DNA from: Linum tenue
Taxonomy: Eukaryota; Streptophyta; Magnoliopsida; Malpighiales; Linaceae
DNA length: 64,000 nt
Reading direction: 5' to 3'
Assembly (NCBI GenBank): GCA_946122785.1
Contig: CAMGYJ010000005.1
Span: 77,432,547-77,496,546, forward strand
Every line of letters starts with the position of its first letter. The first letter of the stretch is position 1. Below are positions 1 to 64,000 of the stretch, piece by piece. The notes beneath the pieces are model-generated. The model was given only the letters and a program-made list of their open reading frames with translations. It was not told where the DNA came from and did no database searches. The translations under genes were made by a program, and so were the position numbers.

Positions 1-3000
1 CATGTAATACATAAAAAGCTGTAATTGTGTCATAATGACAAGATTTTGTGCACGAGTACGAAACGCTTTAGTTACCGTGTCCAATTGCACAATAATGGTG
101 GGATTGGGGGGATTTTTAAAAATTGTTTTAAATCCCCGGGCGCTCCAAATGTATTGTAATGTTGATGGACATGTGATTCATTGATTGGTTTAGTAATATA
201 AACACATAAACCGCTTAATTGTATCATAATGATAAGATGTGCACGAGTACGAACTCTTAGTACCGAGTCCAAATTGAACAATAAGGTGGATTACGCACTC
301 CAAATGTCTTGTAATGTTGATGGACATGTGATTCAATGATTGGTTTAGTCATATAAACACATAAACCGCTTAATTATGTCATAATGACAAGATGTGCACC
401 AGTACGAACTCTTAGTACCGACTCCAAATTGCGCAATAAGGTAGATTTCCACTCCAAATGACTTGTAATGTTGATAGACATGTGATTCTTTGATTGGTTT
501 AGTCATATAAACACATAAACCGCTTAATTGTGTCATAATGACAAGATGTGCACGAGTACGAACTCTTAGTACCGACTCCAAATTGCGCAATAAGGTAGAT
601 TTCCACTCCAAATGACTTGTAATGTTGATAGACATGTGATTCTTTGATTGGTTTAGTCATATAAACACATAAACCGCTTAATTGTGTCATAATGACGAGA
701 TGTGCACGAGTACGAACTCTTAGTACCGACTCCAAATTGCACAATAAGGTGGATTTGCACTCTAAATGTCTTGTAATGTTGATAGACATGTGATTCTTTG
801 ATTGGTTTAGTCATATAAACACATAAACCGCTTAATTGTGTCATAATGACAAGATGTGCACGAGTACGAACTCTTAGTACCGACTCCAAATTGCGCAATA
901 AGGTAGATTTCCACTCCAAATGTCTTGTAATGTTGATAGACATGTGATTCAATGATTGGTTTAGTCATATAAACACATAAACCGCTTAATTGTGTCAAAA
1001 TGACAAGATGTGCACGAGTACGAACTCTTAGTACCGAGTCCAAATTGCACAATAAGGTGGATTTGCACTCCAAATGTCTTGTAATGTTGGTTGACATGTG
1101 ATTCTTTGATTGGTTTAGTCATGTAAATACATAAAAAGCTTAATTGTGTCATAATGAAAAGATGTGCACGAGTACTAACTCTTAATACCGAGTCCAAATT
1201 GCACAATAAGGTGGATTACGCACTCCAAATGTCTTGTAATGTTGATGGACATGTGATTCAATGATTGTTTTAGTCATATAAACACATAAACCGCTTAATT
1301 GTGTCATAATGACAAGATGTGCACGAGTACGAACTCTTACTACCGAGTCAAAATTGCACAATAAGGTGGATATGAACTCCAAATGTCTTGTAATGTTGGT
1401 GGACATGTGATTCTTTGATTGGGTTAGTCATGTAAATACATAAAATGCTTAATTGTGTCATAATGACAAGATGTGCACGAGTACGAACTCTTAGTAACGT
1501 GTCCAAATTGCACAATAAGGTGGATTACGCACTCCAAATGTCTTGTAATGTTGATGGACATGTGATTCAATGATTGGTTTAGTCATATAAACACATAAAC
1601 TGCTTAATTGTGTCATAATGACAAGATGTGCACGAGTACGAACTCTTAGTACGTAGTTCAAATTGCACAATAAGGTGGATTTGCACTCAAATGTTGATGG
1701 ACATGTGATTCAATGATTGGTTTAGTCATATAAACACATAAACTGCTTAATTGTGTCATAATGACAAGATGTGCACGAGTACGAACTCTTAGTACCGAGT
1801 CCAAATTGCACAATAAGGTGGATTTGCACTCCAAATGTCTTGTAATGTTGATTGACATGTGATTCTTTGATTGGTTTAGTCATGTAAATACATAAAAAGC
1901 TTAATTGTGTCATAATGATAAGATGTGCACGAGTACTAACTCTTAGTACCGAGTCCAAATTGCACAATAATGTGGATTTCCACTCCAAATGTCTTGTAAT
2001 GTTGGTTGACATGTGATTCTTTGATTGGTTTAGTCATGTAAATACATAAAATGCTTAATTGTGTCATAATGACAAGATGTGCATGCACGAGTACGAACTC
2101 TTAGTAATGTGTCCAAATTGCACAATAAGGTGGATTACGCACTCCAAATGTCTTGTAATGTTGATCGACATGTGATTCAATGATTGGTTTAGTCATATAA
2201 ACACATAAACTGCTTAATTGTGTCATAATGACAAGATGTGCACGAGTACGAACTCTTAGTACGTAGTTCAAATTGCACAATAAGGTGGATTTGCACTCAA
2301 AATGTTGATGGACATGTGATTCAATGATTGGTTTAGTCATATAAACACATAAACTGCTTAATTGTGTCATAATGACAAGATGTGCACGAGTACGAACTCT
2401 TAGTACCGACTCCAAATTGCACAATAAGGTGGATTTGCACTCGTAATGTCTTCTAATGTTGGTGGACATGTGATTCTTTGATTGGTTTAGTCATGTAAAT
2501 ACATAAAAAGCTTAATTGTGTCATAATGAAAAGATGTGCACGAGTGCAAACTCTTAGTACCGAGTCCAAATTGCACAATAATGTGGATTACGCACTCCAA
2601 ATGTCTTGTAATGTTGGTGGACATGTGATTCAATGATTGGTTTATTCATATAAACACATAAACCTCTTTATTGTGTCATAATGACAAGATGTGCACGAGT
2701 CCGAACTCTTAGTACCGAGTCCAAATTGCACAATAATGTGGATCTGCAGTCCTTTTGGTGGACATGTGATTCTTTGATTGGTTTAGTCATGTAAATACAT
2801 AAAAAGCTTAATTGTGTCATAATGAAAAGATGTGCACGAGTACGAACTCTTAGTACCGAGTCCAAATTGCACAATAAGGTGGATTTGCACTCCAAATGTC
2901 TTGTAATTTTGGTGGACATGTGATTCTTTGATTGATTTAGTCATGTAAATACATAAAAAGCTTAATTGTGTCATAATGACAAGATATGCACGAGTACGAA

Positions 3001-5377
3001 CTCTTTGTACCGTGTCCAAATTGCACAATAAGGTGGATTACGCACTCCAAATGTATTGTAATGTTGATGGACATGTGATTCAATGATTGTTTTAGTCATA
3101 TAAACACATAAACCGCTTAATTGTGTCATAATGACAAGATGTGCACGAGTACGAACTCTTAGTACCGAGTCCAAATTGCACAATAAGGTGGATTACGCAC
3201 TCCAAATGTCTTGTAATTTTGATGGACATGTGATTCAATGGTTATTTTAGTCATATAAACACATAAACCGCTTAATTGTGTCATAATGACAAGTAGTGAA
3301 CGAGTACGAACTCATAGTAACGAGTCCAAACAGTACAATAAGGTGGATTTGCACTCTAAATGTCTTCTAATATTGATAGACATGTGATTCAATGATTGTT
3401 TGTCATATAAACACATAAACCGCTTAATTGTGTCATAATGACAAGATGTGCACGAGTACGAACTCTTAGTACCGAGTCCAAATTGCACAATAAGGTGGAT
3501 TTGCACTCCAAATGTCTTGTAATGTTGGTGGACATGTGATTCTTTGATTGGTTTAGTCATGTAAATACATAAAAAGCTTAATTGTGTCATAATGAAAAGA
3601 TGTGCACGAGTACGAACTCTTAGTACCGAGTCCAAATTGCACAATAAGGTGGATTACGCACTCCAAATGTCTTGTAATGTTGATGGACATGTGATTCAAT
3701 GATTGTTTTAGTCATATAAACACATAAACCGCTTAATTGTGTCATAATGACAAGATGTGCACGAGTACGAACTCTTACTACTGAGTCAAAATTGCACAAT
3801 AAGGTGGATATGCACTCCAAATGTCTTGTAATGTTGGTGGACATGTGATTCTTTGATTGGGTTAGTCATGTAAATACATAAAATGCTTAATTGTGTCATA
3901 ATGACAAGATGTGCACGAGTACGAACTCTCAGTAATGTGTCCAAATTGCACAATAAGGTGGATTATGCACTCCAAATGTCTTGTAATGTTGATGGACATG
4001 TGATTCAATGATTGGTTTAGTCATATAAACACATAAACTGCTTAATTGTGTCATAATGACAAGATGTGCACGAGTACGAACTCTTAGTACGTAGTTCAAA
4101 TTGCACAATAAGGTGGATTTGCACTCAAAATGTTGATGGACATGTGATTCAATGATTGGTTTAGTCATATAAACACATAAACTGCTTAATTGTGTCATAA
4201 TGACAAGATGTGCACGAGTACGAATTCTTAGTACCGAGTCCAAATTGCACAATAAGGTGGATTTGCACTCCAAATGTCTTGTAATGTTAGTAGACATGTG
4301 ATTCTTTGATTGGTTTAGTCATGTAAATACATAAAAAGCTTAATTGTGTCATAATGACAAGATGTGCACGAGTACGAACTCTTAGTACCGAGTCCAAATT
4401 GCACAATAAGGTGGATTACGCACTCCAAATGTCTTGTAATTTTGATGGACATGTGATTCAATGGTTATTTTAGTCATATAAACACATAAACTGCTTAATT
4501 GTGTCATAATGACAAGATGTGCACGAGTACGAACTCTTAGTACCGACTCCAAATTGCACAATAAGGTGGATTTGCACTCCAAATGTCTTGTAATGTTGGT
4601 GGACATGTGATTCTTTGATTGGTTTAGTCATGTAAATACATAAAAAGCTTAATTGTGTCATAATGAAAAGATGTGCACGAGTACGAACTCTTAGTACCGT
4701 GTCCAAATTGCACAATAATATGGATTACGCACTCCATATGTCTTGTAATGTTGATGGACATGTGATTCAATGATTGTTTTAGTCATATAAACACATAAAC
4801 CGCTTAATTGTGTCATAATGATAAGATGTGCACGAGTACGAACTCTTACTACCGAGTCAAAATTGCACAATAAGGTGGATATGCACTCGAAATGTCTTGT
4901 AATGTTGGTGGACATGTGATTCTTTGATTGGTTTAGTCATGTAAATACATAAAATGCTTAATTATGTCATAATGACAAGATGTGCACGAGTATGAACTCT
5001 TAGTACTTTGTCCAAATTGCACAATAAGGTGGATTACGCATTTCAAATGTCTTGTAATGTTGATGGACATGTGATTCAATGATTGGTTTAGTCATATAAA
5101 CACATAAACTGCTTAATTGTGTCATAATGACAAGATGTGCACGAGTACGAACTCTTAGTACGTAGTTCAAATTGCACAATAAGGTGGATTTGCACTCAAA
5201 ATGTTGATGGACATGTGATTCAATGATTGGTTTGGTCATATAAACACATAAACTGCTTAATTGTGTCATAATGAAAAGATGTGCACGAGTACGAACTCTT
5301 ATTACCGACTCCAAATTGCACAATAAGGTGGATTTGCACTCCAAATGTCTTGTAATGTTGGTGGACATGTGATTCTT
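1..5377. repeat. Satellite array, left part (154/155-bp monomers)
   Basis: This is a tandem satellite running off the left edge of the window. Landmarks such as AGTCATATAAACACATAAAC recur at 347, 501 and 655, giving a 154-bp period. Monomers carrying GGATTACGCACTCC instead of GGATTTGCACTCC are 155 bp. Two backbone types alternate in much of the array: one with GTCATGTAAATACATAAAAAGC and one with GTCATATAAACACATAAACCGC (shown here as names only, differing at several positions). Shortened monomers also occur, with 9-13-bp deletions near 2290, 2750, 4130 and 5200. The array is interrupted at 5378 by a transposon and resumes at 26575 in the same monomer phase. Confidence 0.97.
5369..5377. repeat. 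Target-site duplication, left copy (9 bp)
   Basis: GTGATTCTT lies immediately outside the left terminus of the MULE and is repeated exactly at 26575-26583. Removing the element and one copy restores an ordinary satellite monomer (GACATGTGATTCTTTGATT). Nine bases is the standard duplication length for Mutator-superfamily transposons. Confidence 0.95.
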
Positions 5378-5417
5378 GAGGCATTTTAGTGTGCTTTATA
5401 GTATTGGTGCTATAAAA
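5378..5417 (+). repeat. MULE left terminal inverted repeat
   Basis: The 40 bases starting GAGGCATTTTAGTGTGC match the reverse complement of 26535-26574 at about 31 of 40 positions; the shared core is TAGTGTGC followed by TATAG and TGCTATAAAA. Within each end TATAG...CTATA forms a small hairpin-capable inverted repeat. Confidence 0.9.
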
Positions 5418-6014
5418 CATTTACAGCCATTAGATTATGTTCAAACTATATCAACCATAGATTTTATTTAAATTATTAATTTGTTATTTTATTTGTGGGT
5501 GGAGAACCGGTACAACCGGTTGTCTGAAATTTTTTTGCGAATTCAACCTTACACGCAGCCTTCTTCTTACACGAACCCTTCTTCTCACTTCTTCTCACCG
5601 CCGTTTACTCTTCCTTCGATCCTCTTCCTTCGATACTCTCCACGCGAGCCAGATTCTGACGACGACAGTGAAGACGGCGAGCAGTGGGTGACGACGAGTA
5701 GAAGAAGCTTGTCGATTGCAGCATCTCTTTGACTGCGGCGAGCCGGATTCCGACGACGACAGTGAAGGCGGCGAGCAGTGGGTGACGACGAGTAGAAGAA
5801 GCTTGTCGATTGCAGCATCTCTTTGACTGCGGCGAGCCGGATTCCGACGACGACAGTGAAGGCGGCGAGCAGGGGACGACGAGAGCGAGCATCTCTTCGT
5901 CGATTGCAAACGAAGACCCTCTTCCCATCGATAGCAAACGAAGACCCTGCACAGAACCCCCTCTTCCCATCGATAGCAAACGAAGACCTACCTCCTCCAC
6001 TGCAACTTTTTCCG
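5418..6014 (+). promoter_or_regulatory. MULE 5' subterminal region and putative leader exon of the ULP gene
   Basis: The first 120 bases are AT-rich and include an inverted repeat AACCGG-TACAA-CCGGTT near 5506-5522. From about 5540 the sequence turns pyrimidine-rich (repeated CTTCTT) and then GC-rich, as in plant leader exons. A good donor, CCG|GTTAGT, is at 6014/6015. A partner acceptor just upstream of the ULP start codon is at 8281-8282. I infer that this is the promoter and first non-coding exon. No TATA box is certain. Short ORFs here follow the 94-bp repeats and are not convincing genes. Confidence 0.5.
5652..5890 (+). repeat. 94-bp direct repeat, about 2.5 copies
   Basis: Copies start at 5652, 5746 and 5840 with GATTC(T/C)GACGACGACAG and include AGAAGAAGCTTGTCGATTGC. 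The third copy diverges after about 40 bases. The copies are nearly identical, so the expansion is recent. They lie in the presumed leader exon. Confidence 0.9.
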
Positions 6015-8282
6015 GTTAGTATGCCTACAGTTCTACAATTTTATTCAATTTTCCGGTTAGTATGGCTATCAGTTTAGGGATTATATTGGGATGTTCTAGA
6101 TTTACAAATTTCGGTAGGGGGATTGAAATTCCATGCTCGTTTTACCAGATTGAACTATGGAAGTAGAAGAGAGAATTTCTCAATTCTGGGTAACCATTTG
6201 GGATTGAAATTGAAGCTTCTCCACTGCTTTCTTCATGTGCATTCTCAATTGGATATGGTGATATAAGATGCGATATTCCTTTCCCTCTCTCGGTTTTATC
6301 AGTTGTGTGAAGTGGGAATTCTGATGTGCTCCATCTTTTCCAGTGTCTTCTTCTGTGATTTGGTTTGTCTATCTCTTTAGCTTTAACGTCTTGTGCAATG
6401 AGGATTCAGTGTCAACTAGGAAGCTGTCTTGGTTTATATAATCCCATAAACGGTGCTGGGGTTGTTCATTTCGTTGTTGCCTTTGCTTTCAAACTGAAGA
6501 GAATAACTGTGCTGGGGTTGTTCTGCTTGCTTCTTTAGTTCTTTGGTCTTGATTGGGTTTTAGGGATGTAAGGAATGGGTTTGTAGAGTTTACTTAATAG
6601 TCAATTTTTATCTCCCACATCCCACTAGAGTTCGAGTTATTTTCAGGGTTTTTGCTGTTTATAGAGTTAATTCATAGTCAATTTTGCTTCTTTAAGTTTC
6701 TCATATCAGGCCTCAAGGCCGGGAATGAGTTTTATACATCCCTAGACAGATACTGTTTCGAGTTTATCAGGGGAACTAACCTCAGCAAACGACTCAGTGG
6801 TCTTAGGGCTATCAATTTCCCTGATCTTCCGTGACATTTTTTTGTAACATACGTAAATTACTGCTTTCTGAACAATCTCGAATCTTACTTTTACGTCTGT
6901 GAGTCGATTTACACATTGAAGCTTGAAGGGAGAGTTGTGCATGGTTGTGGTTGCCTTGTTGGGTAGTGAACAATTTAATCATGTACCAAAGAGGAAAATG
7001 CTTGTCACCAAGAAAACTCACACTTGGTGAAAGAGCCTAGGAAATAGCATGCATGAACCAAGCAAAGATCATGTGTTCTTTATGTGGTTTTCCACCATAG
7101 CTAAATGCTACCTCATGAAAATGATATCATAAATTAGTTTTGGAAACTTTTTTTGTTTACTTTTTCATAAATGGAAACTCCATTTCACTTGGAAAACCGG
7201 TGTGAGTTGCATGTGTCGAGAGAGCTATTGCCTTGTTGAGTTACATAATCGTCATTCCAAGCATGCAATTCATCTTGTCTTTGTGAGCGCTGGGAGAGGA
7301 GTCCTAATCATGTTCCCATTGTGGTTAAGCTAGCAACTATTTGTAGTATGCTTGTTGTGTGGATGTATTGTAGAAAAGGGTAATCGAAGCATTTGTCTTC
7401 TGTGATTCTTTGCATGAGCTTTGCATTAGTCTTATGTGATTCTTTGCATTCATTTGAGCTTTTTATTTCGTTTGAATGCTGGCTCCGTCTACGTTTATGT
7501 GATTAGTACCTCAGTTTACTATTAGAGCAAGATTGTGATGCAATTGATAGGTTATGTCGTGATTCATCAAGTAAACCTTGGACTTCATCTCCCCATGCTT
7601 AATCATTAGTTCATTCTTACATGCATTCCAGTATTATTTTTCTGATTAGAGATTCATCTGTAATTATGCACTTCTCACAGCTCATCTGTAAATATCACGG
7701 GCGTGAGATTAACCCGTGATATGGTCACAGCTGAAACTCAAAAACACGCCTCACATATGAAAATATCACGGCCGGGAGATGTACCGTTAGATTTTTTTTA
7801 AAAAAGGGGGAGTTCCAGGGGTTTTCACGGGTTGGGTTCGACAGTATCACGGCCGTGAGATGAGCCGTGTTTGTGTAATTGAAATGCTGGACTTCTCACG
7901 GGTGTGAAATTTCAAGAATTAGCCGTGAGAATATTTAGTGGGTGTTTTTAGTTTCACAGCTTATTTTAACGGTCGTGATTTATGAAGCCAAAGCCGTGAG
8001 ATTGTCTGGAGATATGAAAACTTCTCTTTGCTTCTCACGGGTCATGTCACGGCCGTGAGATTTTGCATTTTGGGTGAAATTTAATGAAAGCTGGGTGTTT
8101 TGGGTGAAATTTATATATGCCAATGGCGGATTTCATGGTTAATTAGTGTACTCAGGTGTTGATGTAGGGGGTTTTCAGTTCTTCTGGTAGTTAGAACTTG
8201 TATTTTGTTTGTACTCTTCGGCATGCTTATAATTCGTGTTTCAAGGCATGCTTATAATTTTTCTGTTGTTTTAATTTTGCAG
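6015..8282 (+). other. Putative leader intron of the ULP gene
   Basis: Between donor CCG|GTTAGT at 6014/6015 and acceptor TTTTGCAG at 8275-8282 lies 2.27 kb of AT-rich sequence without convincing coding potential. The ATG at 8303 follows the acceptor by 20 bases. The intron contains the first CACGGCCGTG motif cluster (7686-8063). Apart from that cluster I see no gene, tRNA or transposon structure here. Confidence 0.45.
7686..8063. repeat. CACGGCCGTG motif cluster 1
   Basis: Dense occurrences of TCACGGCCGTGAGA, a palindrome centred on CGGCCG, and variants such as TCACGGGCGTGAGA, CACGGCCGGGAGATG and GCCGTGAGA. They are interspersed with a conserved linker containing AAGGGGGAGTTCCA and TTTCACGGGTT. 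The same linker-plus-motif order occurs in clusters at about 11.8-12.3, 17.6-18.0, 20.4-20.9 and 24.5-24.9 kb. None is found outside the MULE. Confidence 0.9.
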
Positions 8283-8302
8283 TTTGCTAAAATTGTTCTA
8301 TA

Positions 8303-11300
8303 ATGAAGACGAAGAGGCATCAAATTTTCAGCACGCGATGTTCTCCTAGGAAAGTATTCTCAGTAGTCTCAAATTTAGAGGCTTGTCAATCAGATGCCAT
8401 TAGGAGATGTGGCTTTGGTCGTATTCTTGAAGTCAAAGCAAGAAAGCTACAACGTGAGTTGTTGGAGAAACTTGTGAAGAGCTTTAATCTGGAAGAAAGC
8501 ACAATTAAGGCGTATGGGTTGGAAGTGCATATTTCGGCCAAAGATTTCGAGCGAATTATGGGTGTGCCTGAGGGAGGTACTGATATCATCTTGAATGGTG
8601 AAGAAGTGGAGGGAAGATCAGAGGAACTGGAACCATTTAGAGTGTTTTCGACACGTGAATGTGGCCGACGGGCGATTTTCACAAGCTTAATGAAGAAGGA
8701 GTTGTCGAAGATGAAAGATAGCGACGATCTATTTCTTCAAATGTTTATTTTGTACGTAATGGGGGTGCTATTAGTACCAACTAGAAGAGAGGACATTTCC
8801 TTGTCTTCGGTATACGCTGTCACCGATGTTGCAGACATTCCGAAGAAGAATTGGGCATCCTTTTGCTTCAATGAATTGGTCAAATGCATCTGCGACCATA
8901 ATGCTTATAAAAGAGAGTATATACCGGGTTGCTTGCTGTTTTTGGAGGTAAATAATTGCTAATCCCGACTTTCTACATATTTGTAATGATTAATCATCAT
9001 GTTGATTATAGTATTTTTTTTTGTAGTTAATATTCTTGGAGCATGCAAATGGTATTTTCCAAACCGTTGATGGGAGTTTGGATTTGATGAGTTGGGGGAG
9101 CGGAGACGTGGAGTTATTGTTAACAAAAGTGGTAAGATTGATAGTATATTTGATTCTTTTGACAAGTTGGAGCATGCTAATGGTACATTTGGTTCCCTTT
9201 TTAATTAATTTATAGGTTTCCAGCAGTTCGGGGAAAAGATCAGCTGAGGATGCCGGTTTGAAATCACCTCCAAGGAAACGGGGAAAAAGAGATGGGAAAG
9301 GGCACAAACCCGACGGGGATGAGCTGCTTCTCTATGAGCGTATTGATGCTCGGTTTAGTACCATGGAGGGTAGAATTGACAACTTTGGTCAAGAATTTAG
9401 AGTGGCAATGGGTGATGCTGCTTCTAGAGATAATGAGCTAATGAGCCGGGTTGTGAAAATGGAGAACGAATTTCGGGCTTTTAGAGACGAAATCGGTACT
9501 GCAGTGAAGTCCCTTATAGAGGCAGTGAAAGCAACTGTAGGTGATCCGTTGTCAAGGGAGCAGCCTAGGGAACCCATTTCTCCTACAGCTGAGTTGAAAA
9601 AGAACGATCAGAAGGGTGAGGTTGAAAAACCTAGGGAACCCATTTCTCCTACCTTGGAATGTGTCAAGACTGCCAAAGTTGAGAATTCGGGAGAAGCTGA
9701 GGGGGAAATTGGAGATGAGAGATGTTCTGAATCTCCTTCTGTGAAAGTTGTGAAAAAGTCTCCTTGCAAGCAGCCTAAAGCGTCGCAAGTTGAGAAATTC
9801 ATATTGTTGAGTGATGAAAGTGTTGCTGCTAATGATGGTTGTTCCAAGGCTGTGAAGGTATTTCACTTGATTAATTTTTCTAATTATTGGTTCTTGTGGT
9901 GTGGTTACTAATGAACTGGTTTTGTTTTTATGTTTTTGAACATGAAAGGGGCGAAAGGGAGGTGCACTACGTAGTGTGTCTAAATTGAAGCCTAGTTTGT
10001 ATGTGCTCTCTCCATTCGAACGGGCAAATCCCAGAGCTAAGAAAGCACAACCTTTGTACCGTGCTCCTCCCTTTGTTGTTGAGACACCATTGACTCTGGA
10101 GGCAGTAAAGATGCTTCAATTTGCTTTTAGTAGTGAGCTTCCCGAAAGGTACCTCCCGAAATCATTACAAGTAAAATTGGATAATATTTGTAGGATGTTT
10201 TTGGTATTTGCTTATTCTAATGTTGTGTTGTTTGAACTTGGTATTGTATAACAGTGACACATTGGTTAGTGTTGGTGGCGGGGTTCTTTCCTTGTCACGT
10301 GAAGATTTTGTCGAGCTTTTGCCAAGGACCAAAATTTCAACAAGGGTAAGTTCATTTATGTGTGTAATTTAGTAGATTGAACGTGTATTGCTGACTTTGG
10401 TATATGTGATGATGATGCATTAGATTATAGAAATGGCGTGTCTGTGCAAGACACTAGAAGAACGGAGTTGTGGTCGCAGTGGTGGCTTGTCTTGGTTCTT
10501 TCCACCTTCAGTTTCGGTACAGTTGTCTGCTTTGTCTATTCTTGTCATGAAATTAATCTCTTTTTTGTTACATGTAGCTTGTGTGGGTGACTGTGTTTTA
10601 TTTTTCTAGGAGCGTGCGAGTCATTGCAATGAGGAGCAATTTATGGCTAAGATGCGTTCATATAAGATAGTTGAGCGATACTGTATTGGTGAGCTACTTT
10701 ACTGCAGTAAGGTATGTTGTAATGTTGTTTTCTAAAAGGAAATGGCTTCACCCTCCTATGTTAAATTGATAATTATTGTTTGTTTGTCCATTATTTCAGA
10801 TTCATGTCCCAATTTTCAACCTCACGTTGAAGCACTTCTATCTGGCGGTCTTTAACATGGAAGCCAAAGAAATTGAAATCTGGGACTCATTACGAGGAAC
10901 TCATAATGAAGAATATGATGCAAGGATGCAGAAACTGGTTTGCTTCTTGTTCTTCAAGTTTTCAAGCTTTACTTATTGCTTAGTTGTTAGTTGTTTTTCA
11001 TTTGCCGACTTTGTCGTTATATATCGATGAGGTGGATGTTTTCATTTGCAGAAATTGGGTCTAGATTGGTTGCTTAAGGATGATATCTGTGGGGCGTTTT
11101 CATTTGTGGACTTCGTGGTTAGATATCGCCAGGATGTTGCTTGCCAACCAAATGGGTACCCTTTGTTGTTGTTCAATCGTGCACTGTTCTAATTAAGTTC
11201 GATAATTATCTGTTCGCATCATGACCATGATAATTATTTGTTATATTACAGATTTGATTGTGGACTATTTGTCATCAATTACTTGCTGGATCCAGATCGA

Positions 11301-11552
11301 TATTCCAAGAAGCTTGACCAGTTCCATAGTGACTATGAGCGGGCACAACTTACAATGTACTTGCTCACTACGGATCTGAATGAGGTGAAAGCTACAGTTA
11401 AGACACAATCCGATGAATATTTTGAGAGACATGCAAGACCTGCCCAAATTGAGACGGAGAAGGTGAATTTCAAGACAAACTTACTCAATCGGGGAAGAAA
11501 GCCGTTGCATGCGCATGGGGAGAAAAAGGGTAGAAAGTCTAAGAAGCATTGA
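8303..11552 (+). CDS. ULP1-like (C48) SUMO-protease-type protein of the MULE
   Basis: This gene encodes a cysteine protease of the Ulp1/SENP type, which cleaves SUMO or related isopeptide bonds in hosts. Predicted exons: 8303-8947, 9027-9131, 9216-9857, 9949-about 10200, about 10258-10345, 10424-10516, 10610-10711, 10800-10937, 11052-11155, 11252-11552. All listed junctions keep frame with GT-AG sites except exon 4/5, which I could not place exactly. The N-terminal 250 residues resemble the domain that precedes Ulp1 domains in plant transposon proteins (GFGRILEVKARKL, SAKDFERIMGVPEGG). A charged, lysine- and proline-rich linker follows. The catalytic domain shows KHFYLAVF (His codon 10833), IWDSL (Asp codon 10884) and CQPNGFDCGLFV (Gln then Cys codon 11259), so the catalytic set is intact. 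The C-terminus is basic. It is the first gene of the MULE, upstream of the transposase on the same strand. Role in transposition or silencing escape is inference. Confidence 0.88.
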
Positions 11553-11565
11553 GACTTGTGATGTT

Positions 11566-11665
11566 AATGTAGAGTTTAGTTAATGTGGATGTTGATTGAC
11601 ATTTAGGATAATGTAGATGTTGAATGAATTTTAGTGAATGTAGATGTTGAATGAAGTTTAGGAAA
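11566..11665 (+). repeat. Short degenerate tandem repeat after the ULP stop
   Basis: AATGTAGATGTTGAATGAA(T/G)TTTAG-like units of about 27-33 bases recur three times directly downstream of the ULP stop codon, in its presumed 3' untranslated region. No function can be assigned. Confidence 0.7.
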
Positions 11666-11821
11666 CTGTTGAAATTGCAATGACGTAATGAATGAAGCAT
11701 TATTCAGTGATGTTATTTTTTCTCTATATTATGTTTAATGTGTCGACAAGGTAAAAATTATGCATGATCATATACCGAAAAATGGTTGAAAATGGACCTG
11801 AAAGCAGGCGTGTTTTTGGAT

Positions 11822-12270
11822 TTGTAATTCTGGAAATATCACGCCTGTGAGATAGGCCGTGAGAGAGACCGTGAGATTTTTTCCATACAAAGGTGGAGTT
11901 CCAGACAGTTTCACGGGTTGTCTGCGACAGTATCACGGCCGTGAGATGAGCCGTGTTTTGGATATGAATGATGGTCATCTCACGGCCACTTTGTATGTTG
12001 TCATGGGCGTGAGACTTGGCCGTGAGATGGGATTTTATAACGGCTTAATGATGGTAATTTTACGCCCGTGAGACTGGGGCTTGAGATTCAAAAAACCTGA
12101 ATCTCACGGTCTTGAAAGGACCATCTCACACCCGTGAGATTCCAGAAAGTTTCACGGGTTGCCTTCGACAGTATAACGGCCGTGAGATGAGCCGTGTTTT
12201 GGATATGTATGATGGACATCTCACGGCCACTTTGTAAATTCTCATGGGCGTGAGACTTGGCCTTGAGATT
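11822..12270. repeat. CACGGCCGTG motif cluster 2
   Basis: The second motif cluster lies 270 bases after the ULP stop. It contains several TCACGGCCGTGAGATGAGCC blocks, two copies of the TTTCACGGGTTG linker and inverted arrangements such as TCACACCCGTGAGAT. It shares TTGTAATTCTGGAAATATCA with clusters 3 and 5. Its right edge abuts the 81-bp array. Confidence 0.9.
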
Positions 12271-12284
12271 CAAAAAATCATTCC

Positions 12285-13605
12285 CTATTATCGGTTTTGG
12301 GTTGAACCCCATGTAATTGTGAACCGATGTGAGATTGAGGTTATGTATATGGTTGAATGAGCGTTTGATTATCGGTTTTGGGTTGAACCCCATGTAATTG
12401 TGAACCGATGTGAGATTGAGGTTATGTATATGGTTTAGCGAGCGTGTGATTATCGGTTTTGGGTTGAACCCCATGTAATTGTGAACCGATGTGAGATTGA
12501 GGTTATGTATATGGTTTAGTGAGCGTTTTATTATCGGTTTTGGGTTGAACCCCATGTAATTGTGAACCGATGTGAGATTGAGGTTATGTATATGGTTGAA
12601 TGAGCGTGTGATTATCGGTTTTGGGTTGAACCCCATGTAATTGTGAACCGATGTGAGATTGAGGTTATGTATATGGTTGAATGAGCGTGTGATTATCGGT
12701 TTTGGGTTGAACCCCATGTAATTGTGAACCGATGTGAGATTGAGGTTATGTATATGGTTGAATGAGCGTGTGATTATCGGTTTTGGGTTGAACCCCATGT
12801 AATTGTGAACCGATGTGAGATTGAGGTTATGTATATGGTTTAGTGAGCGTTTTATTATCGGTTTTGGGTTGAACCCCATGTAATTGTGAACCGATGTGAG
12901 ATTGAGGTTATGTATATGGTTGAATGAGCGTTTGATTATCGGTGTTGGGTTGAACCCCATGTAATTGTGAACCGATGTGAGATTGAGGTTATGTATATGG
13001 TTGAATGAGCGTGTGATTATCGGTTTTGGGTTGAACTCCATGTAATTGTGAACCGATGTGAGATTGAGGTTATGTATATGGTTGAGTGAGCGTTTGATTA
13101 TCGGATTTGGGTTGAACCCCATGTAATTGTGAACCGATGTGAGATTGAGGTTAAGTATATGGTTGAGTGAGCGTTTTATTATCGGTTTTGGGTGTAATTG
13201 TGAACCGATGTGAGATTGAGGTTATCTATATGGTTTAGTGAGCGTTTTATTATCGGTTTTGGGTAGAACCCCATGTAATTGTGAACCGATGTGAGATTGA
13301 GGTTATGTATATGGTTGAATGAGCGTGTGATTATCGGTTTTGGGTTGAACCCCATGTAATTGTGAACCGATTTGAGATTGAGGTTATGTATATGGTTGAA
13401 TGAGCGTTTGATTATCGGTTTTGGGTTGAACCCCATGTAATTGTGAACCGATGTGAGATTGAGGTTATGTATATGGTTGAATGAGCGTGTGATTATCGGT
13501 TTTGGGTTGAACCCCATGTAATTGTGAACCGATGTAGATTGAGGTAATTGATATATGGGTTGATTTGCGTTTGATTATGGTTTTGGGTTAACCCATCTAA
13601 TTATA
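12285..13605. repeat. 81-bp tandem repeat array, about 16-17 copies
   Basis: GGTTGAACCCCATGTAATTG recurs at exact 81-bp steps from about 12303 (for example 12303, 12384, 12465) to about 13507. One truncated copy is near 13190 and a degenerate final copy lies at 13550-13605. Each unit also has GTGAACCGATGTGAGATTG and GGTTATGTATATGGTT. Because 81 is divisible by 3, the minus strand stays open for 344 codons, but this is a by-product of the repeat. The array separates the ULP gene from the transposase leader. Confidence 0.96.
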
Positions 13606-13639
13606 ACCGATGATTTTTTTGGGTTGGTCATAATGAAGA

Positions 13640-14013
13640 AATTCCTAGATCCTAAACCCTCACCGTCGTAAGTCGTAACAGTGATGCCGTTTCTTCCTTC
13701 TCGTCCTCCGTCGGCGCCAGAGGACTGATCCTCGGTTCTTCCCTGTCGGCTTCTTCCTTCCAGCTTCCCTCTCTCCCAGCCTCAGTTCTTCCTTCGTCTT
13801 CCCTTCTCTACCCATCCTTCGCGACGAAACCAGATTCTTCCTTCGTCGGTTCCTCCCTGTCGGCTTATTCGCCCATCCTTCGCCACCCATCCTTCGCGAC
13901 GGAAGAGGCTTAATCTAGCAATCTTCCTTCGTCGTTTGTTGCTGACCTTCCACCGCCACCGCCAATCATCTCCGTTCAGCTCCCTGACTCCGCTCCCTGC
14001 CTTATTGTTTCAG
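13640..14013 (+). promoter_or_regulatory. Putative promoter/leader exon of the transposase gene
   Basis: A pyrimidine-rich, moderately GC-rich stretch with many CTTCCTTC and CCATCCTTCG(C/A)G motifs, ending in the strong donor CAG|GTACCC at 14013/14014. The matching acceptor TTGTTTTCAG ends at 14740, ten bases before the transposase ATG. I infer a non-coding first exon. The reverse-strand ORFs here are low complexity. Confidence 0.5.
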
Positions 14014-14740
14014 GTACCCGCCGGCTCCCTCTTGTTTATTCTCGGATGATTAATTCTTCTGTTCTGTTTCGGTTCTGCTCCGTTTGTGATTGTGGCGCTG
14101 TCGTTGTCCAATGGCGATCTGGAGGCCGTGGATCTTGGCGCGCCTCTGTTTGTTTATCACCGTTTCTCGAACTTGCGGATAGCGGTTTCCAGGCTCATTT
14201 AGTTTTTCGTTCATCCGGTTGAGGGAATTAGCTATGGTTTTGTGTTCCTCGTTTGATTTCTGTCGAGTAATCCGTCCGTCTACGATCTTGTTCATTCTGG
14301 GTTTCCAGGTGAAATGAGATTGCCCCAATTACATGGTTATTTCGTTCATTCTGTTTGGGGGGACTTGATATTGTGTTTGTCTATTCGATCATGGTGGCTT
14401 GATTGTTGTCTTGTGAGGGTGATTGGGGGGTTTCAGAGAGAAAACTACTGTTTCCTGTAAGGAATTTGTTCATAGTTTTGTTCTTTCTGGTCGTTTGTCG
14501 CGGAAGTGAAGGGGAAACTATCGAGTTGATATGTGGATTACAGTTACCAGCCAGCTTGTAACTGAGTTACATGACCAGTTGATCAACTATGGAACTGAGT
14601 TAGAAATAGACAAATTCTTGCAAAGTAAGATGAAGTTGTTTGAGTCTCACGGGCCTATGATGATCACGGTCTTTCGGCTGTGGGTGGTGAATATGTCGAT
14701 TTCAATTGTCTCTAAACTTCATTTTGTTGCTTGTTTTCAG
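14014..14740 (+). other. Putative leader intron of the transposase gene
   Basis: Bounded by CAG|GTACCC and TTGTTTTCAG|TTGATC. Most of it is unremarkable T-rich intron-like sequence. Positions 14561-14644 hold rearranged fragments of the downstream transposase coding region (separate entry). Confidence 0.5.
14561..14644 (+). pseudogene. Scrambled transposase coding fragments inside the leader intron
   Basis: Three short tracts copy sequence from the downstream gene but in a different order. ACTGAGTTACATGACCAGTT at 14561-14580 equals a tract near 16404-16423. TTGATCAACTATGGA at about 14579-14593 equals the splice/start region 14741-14755. The 37 bases at 14608-14644 (AGACAAATTCTTGCAAAG...) equal 16325-16361. 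Exact matches in altered order point to filler synthesis or template switching, not old divergence. Confidence 0.85.
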
Positions 14741-14750
14741 TTGATCAACT

Positions 14751-17377
14751 ATGGAAGGGTTGATGGATGATATGAGCACAGGCAAGGACACGGGAAATGA
14801 CTTGAATGTTGGTTTAGATTGGGGAATGAATTATGGAGATGATACCGGTGGTGTTAGAGATAGTGACGATATGAAGGACAATGTCGACACCAGCGATAGT
14901 GATTCTGAGGATGATAATAACACTAACATTGGTGATGATGATAAAGAGAACATCTCAGATGAGCATTTGCACAGCTTCGAAACACAGCCACACAGCTCAG
15001 AGAACATCAAAGATGCTGCAAATCCAGCCATGGTTCCACCGTACTCGAGTATGTATGACTGGACTTTGCTTGATAAAGTCGGGAATGGTAAGCCTTATTC
15101 TAAATGGGAGTCGGATGATGTTGTGGGTTATGAGTTTGAAACCCTTGAGGAGGCTGGCAAGTTCTATTCAACTTATGGTTGTGCCATGGGGTTCAGCGTA
15201 CGAAAGAACACTCACACATATTCAAAATATGGAGTTAAAAATATGCAGCGATGGGTTTGCTCACGCGAGGGGGAGCGTCTTCCAGTCCACAATGACAAGG
15301 AGAACAGAAAGCGTGAACCTAGGCCTGTAACAAGGCTCCATTGTCCGGCTGCTTTCAAAGTCAGTTTTGTTGAGGCAACTAACCGATTCAAGGTGAAGCA
15401 GTTTGTACCAACACATTTTCATCCCTTAGCTGGAGCACATGAAGTGCAGTTTTTGAGTTCTCATCGCAAGGTAGATGACGCAAGTAAGGCTCAGATTCGA
15501 TCACTTAGGGCTGCTGGTATTCGCACCAATCAAATCATGGATTATCTAGTGAATTGTGCAGGAAGCTTTCAGAACTTGGGTTTCACTAAGACCGATGTCT
15601 ACAATTTTGTTAGTGCGGATCGGAGGTCGGAGATCTTGGATAGTGACAGTGAAGCTGCACTTGCCTACTTACAAGCACGGGCAACTACCGATCCTCGTTT
15701 TTATTGTAGATATACAGTAAGTGACGGTGGTGAACTAGGCAATATGTTATGGGCTGACTCTCCTTCACAATTGGATTATAGTCTCTTTGGAGATGTTCTT
15801 GTTTTTGACTCGACGTACAAGACTAATGCATATAATCTTCCATTTCTTCTATTCATTGGTGTGAATAATCACAATGCAAGCACTGTTTTTGCATGTGCTT
15901 TACTTGCGGATGAAACGGCGGAGAACTACGTATGGATTCTAAATGCTTTTTTACATTGCATGGGTGGTAAGAAGCCAACCGCAGTTATAACAGACGGTTG
16001 TTCTTCAATGAGGAAAGCTATCAAGTCGGTTCTCCCTGGATCCCGACATCGGTTATGTTCTTGGCACTTGGGCAATAACGCAGAAGCGCGTGGCCATGCG
16101 GAAGGCTTCCGGGAGGATTTCAAACGATGCATGCTAAACTGCAGTTCTATTCCACAATTTGAAGCTACGTGGAAGGAAATTTTGTCCAAGTATGACCTGG
16201 AGCACAATGCGTGGATGAAGAAGATGTATAGGCGACGAGCTCTATGGGCCACAACTTACTTGAAAGGTATTTTCTTTGCTGGGATGACTACCTCACAACG
16301 TTGTGAAAGCATGAACTCTTATCTAGACAAATTCTTGCAAAGTAAGATGAAGTTGTTTGAGTTTGTCAAGCAGTTTGACATGGCACTTTTGTATAGGAGA
16401 CAAACTGAGTTACATGACCAGTTTAAGACAATACATACTGATGTTGTTTTGATGACACATTTACATGAAATTGAAAGACATGCCTCTATAGTATATACAA
16501 GAAATGTGTTCAGGAGCGTTCGAGCAGAAATAGCGAGAGAAGTTCATTACTATATTACAGACAAGTGTGTGTTGACCAATAAAACAGTTTACACATTGTC
16601 ACGATTCAAATACCCTGACTCAAAGTGCACCGTGGTATTTTACACGAGTGGACATGATGTGCATTGTTCTTGTGGCATCTTTGAGTTCTGCGGAATTCCA
16701 TGTCGGCATATATTCTGTATATTGAAAGCAGAAAATCAAATGCAAATTCCAAAATCACTCATTTTGATGCGTTGGACTAAAGATGCAAAAGAGTTCGATC
16801 CCTCGAGTATGGGAAGCTGTCCTACCCAGCAAAATATTAGCAGGTATTATAAATTTAAGGTGTTCATTTAGTTCTTTGTTTACTTCTATTGTGCTTGGAA
16901 CCAACTACAAAAGTGCTTGTTTATTTGGACAGGTTTGGATTCTTGGTTGGTCAATGTAGTAGAATGTGCCATTATGCTGTGAGTTCGGATGAAGCATTTC
17001 ATACTGCCAAAGGGTTGATTGAAGACTTGACATTGCGAGTGAAGACAATAAGTGAAGAATCAACCAACAAAACAAATAATGCTACTACGGATGTTGGAGT
17101 GAACTCCTCTCAGTTTATTAAGGACCCCCATCCAGTTCGAAGTAAAGGGAATGTGAAGCAACCTCAAGTGAAAACACGGTTGTGCAAGTATTGTAGGCGT
17201 CCTAAACATACAATCAGAAATTGTCCGCTGAAAAGAATGGCTGAAGCAGGTGGAGGTGATAGTCATTTCACGCAACAAGAATACAACTTCGAGTCCATAG
17301 GAGCAGGTGAAAGCAGCTTTCATGTGGAGACTCAAGAATCTGTTCTACTTCCCAAACGATCCAAGCACAACCTGTAA
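14751..17377 (+). CDS. MURA-type (FAR1-related) MULE transposase, 845 aa
   Basis: The transposase of the element, a DDE/RNase H-fold recombinase expected to bind the terminal repeats and cut and join DNA in the nucleus. There are two coding exons, 14751-16843 and 16933-17377; the intron splits an Arg codon and joins in frame. An acidic N-terminus (residues 1-115) precedes a FAR1-type zinc-binding domain (about 126-225: GYEFETLEEAGKFY, WVCSREG, RLHCPAAF, HFHPL). The MULE catalytic core follows: D353 in VFDSTYKTN, D415 in VITDGCSSM, CSWHL, and E519 in SQRCESMN. A SWIM finger is at 639-653 (CSC...CRH), and a CCHC knuckle at 782-795 (CKYCRRPKHTIRNC). All key residues are present with no stop or frameshift. 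Host FAR1/FHY3 regulators share this architecture, but position within terminal repeats and a 9-bp duplication argue for a true transposase. Confidence 0.95.
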
Positions 17378-17465
17378 TGCTGGTGTTCGACTTCAAACTA
17401 CATTATGTTTCATCTTGTAATGTTTGTTTTGTGCAAGTTAGTATCTAGTGACATTGAATGACTCA

Positions 17466-17672
17466 GCTTTTCATAAGCTTGTAGTTTTCAAAAACAGTAT
17501 ATTATGTTACTTACGCCATTATAATAAGTACAAGGGTTAGTCTACAGGTAAATGTCTGTGCAGACTATTTCTGGAAATCTCACGGCCAATTCTGGAAATC
17601 CCACGGCCGTGAAAGAAGGCGTGTTTTTGGATTTGTAATTCTGGAAATATCACGGCCGTGAGATAGGCCGTG
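17466..17672 (+). repeat. Duplicated 3' module, copy 1 (about 207 bp)
   Basis: This stretch starts TTTTCATAAGCTTGTAGTTT, about 90 bases after the transposase stop, and runs into motif cluster 3. It matches 24435-24642 nearly base for base, including TGTCTGTGCAGACTATTTC. It may carry a shared 3'-end or polyadenylation region, but no clear AATAAA is present. Confidence 0.9.
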
Positions 17673-17975
17673 AGAGTGACCGTGGATTTGTAATTCTGGA
17701 CATCTCACGGCCCTCTGTAAATTCTCACGGGGCGTGAGACTAAGGCGTGAGATAATCCCAGCTGAAATCCAAAATCACGCCTCATAAATGAAATCTCACG
17801 GCCGGGAGATGTACCGTGAGATTGTTTTCATAAAAAGGGGGAGTTCCAGAGAGTTTCACGAGTTGGCGTCGTCATTACCACGGCCGTGAGATAAGCCGTG
17901 TTTTGGATATGAATTCTGGACATCTCACGGCCCTCTGTAAATTCTCACGGGGCGTGAGACTAAGACGTGAGATTA
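17578..17975. repeat. CACGGCCGTG motif cluster 3
   Basis: The third cluster follows the transposase gene. It contains palindromes CACGGCCGTG, the linker AAGGGGGAGTTCCA and repeated TCTCACGGCCCTCTGTAAAT blocks (near 17705 and 17927). It overlaps the duplicated 207-bp module and runs into a CCC-rich leader-like stretch. Confidence 0.9.
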
Positions 17976-17984
17976 ACCCTAGAA

Positions 17985-18160
17985 TTGGAAACACCCTATT
18001 TAAAGCTTCCTCTTTTCTACTTGAACCCGACCCCCAACCCTATTTAAAACCCTCGCCGTCGCACTTCGACCCCCAACCCTCTACCCAGTTCGAACAAGCT
18101 CTCTCCCAGTCCCTTGCCCCCAAATCCTCCCTGCTCCGACTCCGTTTCGCCGGCCGCCAT
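17985..18160 (+). promoter_or_regulatory. Promoter/leader-like module before captured fragments
   Basis: It contains two CCCTATTTAAA TATA-like sites (about 17996 and 18039) and ACTTCGACCCCCAACCCTCTAC. A related CTTCGACCCCCAACCCTCTAC run occurs near 20957 before the ATHILA-like gene. Both follow a motif cluster. I infer a duplicated promoter/leader module. Confidence 0.5.
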
Positions 18161-18251
18161 GATCAAACTTTCCAAGTTCGATACAATCCTTGGACAAGGA
18201 ATGCAGCAAAGAGATGGAGATTGCAAAACCCTTGACCAAGGTTGTATCTAG

Positions 18252-18320
18252 CTTGGAAAGTTGGATCTTTCCGGTATCACCCCAGCTCCAAGGGGAGTTA
18301 CAAAAGTGGAGATTGAACAG
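18252..18320 (+). pseudogene. Captured HSP70 fragment 1
   Basis: Twenty-three codons read LGKLDLSGITPAPRGVTKVE and three more. This matches the start of the HSP70 substrate-binding domain, where LLGKF(D/E)LxGIPPAPRG is conserved. The fragment joins directly to carboxypeptidase sequence in another frame. It is far too short to function. Upstream (18163-18250) is an inverted duplicate of the same CTTTCCAAG...CCTTGG sequence. Confidence 0.72.
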
Positions 18321-19009
18321 GGTAGGCTTTATCTTGCTAAGCTTTGCAGTGCTAGTGGCGCACTCTGCTCCTCAAAATGCTCTCGTGAGTCAGCTTCCCG
18401 GCTACTCTGGCTCTTTCCCTTCCAAGCACTACTCCGGGTATGTTCTCCTTCCACAAGTGGTTTTTGCTAGTCTCAGTTGGTTTTATGTTCTCTGTACTGG
18501 GTTTCTTACGCCCTGTTCACTTTCATTTTCGTTTCCTGTTTTCTGTTTTCATGTCATAAATTTGACAACAGAAACGAGAAACTTGTTTACTTTTCATTCG
18601 GTTTTCTATTCGTTTCCAACTATGAAAACAGAAAGTGGCAACTTCCTGCTGTTTTCGGAAACGAAAAAATGTTGTTTTCACCTGTTTTCAACATCTGTTT
18701 TCTCAAAAACAGGAAACAGAAATGAAAGTAAACAGGCCCTTAGGTCCCTGGAATTCTGGAAATGGGGTGCTTAGAAATGGGGTTATGCTGTTTGTGTTCT
18801 TGTTCGATTGGGAGTAATGGGCTTTCTCTGTTTTTGGTCTTTTCTGGGTTTGGCTTTTGAAAGGTATGTGACGATCAATGAAGCGACAGGGAAGAAATTG
18901 TTCTACTATTTGGTCGAATCGGAAGGGAACCCATCAAAGGATCCTCTGGTTCTTTGGCTCAATGGTGGCCCTGGATGCTCCAGCTTCAATGGGTTTGTGT
19001 ATGAACATG
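18321..19009 (+). pseudogene. Captured serine carboxypeptidase-like (SCPL) gene fragment
   Basis: Two exons with an intron survive. Exon 1 (to 18437) encodes a hydrophobic signal-peptide-like stretch, then APQNALVSQLPGYSGSFPSK. Exon 2 (18864-19009) encodes [20 protein letters not shown] and [20 protein letters not shown], the SCPL substrate-binding region. The exons join in phase across GG|G. Everything after this, including the catalytic Ser (GESYAG), Asp and His, is absent, so it cannot be an active peptidase or acyltransferase. An ORF from 18190 runs through HSP70-derived DNA into exon 1 but reads HSP70 out of frame. This is typical MULE gene capture with the intron retained. A MITE sits in the intron. 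Confidence 0.88.
18509..18739. mobile_element. Tourist-like MITE in the captured SCPL intron (231 bp)
   Basis: The ends are inverted repeats: the left begins CGCCCTGTTCACTTTCATTT, and the reverse complement of the right begins GGGCCTGTTTACTTTCATTT, extending about 35 bases. TTA flanks both sides (18506-18508 and 18740-18742), as expected for PIF/Harbinger insertions. It has no coding capacity. It may have entered before or after capture. Confidence 0.82.
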
Positions 19010-19021
19010 GTATGGTTAATC

Positions 19022-19385
19022 CCAATTGGACATGAGTGATTGTTTAAGACATTTAGTGCAGCTTGATTATAGTTGAAACATTGATCTGTCAGAACTCAGA
19101 AGTAATTGTCACAAGACTTTTTGTTTCTGTTCTTTGTTTCTAAAACGAGAATGGGACTGAAGATTGCTTGTTAAATTGACTGTATAATGCAGTGTCTGAT
19201 TTTGGCTCAAAATGAAGAGCTTACTGTAACATCATCAAAAGGGTTCAATTTGTAACCTAAGTGAGCATTGACAGGGTTCTGACTGATCATGATGGTGTAG
19301 ACGTGATTGAAATGCTCCAGGGATCATCTACCTTTACGTCACATTGAGTATTCCACCTCATCGATCTCTAAGGAAGGAAGCAAGG
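19022..19385. other. Unassigned sequence between captured fragments
   Basis: I see no coding similarity, repeat or RNA gene in this stretch. It may be part of the captured carboxypeptidase second intron or filler sequence. Confidence 0.4.
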
Positions 19386-19651
19386 ACAACAAACTTTCCA
19401 AGCTCGATACAATCCTTGGACAAGGAATGCAGCAAAGAGATGGAGATTGAAATATAGAGAGTGATTGAAATACAGAGAGATCGAAATACATAGAGAGAAG
19501 TTTTGAGTGGGAGGGATGCAAAACCCTTGACCAAGGTTGCATCTAGCTTGGAAAGTTTGATCTTTCCGGTATCACCCCAGCTCCAAGGGGAGTTACAAAA
19601 GTGGAGATCGAAGAGGATGGAATACTCAAAGAGACGTCAAGGGAGAAGTCC
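19386..19651 (+). pseudogene. Captured HSP70 fragment 2 with inverted-repeat leader
   Basis: Positions 19547-19651 encode 35 codons starting LGKFDLSGITPAPRGVTKVE and continuing EDGILKETSREKS, an HSP70 substrate-binding-domain fragment. It ends at donor GTAAGT. The preceding 19388-19546 repeats 18163-18251 but carries about 65 extra bases (AGAGAGTGATTGAAATACAG...). Its CTTTCCAAGCTCGATACAAT is inverted relative to CTAGCTTGGAAAG near 19543. Intact TTTGAT and longer coding make this the less degraded HSP70 copy. Confidence 0.75.
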
Positions 19652-20395
19652 GTAAGTCGTTCTTAATTTTTCTACTGGATTATCTTGGTTTGGTGATAGC
19701 CTAGAATTTGACTGATTGTTGCGTTTGTGTGATTTGTTCTTTGAATTTGACAAAAGTTTGTTCTTGTTTTTGTGATGTTGTGGTGTGCTTGTAAGCAAGA
19801 AGGTAGTATGTATTGAAGAAGTAGAGTTTTTGTATATCTAACTATTGTTGTGTTTAAGAAGAGGGAAGTGCAGGGGAGAAGAAGAAAAGGAAGTGGATCC
19901 TCGTGGGTGAGAAGAAGATGATCAATCTGGTTTCCCTCTTGGTGGAGAAGGGAAGGAGAAGAAGAAATGATAGAAGCACGTTTAGAGGAGGGAAGGAAGT
20001 ATCAGGAAGAAGTCTTTGTTTTGAGGGAGCATAGGAATCTGGAAGAGGAAGAAGAAGAATTTCCCCTGTCTCTCCCCATCTCTGTTTTTTTTTGCAGAAA
20101 TTCATCTGTGTAAAGAAGAAGAGAGGAAGAAGGAGCTCTCCTTTCCTCTGCTTTTTTCGTTTGGATGAAGTAGGAGAGGCGATGTTGTGGAAGAACAAGG
20201 GAAATGGATAGGCCTCCTTCCCATGAATTTGTGTTATATATGTATGTTCAATTTCTTTTCTACAAATCAATTGCAATGTACTCCATAACTCTAATGATCA
20301 AATATTGATCTTCTCTTCGATTGTGGGTGGCTAGATGGATATATCTAGTTATTGTTGTTTTTTGTTCTTAGATGGAAACCTCACTGCTTGTAATT
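19652..20395. other. Purine-rich non-coding stretch
   Basis: After the HSP70 donor there is intron-like sequence, then 19858-20210 is rich in GAAGAAG/GAGGAAG runs. The minus-strand ORF here is low complexity. No recognisable gene. Confidence 0.5.
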
Positions 20396-20397
20396 AA

Positions 20398-20870
20398 ATT
20401 GTCACGGGCGAGAGAATAGGCCATGATATGGAAATCACTCCCAATTTCACGGCCGTGCGAGAAACCGTGAGATGGAAATATCACGGCCGGGATAAGGAGA
20501 CGTGAGATGGAAATATCACTCCCAATTTCACGGCCGTGCGAGAGACCGTGAGATGGAAATATCACGGCCGGGATAAGGAGACGTGAGATGGAATATCACT
20601 CCCAATTTCACGGCCGTGCCAGAGACCGTGAGATGGAAATATCACGGCCGGGATAAGGAGACGTGAGATGGAAATATCACTCCCAATTCACGGCCGTGAG
20701 ACTAAGACGTGAGATGTTCACAGCTGAAATCCAAAAACACGCCTCATAACTGGAATCTCACGGCCGGGAGATGTACCGTGAGATTGTTTCCATAAAAAGG
20801 GGGAGTTCCAGAGAGTTTCACGGGTAGGCGTCGATATTATCACGTCCGTGAAATGGGCCGTGAGATTGGA
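20398..20870. repeat. CACGGCCGTG motif cluster 4, with internal 81-bp tandem repeat
   Basis: Its left half consists of about 3.5 tandem copies of an 81-bp unit (starts 20434 and 20515, then about 20595 and 20675) with ATCACTCCCAATTTCACGG and TATCACGGCCGGGATAAGG. The right half is the usual linker (AAGGGGGAGTTCCA, TTTCACGGGTAGGCGTCG). It lies just before the ATHILA-like gene leader. Confidence 0.92.
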
Positions 20871-20899
20871 AGTTTAAAAACTAACCTATGCATATTAGA

Positions 20900-21203
20900 A
20901 TTTGAAACCCCCCCGCCCCCATATTTTGTTCGAACCCTATTTTCCTCTGTTCTACTTCGACCCCCAACCCTCTACTCCCTCTGTTCTACTTCGACCCCCT
21001 CGCCCTCGCCATTGCTCGTTCGCCCTCGCACTTGCTGGCTCGCCCTCGCCCTTGCTCGCTCGCCCTCGCCCTTGCTGCCTCGCCCTCGCCCTCGCCCTCG
21101 CCCTCGCTCGCCCGCGAAGATTCTTCAAGGTTCAGCGGCGACGGCGACCATTTCCGGACGAGTCTCTGCCCTCTGTTCCACTTCGATCCCGACAAGGCCT
21201 CTG
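20900..21203 (+). promoter_or_regulatory. Putative leader exon of the ATHILA-like gene, with CCCTCGCC repeats
   Basis: CTTCGACCCCCAACCC is followed by about 110 bases of CGCCCTCGCC(C/A)TTGCTCG-type repeats (about 18 and 6 bases per unit, 20998-21110). A donor CTCTG|GTGAGT lies at 21203/21204. The acceptor GGTTTTTGTAG ends at 21694. Inferred non-coding exon. Arg/Ala/Pro-rich ORFs here reflect composition only. Confidence 0.5.
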
Positions 21204-21694
21204 GTGAGTTCTTCTTAACCACAGCGGCACTCTTCTCTGGTTTCTTGCATTTTTTAGGGTTTAGTTGCCCAATTGTGGTTGGTTTGAATTAGGGTTTTGA
21301 ATGGTTTCATGTTGTCCATTAAGACAAGAGGGGAAGAATTGAAATCATGTTTTGGTTGTTGTTATTATAATTTGAATGTTGTGATGGAATCCTGGGAGAG
21401 AGCTATGCACTTATGGGTTAGTGCACTTGCTCTTCTTGCCCATCTACTACTTCTGGTGTCTTGCCTCTTTTGAGGTGCTTTGTTAATATGGGGTACTAGA
21501 AGGAAACTATGGCCAGTCCGAGTTGCCCTTCTGCCCCGAGTGTTGTTCCACCTGTGGTTCTTAAAGAAGGTAACCATAGCTGGTTTTATAGTTGCATATC
21601 TTCCCCATCTATCATTTTTTTATGTGCTCTATAAGATGAGGTACATGCCAATGATCCTAGGAAGTTATTAAATGTGCTTAGTTGGTTTTTGTAG
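21204..21694 (+). other. Putative leader intron of the ATHILA-like gene
   Basis: T-rich intron-like sequence between GTGAGT and TTTTTGTAG, with no coding signal that I trust. It ends two bases before the ATG at 21697. Confidence 0.5.
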
Positions 21695-21696
21695 GA

Positions 21697-24158
21697 ATGG
21701 GGAAAGCTAAACCAAAAACCCGGCAACCAGCAGCCTCACCTGCTAAAAGGAAGGCTCCTTCTTCTCGTCGCCGGCAAACCCAAGAACGAGACACTCCCCC
21801 CAAACGACAACGCAAAAACAACCAAGGACGGGCACGCCAACCATCTCCACCACCACCACAAGCGGAGGCTCAACTTGGAGGAGGGAGACTTCACGGCTTC
21901 CTCCAATTACCCGTCGAACATAGGAAGGCTTTGGAGCGCTTCCTTCCCCTCCCATTTGGGCAGCAAAGATGCTTTGATTGGGATCTCCTAGAGCGCCTCG
22001 GAGCAGCGGACCCCGTTCGCACATGCCTCCGTCTCCCGGCATGGTGTGAGGTTCTCTCCATCAATGAGGTCATCTACCGAGAGCTTACCATTGAGTTCCT
22101 CAGCACTCTCTCCATCAAGAGAATGTCCGAGTTTAGCCTCGACAAGCCCGAAGACAACATAACTTTTCGCCTTGGAGGACAGGCGAGACAGATGAGCATC
22201 ACTGAGTTCACAGAGGCACTCCAGATATACCCACCAGGATTTCTCACCACAGGTGGACATGGTTTTATTTCGGAGCAAATATATCATTCAAGAGCACAAT
22301 CGGTCAATGATATGTGGAAAACGGTAAAACAAAAACATGTGGACAAGTCTGACCCTGCCCACTATAAAGGGAATGATCTTCTTCCCCCGTGGCGTATCAT
22401 CCACAACATTATCGCTCATTCTGTGGCAGCTAGGGATGGGAGCCCGGGGAGTGTGACCAAGCGGGATTTGAACTTTTTCCTCTCTATGGTAAAAGATCCC
22501 CCAATTCATCTTGGTATAGTCATATTGAAAACCCTACAGAAGATGACCTCCAACAAACAAATCAAGACCATCCATGGAGGTGCCTACATCACAAGGCTAG
22601 CTCGGCATTTTGGCATTGATCCGGTGGGTTCTCATTGCACCATTGCCCAGTCCACTCAACCAATCTCCCAAAAAAACCTTGCGGATCTAAATTTGTTGTC
22701 AAAGGTAAATGTTCCAACCAACACTTTCTTTTTCACAGTGAATGCTAAAACATAACTAGTCGGGATTCAAACAATCTAGGATTGATTTTGTGCAAGTTTT
22801 GGATTGCCTACTAATCTAGTTCCTTTTGAACATTGAGCAAATGTAACTAATGCTTCTGATATTGATCATGTCTGTGTTTGGTGGTTAAGGAGAATGGTGT
22901 GGTAGGCATTGTTGGCCTCCCTCATCCTGCTCGACCTCTTGCAACAGATGAGGCAAACGCATCGGAGCATGTTGTTCAGCAAATGGTCGAGGAGACTCCG
23001 GAACAACCTGCACAACATCACCAAACTACGACTCAAGCCGGACCATCCACCGACAGCTACATATCCCATTTTGAGGCATTGGGTCGGCAGAATGCCCAAA
23101 TTCTGGAGCAAAATGCACTCATTCTCTCCCGCCTCGATCGAGAGAAGGAAGCTCGACGCTACATCATCGAATGCAACCATCAGATCATGAGGTCCTTGAG
23201 GATTGACTACGAACAATTCTCAAGACCTTGGGAACTATCTCCTAGGCCAACCGAGGAGATCAATGAAGAGGGAAGTGAAGAGGATGACGAGGGTAATGAC
23301 GATGAGCAAAACAAGGAAAAAAATCAAGAGGACATAGGAGAGGAACAAAACAAGGAAAGCAGTGAAGAGGACAATGACACCAATGAGGAAGACAGCAGTG
23401 AAGAGGACGACGACGAGGGCAATGGCGATGACCAAAACAAGGAAAAAAATCAAGAGGTCAAAGGGAACGATGAGGAAGACAGCAGTGAAGAGGACGACGA
23501 CGAGGGCAATGGCGATGACCAAAACAAGGAAAAAAATCAAGAGGAGAAAGGAGAGGAACAAAACAAGGAAAGCATTGAAGAGGTCAAAGGGACCGATGAG
23601 GAAGACAGCAGTGAAGAGGACGACGACGAGGACAATGGCGATGACCAAAACAAGGAAAAAAATCAAGAGGAGAAAGGAGAGGAACAAAACAAGGAAAGCA
23701 GTGAAGAGGACAGTGACACCAATGAGGAAGACAGCAGTGAAGAGGACGACGACGAGGGCAATGGCGATGACCAAAACAAGGAAAAAAATCAAGAGGAGAA
23801 AGGAGAGGAACAAAACAAGGAAAGCATTGAAGAGGACAAAGGGACTGATGAGGAAGACAGCAGTGAAGAGGACGACGACGAGGGCAATGGCGATGACCAA
23901 AACAAGGAAAAAAATCAAGAGGAGAAAGGAGAGGAAAAAAACAAGGAAAGCATTGAAGAGGACAAAGGGACCAATGAGGAAGACAGCAGTGAAGAGGACG
24001 ACGAGGGCAATGGCGATGACCAAAACAAGGAAAAAAATCAAGAGGTCAAAGGGACCAATGAGGAAGACAGCAGTGACTCTAGCGAGGACAATGAAGATGA
24101 GCAAATCCAGGAAAACAAAGACGAGGACGAGAACACTAACGAGAAAGATGGGCAGTGA
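21697..24158 (+). CDS. ATHILA ORF1-like protein with acidic repeat tail, 758 aa
   Basis: Two coding exons, 21697-22704 and 22890-24158, joined in phase 0 across GTAAATG and TTAAG acceptor. I chose the ATG at 21697 because it directly follows a splice acceptor. Residues 1-60 are basic and nuclear-localisation-like (KAKPKTRQP, PPKRQRKNN). Residues about 70-336 resemble the ATHILA ORF1 / putative plant transposon protein domain: VIYRELTIEFLSTLS, ITFRLGGQARQMSITEFTEA, GGAYITRLARHFGI. A predicted helical segment (QNAQILEQNALILSRLDREK) follows. The last 300 residues are Glu/Asp/Lys/Asn tandem repeats. Its biochemical role is unknown; the domain is best known from Ty3/Gypsy Athila elements. No reverse transcriptase or other retroelement part is nearby, so the ORF appears captured or domesticated by the MULE. 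Both exons are free of stops. Confidence 0.72.
23262..24090 (+). repeat. 126-bp coding tandem repeat (acidic tail)
   Basis: The unit encodes 42 residues, beginning EDSSEEDDDEGNGDDQNKEK and continuing NQEEKGEEQNKES. Shorter units lack the second half. About seven units are present and nearly identical at DNA level, so they can expand or contract by recombination. The opposite strand and another frame stay open only because of the repeat. Confidence 0.93.
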
Positions 24159-24434
24159 AGATGAGCCAACCAAAGTCCTTAGTACTTAGCTATGTGTGTT
24201 TGCTTTTGTGCTTGTATGTTTTCCAATTAGAATATTATGATGCACCAGTGTGGGCTACATGCATCTAAACTTAAGCATTAATCGTGTTATGGATGTTTGT
24301 TTTATAAGACAAATGTAAAGCTTTGACTGCTTTTTACTTTTTGTTAACAGGGTATCTCATCTGATATGATGTACAGTTACTAGAGAAGGATCTATGTAAT
24401 GCTCGTGTCAAGCTTCAAAGAACATTATGACTCA
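24159..24434 (+). other. 3' flank of the ATHILA-like gene
   Basis: AT-rich sequence after the stop. No clear polyadenylation signal or additional gene. It leads into the duplicated 3' module. Confidence 0.4.
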
Positions 24435-24642
24435 TCTTTTCATAAGCTTGTAGTTTTCAAAAACAGTATATTATGTTACTTACACCATTATAATAAGTAC
24501 AAGGGTTAGTTGTACAGGTGCATGTCTGTGCAGACTATTTCTGGAAATCTCACGGCCAATTCTGGAAATCCCACGGCCGTGAAAGAAGACGTGGTTTTGG
24601 ATATGTAATTCTGGAAATATCACGGCCGTGAGATAGGCCGTG
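24435..24642 (+). repeat. Duplicated 3' module, copy 2
   Basis: Near-identical to 17466-17672 over about 207 bases, in the same orientation and likewise downstream of a gene stop. Differences are scattered substitutions such as TTACACC for TTACGCC. Confidence 0.9.
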
Positions 24643-24865
24643 GATGTAAAAACGCACGTCTCAGTTTCCCAGAGGGTTTCACGGGTTGCCTTCAACATTA
24701 TCACGGCCGTGAGATGAGCCGTGTTTTGGATTTGAATGATGTACTTCTCACGGCTCATCTGTTTATTCTCACGGGCGTGAGAATAAGTCGTGTGATTGTC
24801 TGGAGATTGAAAACTACTCTTTGATTGTCACGGGTCATGTCACGCCCGTGAGATGAGCCGTGTTT
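24540..24865. repeat. CACGGCCGTG motif cluster 5
   Basis: The last cluster overlaps the duplicated module and continues with TTTCACGGGTTGCC, TCACGGCCGTGAGATGAGCC and TCACGGGTCATGTCACG. The final block resembles the end of cluster 1 (GTCTGGAGAT, CACGGGTCATGTCACG). It passes directly into the GGTACAAC array. Confidence 0.9.
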
Positions 24866-26440
24866 CCTAAAAATTGTACCTACACTTTCTAGAGTTGTAC
24901 CTTTACACTAAATTTAAAGTTGTACCTACACTTTCCTAAAAATCTTCTATGGTACAATTAAAAATTGTACCTATACACTATAGTACAACTTAATGTTGTA
25001 CCTACACTTTCAAACAAATCCTTCTATGGTACAACTCAAAATTGTACCTATACTAATGGTACAACTTTTAGTTGTACCTACACTTTCTCAAAATCCTTCT
25101 ATGGTACAACCCAAACTTGTACCTATACCATGGTACAACTTTAAGTTGTACCTACACTTTCTAAAAATCGTTCTATGGTACAACCCAAACTTGTACCTAT
25201 ACCATGGTACAACTTTAAGTTGTACCTACACTTTTTCAAAATCCTTCTATGGTACAACCCAAACTTGTACCTATACTAATGGTACAACCTTAAGTTGTAC
25301 CTACACTTTCTAATAAATCTCTTATGGTACAACTCAAAATTGTACATATACTAATGGTACAAATTTAAGTTGTACCTACACTTTCTAATAAATCTCTTTA
25401 TGGTACAACTCAAAATTGTACCTATACTGATGGTACAACTTTTAGTTGTACCTACACTTTTTCAAAATCCTTCTATGGTACAAACCAAACTTGTACCTAT
25501 ACTATGGTACAACTTTATGTTGTACCTACACTTTCTAACAAATCCCTTTAAGGTACAACTAAAAATTGTACCTATACGAATGGTACAACCTTAAGTTGTA
25601 CCTACACTTTCTAACAAATCCCTTTATGGTACAACTAAAAATTGTACCTATACTAATGGTACAGCCTTAAGTTGTACCTACACTTTCTAAAAATCGTTCT
25701 ATGGTACAACCCAAACTTGTACCTATACCATGGTACAACTTTAAGTTGTACCTACACTTTTTCAAAATCCTTCTATGGTACAACCCAAACTTGTACCTAT
25801 AATATGGTACAATTTTAAGTTGTACCTACACATTCTAATAAATCCCTTTATGGTACAACTCAAAATTGTACCTATACTAATGGTACAACTTTAAGTTGTA
25901 CCTACACTTTCTAATAAATCTCTTTATGGTACAACTCAAAATTGTACCTATACTAATGGTACAACTTTTAGTTGTACCTACACTTTTTCAAAATCCTTCT
26001 ATGGTACAACCCAAACTTGTACCTATACTATGGTACAACTTTAAGTTGTACCTACACTTTCTAAAAATCCTTCTATGGTACAACCCAAAATTGTACCTAT
26101 ACCATGGTACAAATTTAAGTTGTACCTACACTTTCTAACAAATCCCTTATGGTACAACTAAAAATTGTACCTATACTAATGGTACAACCTTAAGTTGTAC
26201 CTACACTTTCTCAAAATTCTTTAATGGTACAACCCAAACTTGTACCTATAATATGGTACAATTTTGAGTTGTACCTACACTTTCTAATAAATCCCTTCAT
26301 GGTACAACTCAAAATTGTACCTATACTAATGGTACAATTTTAAGTTGTACCTACACTTTGTGAAACAAATTCTTCAATGGTACAGCTGAAACTTGTACCT
26401 ATACTAATGGTACAACTTTAAGTTGTACCTACACTTGTAT
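24866..26440. repeat. GGTACAAC/GTTGTACC palindrome array (about 76-bp period)
   Basis: About 20 tandem units of roughly 75-77 bases. Each has two near-palindromes: GGTACAACTT-TAAGTTGTACC type and GGTACAACTCAAAATTGTACC type (each about 21 bases). CTACACTTTCTAA and CCTATACTAATG link them, so a palindrome occurs about every 38 bases. The array occupies the right subterminal part of the MULE. Short plus-strand ORFs within it are artefacts. Confidence 0.95.
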
Positions 26441-26534
26441 ACATTGATTCATTATTTACAAGATTGCCATTAATGATGTGGGACCAGTCATTTAGTGGGT
26501 TTACCTCCTCAACAAGTCACCTTTTTTTTTTGTT
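26441..26534. other. MULE right subterminal segment
   Basis: Unique sequence between the palindrome array and the right terminal repeat, ending in a T-rich run. No gene. Confidence 0.6.
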
Positions 26535-26574
26535 TTTTATAGCATGGGTGCTATAGAGCACACTAGAAGGGCTC
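26535..26574 (-). repeat. MULE right terminal inverted repeat
   Basis: Reverse complement begins GAGCCCTTCTAGTGTGCTC and aligns with the left end at about 31 of 40 positions. It also contains TATAG...CTATA. The 9-bp duplication follows immediately. Confidence 0.9.
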
Positions 26575-26583
26575 GTGATTCTT
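26575..26583. repeat. Target-site duplication, right copy (9 bp)
   Basis: GTGATTCTT, identical to 5369-5377, continuing directly into the satellite monomer TGATTTGTTTAGTCATG. Confidence 0.95.
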
Positions 26584-29413
26584 TGATTTGTTTAGTCATG
26601 TAAATACATAAAAAGCTTAATTGTGTCATAATGACAAGATGTGCACGAGTACAAACTCTTAGTACCGACTCCAAATTGCACAATAAGGTGGATTACGCAC
26701 TCCAAATGTCTTGTAATTTTGATGGACATGTGATTCAACGGTTATTTTAGTCATATAAACAGATAAACCGCTTAATTGTGTCATAATGACAAGATGTGCA
26801 CGAGTACGAACTCTTAGTACCGAGTCCAAATTGCACAATAAGGTGGATTTGCACTCCAAATGTCTTGTAATTTTGGTGGACATATGATTCTTTGATTGAT
26901 TTAGTCATGCAAATACATAAAAAGCTTAATTGTGTCATAATGACAAGATGTGCACGAGTACGAACTCTTAGTACCGTGTCCAAATTGCACAATAAGGTGG
27001 ATTACGCACTCCAAATGTATTGTAATGTTGATGGACATGTGATTCAATGATTGTTTTAGTCATATAAACACATAAACCGCTTAATTGTGTCATAATGATA
27101 AGATGTGCACGAGTACAAACTCTTAGTACCGAGTCCAAATTGCACAATAAGGTGGATTTGCACTCCAAATGTCTTGTAATTTTGGTGGACATATGATTCT
27201 TTGATTGATTTAGTCATGTAAATACATAAAAAGCTTAATTGTGTCATAATGACAAGATGTGCACGAGTACGAACTCTTAGTACCGTGTCCAAATTGCACA
27301 ATAAGGTGGATTACGCGCTCCAAATGTATTGTAATGTTGATGGACATGTGATTCATTGATTGTTTTAGTCATATAAACACAAACCGCTTAATTGTGTCAT
27401 AATGACAAGATGGGCACGAGTACGAACTCTTTGTACCGAGTCCAAATTGAACAATAAGGTGGATTACGCACTCCAAATGTCTTGTAATGTGGATGGACAT
27501 GTGATTCAATGATTGGTTTTTTCATATAAACATATAAACCGTTTAATTGTGGCATAATGATAAGATGTGCACGAGTACGAACTCTTAGTACCGAGTCCAA
27601 ATTGCACAATAAGGTGGATTTGCACTCCAAATGTCTTGTAATTTTGGTGGACATATGATTCTTTGATTGGTTTAGTCATGTAAATACATAAAAAGCTTAA
27701 TTGTGTCATAATGACAAGATGTGCACGAGTACGAACTCTTAGTACCGTGTCCAAATTGCACAATAAGGTGGATTACGCGCTCCAAATGTATTGTAATGTT
27801 GATGGACATGTGATTCATTGATTGTTTTAGTCATATAAACACATAAACCGCTTAATTGTGTCATAATGACAAGATGTGCACGAGTACGAACTCTTAGTAC
27901 CGAGTCCAAATTGCACAATAAGGTGGATTTGCACTCCAAATGTATTGTAATGTTGATGGACATATGATTCAATGATTGTTTTAGTCATATAAACACATAA
28001 ACCGCTTAATTGTGTCATAATGATAAGATGTGCACGAGTACGAACTCTTAGTACCGAGTCCAAATTGCACAATAAGCTGGATTACGCACTCCAAATGTCT
28101 TGTAATTTTGGTGGACATATGATTCTTTGATTGATTTAGTCATGTAAATACATAAAAAGCTTAATTGTGTCATAATGACAAGATGTGCACGAGTACGAAC
28201 TCTTAGTACCGTGTCCAAATTGCACAATAAGGTGGATTACGCGCTCCAAATGTATTGTAATGTTGAAAGACATGTGATTCTTTTATTGGTTTAGTCATAT
28301 AAACACATAAACCGCTTAATTGTGTCATAATGACAAGATGTGCACGAGTACGAACTCTTAGTACCGTGTCCAAATTGCACAATAAGGTGGATTACGCACT
28401 CCAAATGTATTGTAATGTTGATGGACATGTGATTCAATGATTGTTTTAGTCATATAAACACATAAACCGCTTAATTGTGTCATAATGATAAGATGTGCAC
28501 GAGTACGAACTCTTAGTACCGAGTCCAAATTGAACAATAAGGTGGATTACGCACTCCAAATGTCTTGTAATGTGGATGGACATGTGATTCAATGATTGGT
28601 TTATTCATATAAACATATAAACCGCTTAATTGTGTCATAATGACAAGATGTGCACGAGTACGAACTCTTAGTACCGAGTCCAAATTGAACAATAAGGTGG
28701 ATTTGCAGTCCTTTTGGTGGACATGTGATTCTTTGATTGGTTTAGTCATGTAAATACATAAAAAGCTTAATTGTGTCATAATGAAAAGATGTGCACGAGT
28801 GCGAACTCTTAGTACCGAGTCCAAATTGCACAATAATGTGGATTACGCACTCCAAATGTCTTGTAATGTGGATGGACATGTGATTCAATGATTGGTTTAT
28901 TCATATAAACATATAAACCGCTTAATTGTGTCATAATGACAAGATGTGCACGAGTACGAACTCTTAGTACCGAGTCCAAATTGAACAATAAGGTGGATTT
29001 GCACTCCAAATGTCTTGTAATGTTGATAGACATGTGATTCAATGATTGTTTTAGTCATATAAACACATAAACCGCTTAATTGTGTCATAATGATAAGATA
29101 TGCACGAATACGAACTCTTAGTACCGAGTCCAAATTGCACAATAAGCTGGATTACGCACTCCAAATGTCTTGTAAATCTGATGGACATGTGATTCAATGG
29201 TTATTTTAGTCATATAAACACATAAACCGCTTAATTGTGTCAAAATGACAAGATGTGCACGAGTACGAACTCTTAGTACCGAGTCCAAATTGCACAATAA
29301 GGTGGATTTGCAGTCCTTTTGGTGGACATGTGATTCTTTGATTGGTTTAGTCATGTAAATACATAAAAAGCTTAATTGTGTCATAATGAAAGGATGTGCA
29401 CATGTGCGAAGTC

Positions 29414-31228
29414 TTAGTACCGAGTCCAAATTGCACAATAATGTGGATTACGCACTCCAAATGTCTTGTAATGTTGATGGACATGTGATTCAATGATTGT
29501 TTTAGTCATATAAACACATAAACCGCTTAATTGTGTCATCATGACAAGATGTGCACGAGTTCGAACTCTTAGTACCGAGTCCAAATTGCACAATAAGGTG
29601 GATTTGCACTCCAAATGTCTTGTAATTTTGGTGGACATATGATTCTTTGATTGATTTAGTCATGTAAATACATAAAAAGCTTAATTGTGTCATAATGACA
29701 AGATGTGCACGAGTACGAACTCTTAGTACCGTGTCCACATTGCACAATAAGGTGGATTACGCACTCCAAATGTATTGTAATGTTGATGGACATGTGATTC
29801 AATGATTGTTTTAGTCATATAAACACATAAACCGCTTAATTGTGTCATAATGATAAGATGTGCACGAGTACGAACTCTTAGTACCGAGTCCAAATTGAAC
29901 AATAAGGTGGATTTGCAGCCCTTTTGGTGGACATGTGATTCTTTGATTGGTTTAGTCATGTAAATACATAAAAAGCTTAATTGTGTCATAATGAAAAGAT
30001 GTGCACGAGTGCGAACTCTTAGTACCGAGTCCAAATTGCACAATAATGTGGATTACGCACTCCAAATGTCTTGTAATGTTGATGGACATGTGATTCAATG
30101 ATTGTTTTAGTCATATAAACACATAAACCGCTTAATTGTGTCATAATGACAAGATGTGCACGAGTACGAACTCTTAGTACCGAGTCCAAATTGCACAATA
30201 AGGTGGATTTGCACTCCAAATGTCTTGTAATTTTGGTTGACATATGATTCTTTGATTGGTTTAGTCATGTAAATACATAAAAAGCTTAATTGTGTCATAA
30301 TGACAAGATGTGCACGAGTACGAACTCTTAGTACCGTGTCCAAATTGCACAATAAGGTGGATTACGCACTCCAAATGTATTGGAATGTTGATGGACATGT
30401 GATTCAATGATTGTTTTAGTCATATAAACACATAAACCGCTTAATTATGTCATAATGATAAGATGTGCACGAGTACGAACTCTTAGTACCGAGTCCAAAT
30501 TGAACAATAAGGTGGATTTGCAGCCCTTTTGGTGGACATGTGATTGTTTGATTGGTTTAGTCATGTAAATACATAAAAAGCTTAATTGTGTCATAATGAA
30601 AAGATGTGCACGAGTACGAACTCTTAGTACCGAGTCCAAATTGCACAATAAGGTGGATTACGCACTCCAAATGTCTTGTAATGTTGATGGACATGTGATT
30701 CAATGATTGTTTTAGTCATATAAACACATAAACCGCTTAATTGTGTCATAATGACAAGATGTGCACGAGTACGAACTCTTAGTACCGAGTCCAAATTGCA
30801 CAATAAGGTGGATTTGCACTCCAAATGTCTTGTAATTTTGGTGGACATGTGATTCTTTGATTGGTTTAGTCATGTAAATACATAAAAAGCTTAATTGTGT
30901 CATAATGACAAGATGTGCACGAGTACGAACTCTTAGTACCGTGTCCAAATTGCACAATAAGGTGGATTACGCACTCCAAATGTATTGTAATGTTGATGGA
31001 CATGTGATTCAATGATTGTTTTAGTCATATAAACACATAAACCGCTTAATTGTGTCATAATGACAAGATGTGCACGAGTACGAACTCTTAGTACGTAGTT
31101 CAAATTGCACAATAAGGTGGATTTGCACTCAAAATGTTGATGGACATGTGATTCAATGATTGGTTTAGTCATATAAACACATAAACTGCTTAATTGTGTC
31201 ATAATGACAAGATGTGCACGAGTACGAA
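29414..31228. repeat. 605-bp higher-order satellite units
   Basis: Equivalent landmarks fall at 29414, 30019 and 30624, exactly 605 bases apart. The same period reappears at 44143, 44748 and 45353. The sum 155+141+155+154 explains the unit as four monomers. Confidence 0.85.
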
Positions 31229-32158
31229 CTCTTATTACCGACTCCAAATTGCACAATAAGGTGGATTTGCACTCCAAATGTCTTGTAATGTTGGTGGACA
31301 TGTGATTCTTTGATTGGTTTAGTCATGTAAATACATAAAAAGCTTAATTGTGTCATAATGACAAGATGTGCATGAGTACAAACTCTTAGTACCGAGTCCA
31401 AATTGCACAATAAGGTGGATTACGCACTCCGAATGTCTTGTAATTTTGATGGACATGTGATTCAACGGTTATTTTAGTCATATAAACAGATAAACCGGTT
31501 AATTGTGTCATAATGACAAGATGTGCACGAGTACGAACTCTTAGTACCGAGTCCAAATTGCACAATAAGGTGGATTTGCACTCCAAATGTCTTGTAATTT
31601 TGGTGGACATATGATTCTTTGATTGATTTAGTCATGCAAATACATAAAAAGCTTAATTGTGTCATAATGACAAGATGTGCACGAGTACGAACTCTTAGTA
31701 CCGTGTCCAAATTGCACAATAAGGTGGATTACGCACTCCAAATGTATTGTAATGTTGATGGACATGTGATTCAATGATTGTTTTAGTCATATAAACACAT
31801 AAACCGCTTAATTGTGTCATAATGACAAGATGTGCACGAGTACAAACTCTTAGTACCGAGTCCAAATTGCACAATAAGGTGGATTTGCACTCCAAATGTC
31901 TTGTAATGTTGGTGGACATGTGATTCTTTGATTGATTTAGTCATGTAAATACATAAAAAGCTTAATTGTGTCATAATGACAAGATGTGCACGAGTACGAA
32001 CTCTTAGTACCGTGTCCAAATTGCACAATAAGGTGGATTACGCGCTCCAAATGTATTGTAATGTTGATGGACATGTGATTCTTTGATTGTTTTAGTCATA
32101 TAAACACATAAACCGCTTAATTGTGTCATAATGATAAGATGTGCACGAGTACGAACTC

Positions 32159-35100
32159 TTAGTACCGAGTCCAAATTGAACAATAAGGTGGATTACGCAC
32201 TCCAAATGTCTTGTAATGTTGATGGACATGTGATTCAATGATTGGTTTATTCATATAAACATATAAACCGCTTAATTGTGTCATAATGACAAGATGTGCA
32301 CGAGTACGAACTCTTAGTACCGAGTCCAAATTGAACAATAAGGTGGATTTGCAGTCCTTTTGGTGGACATGTGATTCTTTGATTGGTTTAATCATGTAAA
32401 TACATAAAAAGCTTAATTGTGTCATAATGAAAAGATGTGCACGAGTGCGAACTCTTAGTACCGAGTCCAAATTGCACAATAATGTGGATTACGCACTCCA
32501 AATGTCTTGTAATGTGGATGGACATGTGATTCAATGATTGGTTTATTCATATAAACATATAAACCGCTTAATTGTGTCATAATGACAAGATGTGCACGAG
32601 TACGAACTCTTAGTACCAAGTCCAAATTGAACAATAAGGTGGATTTGCAGTCCTTTTGGTGGACATGTGATTCTTTGATTGGTTTAGTCATGTAAATACA
32701 TAAAAAGCTTAATTGTGTCATAATGAAAAGATGTGCACGAGTACGAACTCTTAGTACCGAGTCCAAATTGCACAATAATGTGGATTACGCACTCCAAATG
32801 TCTTGTAATGTTGATGGACATGTGATTCAATGATTGGTTTAGTCATATAAACACATAAACCGCTTAATTGTGTCATAATGATAAGATATGCACGAGTACG
32901 AACTCTTAGTACCGAGTCCAAATTGCACAATAAGGTGGATTACGCACTCCAAATGTCTTGTAATTTTGATGGACATGTGATTCAATGGTTATTTTAGTCA
33001 TATAAACACATAAACCGCTTAATTGTGTCATAATGACAAATAGTGAACGAGTACGAACTCTTAGTAACGAGTCCAAATAGTACAATAAGGTGGATTTGCA
33101 CTCTAAATGTCTTGTAATGTTGATAGACATGTGATTCAATGATTGTTTTAGTCATATAAACACATAAACCGCTTAATTGTGTCATAATGATAAGATATGC
33201 ACGAATAAGAACTCTTAGTACCGAGTCCAAATTGCACAATAAGGTGGATTTGCACTCCAAATGTCTTGTAATTTTGGTGGACATATGATTCTTTGATTGA
33301 TTTAGTCATGTAAATACATAAAAAGCTTAATTGTGTCATAATGACAAGATGTGCACGAGTACGAACTCTTAGTACCGTGTCCACATTGCACAATAAAGTG
33401 GATTACGCACTCCAAATGTATTGTAATGTTGATGGACATGTGATTCAATGATTGTTTTAGTCATATAAACACATAAACCGCTTAATTGTGTCATAATGAT
33501 AAGATGTGCACGAGTACGAACTCTTAGTACCGAGTCCAAATTGAACAATAAGGTGGATTTGCAGCCCTTTTGGTGGACATGTGATTCTTTGATTGGTTTA
33601 GTCATGTAAATACATAAAAAGCTTAATTGTGTCATAATGAAAAGATGTGCACGAGTACGAACTCTTAGTACCGAGTCCAAATTGCACAATAAGGTGGATT
33701 ACGCACTCCAAATGTCTTGTAATGTTGATGGACATGTGATTCAATGATTGTTTTAGTCATATAAACACATAAACCGCTTAATTGTGTCATAATGACAAGA
33801 TGTGCACGAGTACGAACTCTTAGTACCGAGTCCAAATTGCACAATAAGGTGGATTTGCACTCCAAATGTCTTGTAATTTTGGTGGACATGTGATTCTTTG
33901 ATTGGTTTAGTCATGTAAATACATAAAAAGCTTAATTGTGTCATAATGACAAGATGGGTACGAGTACGAACTCTTTGTACCGTGTCCAAATTGCACAATA
34001 AGGTGGATTACGCACTCCAAATGTATTGTAATGTTGATGGACATGTGATTCAATGATTGTTTTAGTCATATAAACACATAAACCGCTTAATTGTGTCATA
34101 ATGACAAGATATGCACGAGTACGAACTCTTAGTACGTAGTTCAAATTGCACAATAAGGTGGATTTGCACTCAAAATGTTGATGGACATGTGATTCAATGA
34201 TTGGTTTAGTCATATAAACACATAAACTGCTTAATTGTGTCATAATGAAAAGATGTGCACGAGTACGAACTCTTATTACCGACTCCAAATTGCACAATAA
34301 GGTGGATTTGCACTCCAAATGTCTTGTAATGTTGGTGGACATGTGATTCTTTGATTTGTTTAGTCATGTAAATACATAAAAAGCTTAATTGTGTCATAAT
34401 GACAAGATGTGCACGAGTACGAACTCTTAGTACCGTGTCCAAATTGCACAATAAGGTGGATTACGCGCTCCAAATGTATTGTAATGTTGATGGACATGTG
34501 ATTCATTGATTGTTTTAGTCATATAAACACATAAACCGCTTAATTGTGTCATAATGATAAGATGTGCACGAGTACGAACTCTTAGTACCGAGTCCAAATT
34601 GAACAATAAGGTGGATTACGCACTCCAAATGTCTTGTAATGTGGATGGACATGTGATTCAATGATTGGTTTATTCATATAAACATATAAACCGCTTAATT
34701 GTGTCATAATGACAAGATGTGCACGAGTACGAACTCTTAGTACCGAGTCCAAATTGAACAATAAGGTGGATTTGCAGTCCTTTTGGTGGACATGTGATTC
34801 TTTGATTGGTTTAATCATGTAAATACATAAAAAGCTTAATTGTGTCATAATGAAAAGATGTGCACGAGTGCGAACTCTTAGTACCGAGTCCAAATTGCAC
34901 AATAATGTGGATTACGCACTCCAAATGTCTTGTAATGTGGATGGACATGTGATTCAATGATTGGTTTATTCATATAAACATATAAACCGCTTAATTGTGT
35001 CATAATGACAAGATGTGCACGAGTACGAACTCTTAGTACCGAGTCCAAATTGAACAATAAGGTGGATTTGCAGTCCTTTTGGTGGACATGTGATTCTTTG

Positions 35101-38100
35101 ATTGGTTTAGTCATGTAAATACATAAAAAGCTTAATTGTGTCATAATGAAAAGATGTGCACGAGTACTAACTCTTAGTACCGAGTCCAAATTGCACAATA
35201 ATGTGGATTACGCACTCCAAATGTCTTGTAATGTTGATGGACATGTGATTCAATGATTGGTTTAGTCATATAAACACATAAACCGCTTAATTGTGTCATA
35301 ATGATAAGATATGCACGAGTACGAATTCTTAGTACCGAGTCCAAATTGCACAATAAGGTGGATTACGCACTCCAAATGTCTTGTAATTTTGATGGACATG
35401 TGATTCAATGGTTATTTTAGTCATATAAACACATAAACCGCTTAATTGTGTCATAATGACAAATAGTGAACGAGTACGAACTCTTAGTAACAAGTCCAAA
35501 TAGTACAATAAGGTGGATTTGCACTCTAAATGTCTTGTAATGTTGATAGACATGTGATTCAATGATTGTTTTAGTCATATAAACACATAAACCGCTTAAT
35601 TGTGTCATAATGATAAGATATGCACGAATACGAACTCTTAGTACCGAGTCCAAATTGCACAATAAGGTGGATTTCACTCCAAATGTCTTGTAATTTTGGT
35701 GGACATATGATTCTTTGATTGATTTAGTCATGTAAATACATAAAAAGCTTAATTGTGTCATAATGACAAGATGTGCACGAGTACGAACTCTTAGTACCGT
35801 GTCCACATTGCACAATAAAGTGGATTACGCACTCCAAATGTATTGTAATGTTGATGGACATGTGATTCAATGATTGTTTTAGTCATATAAACACATAAAC
35901 CGCTTAATTGTGTCATAATGATAAGATGTGCACGAGTACGAACTCTTAGTACCGAGTCCAAATTGCACAATAAGGTGGATTTGCAGTCCTTTTGGTGGAC
36001 ATGTGATTCTTTGATTGGTTTAGTCATGTAAATACATAAAAAGCTTAATTGTGTCATAATGAAAAGATGTGCACGAGTACGAACTCTTAGTACCGAGTCC
36101 AAATTGCACAATAAGGTGGATTACGCACTCCAAATGTCTTGTAATGTTGATGGACATGTGATTCAATGATTGTTTTAGTCATATAAACACATAAACCGCT
36201 TAATTGTGTCATAATGACAAGATGTGCACGAGTACGAACTCTTAGTACCGAGTCCAAATTGCACAATAAGGTGGATTTGCACTCCAAATGTCTTGTAATT
36301 TTGGTGGACATGTGATTCTTTGATTGGTTTAGTCATGTAAATACATAAAAAGCTTAATTGTGTCATAATGACAAGATGGGTACGAGTACGAACTCTTTGT
36401 ACCGTGTCCAAATTGCACAATAAGGTGGATTACGCACTCCAAATGTATTGTAATGTTGATGGACATGTGATTCAATGATTGTTTTAGTCATATAAACACA
36501 TAAACCGCTTAATTGTGTCATAATGACAAGATGTGCACGAGTACGAACTCTTAGTACGTAGTTCAAATTGCACAATAAGGTGGATTTGCACTCAAAATGT
36601 TGATGGACATGTGATTCAATGATTGGTTTAGTCATATAAACACATAAACTGCTTAATTGTGTCATAATGAAAAGATGTGCACGAGTACGAACTCTTAGTA
36701 CCGAGTCCAAATTGCACAATAAGGTGGATTTGCACTCCAAATGTCTTGTAATGTTGGTGGACATGTGATTCTTTGATTGGTTTAGTCATGTAAATACATA
36801 AAAAGCTTAATTGTGTCATAATGACAAGATGTGCACGAGTACGAACTCTTAGTACCGTGTCCAAATTGCACAATAAGGTGGATTACGCACTCCAAATGTA
36901 TTGTAATGTTGATGGACATGTGATTCATTGATTGTTTTAGTCATATAAACACATAAACCGCTTAATTGTGTCATAATGATAAGATGTGCACGAGTACGAA
37001 CTCTTAGTACCGAGTCCAAATTGCACAATAAGGTGGATTACGCACTCCAAATGTCTTGTAATGTTGATGGACATGTGATTCAATGATTGGTTTATTCATA
37101 TAAACACATAAACCGCTTAATTGTGTCATAATGACAAGATGTGCACGAGTACGAACTCTTAGTACCGAGTCCAAATTGCACAATAAGGTGGATTTGCACT
37201 CCAAATGTCTTGTATGTTGATAGACATGTGATTCTTTGATTGGTTTAAGTCATATAAACACATAAACCGCTTAATTGTGTCATAATGACAAGATGTGCAC
37301 GAGTACGAACTCTTAGTACCGAGTCCAAATTGCACAATAAGGTGGATTCGCACTCCAAATGTCTTGTAATGTTGATAGGACATGTGATTCAATTGATTGG
37401 TTTAGTCATATAAACATATAAACCGCTTAATTGTGTCATAATGACAAGATGTGCACGAGTACGAACTCTTAGTACCGAGTCCAAATTGCACAATAAGGTG
37501 GATTTGCACTCCAATGTCTTGTAATGTTGATGACATGTGATTCTTTGATTGGTTTAGTCATGTAAATACATAAAAAGCTTAATTGTGTCATAATGAAAAG
37601 ATGTGCACGAGTACGAACTCTTAGTACCGAGTCCAAATTGCACAATAATGTGGATTACGCACTCCAAATGTCTTGTAATGTTGATGGACATGTGATTCAA
37701 TGATTGGTTTAGTCATATAAACACATAAACCGCTTAATTGTGTCATAATGATAAGATATGCACGAGTACGAACTCTTAGTACCGAGTCCAAATTGCACAA
37801 TAAGGTGGATTACGCACTCCAAATTTCTTGTAATTTTGATGGACATGTGATTCAATGGTTATTTTAGTCATATAAACACATAAACCGCTTAATTGTGTCA
37901 TAATGACAAATAGTGAACGAGTACGAACTCTTAGTAACGAGTCCAAATAGTACAATAAGGTGGATTTGCACTCTAAATGTCTTGTAATGTTGATAGACAT
38001 GTGATTCAATGATTGTTTTAGTCATATAAACACATAAACCGCTTAATTGTGTCATAATGATAAGATATGCACGAATACGAACTCTTAGTACCGAGTCCAA

Positions 38101-39320
38101 ATTGCACAATAAGGTGGATTTCACTCCAAATGTCTTGTAATTTTGGTGGACATATGATTCTTTGATTGATTTAGTCATGTAAATACATAAAAAGCTTAAT
38201 TGTGTCATAATGACAAGATGTGCACGAGTACGAACTCTTAGTACCGTGTCCACATTGCACAATAAAGTGGATTACGCACTCCAAATGTATTGTAATGTTG
38301 ATGGACATGTGATTCAATGATTGTTTTAGTCATATAAACACATAAACCGCTTAATTGTGTCATAATGATAAGATGTGCACGAGTACGAACTCTTAGTACC
38401 GAGTCCAAATTGAACAATAAGGTGGATTTGCAGTCCTTTTGGTGGACATGTGATTCTTTGATTGGTTTAGTCATGTAAATACATAAAAAGCTTAATTGTG
38501 TCATAATGAAAAGATGTGCACGAGTACGAACTCTTAGTACCGAGTCCAAATTGCACAATAAGGTGGATTACGCACTCCAAATGTCTTGTAATGTTGATGG
38601 ACATGTGATTCAATGATTGTTTTAGTCATATAAACACATAAACCGCTTAATTGTGTCATAATGACAAGATGTGCACGAGTACGAACTCTTAGTACCGAGT
38701 CCAAATTGCACAATAAGGTGGATTTGCACTCCAAATGTCTTGTAATTTTGGTGGACATGTGATTCTTTGATTGGTTTAGTCATGTAAATACATAAAAAGC
38801 TTAATTGTGTCATAATGACAAGATGGGCACGAGTACGAACTCTTAGTACCGTGTCCAAATTGCACAATAAGGTGGATTACGCACTCCAAATGTATTGTAA
38901 TGTTGATGGACATGTGATTCAATGATTGTTTTAGTCATATAAACACATAAACCGCTTAATTGTGTCATAATGACAAGATGTGCACGAGTACGAACTCTTA
39001 GTACGTAGTTCAAATTGCACAATAAGGTGGATTTGCACTCAAATGTTGATGGACATGTGATTCAATGATTGGTTTAGTCATATAAACACATAAACTGCTT
39101 AATTGTGTCATAATGAAAAGATGTGCACGAGTACGAACTCTTATTACCGACTCCAAATTGCACAATAAGGTGGATTTGCACTCCAAATGTCTTGTAATGT
39201 TGGTGGACATGTGATTCTTTGATTGGTTTAGTCATGTAAATACATAAAAAGCTTAATTGTGTCATAATGACAAGATGTGCACGAGTACAAACTCTTAGTA
39301 CCGAGTCCAAATTGCACAAT
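32159..39320. repeat. About 2.42-kb higher-order satellite blocks
   Basis: Ordered landmarks repeat with offset 2422-2423: 32159/34582, 32455/34878, 32906/35329, 33369/35791, 33941/36363. A third block follows with offset 2447 (35329/37776, 36087/38534). A related, rearranged block starts near 40067. Block-specific variants such as GACAAATAGTGAACGAG occur once per block. Confidence 0.85.
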
Positions 39321-42241
39321 AAGGTGGATTACACACTCCAAATGTCTTGCAATTTTGATGGACATGTGATTCAATGGTTATTTTAGTCATATAAACACAT
39401 AAACCGCTTAATTGTGTCATAATGACAAGATGTGCACGAGTACAAACTCTTAGTACCGAGTCCAAATTGCACAATAAGGTGGATTTGCACTCCAAATGTC
39501 TTGTAATTTTGGTGGACATATGATTCTTTGATTGATTTAGTCATGCAAATACATAAAAAGCTTAATTGTGTCATAATGACAAGAAGTGCACGAGTACGAA
39601 CTCTTAGTACCGTGTCCAAATTGCACAATAATGTGGATTACGCACTCCAAATGTATTGTAATGTTGATGGACATGTGATTCAATGATTGTTTTAGTCATA
39701 TAAACACATAAACCGCTTAATTGTGTCATAATGACAAGATGTGCACGAGTACAAACTCTTAGTACCGAGTCCAAATTGCACAATAAGGTGGATTTGCACT
39801 CCAAATGTCTTGTAATTTTGGTGGACATATGATTCTTTGATTGATTTAGTCATGTAAATACATAAAAAGCTTAATTGTGTCATAATGACAAAATGTGCAC
39901 GAGTACGAACTCTTAGTACCGTGTCCAAATTGCACAATAAGGTGGATTACGCGCTCCAAATGTATTGTAATGTTGATGGACATGTGATTCATTGATTGTT
40001 TTAGTCATATAAACACATAAACCGCTTAATTGTGTCATAATGATAAGATGTCACGAGTACGAACTCTTAGTACCGAGTCCAAATTGAACAATAAGGTGGA
40101 TTACGCACTCCAAATGTCTTGTAATGTGGATGGACATGTGATTCAATGATTGGTTTATTCATATAAACATATAAACCGCTTAATTGTGTCATAATGACAA
40201 GATGTGCACGACTACGAACTCTTAGTACCGAGTCCAAATTGAACAATAAGGTGGATTTGCAGTCCTTTTGGTGGACATGTGATTCTTTGATTGGTTTAGT
40301 CATGTAAATACATAAAAAGCTTAATTGTGTCATAATGAAAAGATGTGCACGAGTGCGAACTCTTAGTACCGAGTCCAAATTGCACAATAATGTGGATTAC
40401 GCACTCCAAATGTCTTGTAATGTGGATGGACATGTGATTCAATGATTGGTTTATTCATATAAACATATAAACCGCTTAATTGGGTCATAATGACAAGATG
40501 TGCACGAGTACGAACTCTTAGTACCGAGTCCAAATTGAACAATAAGGTGGATTTGCAGTCCTTTTGGTGGACATGTGATTCTTTGATTGGTTTAGTCATG
40601 TAAATACATAAAATGCTTAATTGTGTCATAATGCCAAGATGTGCACGAGTACGAACTCTTAGTACTTTGTCCAAATTGCACAATAAGGTGGATTACGCAC
40701 TCCAAATGTCTTGTAATGTTGATGGACATGTGATTCAATGATTGGTTTAGTCATATAAACACATAAACCGCTTAATTGTGTCATAATGATAAGATATGCA
40801 CGAGTACGAACTCTTAGTACCGAGTCCAAATTGCACAATAAGGTGGATTACGCAATCCAAATGTCTTGTAATTTTGATGGACATGTGATTCAATGGTTAT
40901 TTTAGTCATATAAACACATAAACCGCTTAATTGTGTCATAATGACAAATAGTGAACGAGTACGAACTCTTAGTAACGAGTCCAAATAGTACAATAAGGTG
41001 GATTTGCACTCTAAATGTCTTGTAATGTTGATAGACATGTGATTCAATGATTGTTTTAGTCATATAAACACACAAACCGCTTAATTGTGTCATAATGATA
41101 AGATATGCACGAATACGAACTCTTAGTACCGAGTCCAAATTGCACAATAAGGTGGATTTGCACTCCAAATGTCTTGTAATTTTGGTGGACATATGATTCT
41201 TTGATTGATTTAGTCATGTAAATACATAAAAAGCTTAATTGTGTCATAATGACAAGATGTGCACGAGTACGAACTCTTAGTACCGTGTCCACATTGCACA
41301 ATAAAGTGGATTACGCACTCCAAATGTATTGTAATGTTGATGGACATGTGATTCAATGATTGTTTTAGTCATATAAACACATAAACCGCTTAATTGTGTC
41401 ATAATGATAAGATGTGCACGAGTACGAACTCTTAGTACCGAGTCCAAATTGAACAATAAGGTGGATTTGCAGCCCTTTTGGTGGACATGTGATTCTTTGA
41501 TTGGTTTAGTCATGTAAATACATAAAAAGCTTAATTGTGTCATAATGAAAAGATGTGCACGAGTGCGAACTCTTAGTACCGAGTCCAAATTGCACAATAA
41601 TGTGGATTACGCACTCCAAATGTCTTGTAATGTTGATGGACAAGTGATTCAATGATTGTTTTAGTCATATAAACACATAAACCGCTTATTTGTGTCATAA
41701 TGACAAGATGTGCACGAGTACGAACTCTTAGTACAGAGTCCAAATTGCACAATAAGGTGGATTTACACTCCAAATGTCTTGTAATTTTGGTGGACATATG
41801 ATTCTTTGATTGATTTAGTCATGTAAATACATAAAAAGCTTAATTGTGTCATAATGACAAGATGTGCACGAGTACGAATTCTTAGTACCGTGTCCACATT
41901 GCACAATAAGGTGGATTACGCACTCCAAATGTATTGTAATGTTGATGGACATGTGATTCAATGATTGTTTTAGTCATATAAACACATAAACCGCTTAATT
42001 GTGTCATAATGATAAGATGTGCACGAGTACGAACTCTTAGTACCGAGTCCAAATTGAACAATAAGGTGGATTTGCAGCCCTTTTGGTGGACATGTGATTC
42101 TTTGATTGGTTTAGTCATGTAAATACATAAAAAGCTTAATTGTGTCATAATGAAAAGATGTGCACGAGTGCGAACTCTTAGTACCGAGTCCAAATTGCAC
42201 AATAATGTGGATTACGCACTCCAAATGTCTTGTAATTTTGG

Positions 42242-43900
42242 TGGACGTGTGATTCTTTGATTGATTTAGTCATGTAAATACATAAAAAGCTTAATTGTGT
42301 CATAATGACAAGATGGGCACGAGTACGAACTCTTTGTACCGTGTCCAAATTGCACAATAAGGTGGATTACGCACTCCAAATGTATTGTAATGTTGATGGA
42401 CATGTGATTCAATGATTGTTTTAGTCATATAAACACATAAACCGCTTAATTGTGTCATAATGATAAGATATGCACGAGTACGAACTCTTAGTACCGAGTC
42501 CAAATTGCACAATAAGGTGGATTACGCACTCCAAATGTCTTGTAATTTTGATGGACATGTGATTCAATGGTTATTTTAGTCATATAAACACATAAACCGC
42601 TTAATTGTGTCATAATGACAAGTAGTGAACGAGTACGAATTCTTAGTAACGAGTCCAAATAGTACAATAAGGTAGATTTGCACTCTAAATGTCTTGTAAT
42701 GTTGATAGACATGTGATTCAATGATTGTTTTAGTCATATAAACACATAAACCGCTTAATTGTGTCATAATGATAAGATATGCACGAATACGAACTCTTAG
42801 TACCGAGTCCAAATTGCACAATAAGCTGGATTACGCACTCCAAATGTCTTGTAATTTTGGTTATTTTAGTCATATAAACACATAAACCGCTTAATTGTGT
42901 CATAATGACAAGATGTGCACGAGTACGAACTCTTAGTACCGAGTCCAAATTGCACAATAAGGTGGATTTGCAGTTCTTTTGGTGGACATGTGATTCTTTG
43001 ATTGGTTTAGTCATGTAAATACATAAAAAGCTTAATTGTGTCATAATGAAAGGATGTGCACAAGTGCGAACTCTTAGTACCGAGTCCAAATTGCACAATA
43101 AGGTGGATTACGCACTCCAAATGTCTTGTAATGTTGATGGACATGTGATTCAATGATTGTTTTAGTCATATAAACACATAAACCGCTTAATTGTGTCATA
43201 ATGACAAGATGTGCACGAGTACAAACTCTTAGTACCGAGTCCAAATTGCACAATAAGGTGGATTTGCACTCCAAATGTCTTGTAATTTTGGTGGACGTGT
43301 GATTCTTTGATTGATTTAGTCATGTAAATACATAACAAGCTTAATTGTGTCATAATGACAAGATGGGCACGAGTACGAACTCTTTGTACCGTGTCCAAAT
43401 TGCACAATAAGGTGGATTACGCACTCCAAATGTATTGTAATGTTGATGGACATGTGATTCAATGATTGTTTTAGTCATATAAACACATAAACCGCTTAAT
43501 TGTGTCATAATGATAAGATGTGCACGAGTACGAACTCTTAGTACCGAGTCCAAATTGCACAATAAGGTGGATTACGCACTCCAAATGTCTTGTAATTTTG
43601 ATGGACATGTGATTCAATGGTTATTTTAGTCATATAAACACATAAACCGCTTAATTGTGTCATAATGACAAGTAGTGAACGAGTACGAATTCTTAGTAAC
43701 GAGTCCAAATAGTACAATAAGGTAGATTTGCACTCTAAATGTCTTGTAATGTTGATAGACATGTGATTCAATGATTGTTTTAGTCATATAAACACATAAA
43801 CCGCTTAATTGTGTCATAATGATAAGATATGCACGAATACGAACTCTTAGTACCGAGTCCAAATTGCACAATAAGCTGGATTACGCACTCCAAATGTCTT
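42242..43900. repeat. 1050-bp tandem duplication inside the satellite
   Basis: Landmarks at 42300, 42488 and 42576 recur at 43350, 43538 and 43626. The left copy has a small deletion near 42858, where GTAATTTTGG runs straight into TTATTTTAGTC, so downstream offsets change. Confidence 0.8.
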
Positions 43901-46900
43901 GTAAATTTGATGGACATGTGATTCAATGGTTATTTTAGTCATATAAACACATAAACCGCTTAATTGTGTCAAAATGACAAGATGTGCACGAGTACGAACT
44001 CTTAGTACCGAGTCCAAATTGCACAATAAGGTGGATTTGCAGTTCTTTTGGTGGACATGTGATTCTTTGATTGGTTTAGTCATGTAAATACATAAAAAGC
44101 TTAATTGTGTCATAATGAAAGGATGTGCACAAGTGCGAACTCTTAGTACCGAGTCCAAATTGCACAATAATGTGGATTACGCACTCCAAATGTCTTGTAA
44201 TGTTGATGGACATGTGATTCAATGATTGTTTTAGTCATATAAACACATAAACCGCTTAATTGTGTCATAATGACAAGATGTGCACGAGTACGAACTCTTA
44301 GTACCGAGTCCAAATTGCACAATAAGGTGGATTTGCACTCCAAATGTCTTGTAATTTTGGTGGACATATGATTCTTTGATTGATTTAGTCATGTAAATAC
44401 ATAAAAAGCTTAATTGTGTCATAATGACAAGATGTGCACGAGTACGAACTCTTAGTACCGTGTCCACATTGCACAATAAGGTGGATTACGCACTCCAAAT
44501 ATATTGTAATGTTGATGGACATGTGATTCAATGATTGTTTTAGTCATATAAACACATAAACCGCTTAATTGTGTCATAATGATAAGATGTGCACGAGTAC
44601 GAACTCTTAGTACCGAGTCCAAATTGAACAATAAGGTGGATTTGCAGCCCTTTTGGTGGACATGTGATTCTTTGATTGGTTTAGTCATGTAAATAAATAA
44701 AAAGCTTAATTGTGTCATAATGAAAAGATGTGCACGAGTACGAACTCTTAGTACCGAGTCCAAATTGCACAATAATGTGGATTACGCACTCCAAATGTCT
44801 TGTAATGTTGATGGACATGTGATTCAATGATTGTTTTAGTCATATAAACACATAAACCGCTTAATTGTGTCATAATGACAAGATGTGCACGAGTACGAAC
44901 TCTTAGTACCGAGTCCAAATTGCACAATAAGGTGGATTTGCACTCCAAATGTCTTGTAATTTTGGTTGACATATGATTCTTTGATTGGTTTAGTCATGTA
45001 AATACATAAAAAGCTTAATTGTGTCATAATGACAAGATGTGCACGAGTACGAACTCTTAGTACCGTGTCCAAATTGCACAATAAGGTGGATTACGCACTC
45101 CAAATGTATTGTAATGTTGATGGACATGTGATTCAATGATTGTTTTAGTCATATAAACACATAAACCGCTTAATTGTGTCATAATGATAAGATGTGCACG
45201 AGTACGAACTCTTAGTACCGAGTCCAAATTGAACAATAAGGTGGATTTGCAGCCCTTTTGGTGGACATGTGATTCTTTGATTGGTTTAGTCATGTAAATA
45301 CATAAAAAGCTTAATTGTGTCATAATGAAAAGATGTGCACGAGTACGAACTCTTAGTACCGAGTCCAAATTGCACAATAAGGTGGATTACGCACTCCAAA
45401 TGTCTTGTAATGTTGATGGACATGTGATTCAATGATTGTTTTAGTCATATAAACACATAAACCGCTTAATTGTGTCATAATGACAAGATGTGCACGAGTA
45501 CGAACTCTTAGTACCGAGTCCAAATTGCACAATAAGGTGGATTTGCACTCCAAATGTCTTGTAATTTTGGTGGACATGTGATTCTTTGATTGGTTTAGTC
45601 ATGTAAATACATAAAAAGCTTAATTGTGTCATAATGACAAGATGGGCACGAGTACGAACTCTTTGTACCGTGTCCAAATTGCACAATAAGGTGGATTACG
45701 CACTCCAAATGTATTGTAATGTTGATGGACATGTGATTCAATGATTGTTTTAGTCATATAAACACATAAACCGCTTAATTGTGTCATAATGACAAGATGT
45801 GCACGAGTACGAACTCTTAGTACCGAGTCCAAATTGCACAATAAGGTGGATTACGCACTCCAAATGTCTTGTAATTTTGATGGACATGTGATTCAATGGT
45901 TATTTTAGTCATATAAACACATAAACCGCTTAATTGTGTCATAATGACAAGTAGTGAACGAGTACGAACTCTTAGTAACGAGTCCAAATAGTACAATAAG
46001 GTGGATTTGCACTCTAAATGTCTTGTAATGTTGATGGACATGTGATTCAATGATTGTTTTAGTCATATAAACACATAAACCGCTTAATTGTGTCATAATG
46101 ACAAGATATGCACGAGTACGAACTCTTAGTACCGAGTCCAAATTGCACAATAAGGTGGATTACGCACTCCAAATGTCTTGCAATTTTGATGGACATGTGA
46201 TTCAATGGTTATTTTAGTCATATAAACACATAAACCGCTTAATTGTGTCATAATGACAAGATGTGCACGAGTACGAACTCTTAGTACCGAGTCCAAATTG
46301 CACAATAAGGTGGATTTGCAGTCCTTTTGGTGGACATGTGATTCTTTGATTGGTTTAGTCATGTAAATACATAAAAAGCTTAATTGTGTCATAATGAAAA
46401 GATGTGCACAAGTACGAACTCTTAGTACCGAGTCCAAATTGCACAATAATGTGGATTACGCACTCCAAATGTCTTGTAATGTTGATGGACATGTGATTCA
46501 ATGATTGTTTTTGTCATATAAACACATAAACCGCTTAATTGTGTCATAATGACAAGATGTGCACGAGTACGAACTCTTAGTACCGAGTCCAAATTGCACA
46601 ATAAGGTGGATTTGCACTCCAAATGTCTTGTAATTTTGGTGGACATGTGATTCTTTGATTGATTTAGTCATGTAAATACATAAAAAAGCTTAATTGTGTC
46701 ATAATGACAAGATGTGCACGAGTACGAACTCTTAGTACCGTGTCCAAATTGCACAATAAGGTGGATTACGCACTCCAAATGTATTGTAATGTTGATGGAC
46801 ATGTGATTCAATGATTGTTTTAGTCATATAAACACATAAACCGCTTAATTGTGTCATAATGACAAGATGTGCACGAGTACGAACTCTTAGTACCGAGTCC

Positions 46901-47524
46901 AAATTGCATAATAAGGTGGATTTGCACTCCAAATTTCTTGTAATGTTGGTGGACATGTGATTCTTTGATTGGTTTAGTCATGTAAATACATAAAAAGCTT
47001 AATTGTGTCATAATGACAAGATGTGCACGAGTACGAACTCTTAGTACCGTGTCCAAATTGCACAATAAGGTGGATTACGCACTCCAAATGTATTGTAATG
47101 TTGATGGACATGTGATTCAATGATTGTTTTAGTCATATAAACACATAAACCGCTTAATTGTGTCATAATGACAAGATGTGCACGAGTACAAACTCTTAGT
47201 ACCGAGTCCAAATTGCACAATAAGGTGGATATGCACTCCAAATGTCTTGTAATTTTGGTGGACATATGATTCTTTGATTGATTTAGTCATGTAAATACGT
47301 AAAAAGCTTAATTGTGTCATAATGACAAGATGTGCACGAGTACGAACTCTTAGTACCGTGTCCAAATTGCACAATAAGGTGGATTACGCACTCCAAATGT
47401 ATTGTAATGTTGATGGACATGTGATTCAATGATTGTTTTAGTCATATAAACACATAAACCGCTTAATTGTGTCATAATGACTAGATGTGCACGAGTACGA
47501 ACTCTTAGTACCGAGTCCAAATTG

Positions 47525-48558
47525 ACTGGGTGCGCTCCTAATGAAATGATTTATGATAATCCTAGATTTGATGAGATTGTGGTTTTCGTTATAACCACTA
47601 AGATGATGAGCTCGAGCGGGGTGGGCGTATGGTGACCTTAGCGCGCAAATTAATAATAAATGGAGAGTCTACATTTCATGCATTGCATATGATATATATG
47701 ATGGTGATGATTTCCACGAAGGAAATCGTAAAGTAATATTCGATTGATGATTGATTGAGAGATTGATATGGTTGTGCCGAAATGGTGATTTGATTATGAA
47801 CGAATGATTGACATGCTTGATGCTTAAATGATGAGTTGACTTTGAATGAACGATTGATATGATGGATTCATGAGTTGAGGTAAGTTTATGATTTTATGTC
47901 GATATATGACTTGATTAATGAAAATCATGTCATGAGGAATTGAGTTAAGATGAATTTGGATTGATGACCTGGAAATAAATCTAGGGTTTAATGAGATTTT
48001 TGTGAGGCATGATAATTTGTTGATGATGTATTTTTAATCAACAAGATGTGATGATGTGATGGCATGCTAACAATAGTTTTGCCGTATAGGCCAGGTCCAC
48101 ACACTCAGCTTAGTAGCTGACCCATTTTTCTTTCTAGATGTGATAGGTGTGGTAAATTGAGCATGACGTTGGCACTGCACAATGATCGATGGAGGATTTT
48201 GGTTTAAAAGGTTTTTCACATATTGATGTACTCCGAAATCCTTATTTTTACGATTCGAGTTTTGAGCAGGCATGATAGTTTACGTTAGTCAAGTATGATC
48301 ATTAACTTGAGTTGAGCATGAACGGAGTAGACGAGATTGATAGTCTGGGTTTTGTGAATCCTGAATTTGACAAAGATGGATTAATGAATTGAGAATATGA
48401 TTTTTAGTAAATTGTTATGATGAGTTGAATTTTAAACATATGATAATGATGTGGATGTGAGTTGAGTCGAGATTTTGAAAACGTAAATCCCGAGTGATCT
48501 CCGCTGCGCGGTTGAACCATCGGTTCGACCCATGATTTTAGGGTGGGGTGTTTCAGGA
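47525..48558 (+). mobile_element. LTR-like remnant at the satellite boundary
   Basis: The sequence ends GGTGGGGTGTTTCA, as does the intact LTR downstream (GGGTTAGGGTGTTTCA), and contains TGATCTCCGCTGCGCGGTTG just before the end, as in many plant Ty3/Gypsy LTRs. It has no left TG terminus; the left side is cut by the satellite. No coding capacity. Likely a truncated solo LTR; family uncertain. Confidence 0.4.
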
Positions 48559-48858
48559 GCAGGTCAGAGAACATGTTCTCTCGAGGAAAAAACTGGTCAG
48601 CTGAGTCCAATTGTTGACAACGAACGAAATCGAGCCGGTGAAGTTGTTGGATGAGAGGTCGAGTCGCGTCAGCCGGGACAGCGGAGTCACTCCCGCAGGG
48701 AACCCGTCGGAGAAGGCTTTGCCCTTGAGGTAGAGGCTGCGGAGAAGAGTCATGTTGGAGAAATCGAAAGGGATCTGACCGGAGAGGCGGTTGGAGAGGA
48801 GCGGAAGCTCTCCACCACCGCCACTCACCCCAACTATTTGGTTGACTATTCCGACCAT
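48559..48858 (-). pseudogene. LRR receptor-like kinase gene fragment
   Basis: On the minus strand the translation contains [45 protein letters not shown] and [12 protein letters not shown]. This is the leucine-rich-repeat ectodomain pattern LxxLxLxxNxFxGxIP of plant receptor-like kinases (RLK902/RKL1-type by resemblance). No signal peptide, transmembrane or kinase part is present, and consensus positions are decayed. A fragment of about 95 codons lies between the LTR remnant and the intact retrotransposon. Confidence 0.72.
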
Positions 48859-49203
48859 GTTGAGGGATAAGATTTTGATGCAATCTCAGGGGTAAGAAGG
48901 AAGGAACCGCCGACGTCACCGATAAAGCTTGGATGAAACGAACCTCCCATTATTGTCAAAAGCTTTGGGTTGGGATTTCCCTCACCTTTGTTCGGCTTAG
49001 TCGAAGATGGTCATCGACGGGCGGAATTAGGGGTTTTTTATTTTCTGGTTGTTGGAAAGATTTGGGAGATGTTAGGGGCAAGGAAAATCGTTTGCATAGA
49101 GATTTTTGGGAAAGGAAGATTATTGGGGGAAAGAGGGAATTTTTTATTTTATATAATTAATAAATATGTTATCTAGGTTGCCCAGCTGATGTGGCCTCTT
49201 TTG
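48859..49203. other. Unassigned sequence
   Basis: No recognisable gene or repeat. Short plus-strand ORFs overlap in two frames without family resemblance. Confidence 0.4.
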
Positions 49204-49208
49204 TTGAC
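49204..49208. repeat. LTR element target duplication, left (5 bp)
   Basis: TTGAC immediately before the 5' LTR; identical to 57230-57234. Confidence 0.93.
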
Positions 49209-51283
49209 TGTTACACCCCGACTTTTTGGTTCAGGTTCGACCATAGTAAATGAACGGTTGGATCGACGGTTACATACAAAGAGTTACAACCATAATTTGG
49301 AGATAATAATAACATTAATAACTACAATTATTATTATCCTTATTATTATCATTGTCATTATCATTATCATAATCTTAGTCATCATCATCCCACCCGTTAC
49401 ACCCATCCAAACCACCCCAGTCTCGGCACCATTAAGAGGAGCCAATTTTTTTTCATCTTCCTTCTGCCGCTCAATCAACTCGTCAATTCCCTTCCCTCAC
49501 GATTGAACTAAACCCCGGTCATGTATCCAAGGGTGCAAGCGATCTCTTTGTGGATCATAAAATTGGAGAGAGCCAGTTCAAGTGGGAGGAAAAGGAACGC
49601 GATGGTGAGAACGAGATAGAGCCAGAGAGATGTCGACCGGAGTTGGGGATGGATCCATATAGAGGTGCTTCTGTACGTATATAGAGGTGCTGATTGAATC
49701 TTTGATGGACTAGTTCAAGCATGGCTTCAAGCCGATCGATGGTGGCGGGTGATCGTACGTGACCTGCCAATTGGAGGTGGATGATGATAGGCGATGGGGT
49801 GATGTACACGACTGTTGTTTCCTAGTTAAACTGAGGTAAGGGGTTTTCCTCCCTTTATAATCGTGATCGCTATGTTGGGGATGCGTTGGGGAAGAAGCAA
49901 AATCCTGATCTTGAAATTTCCCCATGAACCCTTGATGGAATTCTCAAGTTAATGGTGGTGGGAAGGATTTTCATGTGCACGAATTTATGGATGGGTGGTA
50001 ACGAGTAACGTGGGATGGGTTACTCATGTTGCAATTGAGTTGCTTTATTCCATTTACTAACTACGGACGTTTTCTGGATGACACGGCACGACGAGGTCAA
50101 GATAATGGAATTCAATGACGAGGATGAGCAAGCCGATCCGAATTAGAATTTTCAACAGTAAAATAGGTGAGTGTAAAGGGGGTAAATTCTACGCCTTACG
50201 TATTCTTTTATGTTTTATGATTTTAAGTATTTTAGTGAATTGGTTATCGTTGCTTGGTTATGTGTATGATTGATTAGTTGTGCTTTGCTTGAGTTACGGT
50301 TTGAGATGATTTTGTGTTATTTGAGGTGATTTTGTTTGAGTTGTGCTTGAAGTGAATGTTTATTAATTACTTTGAAATTTTTACGAGTATAAGTTATTAT
50401 TAAAGAGTAAGAAACAAGGTCTTTTTAAGAAGTAACTCACCTTCAAGAAGGTGAAGTCGTTTTAAGTGTATTTAGTCACTAGCGTCAGTCCGTTGCCTTT
50501 TGAGACAGTTTGAGATAGAGCAGCAGTTATGCTCTTGAGATTTTTAAGATGGGCAGCAGTATGCCCTTGAGAATCGTGGTGAAGAGCCACCATGATAAGT
50601 TTAAGATGTTAGGGGGATGAATCGTTACGACTTCCCTAACTAAGTTTAAGTTTAAGGAAAGCCTGGATGGCTTCTCATACGTATGAGTTGGCAACCGGAC
50701 TAGCTAGTGAGGGATCCCAGCGTCAGTCAATTATTTAAGTCGAGATTTGAGTTTAAGAGAGGAGAGTAACTTCAACTCCCTCAAAGTTTAAGAGTTAAGA
50801 TTTTAAGATCGGAAGCACAAACAACTTCCACTAGTCAAAGTTAGGTGTTTAAGTAAAGTACTCAAGTATTAGAATTATTAAAACGTAAGGGCGTAGACTG
50901 ACCCCATCTCACTCACCAGTTTGAAGAGGACTAAGAGGAGTTAGAGAGCAGCGAGTTCGAGTGAAGCTAGCTAGAGGAGGACGGTACGAGCGTCACAGAG
51001 GATGTCTAGTCAGAGTTTTTCACACAAGCAGCAACACTTGAGACTAGTTAGTTATTATGTTTTATGATTATGAGTACAGACTGGAGATTATCTTGAGATC
51101 AGGTTGAGATTTTTAAAGTTTGAGTTTAATTTGCCCACGTGTTAGGGCTTTGCTTCGAACTTCAAGTGTGTCTCAGTATTTTTATTTATGTTAAATTTTT
51201 CCCGCTGAAATTTAAGGTTTGAGTATTTTATTTATCAAGGGCATTTTAGTAAAAGTAGTACCCGGCCGGGTTAGGGTGTTTCA
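49209..51283 (+). repeat. 5' LTR (2075 bp)
   Basis: Begins TGTTACACCCCGACTTTTTG and ends CCGGCCGGGTTAGGGTGTTTCA at TG...CA termini. It includes an ATTATTATC-type microsatellite at about 49320-49385. ORFs on either strand repeat identically in the 3' LTR and show no family resemblance. Confidence 0.95.
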
Positions 51284-51286
51284 TTT

Positions 51287-51304
51287 TGGTATCAGAGCAT
51301 GGTT
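51287..51304 (+). other. Primer-binding site (initiator Met-tRNA)
   Basis: TGGTATCAGAGCATGGTT begins three bases after the 5' LTR and is complementary to the 3' end of plant initiator Met-tRNA, the usual primer for plant LTR elements. Confidence 0.93.
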
Positions 51305-54300
51305 TTCCTCTGTTCCTTGGTTTCCAAGGAATACTGGAATGTCGGTCTCAGTTTTTAAAGGTTTTGTTTTAAAGGAAAGGAAAATGAGTCAAGAGTCTCC
51401 TTTTAAGAGTCTATAGAATCTCCAGTCTACTCTAATCGTATAAGATAAATAACTTTAGTCCTAATAAAAGGGTGCGCCAATCGCAAAGTTCTATCCCGAG
51501 GTATAGGTACGAGGAATCAAAGGAGTTAAAGGAGCACTACGAGGATGTTTCTACTTACCTACTAGCAAGTGATCTAATAGGTTAAGATATACAAATAGGA
51601 GAACTATGAATCTCCGGAGAAAGAGTTACAATCACTAGATGGCAGTGGCTATAATGAAAGGAGGATTTTAGGGTCCTCGACACTAAGCAGTTGCGAGGTG
51701 GCAACGAGTCAAGAAACGATGAGGTACAATGAGAAGTCCCTCAACTAGATTTAGTGGTCGACGGTTCGACGCTAGTACAACACAGTGACAAGGACCAGTG
51801 GAGAGCTGAGACTTCAAGAGAAGCTAGGGTAGTATAAATGAAGTAAAGGAGGAAGTAAGTAGGTTAGAGGGGGTCTGAAAGGACGTCAAGAAGTCAACAG
51901 GTCAAGGGGGAGAGGAGGCATGGTCATATCCATATAACGATAAAGGAACCCTTATAGATAAACTGCGTCACTAGAGAAGAGGGTACACAACCCTGAGGAG
52001 TTAGGCCAATGACAGACCTTAAGAAGGTACAAGACAAGCAACAAGGTAAATGATGTAGATGACGAGTTATGGTCTCAGTACGACCACCATTGGACGAGAC
52101 GTGGAGGAAAGTGCCACCAAAGTCTAAAGCATGCCTGATAGAAGACGGTGGGGAGTCAATATGTAAGAAAAGACTTGGAATGTGAGAGAGAATAATAGTT
52201 AGCTAGTAGATGACAGTACGAATAGAGAACCACTTCTCAGAAGTGTGTGAGTTGGATACCAAGATAACACCGAGTTAGAAGGAGGATAGTAGAGACACTA
52301 CAAACTACCCAGATCACAAAAGGTCAGGAGGATGTTGGGACCGTTGGAAGGGGTATGCAAGAGTTCACGATGATCTGTTATGGGATTGTCCTCTCTTAAA
52401 TAGAGGGAACACCTAGACTCCTAGGGTACATGAGCGGTGACAGAAGGAGGAACCTCTCTACTAAGTTGGAACTAGAGGGCTTAGAGCTGAGGTCTCGGAA
52501 CAAGCTATAGAGTAAGTCATTAAGCCAACCGAGTATAGACAAGTAAGTGGAATGTTTAATAAATGTTCTAGTGAATGGCAGAGAATTCGAGGAAACACAT
52601 GGAAGTTCCGATGAAGGATTGAGAATATGTGTAGGTGACTCGTGTTCAAGGAAATGCATAGTGGAATACGACGAGGAAAAGCATTACCAAAAAGGAGGAA
52701 ATCATTAAGTTACCTCACCCAAGGTGCCCCACTCTGAGTGGGAGCGACATAGTAGGATTTCATTCAGAGGAAGCGGCTAGTTAAGAATAAGTAAGACACG
52801 TTTAGTTAAGCCACTAAGAACCCAGACTATGAGATTAAGGCCATATGCAGGTATCAATTGAGACAAATGAAGTGATTGAGGTATGTTAAAGCCTACCCAG
52901 GGAAATACTCTATTGGAAGCTTTGAACGAAAACAATAACGAGAAGATACTAAAAGGAGTTTGGTGACCAAATATAGTATAAAGGAACAACGGTAGGGTAG
53001 TAGAAGTAATGAAGCAAGGAGAACACCATTGGACGATACAGAAACAAAATGGTGGTTGTTGACCGGGCAATGAATGCGTGAAGGAAGATAGTTGGGACGT
53101 GGTTAAACACCATCATGAGTAGAAGTCATGGGTGTCATCTGTCAAGTCTACCTAGAGAAAGCTCCTAGTGGAAATGTTGGCTCTGGGGTATGGTGAAGAG
53201 TTACTAAACTGAGTAGATCAAAGCTAGTACCAAGCATCGATTGAGGAGTTGTGGAAGTAAGGAGGAAACCAAAAGCTATAATGAAAGTTATGGTGAAAAG
53301 GGTGGTAGTTGATAAAACGACAAATTCAGGGAGAAAGATAGTTAAGAAGAGACGGCGAAAGAATACGAAGGTCAACAGGAGGCGTTAAGGTGATTGCCAG
53401 TGGAGAATAAGTTGGACCATAGGAAGCCCATCAAGAACTGAGAAGCCCAATGGTCAACTTTAAAGTAGAAGTGTGGTGGTCCAGAACGGTCGAAGAGAAA
53501 AGCCTTATCAGTCAAGGTACATAAGTAAGAAGAGAATATGGGCACCAAGATGACTACATCGAGGACGAGGGACATATAGAACTAGCGAGAAACATCGGTA
53601 AGAGGAGTCACGAGTAAAGAAGTAAGATGAATATGAGTTTAGCGGACCTGCTAGGATACCCCAAAGTGAAACCAAGATTGCCTATGTTGGTAAAGGGTGT
53701 CAATTTCTCGGGTAAACCTTATTGGACGGGGAAACCGTACGAGGAGTTTCAGCTAAGGTCTAAGAGTGGCAGAATGGATATTACGAGAACATAAAAAATC
53801 AAGCAACTATAAGGAAGTGCTAAGTTAGGCGCCAGGAGTGAGCAAGTAAGTCATTGTGAATATCATGATTCTTGAAATGATTCATAAAGTTGATCGCAAG
53901 CTAGAGAAAGATACAAGGGATGCCTTTAATGCATACAGGAAGTAAAAGCAGTAGTATGAGGTTTTGGCGCTAAGCAACAAGTAACGAGGAGATGACCATT
54001 CAGTCGGTGGCTAAAGGGAGAGACAAAGAATCTTGGAAGAAAGTAAGAGATTCAAAGTCAGAAGGTACAAGGACCTAGGTGACCTACGTGGTCAACCACA
54101 GTCGAGGTTACGTTATAAGAGTTTTCTAATCTAACCAGAAGGAGGTTAAGCCGCCACCAGTAACTTTAGGACTAAAGAGGAGTATTAAGAACATTAATAG
54201 GGATATGTACGAGATCTTCTCATGCTAAAGGAACCATATATGGTGAATCAAGCATCAAGTGTGCGTATCAAGTGGAGTTATCAAAGAGGAGAATAATGAG

Positions 54301-55140
54301 GCCTATAAAGGGAGAAGAAGTGATGCCTAGGAATCAGCATCAGAGTCAATCATTATGCAGGTTAAACATTCTCTACAGACATTCTATACCTAGGAGAGTT
54401 GTCAGCAGCCAAGAGAGAGAGGACGAAGTTCAAGGCCTGGGCCTGTTATGAGCTGAAGTTACGACGAGTCACGACCTGAATAGCTCACTAATAATTTATT
54501 TCCTTAAGTTCTTAAGGAAGTAGAGACCCAAGACAAATCGTTGAGAACGCCAAGAGCTACGAATGCCATTACACCATCAGAGGCATTTAAGAAGGGAGAG
54601 TGCCATAGCGCCATAGAGGCACTGAGCAAGTAACTAGCTTGAGCAAGAGATTTATGAATACGAGTGAGTTCTCATTCGACCAAGAACCACACGAATTGGA
54701 GGGAAGGAATCATATCTCAAGGTTGTACAAAGTAAATGAAGTATAAATCCCTGTAGTGGGAGGATTACCTCAAGTGGACTTTGGGTTATCAAGATGAACA
54801 AATTTCGAGGTCGAAATTTTTCTTAAGGAGAGGGGAAATGTGATATCTCGATTCTGGACTTGGGTTCAACAACAACTACCGGGAGAATGGGTCAACATGT
54901 CCGGTCAAATCAGTATTTTGTTTCATCACTTTTGGATCAAGTTGTGAAACAAAAGGGTAGGGAGTCACTCAAGGTTACACGAATGCTACCAGCTAAGGAA
55001 ATATAAATGATCAAAGGTTACCAATGAAGTTGTTATGGTAAGAATAAATGATTGGGGGAAAGAAGTATACGAAGGGTGTTGATAGAAGGGTGTTGATAGA
55101 AGGATGAGGTTTGAGCAAATTTCGGGGACGAAATTTTTAT
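51305..55140 (+). other. Internal domain without gag-pol
   Basis: Purine-rich on the plus strand. The longest ORFs are under 100 codons, lie on the minus strand and resemble no retroelement protein. I see no zinc knuckle, protease DTG, reverse transcriptase YxDD or integrase HHCC motif. It is either wholly replaced sequence or gag-pol decayed beyond recognition. Confidence 0.7.
54797..54842 (+). other. Second polypurine-tract-like module inside the element
   Basis: AACAAATTTCGAGGTCGAAA...AAGGAGAGGGGAAATGTGATATC resembles the 3' end of another Ty3/Gypsy internal region (polypurine tract followed by TGTGATATC LTR start). It parallels the functional module 55109-55154 (CAAATTTCGGGGACGAAATT). 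Confidence 0.6.
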
Positions 55141-55154
55141 AAGGGTGGAGGAAA
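55141..55154 (+). other. Polypurine tract
   Basis: AAGGGTGGAGGAAA directly abuts the TGTTACACC start of the 3' LTR, as required for plus-strand priming. Confidence 0.9.
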
Positions 55155-57229
55155 TGTTACACCCCGACTTTTTGGTTCAGGTTCGACCATAGTAAATGAA
55201 CGGTTGGATCGACGGTTACATACAAAGAGTTACAACCATAATTTGGAGATAATAATAACATTAATAACTACAATTATTATTATCCTTATTATTATCATTG
55301 TCATTATCATTATCATAATCTTAGTCATCATCATCCCACCCGTTACACCCATCCAAACCACCCCAGTCTCGGCACCATTAAGAGGAGCCAATTTTTTTTC
55401 ATCTTCCTTCTGCCGCTCAATCAACTCGTCAATTCCCTTCCCTCACGATTGAACTAAACCCCGGTCATGTATCCAAGGGTGCAAGCGATCTCTTTGTGGA
55501 TCATAAAATTGGAGAGAGCCAGTTCAAGTGGGAGGAAAAGGAACGCGATGGTGAGAACGAGATAGAGCCAGAGAGATGTCGACCGGAGTTGGGGATGGAT
55601 CCATATAGAGGTGCTTCTGTACGTATATAGAGGTGCTGATTGAATCTTTGATGGACTAGTTCAAGCATGGCTTCAAGCCGATCGATGGTGGCGGGTGATC
55701 GTACGTGACCTGCCAATTGGAGGTGGATGATGATAGGCGATGGGGTGATGTACACGACTGTTGTTTCCTAGTTAAACTGAGGTAAGGGGTTTTCCTCCCT
55801 TTATAATCGTGATCGCTATGTTGGGGATGCGTTGGGGAAGAAGCAAAATCCTGATCTTGAAATTTCCCCATGAACCCTTGATGGAATTCTCAAGTTAATG
55901 GTGGTGGGAAGGATTTTCATGTGCACGAATTTATGGATGGGTGGTAACGAGTAACGTGGGATGGGTTACTCATGTTGCAATTGAGTTGCTTTATTCCATT
56001 TACTAACTACGGACGTTTTCTGGATGACACGGCACGACGAGGTCAAGATAATGGAATTCAATGACGAGGATGAGCAAGCCGATCCGAATTAGAATTTTCA
56101 ACAGTAAAATAGGTGAGTGTAAAGGGGGTAAATTCTACGCCTTACGTATTCTTTTATGTTTTATGATTTTAAGTATTTTAGTGAATTGGTTATCGTTGCT
56201 TGGTTATGTGTATGATTGATTAGTTGTGCTTTGCTTGAGTTACGGTTTGAGATGATTTTGTGTTATTTGAGGTGATTTTGTTTGAGTTGTGCTTGAAGTG
56301 AATGTTTATTAATTACTTTGAAATTTTTACGAGTATAAGTTATTATTAAAGAGTAAGAAACAAGGTCTTTTTAAGAAGTAACTCACCTTCAAGAAGGTGA
56401 AGTCGTTTTAAGTGTATTTAGTCACTAGCGTCAGTCCGTTGCCTTTTGAGACAGTTTGAGATAGAGCAGCAGTTATGCTCTTGAGATTTTTAAGATGGGC
56501 AGCAGTATGCCCTTGAGAATCGTGGTGAAGAGCCACCATGATAAGTTTAAGATGTTAGGGGGATGAATCGTTACGACTTCCCTAACTAAGTTTAAGTTTA
56601 AGGAAAGCCTGGATGGCTTCTCATACGTATGAGTTGGCAACCGGACTAGCTAGTGAGGGATCCCAGCGTCAGTCAATTATTTAAGTCGAGATTTGAGTTT
56701 AAGAGAGGAGAGTAACTTCAACTCCCTCAAAGTTTAAGAGTTAAGATTTTAAGATCGGAAGCACAAACAACTTCCACTAGTCAAAGTTAGGTGTTTAAGT
56801 AAAGTACTCAAGTATTAGAATTATTAAAACGTAAGGGCGTAGACTGACCCCATCTCACTCACCAGTTTGAAGAGGACTAAGAGGAGTTAGAGAGCAGCGA
56901 GTTCGAGTGAAGCTAGCTAGAGGAGGACGGTACGAGCGTCACAGAGGATGTCTAGTCAGAGTTTTTCACACAAGCAGCAACACTTGAGACTAGTTAGTTA
57001 TTATGTTTTATGATTATGAGTACAGACTGGAGATTATCTTGAGATCAGGTTGAGATTTTTAAAGTTTGAGTTTAATTTGCCCACGTGTTAGGGCTTTGCT
57101 TCGAACTTCAAGTGTGTCTCAGTATTTTTATTTATGTTAAATTTTTCCCGCTGAAATTTAAGGTTTGAGTATTTTATTTATCAAGGGCATTTTAGTAAAA
57201 GTAGTACCCGGCCGGGTTAGGGTGTTTCA
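55155..57229 (+). repeat. 3' LTR (2075 bp)
   Basis: Same start, end and length as 49209-51283, with identical reading frames inside. Followed by TTGAC. Confidence 0.95.
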
Positions 57230-57234
57230 TTGAC
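57230..57234. repeat. LTR element target duplication, right (5 bp)
   Basis: TTGAC, matching 49204-49208. Confidence 0.93.
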
Positions 57235-57640
57235 TGCCACGTAATAAGAATTTTTCCGCCTCAACATAAATTTTGCCAGCTCACAATTATCTAACGTAAG
57301 TGTTAATGGAGACTTAACATTTGACTAATAATTTGTATTTCGATAATTATGGCTATAATTTTGAACACCTTAACAATTCTGTCAAATATATTGTATTTAC
57401 CCTAATTTTTAGTGGGGCTAAACTAGACTAAATTACCCAATCGACTCGGCCAATTTTCCAGTTTGATTAATTTTTGTGCATAACAAAAAAAGATGGAGGA
57501 TCCGGTGAGTAAGGGGGTGCTTAGTCACTTGACTAAGCCCCTCCCAACCCTTAGATCTAGACACAACAATCAGACGGTTAAAAAGTGGGAAGGGCTATTT
57601 AATTAATGACAGGGTAGGTTGGGTATTATGGAAAATTACG
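57235..57640. other. AT-rich intergenic sequence
   Basis: The direct continuation of the pre-insertion site. It contains an inverted pair GGGGGTGCTTAGTCA/TGACTAAGCCCCTCC around 57512-57545. No gene. Confidence 0.5.
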
Positions 57641-58270
57641 AAGTATACAAATCTGGCTTACAATCAGTACAAACCATACAAACATAAAAACAGTACAAAC
57701 TAAAATGACAAAACATACAAACAAATTTACAAACATTACAAACATATGAACTGTACAAACAATACAAACTAGAATGACAAACAATACAAACCATACAAAA
57801 AAGAAAAAACAACCTGGTTGACTTTGGAGGCTCCATCCCTATATAGAGGGCTTCGTCCGGAAGTCTTCCCGGTTGTTTTTTGGACATACAAACATTACGA
57901 ACATGGTGGACAAAAATGACAAACTAGACCGACAATCCATACAAACTAGAAAAAACACCCCAGTTAACTTTGGAGGCTCCATGCCTATATAGAGGAGTTT
58001 CATCCAAAAGTCAACCAGGTTGTTTTTTAGACATAAAAAAACTTACAAACATGGTTGACAAAAATGATAAACATGGTGCACAAAAATAACAAAGCTTACA
58101 AGCATTACAAAAGAAACCGACAAACATTACAAAATAACAAAGCGTACAAACCTTACAAAATAAACTGACAAACAGTACAAAGCATACTAACCGTACAAAA
58201 TGTCACTAAAAATGACAAACAAGAATGATAAACAATACAAACCGAATCTATACAGACATTACAAAATAGA
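57640..58270. repeat. ACAAAC-rich irregular repeat region
   Basis: Dense (A/T)ACAAAC(A/C)(A/T) and GACAAAC words at irregular 8-14-base spacing. Two related blocks near 57828-57890 and 57964-58032 share TTTGGAGGCTCCAT, CCTATATAGAGG and GGTTGTTTTTT, giving a local duplication of about 136 bases. Minus-strand Cys-rich ORFs result from the repeated word. Confidence 0.75.
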
Positions 58271-58340
58271 TCAACAAACATCACAAATCTAGCACTGTCG
58301 TCGGAATATTCTTCTTCGTCGTCACTGGTCGTCAGCAAAA

Positions 58341-58360
58341 TCTCTCTCTCTCTCTCTCAA
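58341..58360. repeat. CT microsatellite
   Basis: An uninterrupted run of about ten CT units (ATCTCTCTCTCTCTCTCTC). Confidence 0.85.
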
Positions 58361-58679
58361 AGGAAGTTTGGAAAATTTCCAGGAAAGGAAGCATGTTCCT
58401 AAAAAGGCAATGTTCCCAGAAAAGGCAAGGCCGCCGGGAAACTTGGCTGGCCGGCGCAAGCGACGGGGACAGGACGCAGTGAGTAGCCGCAAGGAAGATG
58501 GAGTCAGGACACTATCAGATTTATTTTATTCATTTTATAATTAAAAAATTAAAACAATAATCATGCAATTACTACATTGCCCTTCATTAAATTAGATTAA
58601 TTGGAGCCCTTAAATTTTAATGAAATTGAGTGGGTGAGATTCATTTAACCATGTGACTCTTTTCGTGAAAGAGATCGGA

Positions 58680-59755
58680 GATCCGGTCTTATTGATTCAT
58701 ACGATTATCATACGTCTTTTCCCACTTCTCCTTTTTTCTTTAACATGCTAGTGCCCGGATCTCGTTATCCTATCTTTGATACTTCCTTAATGCTAGCTTT
58801 AAAGGACATGTTTGACAAAAGAGCTTTTATTTATTATAGTGGAACTACCAGTATAATACGATAACCTACTGTTAGCATATCAAGATTGGATGATGATGAA
58901 TTTGAAGTATTTACTAAATAATATAGGGCGAGTATGTCGGCGAGTGGAGTCCACAGAGCATGTTGGCGAGTGAGTCAAACAAATGCCATGGTATTCATAG
59001 TGTTGCTTCTTTTTCGCCCAATTCTAAGAAATAAAAATCCGTTAATAAATGACGAACCCCATTATACAGATGATATGACAGGGCTAAGGCAGTAATCTCG
59101 ACGGAGATTATCACTCACTCTTCTTAGTTCTCGTTCTTCACTCGCTAGGTCGGGAGATGAAAAATAGTCCTTAGGCCTTGGAACCCTAAAGTATTTCTGT
59201 CTTAAGACTTCTCCTCTCCAGGAATTTATACTTGTAGGAGTAATAGCCTCATACTCGTCGAATACCCGTTGAATACCGGAGCTCATGCCTTATCGAGCAT
59301 GTTTTCTCATTTTGAAAGTACTTTATTCTGCCGCAGCAAATGGTAATCACAATAAGGATTTTAATAAAGACGATTTAGTTACTTCTTCTTTATTTCCCAG
59401 ATCCTAAAAAGAAGATAAGCTGTCAGGAGCGATAGCAGCTCGAACGAATGTGAGAGGATCTAACTAATGCGTTATATAGCATTCCTGTAGTCTCTATCCT
59501 CCGTCACTCTATCATTAGCCTCGCTCCACTAGCTATTAAGAAGTTTCAATAGGCACTAGTCTATCAGTCGGTGCGTATGCTGCGAAAAAAACAGGTGTAT
59601 TTTGTTCGTTTCCTTCCACAAAGATGCACTTTCTCTTTCTTTTAGTTTCTTTCTTCTAGCTTGTCAATTATTTAACTCTCTATCAATCAGCAGAAAGAAT
59701 TGTGGTTTCTACTAATTAGCCGGAAAGCGCTTTACCGGAACTCTGACGTTGATCT
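58680..59755. other. Intergenic stretch of possible organellar origin
   Basis: Composition and word use change here to more balanced, mitochondrial-intergenic-like sequence (for example GGAAAGCGCTTTACCGGAAC and CGCTATAGTAGGAGG near the right edge). One minus-strand ORF of 74 codons (59062-59286) has no family I recognise. The organellar assignment is only an impression and needs a similarity search. Confidence 0.25.
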
Positions 59756-60290
59756 CGCTATAGTAGGAGGAAGCAAGATGAAACGGGAAGTGGTTTGTCG
59801 ATTACTTGGTGAAAGGAAGCTTCTTTCGATATTTCTTGTTCATCTCTGCTGAAAACAGCTCTTGCCTCTTCCCGCTGATCATGCAGCAGCATAATCAGAT
59901 TAGGGTTTGTACCGTCTCTTTTCGTTCTTAATTTTGTGAGAAACTGGAAATCGAAGTGCTCTTTAAGTTTGTGTTTTTGCCACTCGGTCTTTACTTGGTG
60001 GTATGCTGGCCTTGGATGGTTGAATCTGTCCTCTTCCTTTTGTCGGTTACTAAATGCGTAATGGGTTCTGGCTCTGGTGGGGAAATGATCGAGTTTGAAT
60101 TGTGATCCCACTATGGTTGCTTTGACACTTATAAGTTTCTTGTCTTCTCTGGTATAATCAATTTAAGACCTTCTTTCTCGATTCTGTAGTTGAATTCTTG
60201 TTATTGGTATGGTTGTGCAGCCTTTATCTAAAGCTATAAGAAGCTGCTTCTAAAGTTCAAGTTTTGACCATTGACCAGTCAGAATCTGGT
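59756..60290 (+). promoter_or_regulatory. Upstream and leader region of the GT47 gene
   Basis: It contains AGATTAGGGTTTGT, a T-rich stretch and a TTGTGCAG acceptor at about 60221, 70 bases before the ATG, suggesting a leader intron. No certain TATA box. The minus-strand ORF here lacks family resemblance. Confidence 0.4.
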
Positions 60291-63120
60291 ATGGAGTTCT
60301 ACTATCGACTTCATAAGTTCTGTCAACTGGAGTCAAGAAAGTGGCTCATCTTTGTTGGGGCAGTCGCCATTGCTCACTTACTGTTTCAGCCCCTATTGTT
60401 TCCATATGGATACGCCGTTCGGACTCTTCTTCCCACAGCCCGTGATCCAGTATTTGATGAAAGCAGGATGATCGGGACAGGGCAATCTTCCATCAAGTCT
60501 GGAGTGGCACGGAATGCTTTAGCAGTTGATGCATCAAGTGAGTTGAAAATTGGCCTTTTTGCCCAGAATGAGACTAAATCTGATGGTGCTGGAGACGTTA
60601 GTCATGTCAGTGAAGTGAAAGGACATGGTGGAGATACAGAGAACGGTTTAGCATCGGAGGAAGTAAACTTGGATGATGATACTGCTGAACTTGCTGTAGA
60701 TAGAGATGTCGTTGATGATGATGATGACGAGGATGATGTTCGGTTAGAGAATATAGTTGATGGAAATGAGGTTACTCAAGAAAAAGATTCTGTTCTAGAG
60801 TTGCCCAGTGAAGCCAAAAAGGGACTTCCTCCTGTGCAAGATGTAACTAGCAAGACCAGTGAAGCCCCTGCAGCTTTGTCTCAAGCTGTACCTCCAACTA
60901 CCGGTGCTAGCCATTTGAAAGAAAGCGGAGCCTCCTCTATTGGTCCTGCAGTTGTTAAAGGTGCCTTTACCACTTCAAGGAATAATTCTGCTGGAGTTAG
61001 TAACCCTGTGAAGAAAAAAATTAAGGCTGAGATGCCACCAACGTCAATTACAACATTTGATGAGATGAACCAGTTGTTAGCCAGAAATCACCGGTCTTCA
61101 CGGGCAATGGTATGAACTTTACTTGATTAGGCATGAAATCTAATGTGGTCTCTTCATTTGAATCAGCATATTTAGACCAGTTTCATATTTCTTTGTAGAG
61201 ACCAAGATGGTCCTCTGAACGTGATCGGGAGATTTTGGATGCAAGGTGGCAGATCGAAAATGCACCTGCCGTGGTTAACGATCCAGATCTTTATGCTCCG
61301 CTCTTCAGAAACGTTTCACAGTTCAAAAGGTAACCACCTACATCAAGATACCAATTGCTAGTTAGTTCCAGGAGTGTCACTATGACAAGTTACCCTGATC
61401 TGTTTTGTTTTGATACAAGATGATGATAGCAAACTAGAAAATAGAGTGAAAACAAGAAAATGGGATTGGTTATGAAATAACCAACTATTAAGAATGAGAA
61501 ATGTTGAACCTTCCATCTCTAGTTCAAAATCATTAGGCAGGTTGTAGTTGCAAATCGTTGCTTGCTGTGAAGCTTATTCTGCAGTTTCATTGTCAGTATA
61601 TAATACTCGACTTTCGGGTCTGAAATCACTATGGATTGAGATTTCATATCTAAATCTCTCTGGTCTGTAGCGAGATATGAGATGAAGCATGAGGCTGTTA
61701 GGGCTAAGCCATTAAGCTGTGATCTATCCAAATTCAGCAACTAAAAGTTTTGGGATGATAGGTCTTTTTTGTCAAATTAGTTATTGAAAAGTGTCATTGG
61801 TTGACCTGGCATATCCTATTCTCATGCCACTTCATACTTCTAGGTGTTAGACGAGTTTTTATTAGGCAACTTCTTTTGTTCCTGCGTCACTGATTCACCT
61901 GGCTAGTTGAACTCGTATTGGCGTAATTTTGTTGAGAACTTATCACTGGAACTGAAAATTGTTGGGAGCCCTTAAGAGGAGCTGTAATCTAGAACTTCCT
62001 CTTTGCTAAACTTTTAGGAGTTATGAGCTCATGGAACACACACTCAAAGTCTATATCTACAAGGATGGAAAGAAACCTATCTTTCATCTACCGATAATGA
62101 AGGGATTGTATGCTTCGGAGGGATGGTTTATGAAACTAATGCAGGGAAGTAAGCAATTTGTTGTGAAGGACCCCCGAAAGGCTCACCTGTTCTACATGCC
62201 ATTTAGTTCACGAATGCTGGAATATACGCTGTACGTACGAAACTCTCATAATAGGACAAATCTACGGCAGCATCTGAAGGAATACTCAGAAAAGATTGCA
62301 GCTAAATATCCTTTCTGGAATCGAACTGGTGGAGCAGACCATTTTCTTGTTGCCTGCCATGATTGGGTATGTTCCTTGCTTAACTTATCCCTTCATTAGC
62401 TGCAACTTCATGGGTTGGTGATGTATGCTATTGTTTATCATACTCTTGCAGGCTCCATATGAGACGAGGCACCATATGGAACATTGTATTAAAGCCCTCT
62501 GCAATGCTGATGTCACAGTAGGCTTTAAACTAGGAAGGGACGTATCTCTTCCAGAGACATACGTTAGAGCTGCAAGAAATCCTCTCCGTGACCTTGGAGG
62601 GAAGCCACCTTCTCAAAGGAACATTCTTGCGTTCTATGCCGGAGGCATGCATGGATACCTTCGTCCAATTTTAGTCAAGCAGTGGAAAGACAAGGACCCC
62701 AACATGAAGATCTTTGGTCCTATGCCTGCTGGTGTAGCGAGCAAAATGAACTACATCCAACACATGAAGAGGAGCAAGTACTGCATCTGCCCTAAGGGCT
62801 ACGAGGTTAACAGCCCACGAGTCGTGGAAGCCATCTTCTACGAATGCGTGCCGGTTATCATATCGGACAACTTCATTCCACCACTCTTCGAGGTCTTCAA
62901 TTGGAACGCCTTCTCGATTATACTCCCGGAGAAGGACATTCCGAATCTGAAGGAGATTTTGGTCTCCATACCAGCGAAGCGATACATGGATCTGCAGCTC
63001 GGGGTCAGGAAGGTTCAAAGGCATTTCCTTTGGCATGGTAGGCCTCTGAAATATGACCTCTTTCACATGACCCTTCATTCGATCTGGTACAACCGAGTTT
63101 ATCAGATAAAACCACGATGA
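60291..63120 (+). CDS. GT47 exostosin-family glycosyltransferase, 655 aa
   Basis: A Golgi type II membrane glycosyltransferase of the plant exostosin (GT47) family, probably acting on cell-wall polysaccharides or glycoproteins; the sugar is unknown. Exons 60291-61109, 61199-61329, 62018-62366 and 62452-63120 join in frame through GT-AG introns. I start at ATG 60291, which gives a short cytosolic tail and a signal anchor at residues 18-38 (WLIFVGAVAIAHLLFQPLLF). A long acidic stem follows (about 130-165 with VDDDDDEDD). The exostosin domain covers about 318-620: YELMEHTLKVYIYKDG, ASEGWFM, HLFYMPFSSRMLE, GGADHFLVACHDW, RNILAFYAGGMHG, then CICPKGYEVNSPRVVEAIFY followed by ECVPVIISDNFIPPLFE (from residue 543). 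This matches probable glycosyltransferases of the At5g03795/At5g25310 group. No defect seen. It is the only intact host gene in the window. Confidence 0.95.
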
Positions 63121-64000
63121 GAGCAATAGAAGGTTTTTAAGGGAAGTGAAGTATATCATACTGTCTTGGTTTCCAAAGAAGTTTGTGCACCAGCGTTTAT
63201 AAGTCGGTATCCATATGAAGGATTTAGTTTCTGTGTACATAGCTATTGTAGAATTTTTTGTTTTTTATCTGATTTGTTGTCCCAATTGATTTTGATTCTC
63301 TTGGTAGAATTGTGGGTAAAATACCTCGAATTTGAGAATTGGGGTAGACATACTTCTTAAGTTTGAATAGGGCGTCGAGTACTACTAAAGTCGACAAAAT
63401 ATACATCCGTCTACTTTTCTATCTAATCCAAACTTTTAATTATTTTTTGGTACCCAAAATTTTTAAAAATATTCAAAAGCATATTTCAACAAGTTTTATT
63501 TAATATAAAATTAGAATATCTTCTAAACATATTATTACTAAAATGGTTAATCAAATTTTTTTCATAAAATAGATAAATTAGTAAAAATATTGAATTAGTA
63601 TTAAGAAAAATAATAAGTACACTAGAATATAATAATAAATATTTAAAACTAATATTAGAATATTTATTTAAACACTTTAATTTAATTAGAAGCACCATTA
63701 GAAATAGTTAAAATAGAACCTAATCGATCATTAATAATCAAAACAAAAGAAAGATAAATGGGACACAATCATAAGGAAAAGAGATATTCCACTCATTGAA
63801 AAAACATTTATAAGGAAAAGAGACGGAAAGTAGCCAAGTAATAAATGAACTATTAAAGCTACAACATTCCGTAAAAAATGTAGAAAATAATATATGAATA
63901 TAGGAAGAGAATTAGAATTACTAAATTTAACTAATATGAAACATTTACAATATAATATTAGAGAATTAAAAAGAGATTAACATGAAAAATTAGACAACAT
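63121..64000. other. 3' flank and very AT-rich intergenic DNA
   Basis: 63121-63360 is the likely 3' untranslated region of the GT47 gene. From about 63400 to the edge the sequence is strongly AT-rich with many ATATT/AATAA words. Short ORFs are compositional. No gene or transposon boundary is visible. Confidence 0.5.

Follow-up and report, generated by a model that had tools for sequence, protein, structure and literature searches.

Introduction

Mutator-like elements (MULEs) carrying a ULP gene and VANC systems are both already known. VANC6 is an Arabidopsis transposon anti-silencing protein with an AC-type target motif, the targets of VANC proteins are tandem repeats of short motifs in noncoding DNA, and DUF1985 is named as a VANC domain in the accessible parts of the literature (PMC5735166, PMC10398659). 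The two traits are combined in the KI-MULEs and KIU-carrying VANDALs of Arabidopsis, in which a VANC-type gene is joined with an Ulp1 domain (Hoen 2006 and Sasaki 2022, as described in the accessible text of PMC13317346 and PMC2528002). The element presented here resembles them as a MULE with Ulp1 and a candidate VANC-type gene among its three genes and with motifs in its noncoding DNA. However, those elements are described as lacking terminal inverted repeats, with the ULP gene of KI-MULEs reversed relative to the transposase (PMC13317346, PMC2528002), whereas the present family shows 40-bp end repeats, a FAR1-type transposase, a ULP gene located upstream on the same strand, and a size of about 20 kb. 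The likeness to the VANC21 and VANC6 systems consists in tandem repeats of motifs in noncoding DNA and in the identity of AGTTGTAC with the AC-type motif published for the targets of VANC6 (PMC5735166, PMC10398659, in the parts available); these systems belong to Arabidopsis VANDALs of another MULE group, whereas the DUF1985 match is marginal here and the system is one predicted from sequence.

The VANDALs are filed in MULE group 45 and the Jittery-like elements in group 36 (PMC6446971, accessible part). The latter, together with grape Jitvine (11.9 and 14.4 kb; PMC2528002), share with the present element a FAR1 start, a SWIM/CCHC end and end repeats from 39 bp, and some grape Jittery-like families carry ULP downstream of the transposase (PMC2528002). 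In the accessible descriptions they are listed with one ORF and with 8-bp or unstated duplications (PMC6446971, PMC2528002), as opposed to three genes, an upstream ULP gene, duplications of 9-10 bp, motif arrays, a cargo slot and about 20.5 kb in the present family. Mutavine-18 of grape (16.2 kb) is likewise a large MULE with end repeats and a marked ULP-1 region, but its available description gives end repeats of 230-263 bp, states no duplication and does not mention a counterpart of gene 3, the motifs or the slot (PMC2528002). Abermu of barley is a MULE with three ORFs that has moved recently and shows mostly 9-bp duplications, but is described as an element of 8.2 kb with end repeats of 138-145 bp and one reversed ORF (PMC9168764, accessible part). 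A description of a giant FAR1-type ULP MULE family was not found in open-licence papers, nor was the joining of ULP and a VANC-like system with a FAR1-type transposase, this size, the third gene and the slot.

Results

Boundaries and copies of the element

Positions 5378-26574 of the window (the whole stretch of 64,000 nucleotides of Linum tenue DNA that was analysed) constitute a complete MULE inserted in satellite DNA, which starts with GAGGCATTTTAGTGTGC and closes with CACACTAGAAGGGCTC (Table 1). The perfect boundaries reported in the first-pass annotation are borne out by the perfect 9-bp duplication GTGATTCTT and by the flanks, which, joined with one copy of the duplication, correspond to a different stretch of the satellite with 98.1% identity over 800 bp and no gap. 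The MULE hallmark of 8-11 bp target duplications is thus present, with 9 bp in the window and 9 or 10 bp in other copies. The local score of the end repeats over 300 bp is 22, which taken alone lies within chance (200 shuffles: mean 16.2, maximum 28), but the same ends were found again in 37 of the 39 other copies.

Table 1. Features of the element, in window coordinates
Feature	Position	Strand	Basis
Target duplication, left copy, 9 bp	5369..5377		read directly
Left terminal inverted repeat, 31/40 identical to right end	5378..5417	+	end comparison
94-bp array	5644-5883		repeat scan
Motif block A, 5 CACGGCC	7650..8070		motif count, both strands
Gene 1, 822 aa, 10 exons	8303..11552	+	exons picked by hand; domain scans
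Gene 1, exons 1-5	8303-8947, 9027-9131, 9216-9857, 9949-10196, 10255-10345	+	picked by hand
Gene 1, exons 6-10	10424-10516, 10610-10711, 10800-10937, 11052-11155, 11252-11552	+	picked by hand
Motif block B, 7 CACGGCC	11790..12290		motif count, both strands
81-bp tandem array, 16.5 copies	12287-13612		repeat scan
Gene 2, transposase, 851 aa, exons 14751-16861, 16933-17377	14751..17377	+	picked by hand; domain scans
Motif block C, 11 CACGGCC	17450..17980		motif count, both strands
Cargo slot, serine carboxypeptidase-like piece in window copy	18164..19746	+	copy comparison
Small inverted-repeat element, 240 bp, within captured piece	18505..18744		inverted-repeat search
Motif block D, 13 CACGGCC	20400..20880		motif count, both strands
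Gene 3, 758 aa, exons 21697-22704, 22890-24158	21697..24158	+	picked by hand, exon join uncertain
Coding repeat	about 23290-24076		repeat scan
Motif block E, 8 CACGGCC and 1 AGTTGTAC	24420..24870		motif count, both strands
Array F, unit about 75 bp, 40 AGTTGTAC	24870..26440		motif count, both strands
75-bp array	24917-26436		repeat scan
Right terminal inverted repeat	26535..26574	-	end comparison
Target duplication, right copy, 9 bp	26575..26583		read directly

At least 40 full-length transposase copies are present in the genome. Both ends lie 19.3-21.9 kb apart in the 37 copies mentioned, so that at least 38 end-to-end copies of 19-22 kb exist with the window included, and perfect, distinct duplications flank 32 of the 39 other copies (9 bp in 23, 10 bp in nine, none in seven). 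The ends fall into the type of the window (type I, 13 copies) and a type II (22 copies, repeats matching at 32 of 40 bases), with four copies uncalled; the family therefore does not share the absence of terminal inverted repeats noted for KI-MULEs and KIU elements. These copies support the giant ULP-carrying MULE family that had been proposed, which was expected to be recognizable by equal ends, 9-bp duplications and lengths of 15-25 kb. An origin of the family by segmental duplication was discarded, as only one alike pair occurs among 35 left flanks. Between the eight best-scoring transposase loci, 0-4 of 2,121 bases differ, but this identity was not retained as a sign of selection, because the copies were chosen by transposase score and the block, which is 99.86% alike, spans an intron and flanks.

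Among the best 40 of 154 gene 3 candidates, 25 reside in known copies, always in the same orientation and at a distance of 14.5-16.3 kb to the left end, and among the best 40 of 147 gene 1 candidates, 21 are located in known copies, all on the same strand. Eight gene 3 and 12 gene 1 matches have no partner among the matches listed, two of the former being located 7.2 kb apart on C11, a distance that leaves no room for two elements of full length; since the lists comprise the best 40 candidates each, unlinked gene copies may exist as well. The two copies read through, those of the window and copy 1, each carry the transposase, the Ulp1 gene and the PF20167-like gene. They differ by 11 replacements and one silent change in exon 1 of gene 3 and by 18 replacements and nine silent changes in gene 1, counts which do not point clearly to constraint on the proteins in this pair of copies. 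Both copies have an open gene 1, and gene 3 of copy 1 contains a stop in exon 2.

The three genes

The three long ORFs noted previously correspond to three gene models that are open over the lengths given in Table 1; their splice sites were picked by hand from the sequence, and the models are to be read as predictions. Gene 2 contains the MULE transposase domain PF10551 (E 6.3e-28, above the cut-off), preceded by an N-terminal FAR1 domain (E 1.1e-15) and followed by a SWIM match slightly below the cut-off (18.2 vs 19.6 bits) and a C-terminal CCHC knuckle near 17182-17224, its spacing read by eye; this arrangement is that of Jittery/FAR1-type transposases. In a tree of FAR1-type relatives only, gene 2 groups with Citrus transposases in a six-row clade (support 95/93), whose three Rubus and Xanthoceras members have no Ulp1 among their listed domains. 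Some Citrus models annotated as FAR1-RELATED SEQUENCE with Peptidase_C48 (P0001, P0008, P0043) show a gene 1-like start, Ulp1 and the FAR1-MULE part in the same order, and three (P0001, P0002, P0003) show 46% transposase identity to gene 2. The Citrus models differ in that the parts are annotated as a single fused protein. Nine of the ten such models come from the same contig, possibly as isoforms, and the comparison is one of gene models alone.

The C-terminal part of gene 1 is a Ulp1 (C48) protease domain (PF02902, E 3.2e-10, 40.7 bits vs a cut-off of 20.7), matching SENP1 at E 1e-4 across the catalytic region. The window element thus carries an Ulp1 domain within its ends, and gene 1 is found in copy 1 too. 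The N-terminal part is weakly PMD/DUF1985-like: the PMD match (18.1 bits) is far below the Pfam cut-off of 34.9, and the DUF1985 match (14.1 bits vs 35.1; E 0.049) was obtained with exon 1 scanned alone and is absent from the Pfam scan of the whole protein. Neither PMD nor DUF1985 was found in scans of two Citrus relatives, a protein search with gene 1 gave no relative at E 0.001 among 7,995 candidates, and a PDB sequence search with exon 1 gave no match; the predicted structure of exon 1 was unusable (mean pLDDT 35.5).

Gene 3 consists of a PF20167-like part followed by acidic repeats, and a Linum trigynum protein shares 90% identity with its unspliced frame 21697-22755. A PDB sequence search gave no match, and the predicted structure was likewise unusable (mean pLDDT 32.5). 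A shared fold of gene 3 and exon 1 of gene 1 was considered and dropped after a null profile comparison (probability 0.2).

The cargo slot

The region separating the transposase from gene 3 contains a slot with three kinds of contents among eight copies. In the window it holds a serine carboxypeptidase-like piece (Pfam S10, E 3.9e-22), in agreement with the host gene capture reported before; this piece is 97-99% identical to two other genomic places. One of the slot contents likely has a source elsewhere in the genome. The 240-bp inverted-repeat element within the captured piece has many further copies in the genome. A captured host piece between the ends is a trait of Pack-MULEs, but the lack of an own transposase is not shared, as gene 2 is open. 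A piece starting with MSKGP in the slot of another copy (L005) was considered as VDAC porin-like, which was rejected with a Pfam match of only E 0.15 and no match in PDB.

Repeated motifs in the noncoding DNA

The first-pass annotation was correct about internal repeats, but not in counting four kinds, since there are at least five, namely the four arrays or repeats and the five dispersed CACGGCC blocks. On both strands together, the element contains 45 CACGGCC, 40 CCGTGAGA and 41 AGTTGTAC (maxima in 100 resampling runs: 5, 3 and 5, respectively), dyad motifs held by six noncoding stretches, with none in 7,302 coding bp and none in the rest of the window. Array F holds nine full dyads GTACAACTTTWAGTTGTAC and ends 138 bp short of the right end; the start of block C is 95% identical to that of block E. 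In copy 1, whose 5' leader differs from that of the window, all six stretches are present in unchanged order, with 50 of 52 CACGGCC within the five blocks and none within the gene spans. Short motifs repeated in the element's noncoding DNA, as in VANC-type systems, are thus found in two copies, although neutral repeats would likewise be missing from coding DNA.

The match of AGTTGTAC to the VANC6 motif may be fortuitous: of 32,896 8-mers, 77 are seen at least 15 times in the element, which puts a chance match at about 0.2% for each motif tried and at 1-2% for the six published variants together. The second VANC6 motif is not found in the element, which contains a single VANC21 motif. The motif blocks are rich in CpG (0.94-1.21) and array F is nearly devoid of it (0.09), but CpG content was dropped as support for unsilencing, because the 81-bp array without dyad motifs is also rich (1.28). 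Among one-letter variants, CpG transitions account for 0 of 19 for CACGGCCGTG, 1 of 76 for CACGGCC and 5 of 98 for CCGTGAGA; CACGGCT occurs 17 times.

Discussion

We think it probable, if not strongly so, that the family represents a giant FAR1-type MULE whose gene 1 product works as a VANC-like anti-silencing factor on the element's own dyads. The transposase would cut and paste the element, and the gene 1 protein, perhaps together with that of gene 3, would bind CACGGCCGTG or GTTGTACC dyads in the noncoding DNA. Binding would strip silencing marks across the element, with the Ulp1 part cleaving SUMO-like proteins at the dyad chromatin, and the element would also capture host exons in the slot between transposase and gene 3. 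The gene 1 product is accordingly named here a predicted VANC-like anti-silencing factor, its VANC likeness being judged from domains and motifs, and the element has likely spread by such a self-unsilencing system, as far as the sequence features indicate.

Less probable, but still to be considered seriously, is the reading as a MULE that is ordinary in all but its size, whose motif stretches are neutral repeats arising from slippage or unequal exchange and whose genes 1 and 3 aid transposition or idle. The variable length of the right-end stretches (3-49 AGTTGTAC each in 39 copies, the first ten being covered incompletely), the pieces shared between motif blocks, the stop in gene 3 of copy 1 and the substitution counts between the two copies would all fit such a view, whereas the retention of the six stretches in a copy with a different 5' leader and the open gene 1 in both copies read through argue against it. 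A more elaborate form of self-unsilencing appears doubtful, in which genes 1 and 3 would each read one dyad set and jointly unsilence 20 kb, a slot behind an apparent promoter of its own would swap host exons from copy to copy, and the system would have arisen in FAR1-type MULEs apart from the Arabidopsis VANDALs, settling on the AGTTGTAC of VANC6. We regard it as slightly more doubtful still that the dyads are the transposase's own binding sites and serve to bring the two ends of so long an element together: a dyad would be a fitting site for a protein that binds as a dimer, and array F closely approaches the right end, but the window copy has no tandem array of dyad motifs close to its left end, and the CACGGCC blocks are located deep inside, adjoining the genes. 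Finally, a nest of several elements with ends of their own, which had been named as the finding that would overturn the first interpretation, is very improbable, because the outer ends are common to nearly all copies, the strand and offset of gene 3 and the strand of gene 1 agree in the copies with a listed match, and inverted repeats of at least 25 bases give no inner end pair except that of the 240-bp element, even though this element is a real nested insertion, a 222-bp direct repeat flanks the slot and gene 3, and partnerless gene matches occur.

If the self-unsilencing reading is true, VANC-like systems would not be restricted to one transposase group, and a second, easily tested pair of protein and motif would become available. 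Transposition is described as dropping significantly above 6 kb of cargo, and long DNA transposons are thought to be poor movers (PMC6431247, accessible part), yet elements of about 20.5 kb are found here at dozens of places; self-unsilencing, if true, would help to explain the spread of so large an element. The cargo slot, with its three contents and with a probable source of one of them still found elsewhere in the genome, would allow a copy-by-copy study of gene capture, carried out in this case by a transposon that still carries its own transposase.

The element and its family

The first-pass annotation had proposed a Mutator-like element (MULE) inserted in a satellite with perfect boundaries, and this reading held: the 9-bp duplication GTGATTCTT adjoins the element at each side, and the flanks, when joined with a single GTGATTCTT, match a different stretch of the satellite at 98.1% over 800 bp without gaps. 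The end repeats agree at 31 of 40 bases and their local alignment score of 22 lies within the shuffle range (n = 200, maximum 28), so that the element ends are defined by the duplication together with the other copies, not by the repeat alone. Beside the satellite, two frames at 60291-63120, the second with an exostosin GT47-type domain (Pfam E 2.7e-35), probably represent one host gene.

Features in the window (bare coordinates) and on other contigs of the assembly
Feature	Position	Description
Satellite	143-47524	154/155-bp units, 309-bp period = two units; interrupted at 5378-26574
Gene 1	8303-11552 (+)	predicted anti-silencing factor; exons chosen by hand
Gene 2	14751-17377 (+)	transposase; exons chosen by hand
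Gene 3	21697-24158 (+)	exons chosen by hand
Blocks A-E	7650-8070, 11790-12290, 17450-17980, 20400-20880, 24420-24870	CACGGCC stretches
81-bp array	12287-13612	
Cargo slot	18164-19746	between blocks C and D
Small inverted-repeat element, 240 bp	18505-18744	inside carboxypeptidase piece; 37 other places, 95-98%, among best 40 of 621 candidates
Array F	24870-26440	~75-bp units
Close gene 1/gene 3 pairs	C7:53654679/53660193, C7:53702872/53696983, C6:51606872/51613069	5.5-6.2 kb
Gene 3 matches	C11:14826-15833, C11:22055-23062	one strand, 7.2 kb apart; spacing below one element length; no gene 1 among matches listed

Genome searches covered the 692-Mb assembly of 17 contigs, a plant genome judging from its proteins, in which the window corresponds to C5:77432547-77496546. 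The transposase DNA has at least 40 full-length matches, the window copy counted (best 40 of 151 first-look candidates scored), and the expected ends were examined for all 39 other copies, which are spread over ten contigs. The earlier suggestion to look for further copies with the same ends, 9-bp duplications and lengths of 15-25 kb was borne out: with an end called recognisable at an alignment score of at least 30 of 60, 37 of the 39 have two recognisable ends, end-to-end lengths are 19,271-21,941 bp (median 20,509), and 32 of the 39 show a perfect duplication (23 of 9 bp, nine of 10 bp; none in seven). No two of these 32 duplications are the same, and they are 71% A+T. Only one similar pair occurs among the left flanks (300 bp, n = 35), which argues that most copies likely arrived by transposition rather than regional duplication. 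Eight loci, the window among them, were checked for the first transposase exon: its frame is open in each, and they differ at 0-4 of 2,121 bases, a figure biased towards the closest copies since these loci are the best-scoring ones. The rightmost 137 bp are 98.5% alike at the median (38 rows), and there are two kinds of left end (type I and type II, with 13 and 22 of the 39 copies, four not called), which enter dissimilar 5' leaders (median 45% between types; 67% between the window leader and type I). The copies form a real and apparently young family of very large MULEs.

One further copy (copy 1, C9:41376491-41397184) was compared along its full length. Its gene 1 has 27 differences in 2,469 bases (exons 97-100% identical) and its gene 2 has 4 in 2,556, both with open frames; exon 1 of gene 3 has 12 in 1,008 bases, and exon 2 has one stop. 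The transposase block at 14676-17460 is 99.86% identical, the noncoding parts are 93-99% identical or unalignable, and recombination or exchange between lineages would explain this block against the lower rest.

One element or a nest

The 40 known copies account for 25 of the best 40 gene 3 matches, on the same strand and at a distance of 14.5-16.3 kb from the left end. No gene 3 match is listed for the remaining 15 copies, one of which is copy 1, which does have gene 3. Of the other matches, four pair with a gene 1 match at 12.7-13.1 kb and three at 5.5-6.2 kb, and eight are without a gene 1 partner among the matches listed. The best 40 gene 1 matches comprise 21 inside known copies, seven that lie elsewhere and pair with gene 3, and 12 alone among the matches listed. 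As their spacing is too small for the transposase gene, the three close pairs are likely transposase-less derivatives, which perhaps arose by recombination between motif blocks.

The three genes

The start of gene 1 is weakly PMD-like (E 0.0016) and DUF1985-like (E 0.049), both below the Pfam cut-offs, and its end is a Ulp1 protease domain (40.7 bits vs. a cut-off of 20.7), which aligns with human SENP1 (E 1e-4) across the region of the His, Asp, Gln and Cys that we take to be the catalytic residues. Part of gene 3 is PF20167-like (E 2.7e-5; 24.6 bits vs. a cut-off of 45), and its acidic repeat tail follows from a hand-made exon join. The unspliced frame of 352 aa shows 90% identity to a Linum trigynum protein, which makes the host a likely relative of flax; the exon join is uncertain, because the annotated L. 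trigynum protein reads through the proposed splice donor and stops at 358 aa without the tail.

The product of gene 2 is a FAR1-MULE protein, in which a SWIM match falls slightly below the cut-off. Its 84 protein relatives (at most 49% identity) are, where named, almost all plant FAR1-RELATED SEQUENCE or transposase proteins, with one fungal member. Ulp1 occurs within the same gene model in ten of the 84, all from Citrus, nine of which share a contig and could be isoforms. One of these models (P0043) is arranged as a gene 1-like start (36% over 84 aa), Ulp1, FAR1 and MULE, and another (P0008) has the same order, with a short match at the gene 1-like start. A tree built from gene 2 and 35 of its 84 relatives (36 rows, with two of the ten Citrus models, trimmed to the transposase) places gene 2 in a six-row clade with P0043 and a further Citrus model, P0001 (support 95/93); the remaining three rows, from Rubus and Xanthoceras, contain no Ulp1 in their listed domains. 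Because Citrus models, the single source of this argument, join a gene 1-like start, Ulp1 and FAR1-MULE, the pairing of genes 1 and 2 may be older than the flax lineage. Upstream of the transposase start, 39 bases (14607-14645) are identical to transposase coding sequence at 16324-16362, and are present at C10:41615499 as well.

Cargo slot

Eight loci share an upstream stretch between blocks C and D ending in CGGCCGCCATG, followed by one of three alternative contents: a serine carboxypeptidase-like piece (one locus, the window), a piece starting with ATGATCGTGGAGCGC (six loci) or one starting with ATGAGCAAGGGACCA (one locus). The carboxypeptidase piece also occurs at C5:83471737-83472227 and C11:17239960-17240451 (97-99%), neither of which contains the 240-bp small element, and no further match among the 55 listed (best 40 of 621 candidates scored) spans the whole piece. 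Because of these two places, it is likely that a host gene piece was copied into the slot, intron included, and that the 240-bp element either landed after the capture or derives from another allele.

Repeated motifs and possible self-unsilencing

Motifs were counted on both strands, and the full palindrome CACGGCCGTG is thus counted twice. The element contains 45 CACGGCC, 40 CCGTGAGA and 41 AGTTGTAC (maxima in 100 dinucleotide-chain resamplings: 5, 3 and 5, respectively), all three being absent from the coding sequence (7,302 bp) and from the rest of the 64-kb window. The five blocks adjoining the genes hold 44 of the 45 CACGGCC, and the array by the right end holds 40 of the 41 AGTTGTAC. Copy 1 retains the same six motif stretches in the same order (52 CACGGCC, 44 CCGTGAGA, 50 AGTTGTAC), with gene spans free of motif sites and two CACGGCC outside the blocks. 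Over 39 copies, 3-49 AGTTGTAC were counted per right-end stretch (median 37) and two in all flanks together, where the first ten stretches are too short for the whole array and the entire stretch was counted for two copies with an unmatched end. The CpG observed/expected ratio is 0.94-1.21 for the blocks and 0.63-0.67 for the genes, and it is 0.09 for array F and 1.28 for the 81-bp array; because the latter is CpG-rich without these motifs, CpG content is no evidence for methylation protection. The 81-bp array, whose unit length is divisible by three, is largely open on the minus strand (377-codon frame, 12088-13221 (-)).

According to the accessible text on the Arabidopsis transposon anti-silencing proteins (VANC), VANC21 binds a short motif (Hosaka, 2017; PMC5735166), VANC targets are tandem repeats within noncoding DNA, the VANC proteins are annotated with DUF1985 and DUF287, and VANC6-affected regions contain AGTTGTCC or AGTTGTAC (PMC5735166). 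Some VANC genes with Ulp1 (KIU) are described in the available part of a review as inducing hypomethylation of related elements (PMC13317346). AGTTGTAC ranks third among the 8-mers of the element by frequency. Because 77 of 32,896 8-mers reach at least 15 occurrences there, the probability of a chance coincidence over the six published variants is 1-2%, which is small but not negligible. The element lacks the other VANC6 motif, AGTTGTCC, and has a single occurrence of the VANC21 motif. In gene 1, the Ulp1 part is clear but the DUF1985 part marginal, and a VANC-like self-unsilencing mechanism would for this reason be the best-supported guess rather than a result.

Relation to known elements

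MULEs with ULP genes are known from Arabidopsis, melon, rice and grape, as far as covered by the accessible parts of PMC13317346 and PMC2528002. For grape, the latter records Mutavine-18 (16.2 kb, marked as ULP-1-including), MULE length of 17.7 kb, and Jittery-like elements with lengths of 11.9 and 14.4 kb (PMC2528002), and barley Abermu is reported to have three ORFs in 8.2 kb (PMC9168764). The accessible part of a giant-transposon review puts the lower limit for giant elements at 20 kb and mentions no MULE that large (PMC6431247), the corresponding parts of the flax transposon (PMC3544724) and flax satellite (PMC6391757) papers do not mention this family, and searches of the open-licence literature gave no description of it. 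The family would thus appear as a variation on known kinds, the ULP-carrying MULEs and the VANC systems, for which self-unsilencing may be put forward as a testable hypothesis.
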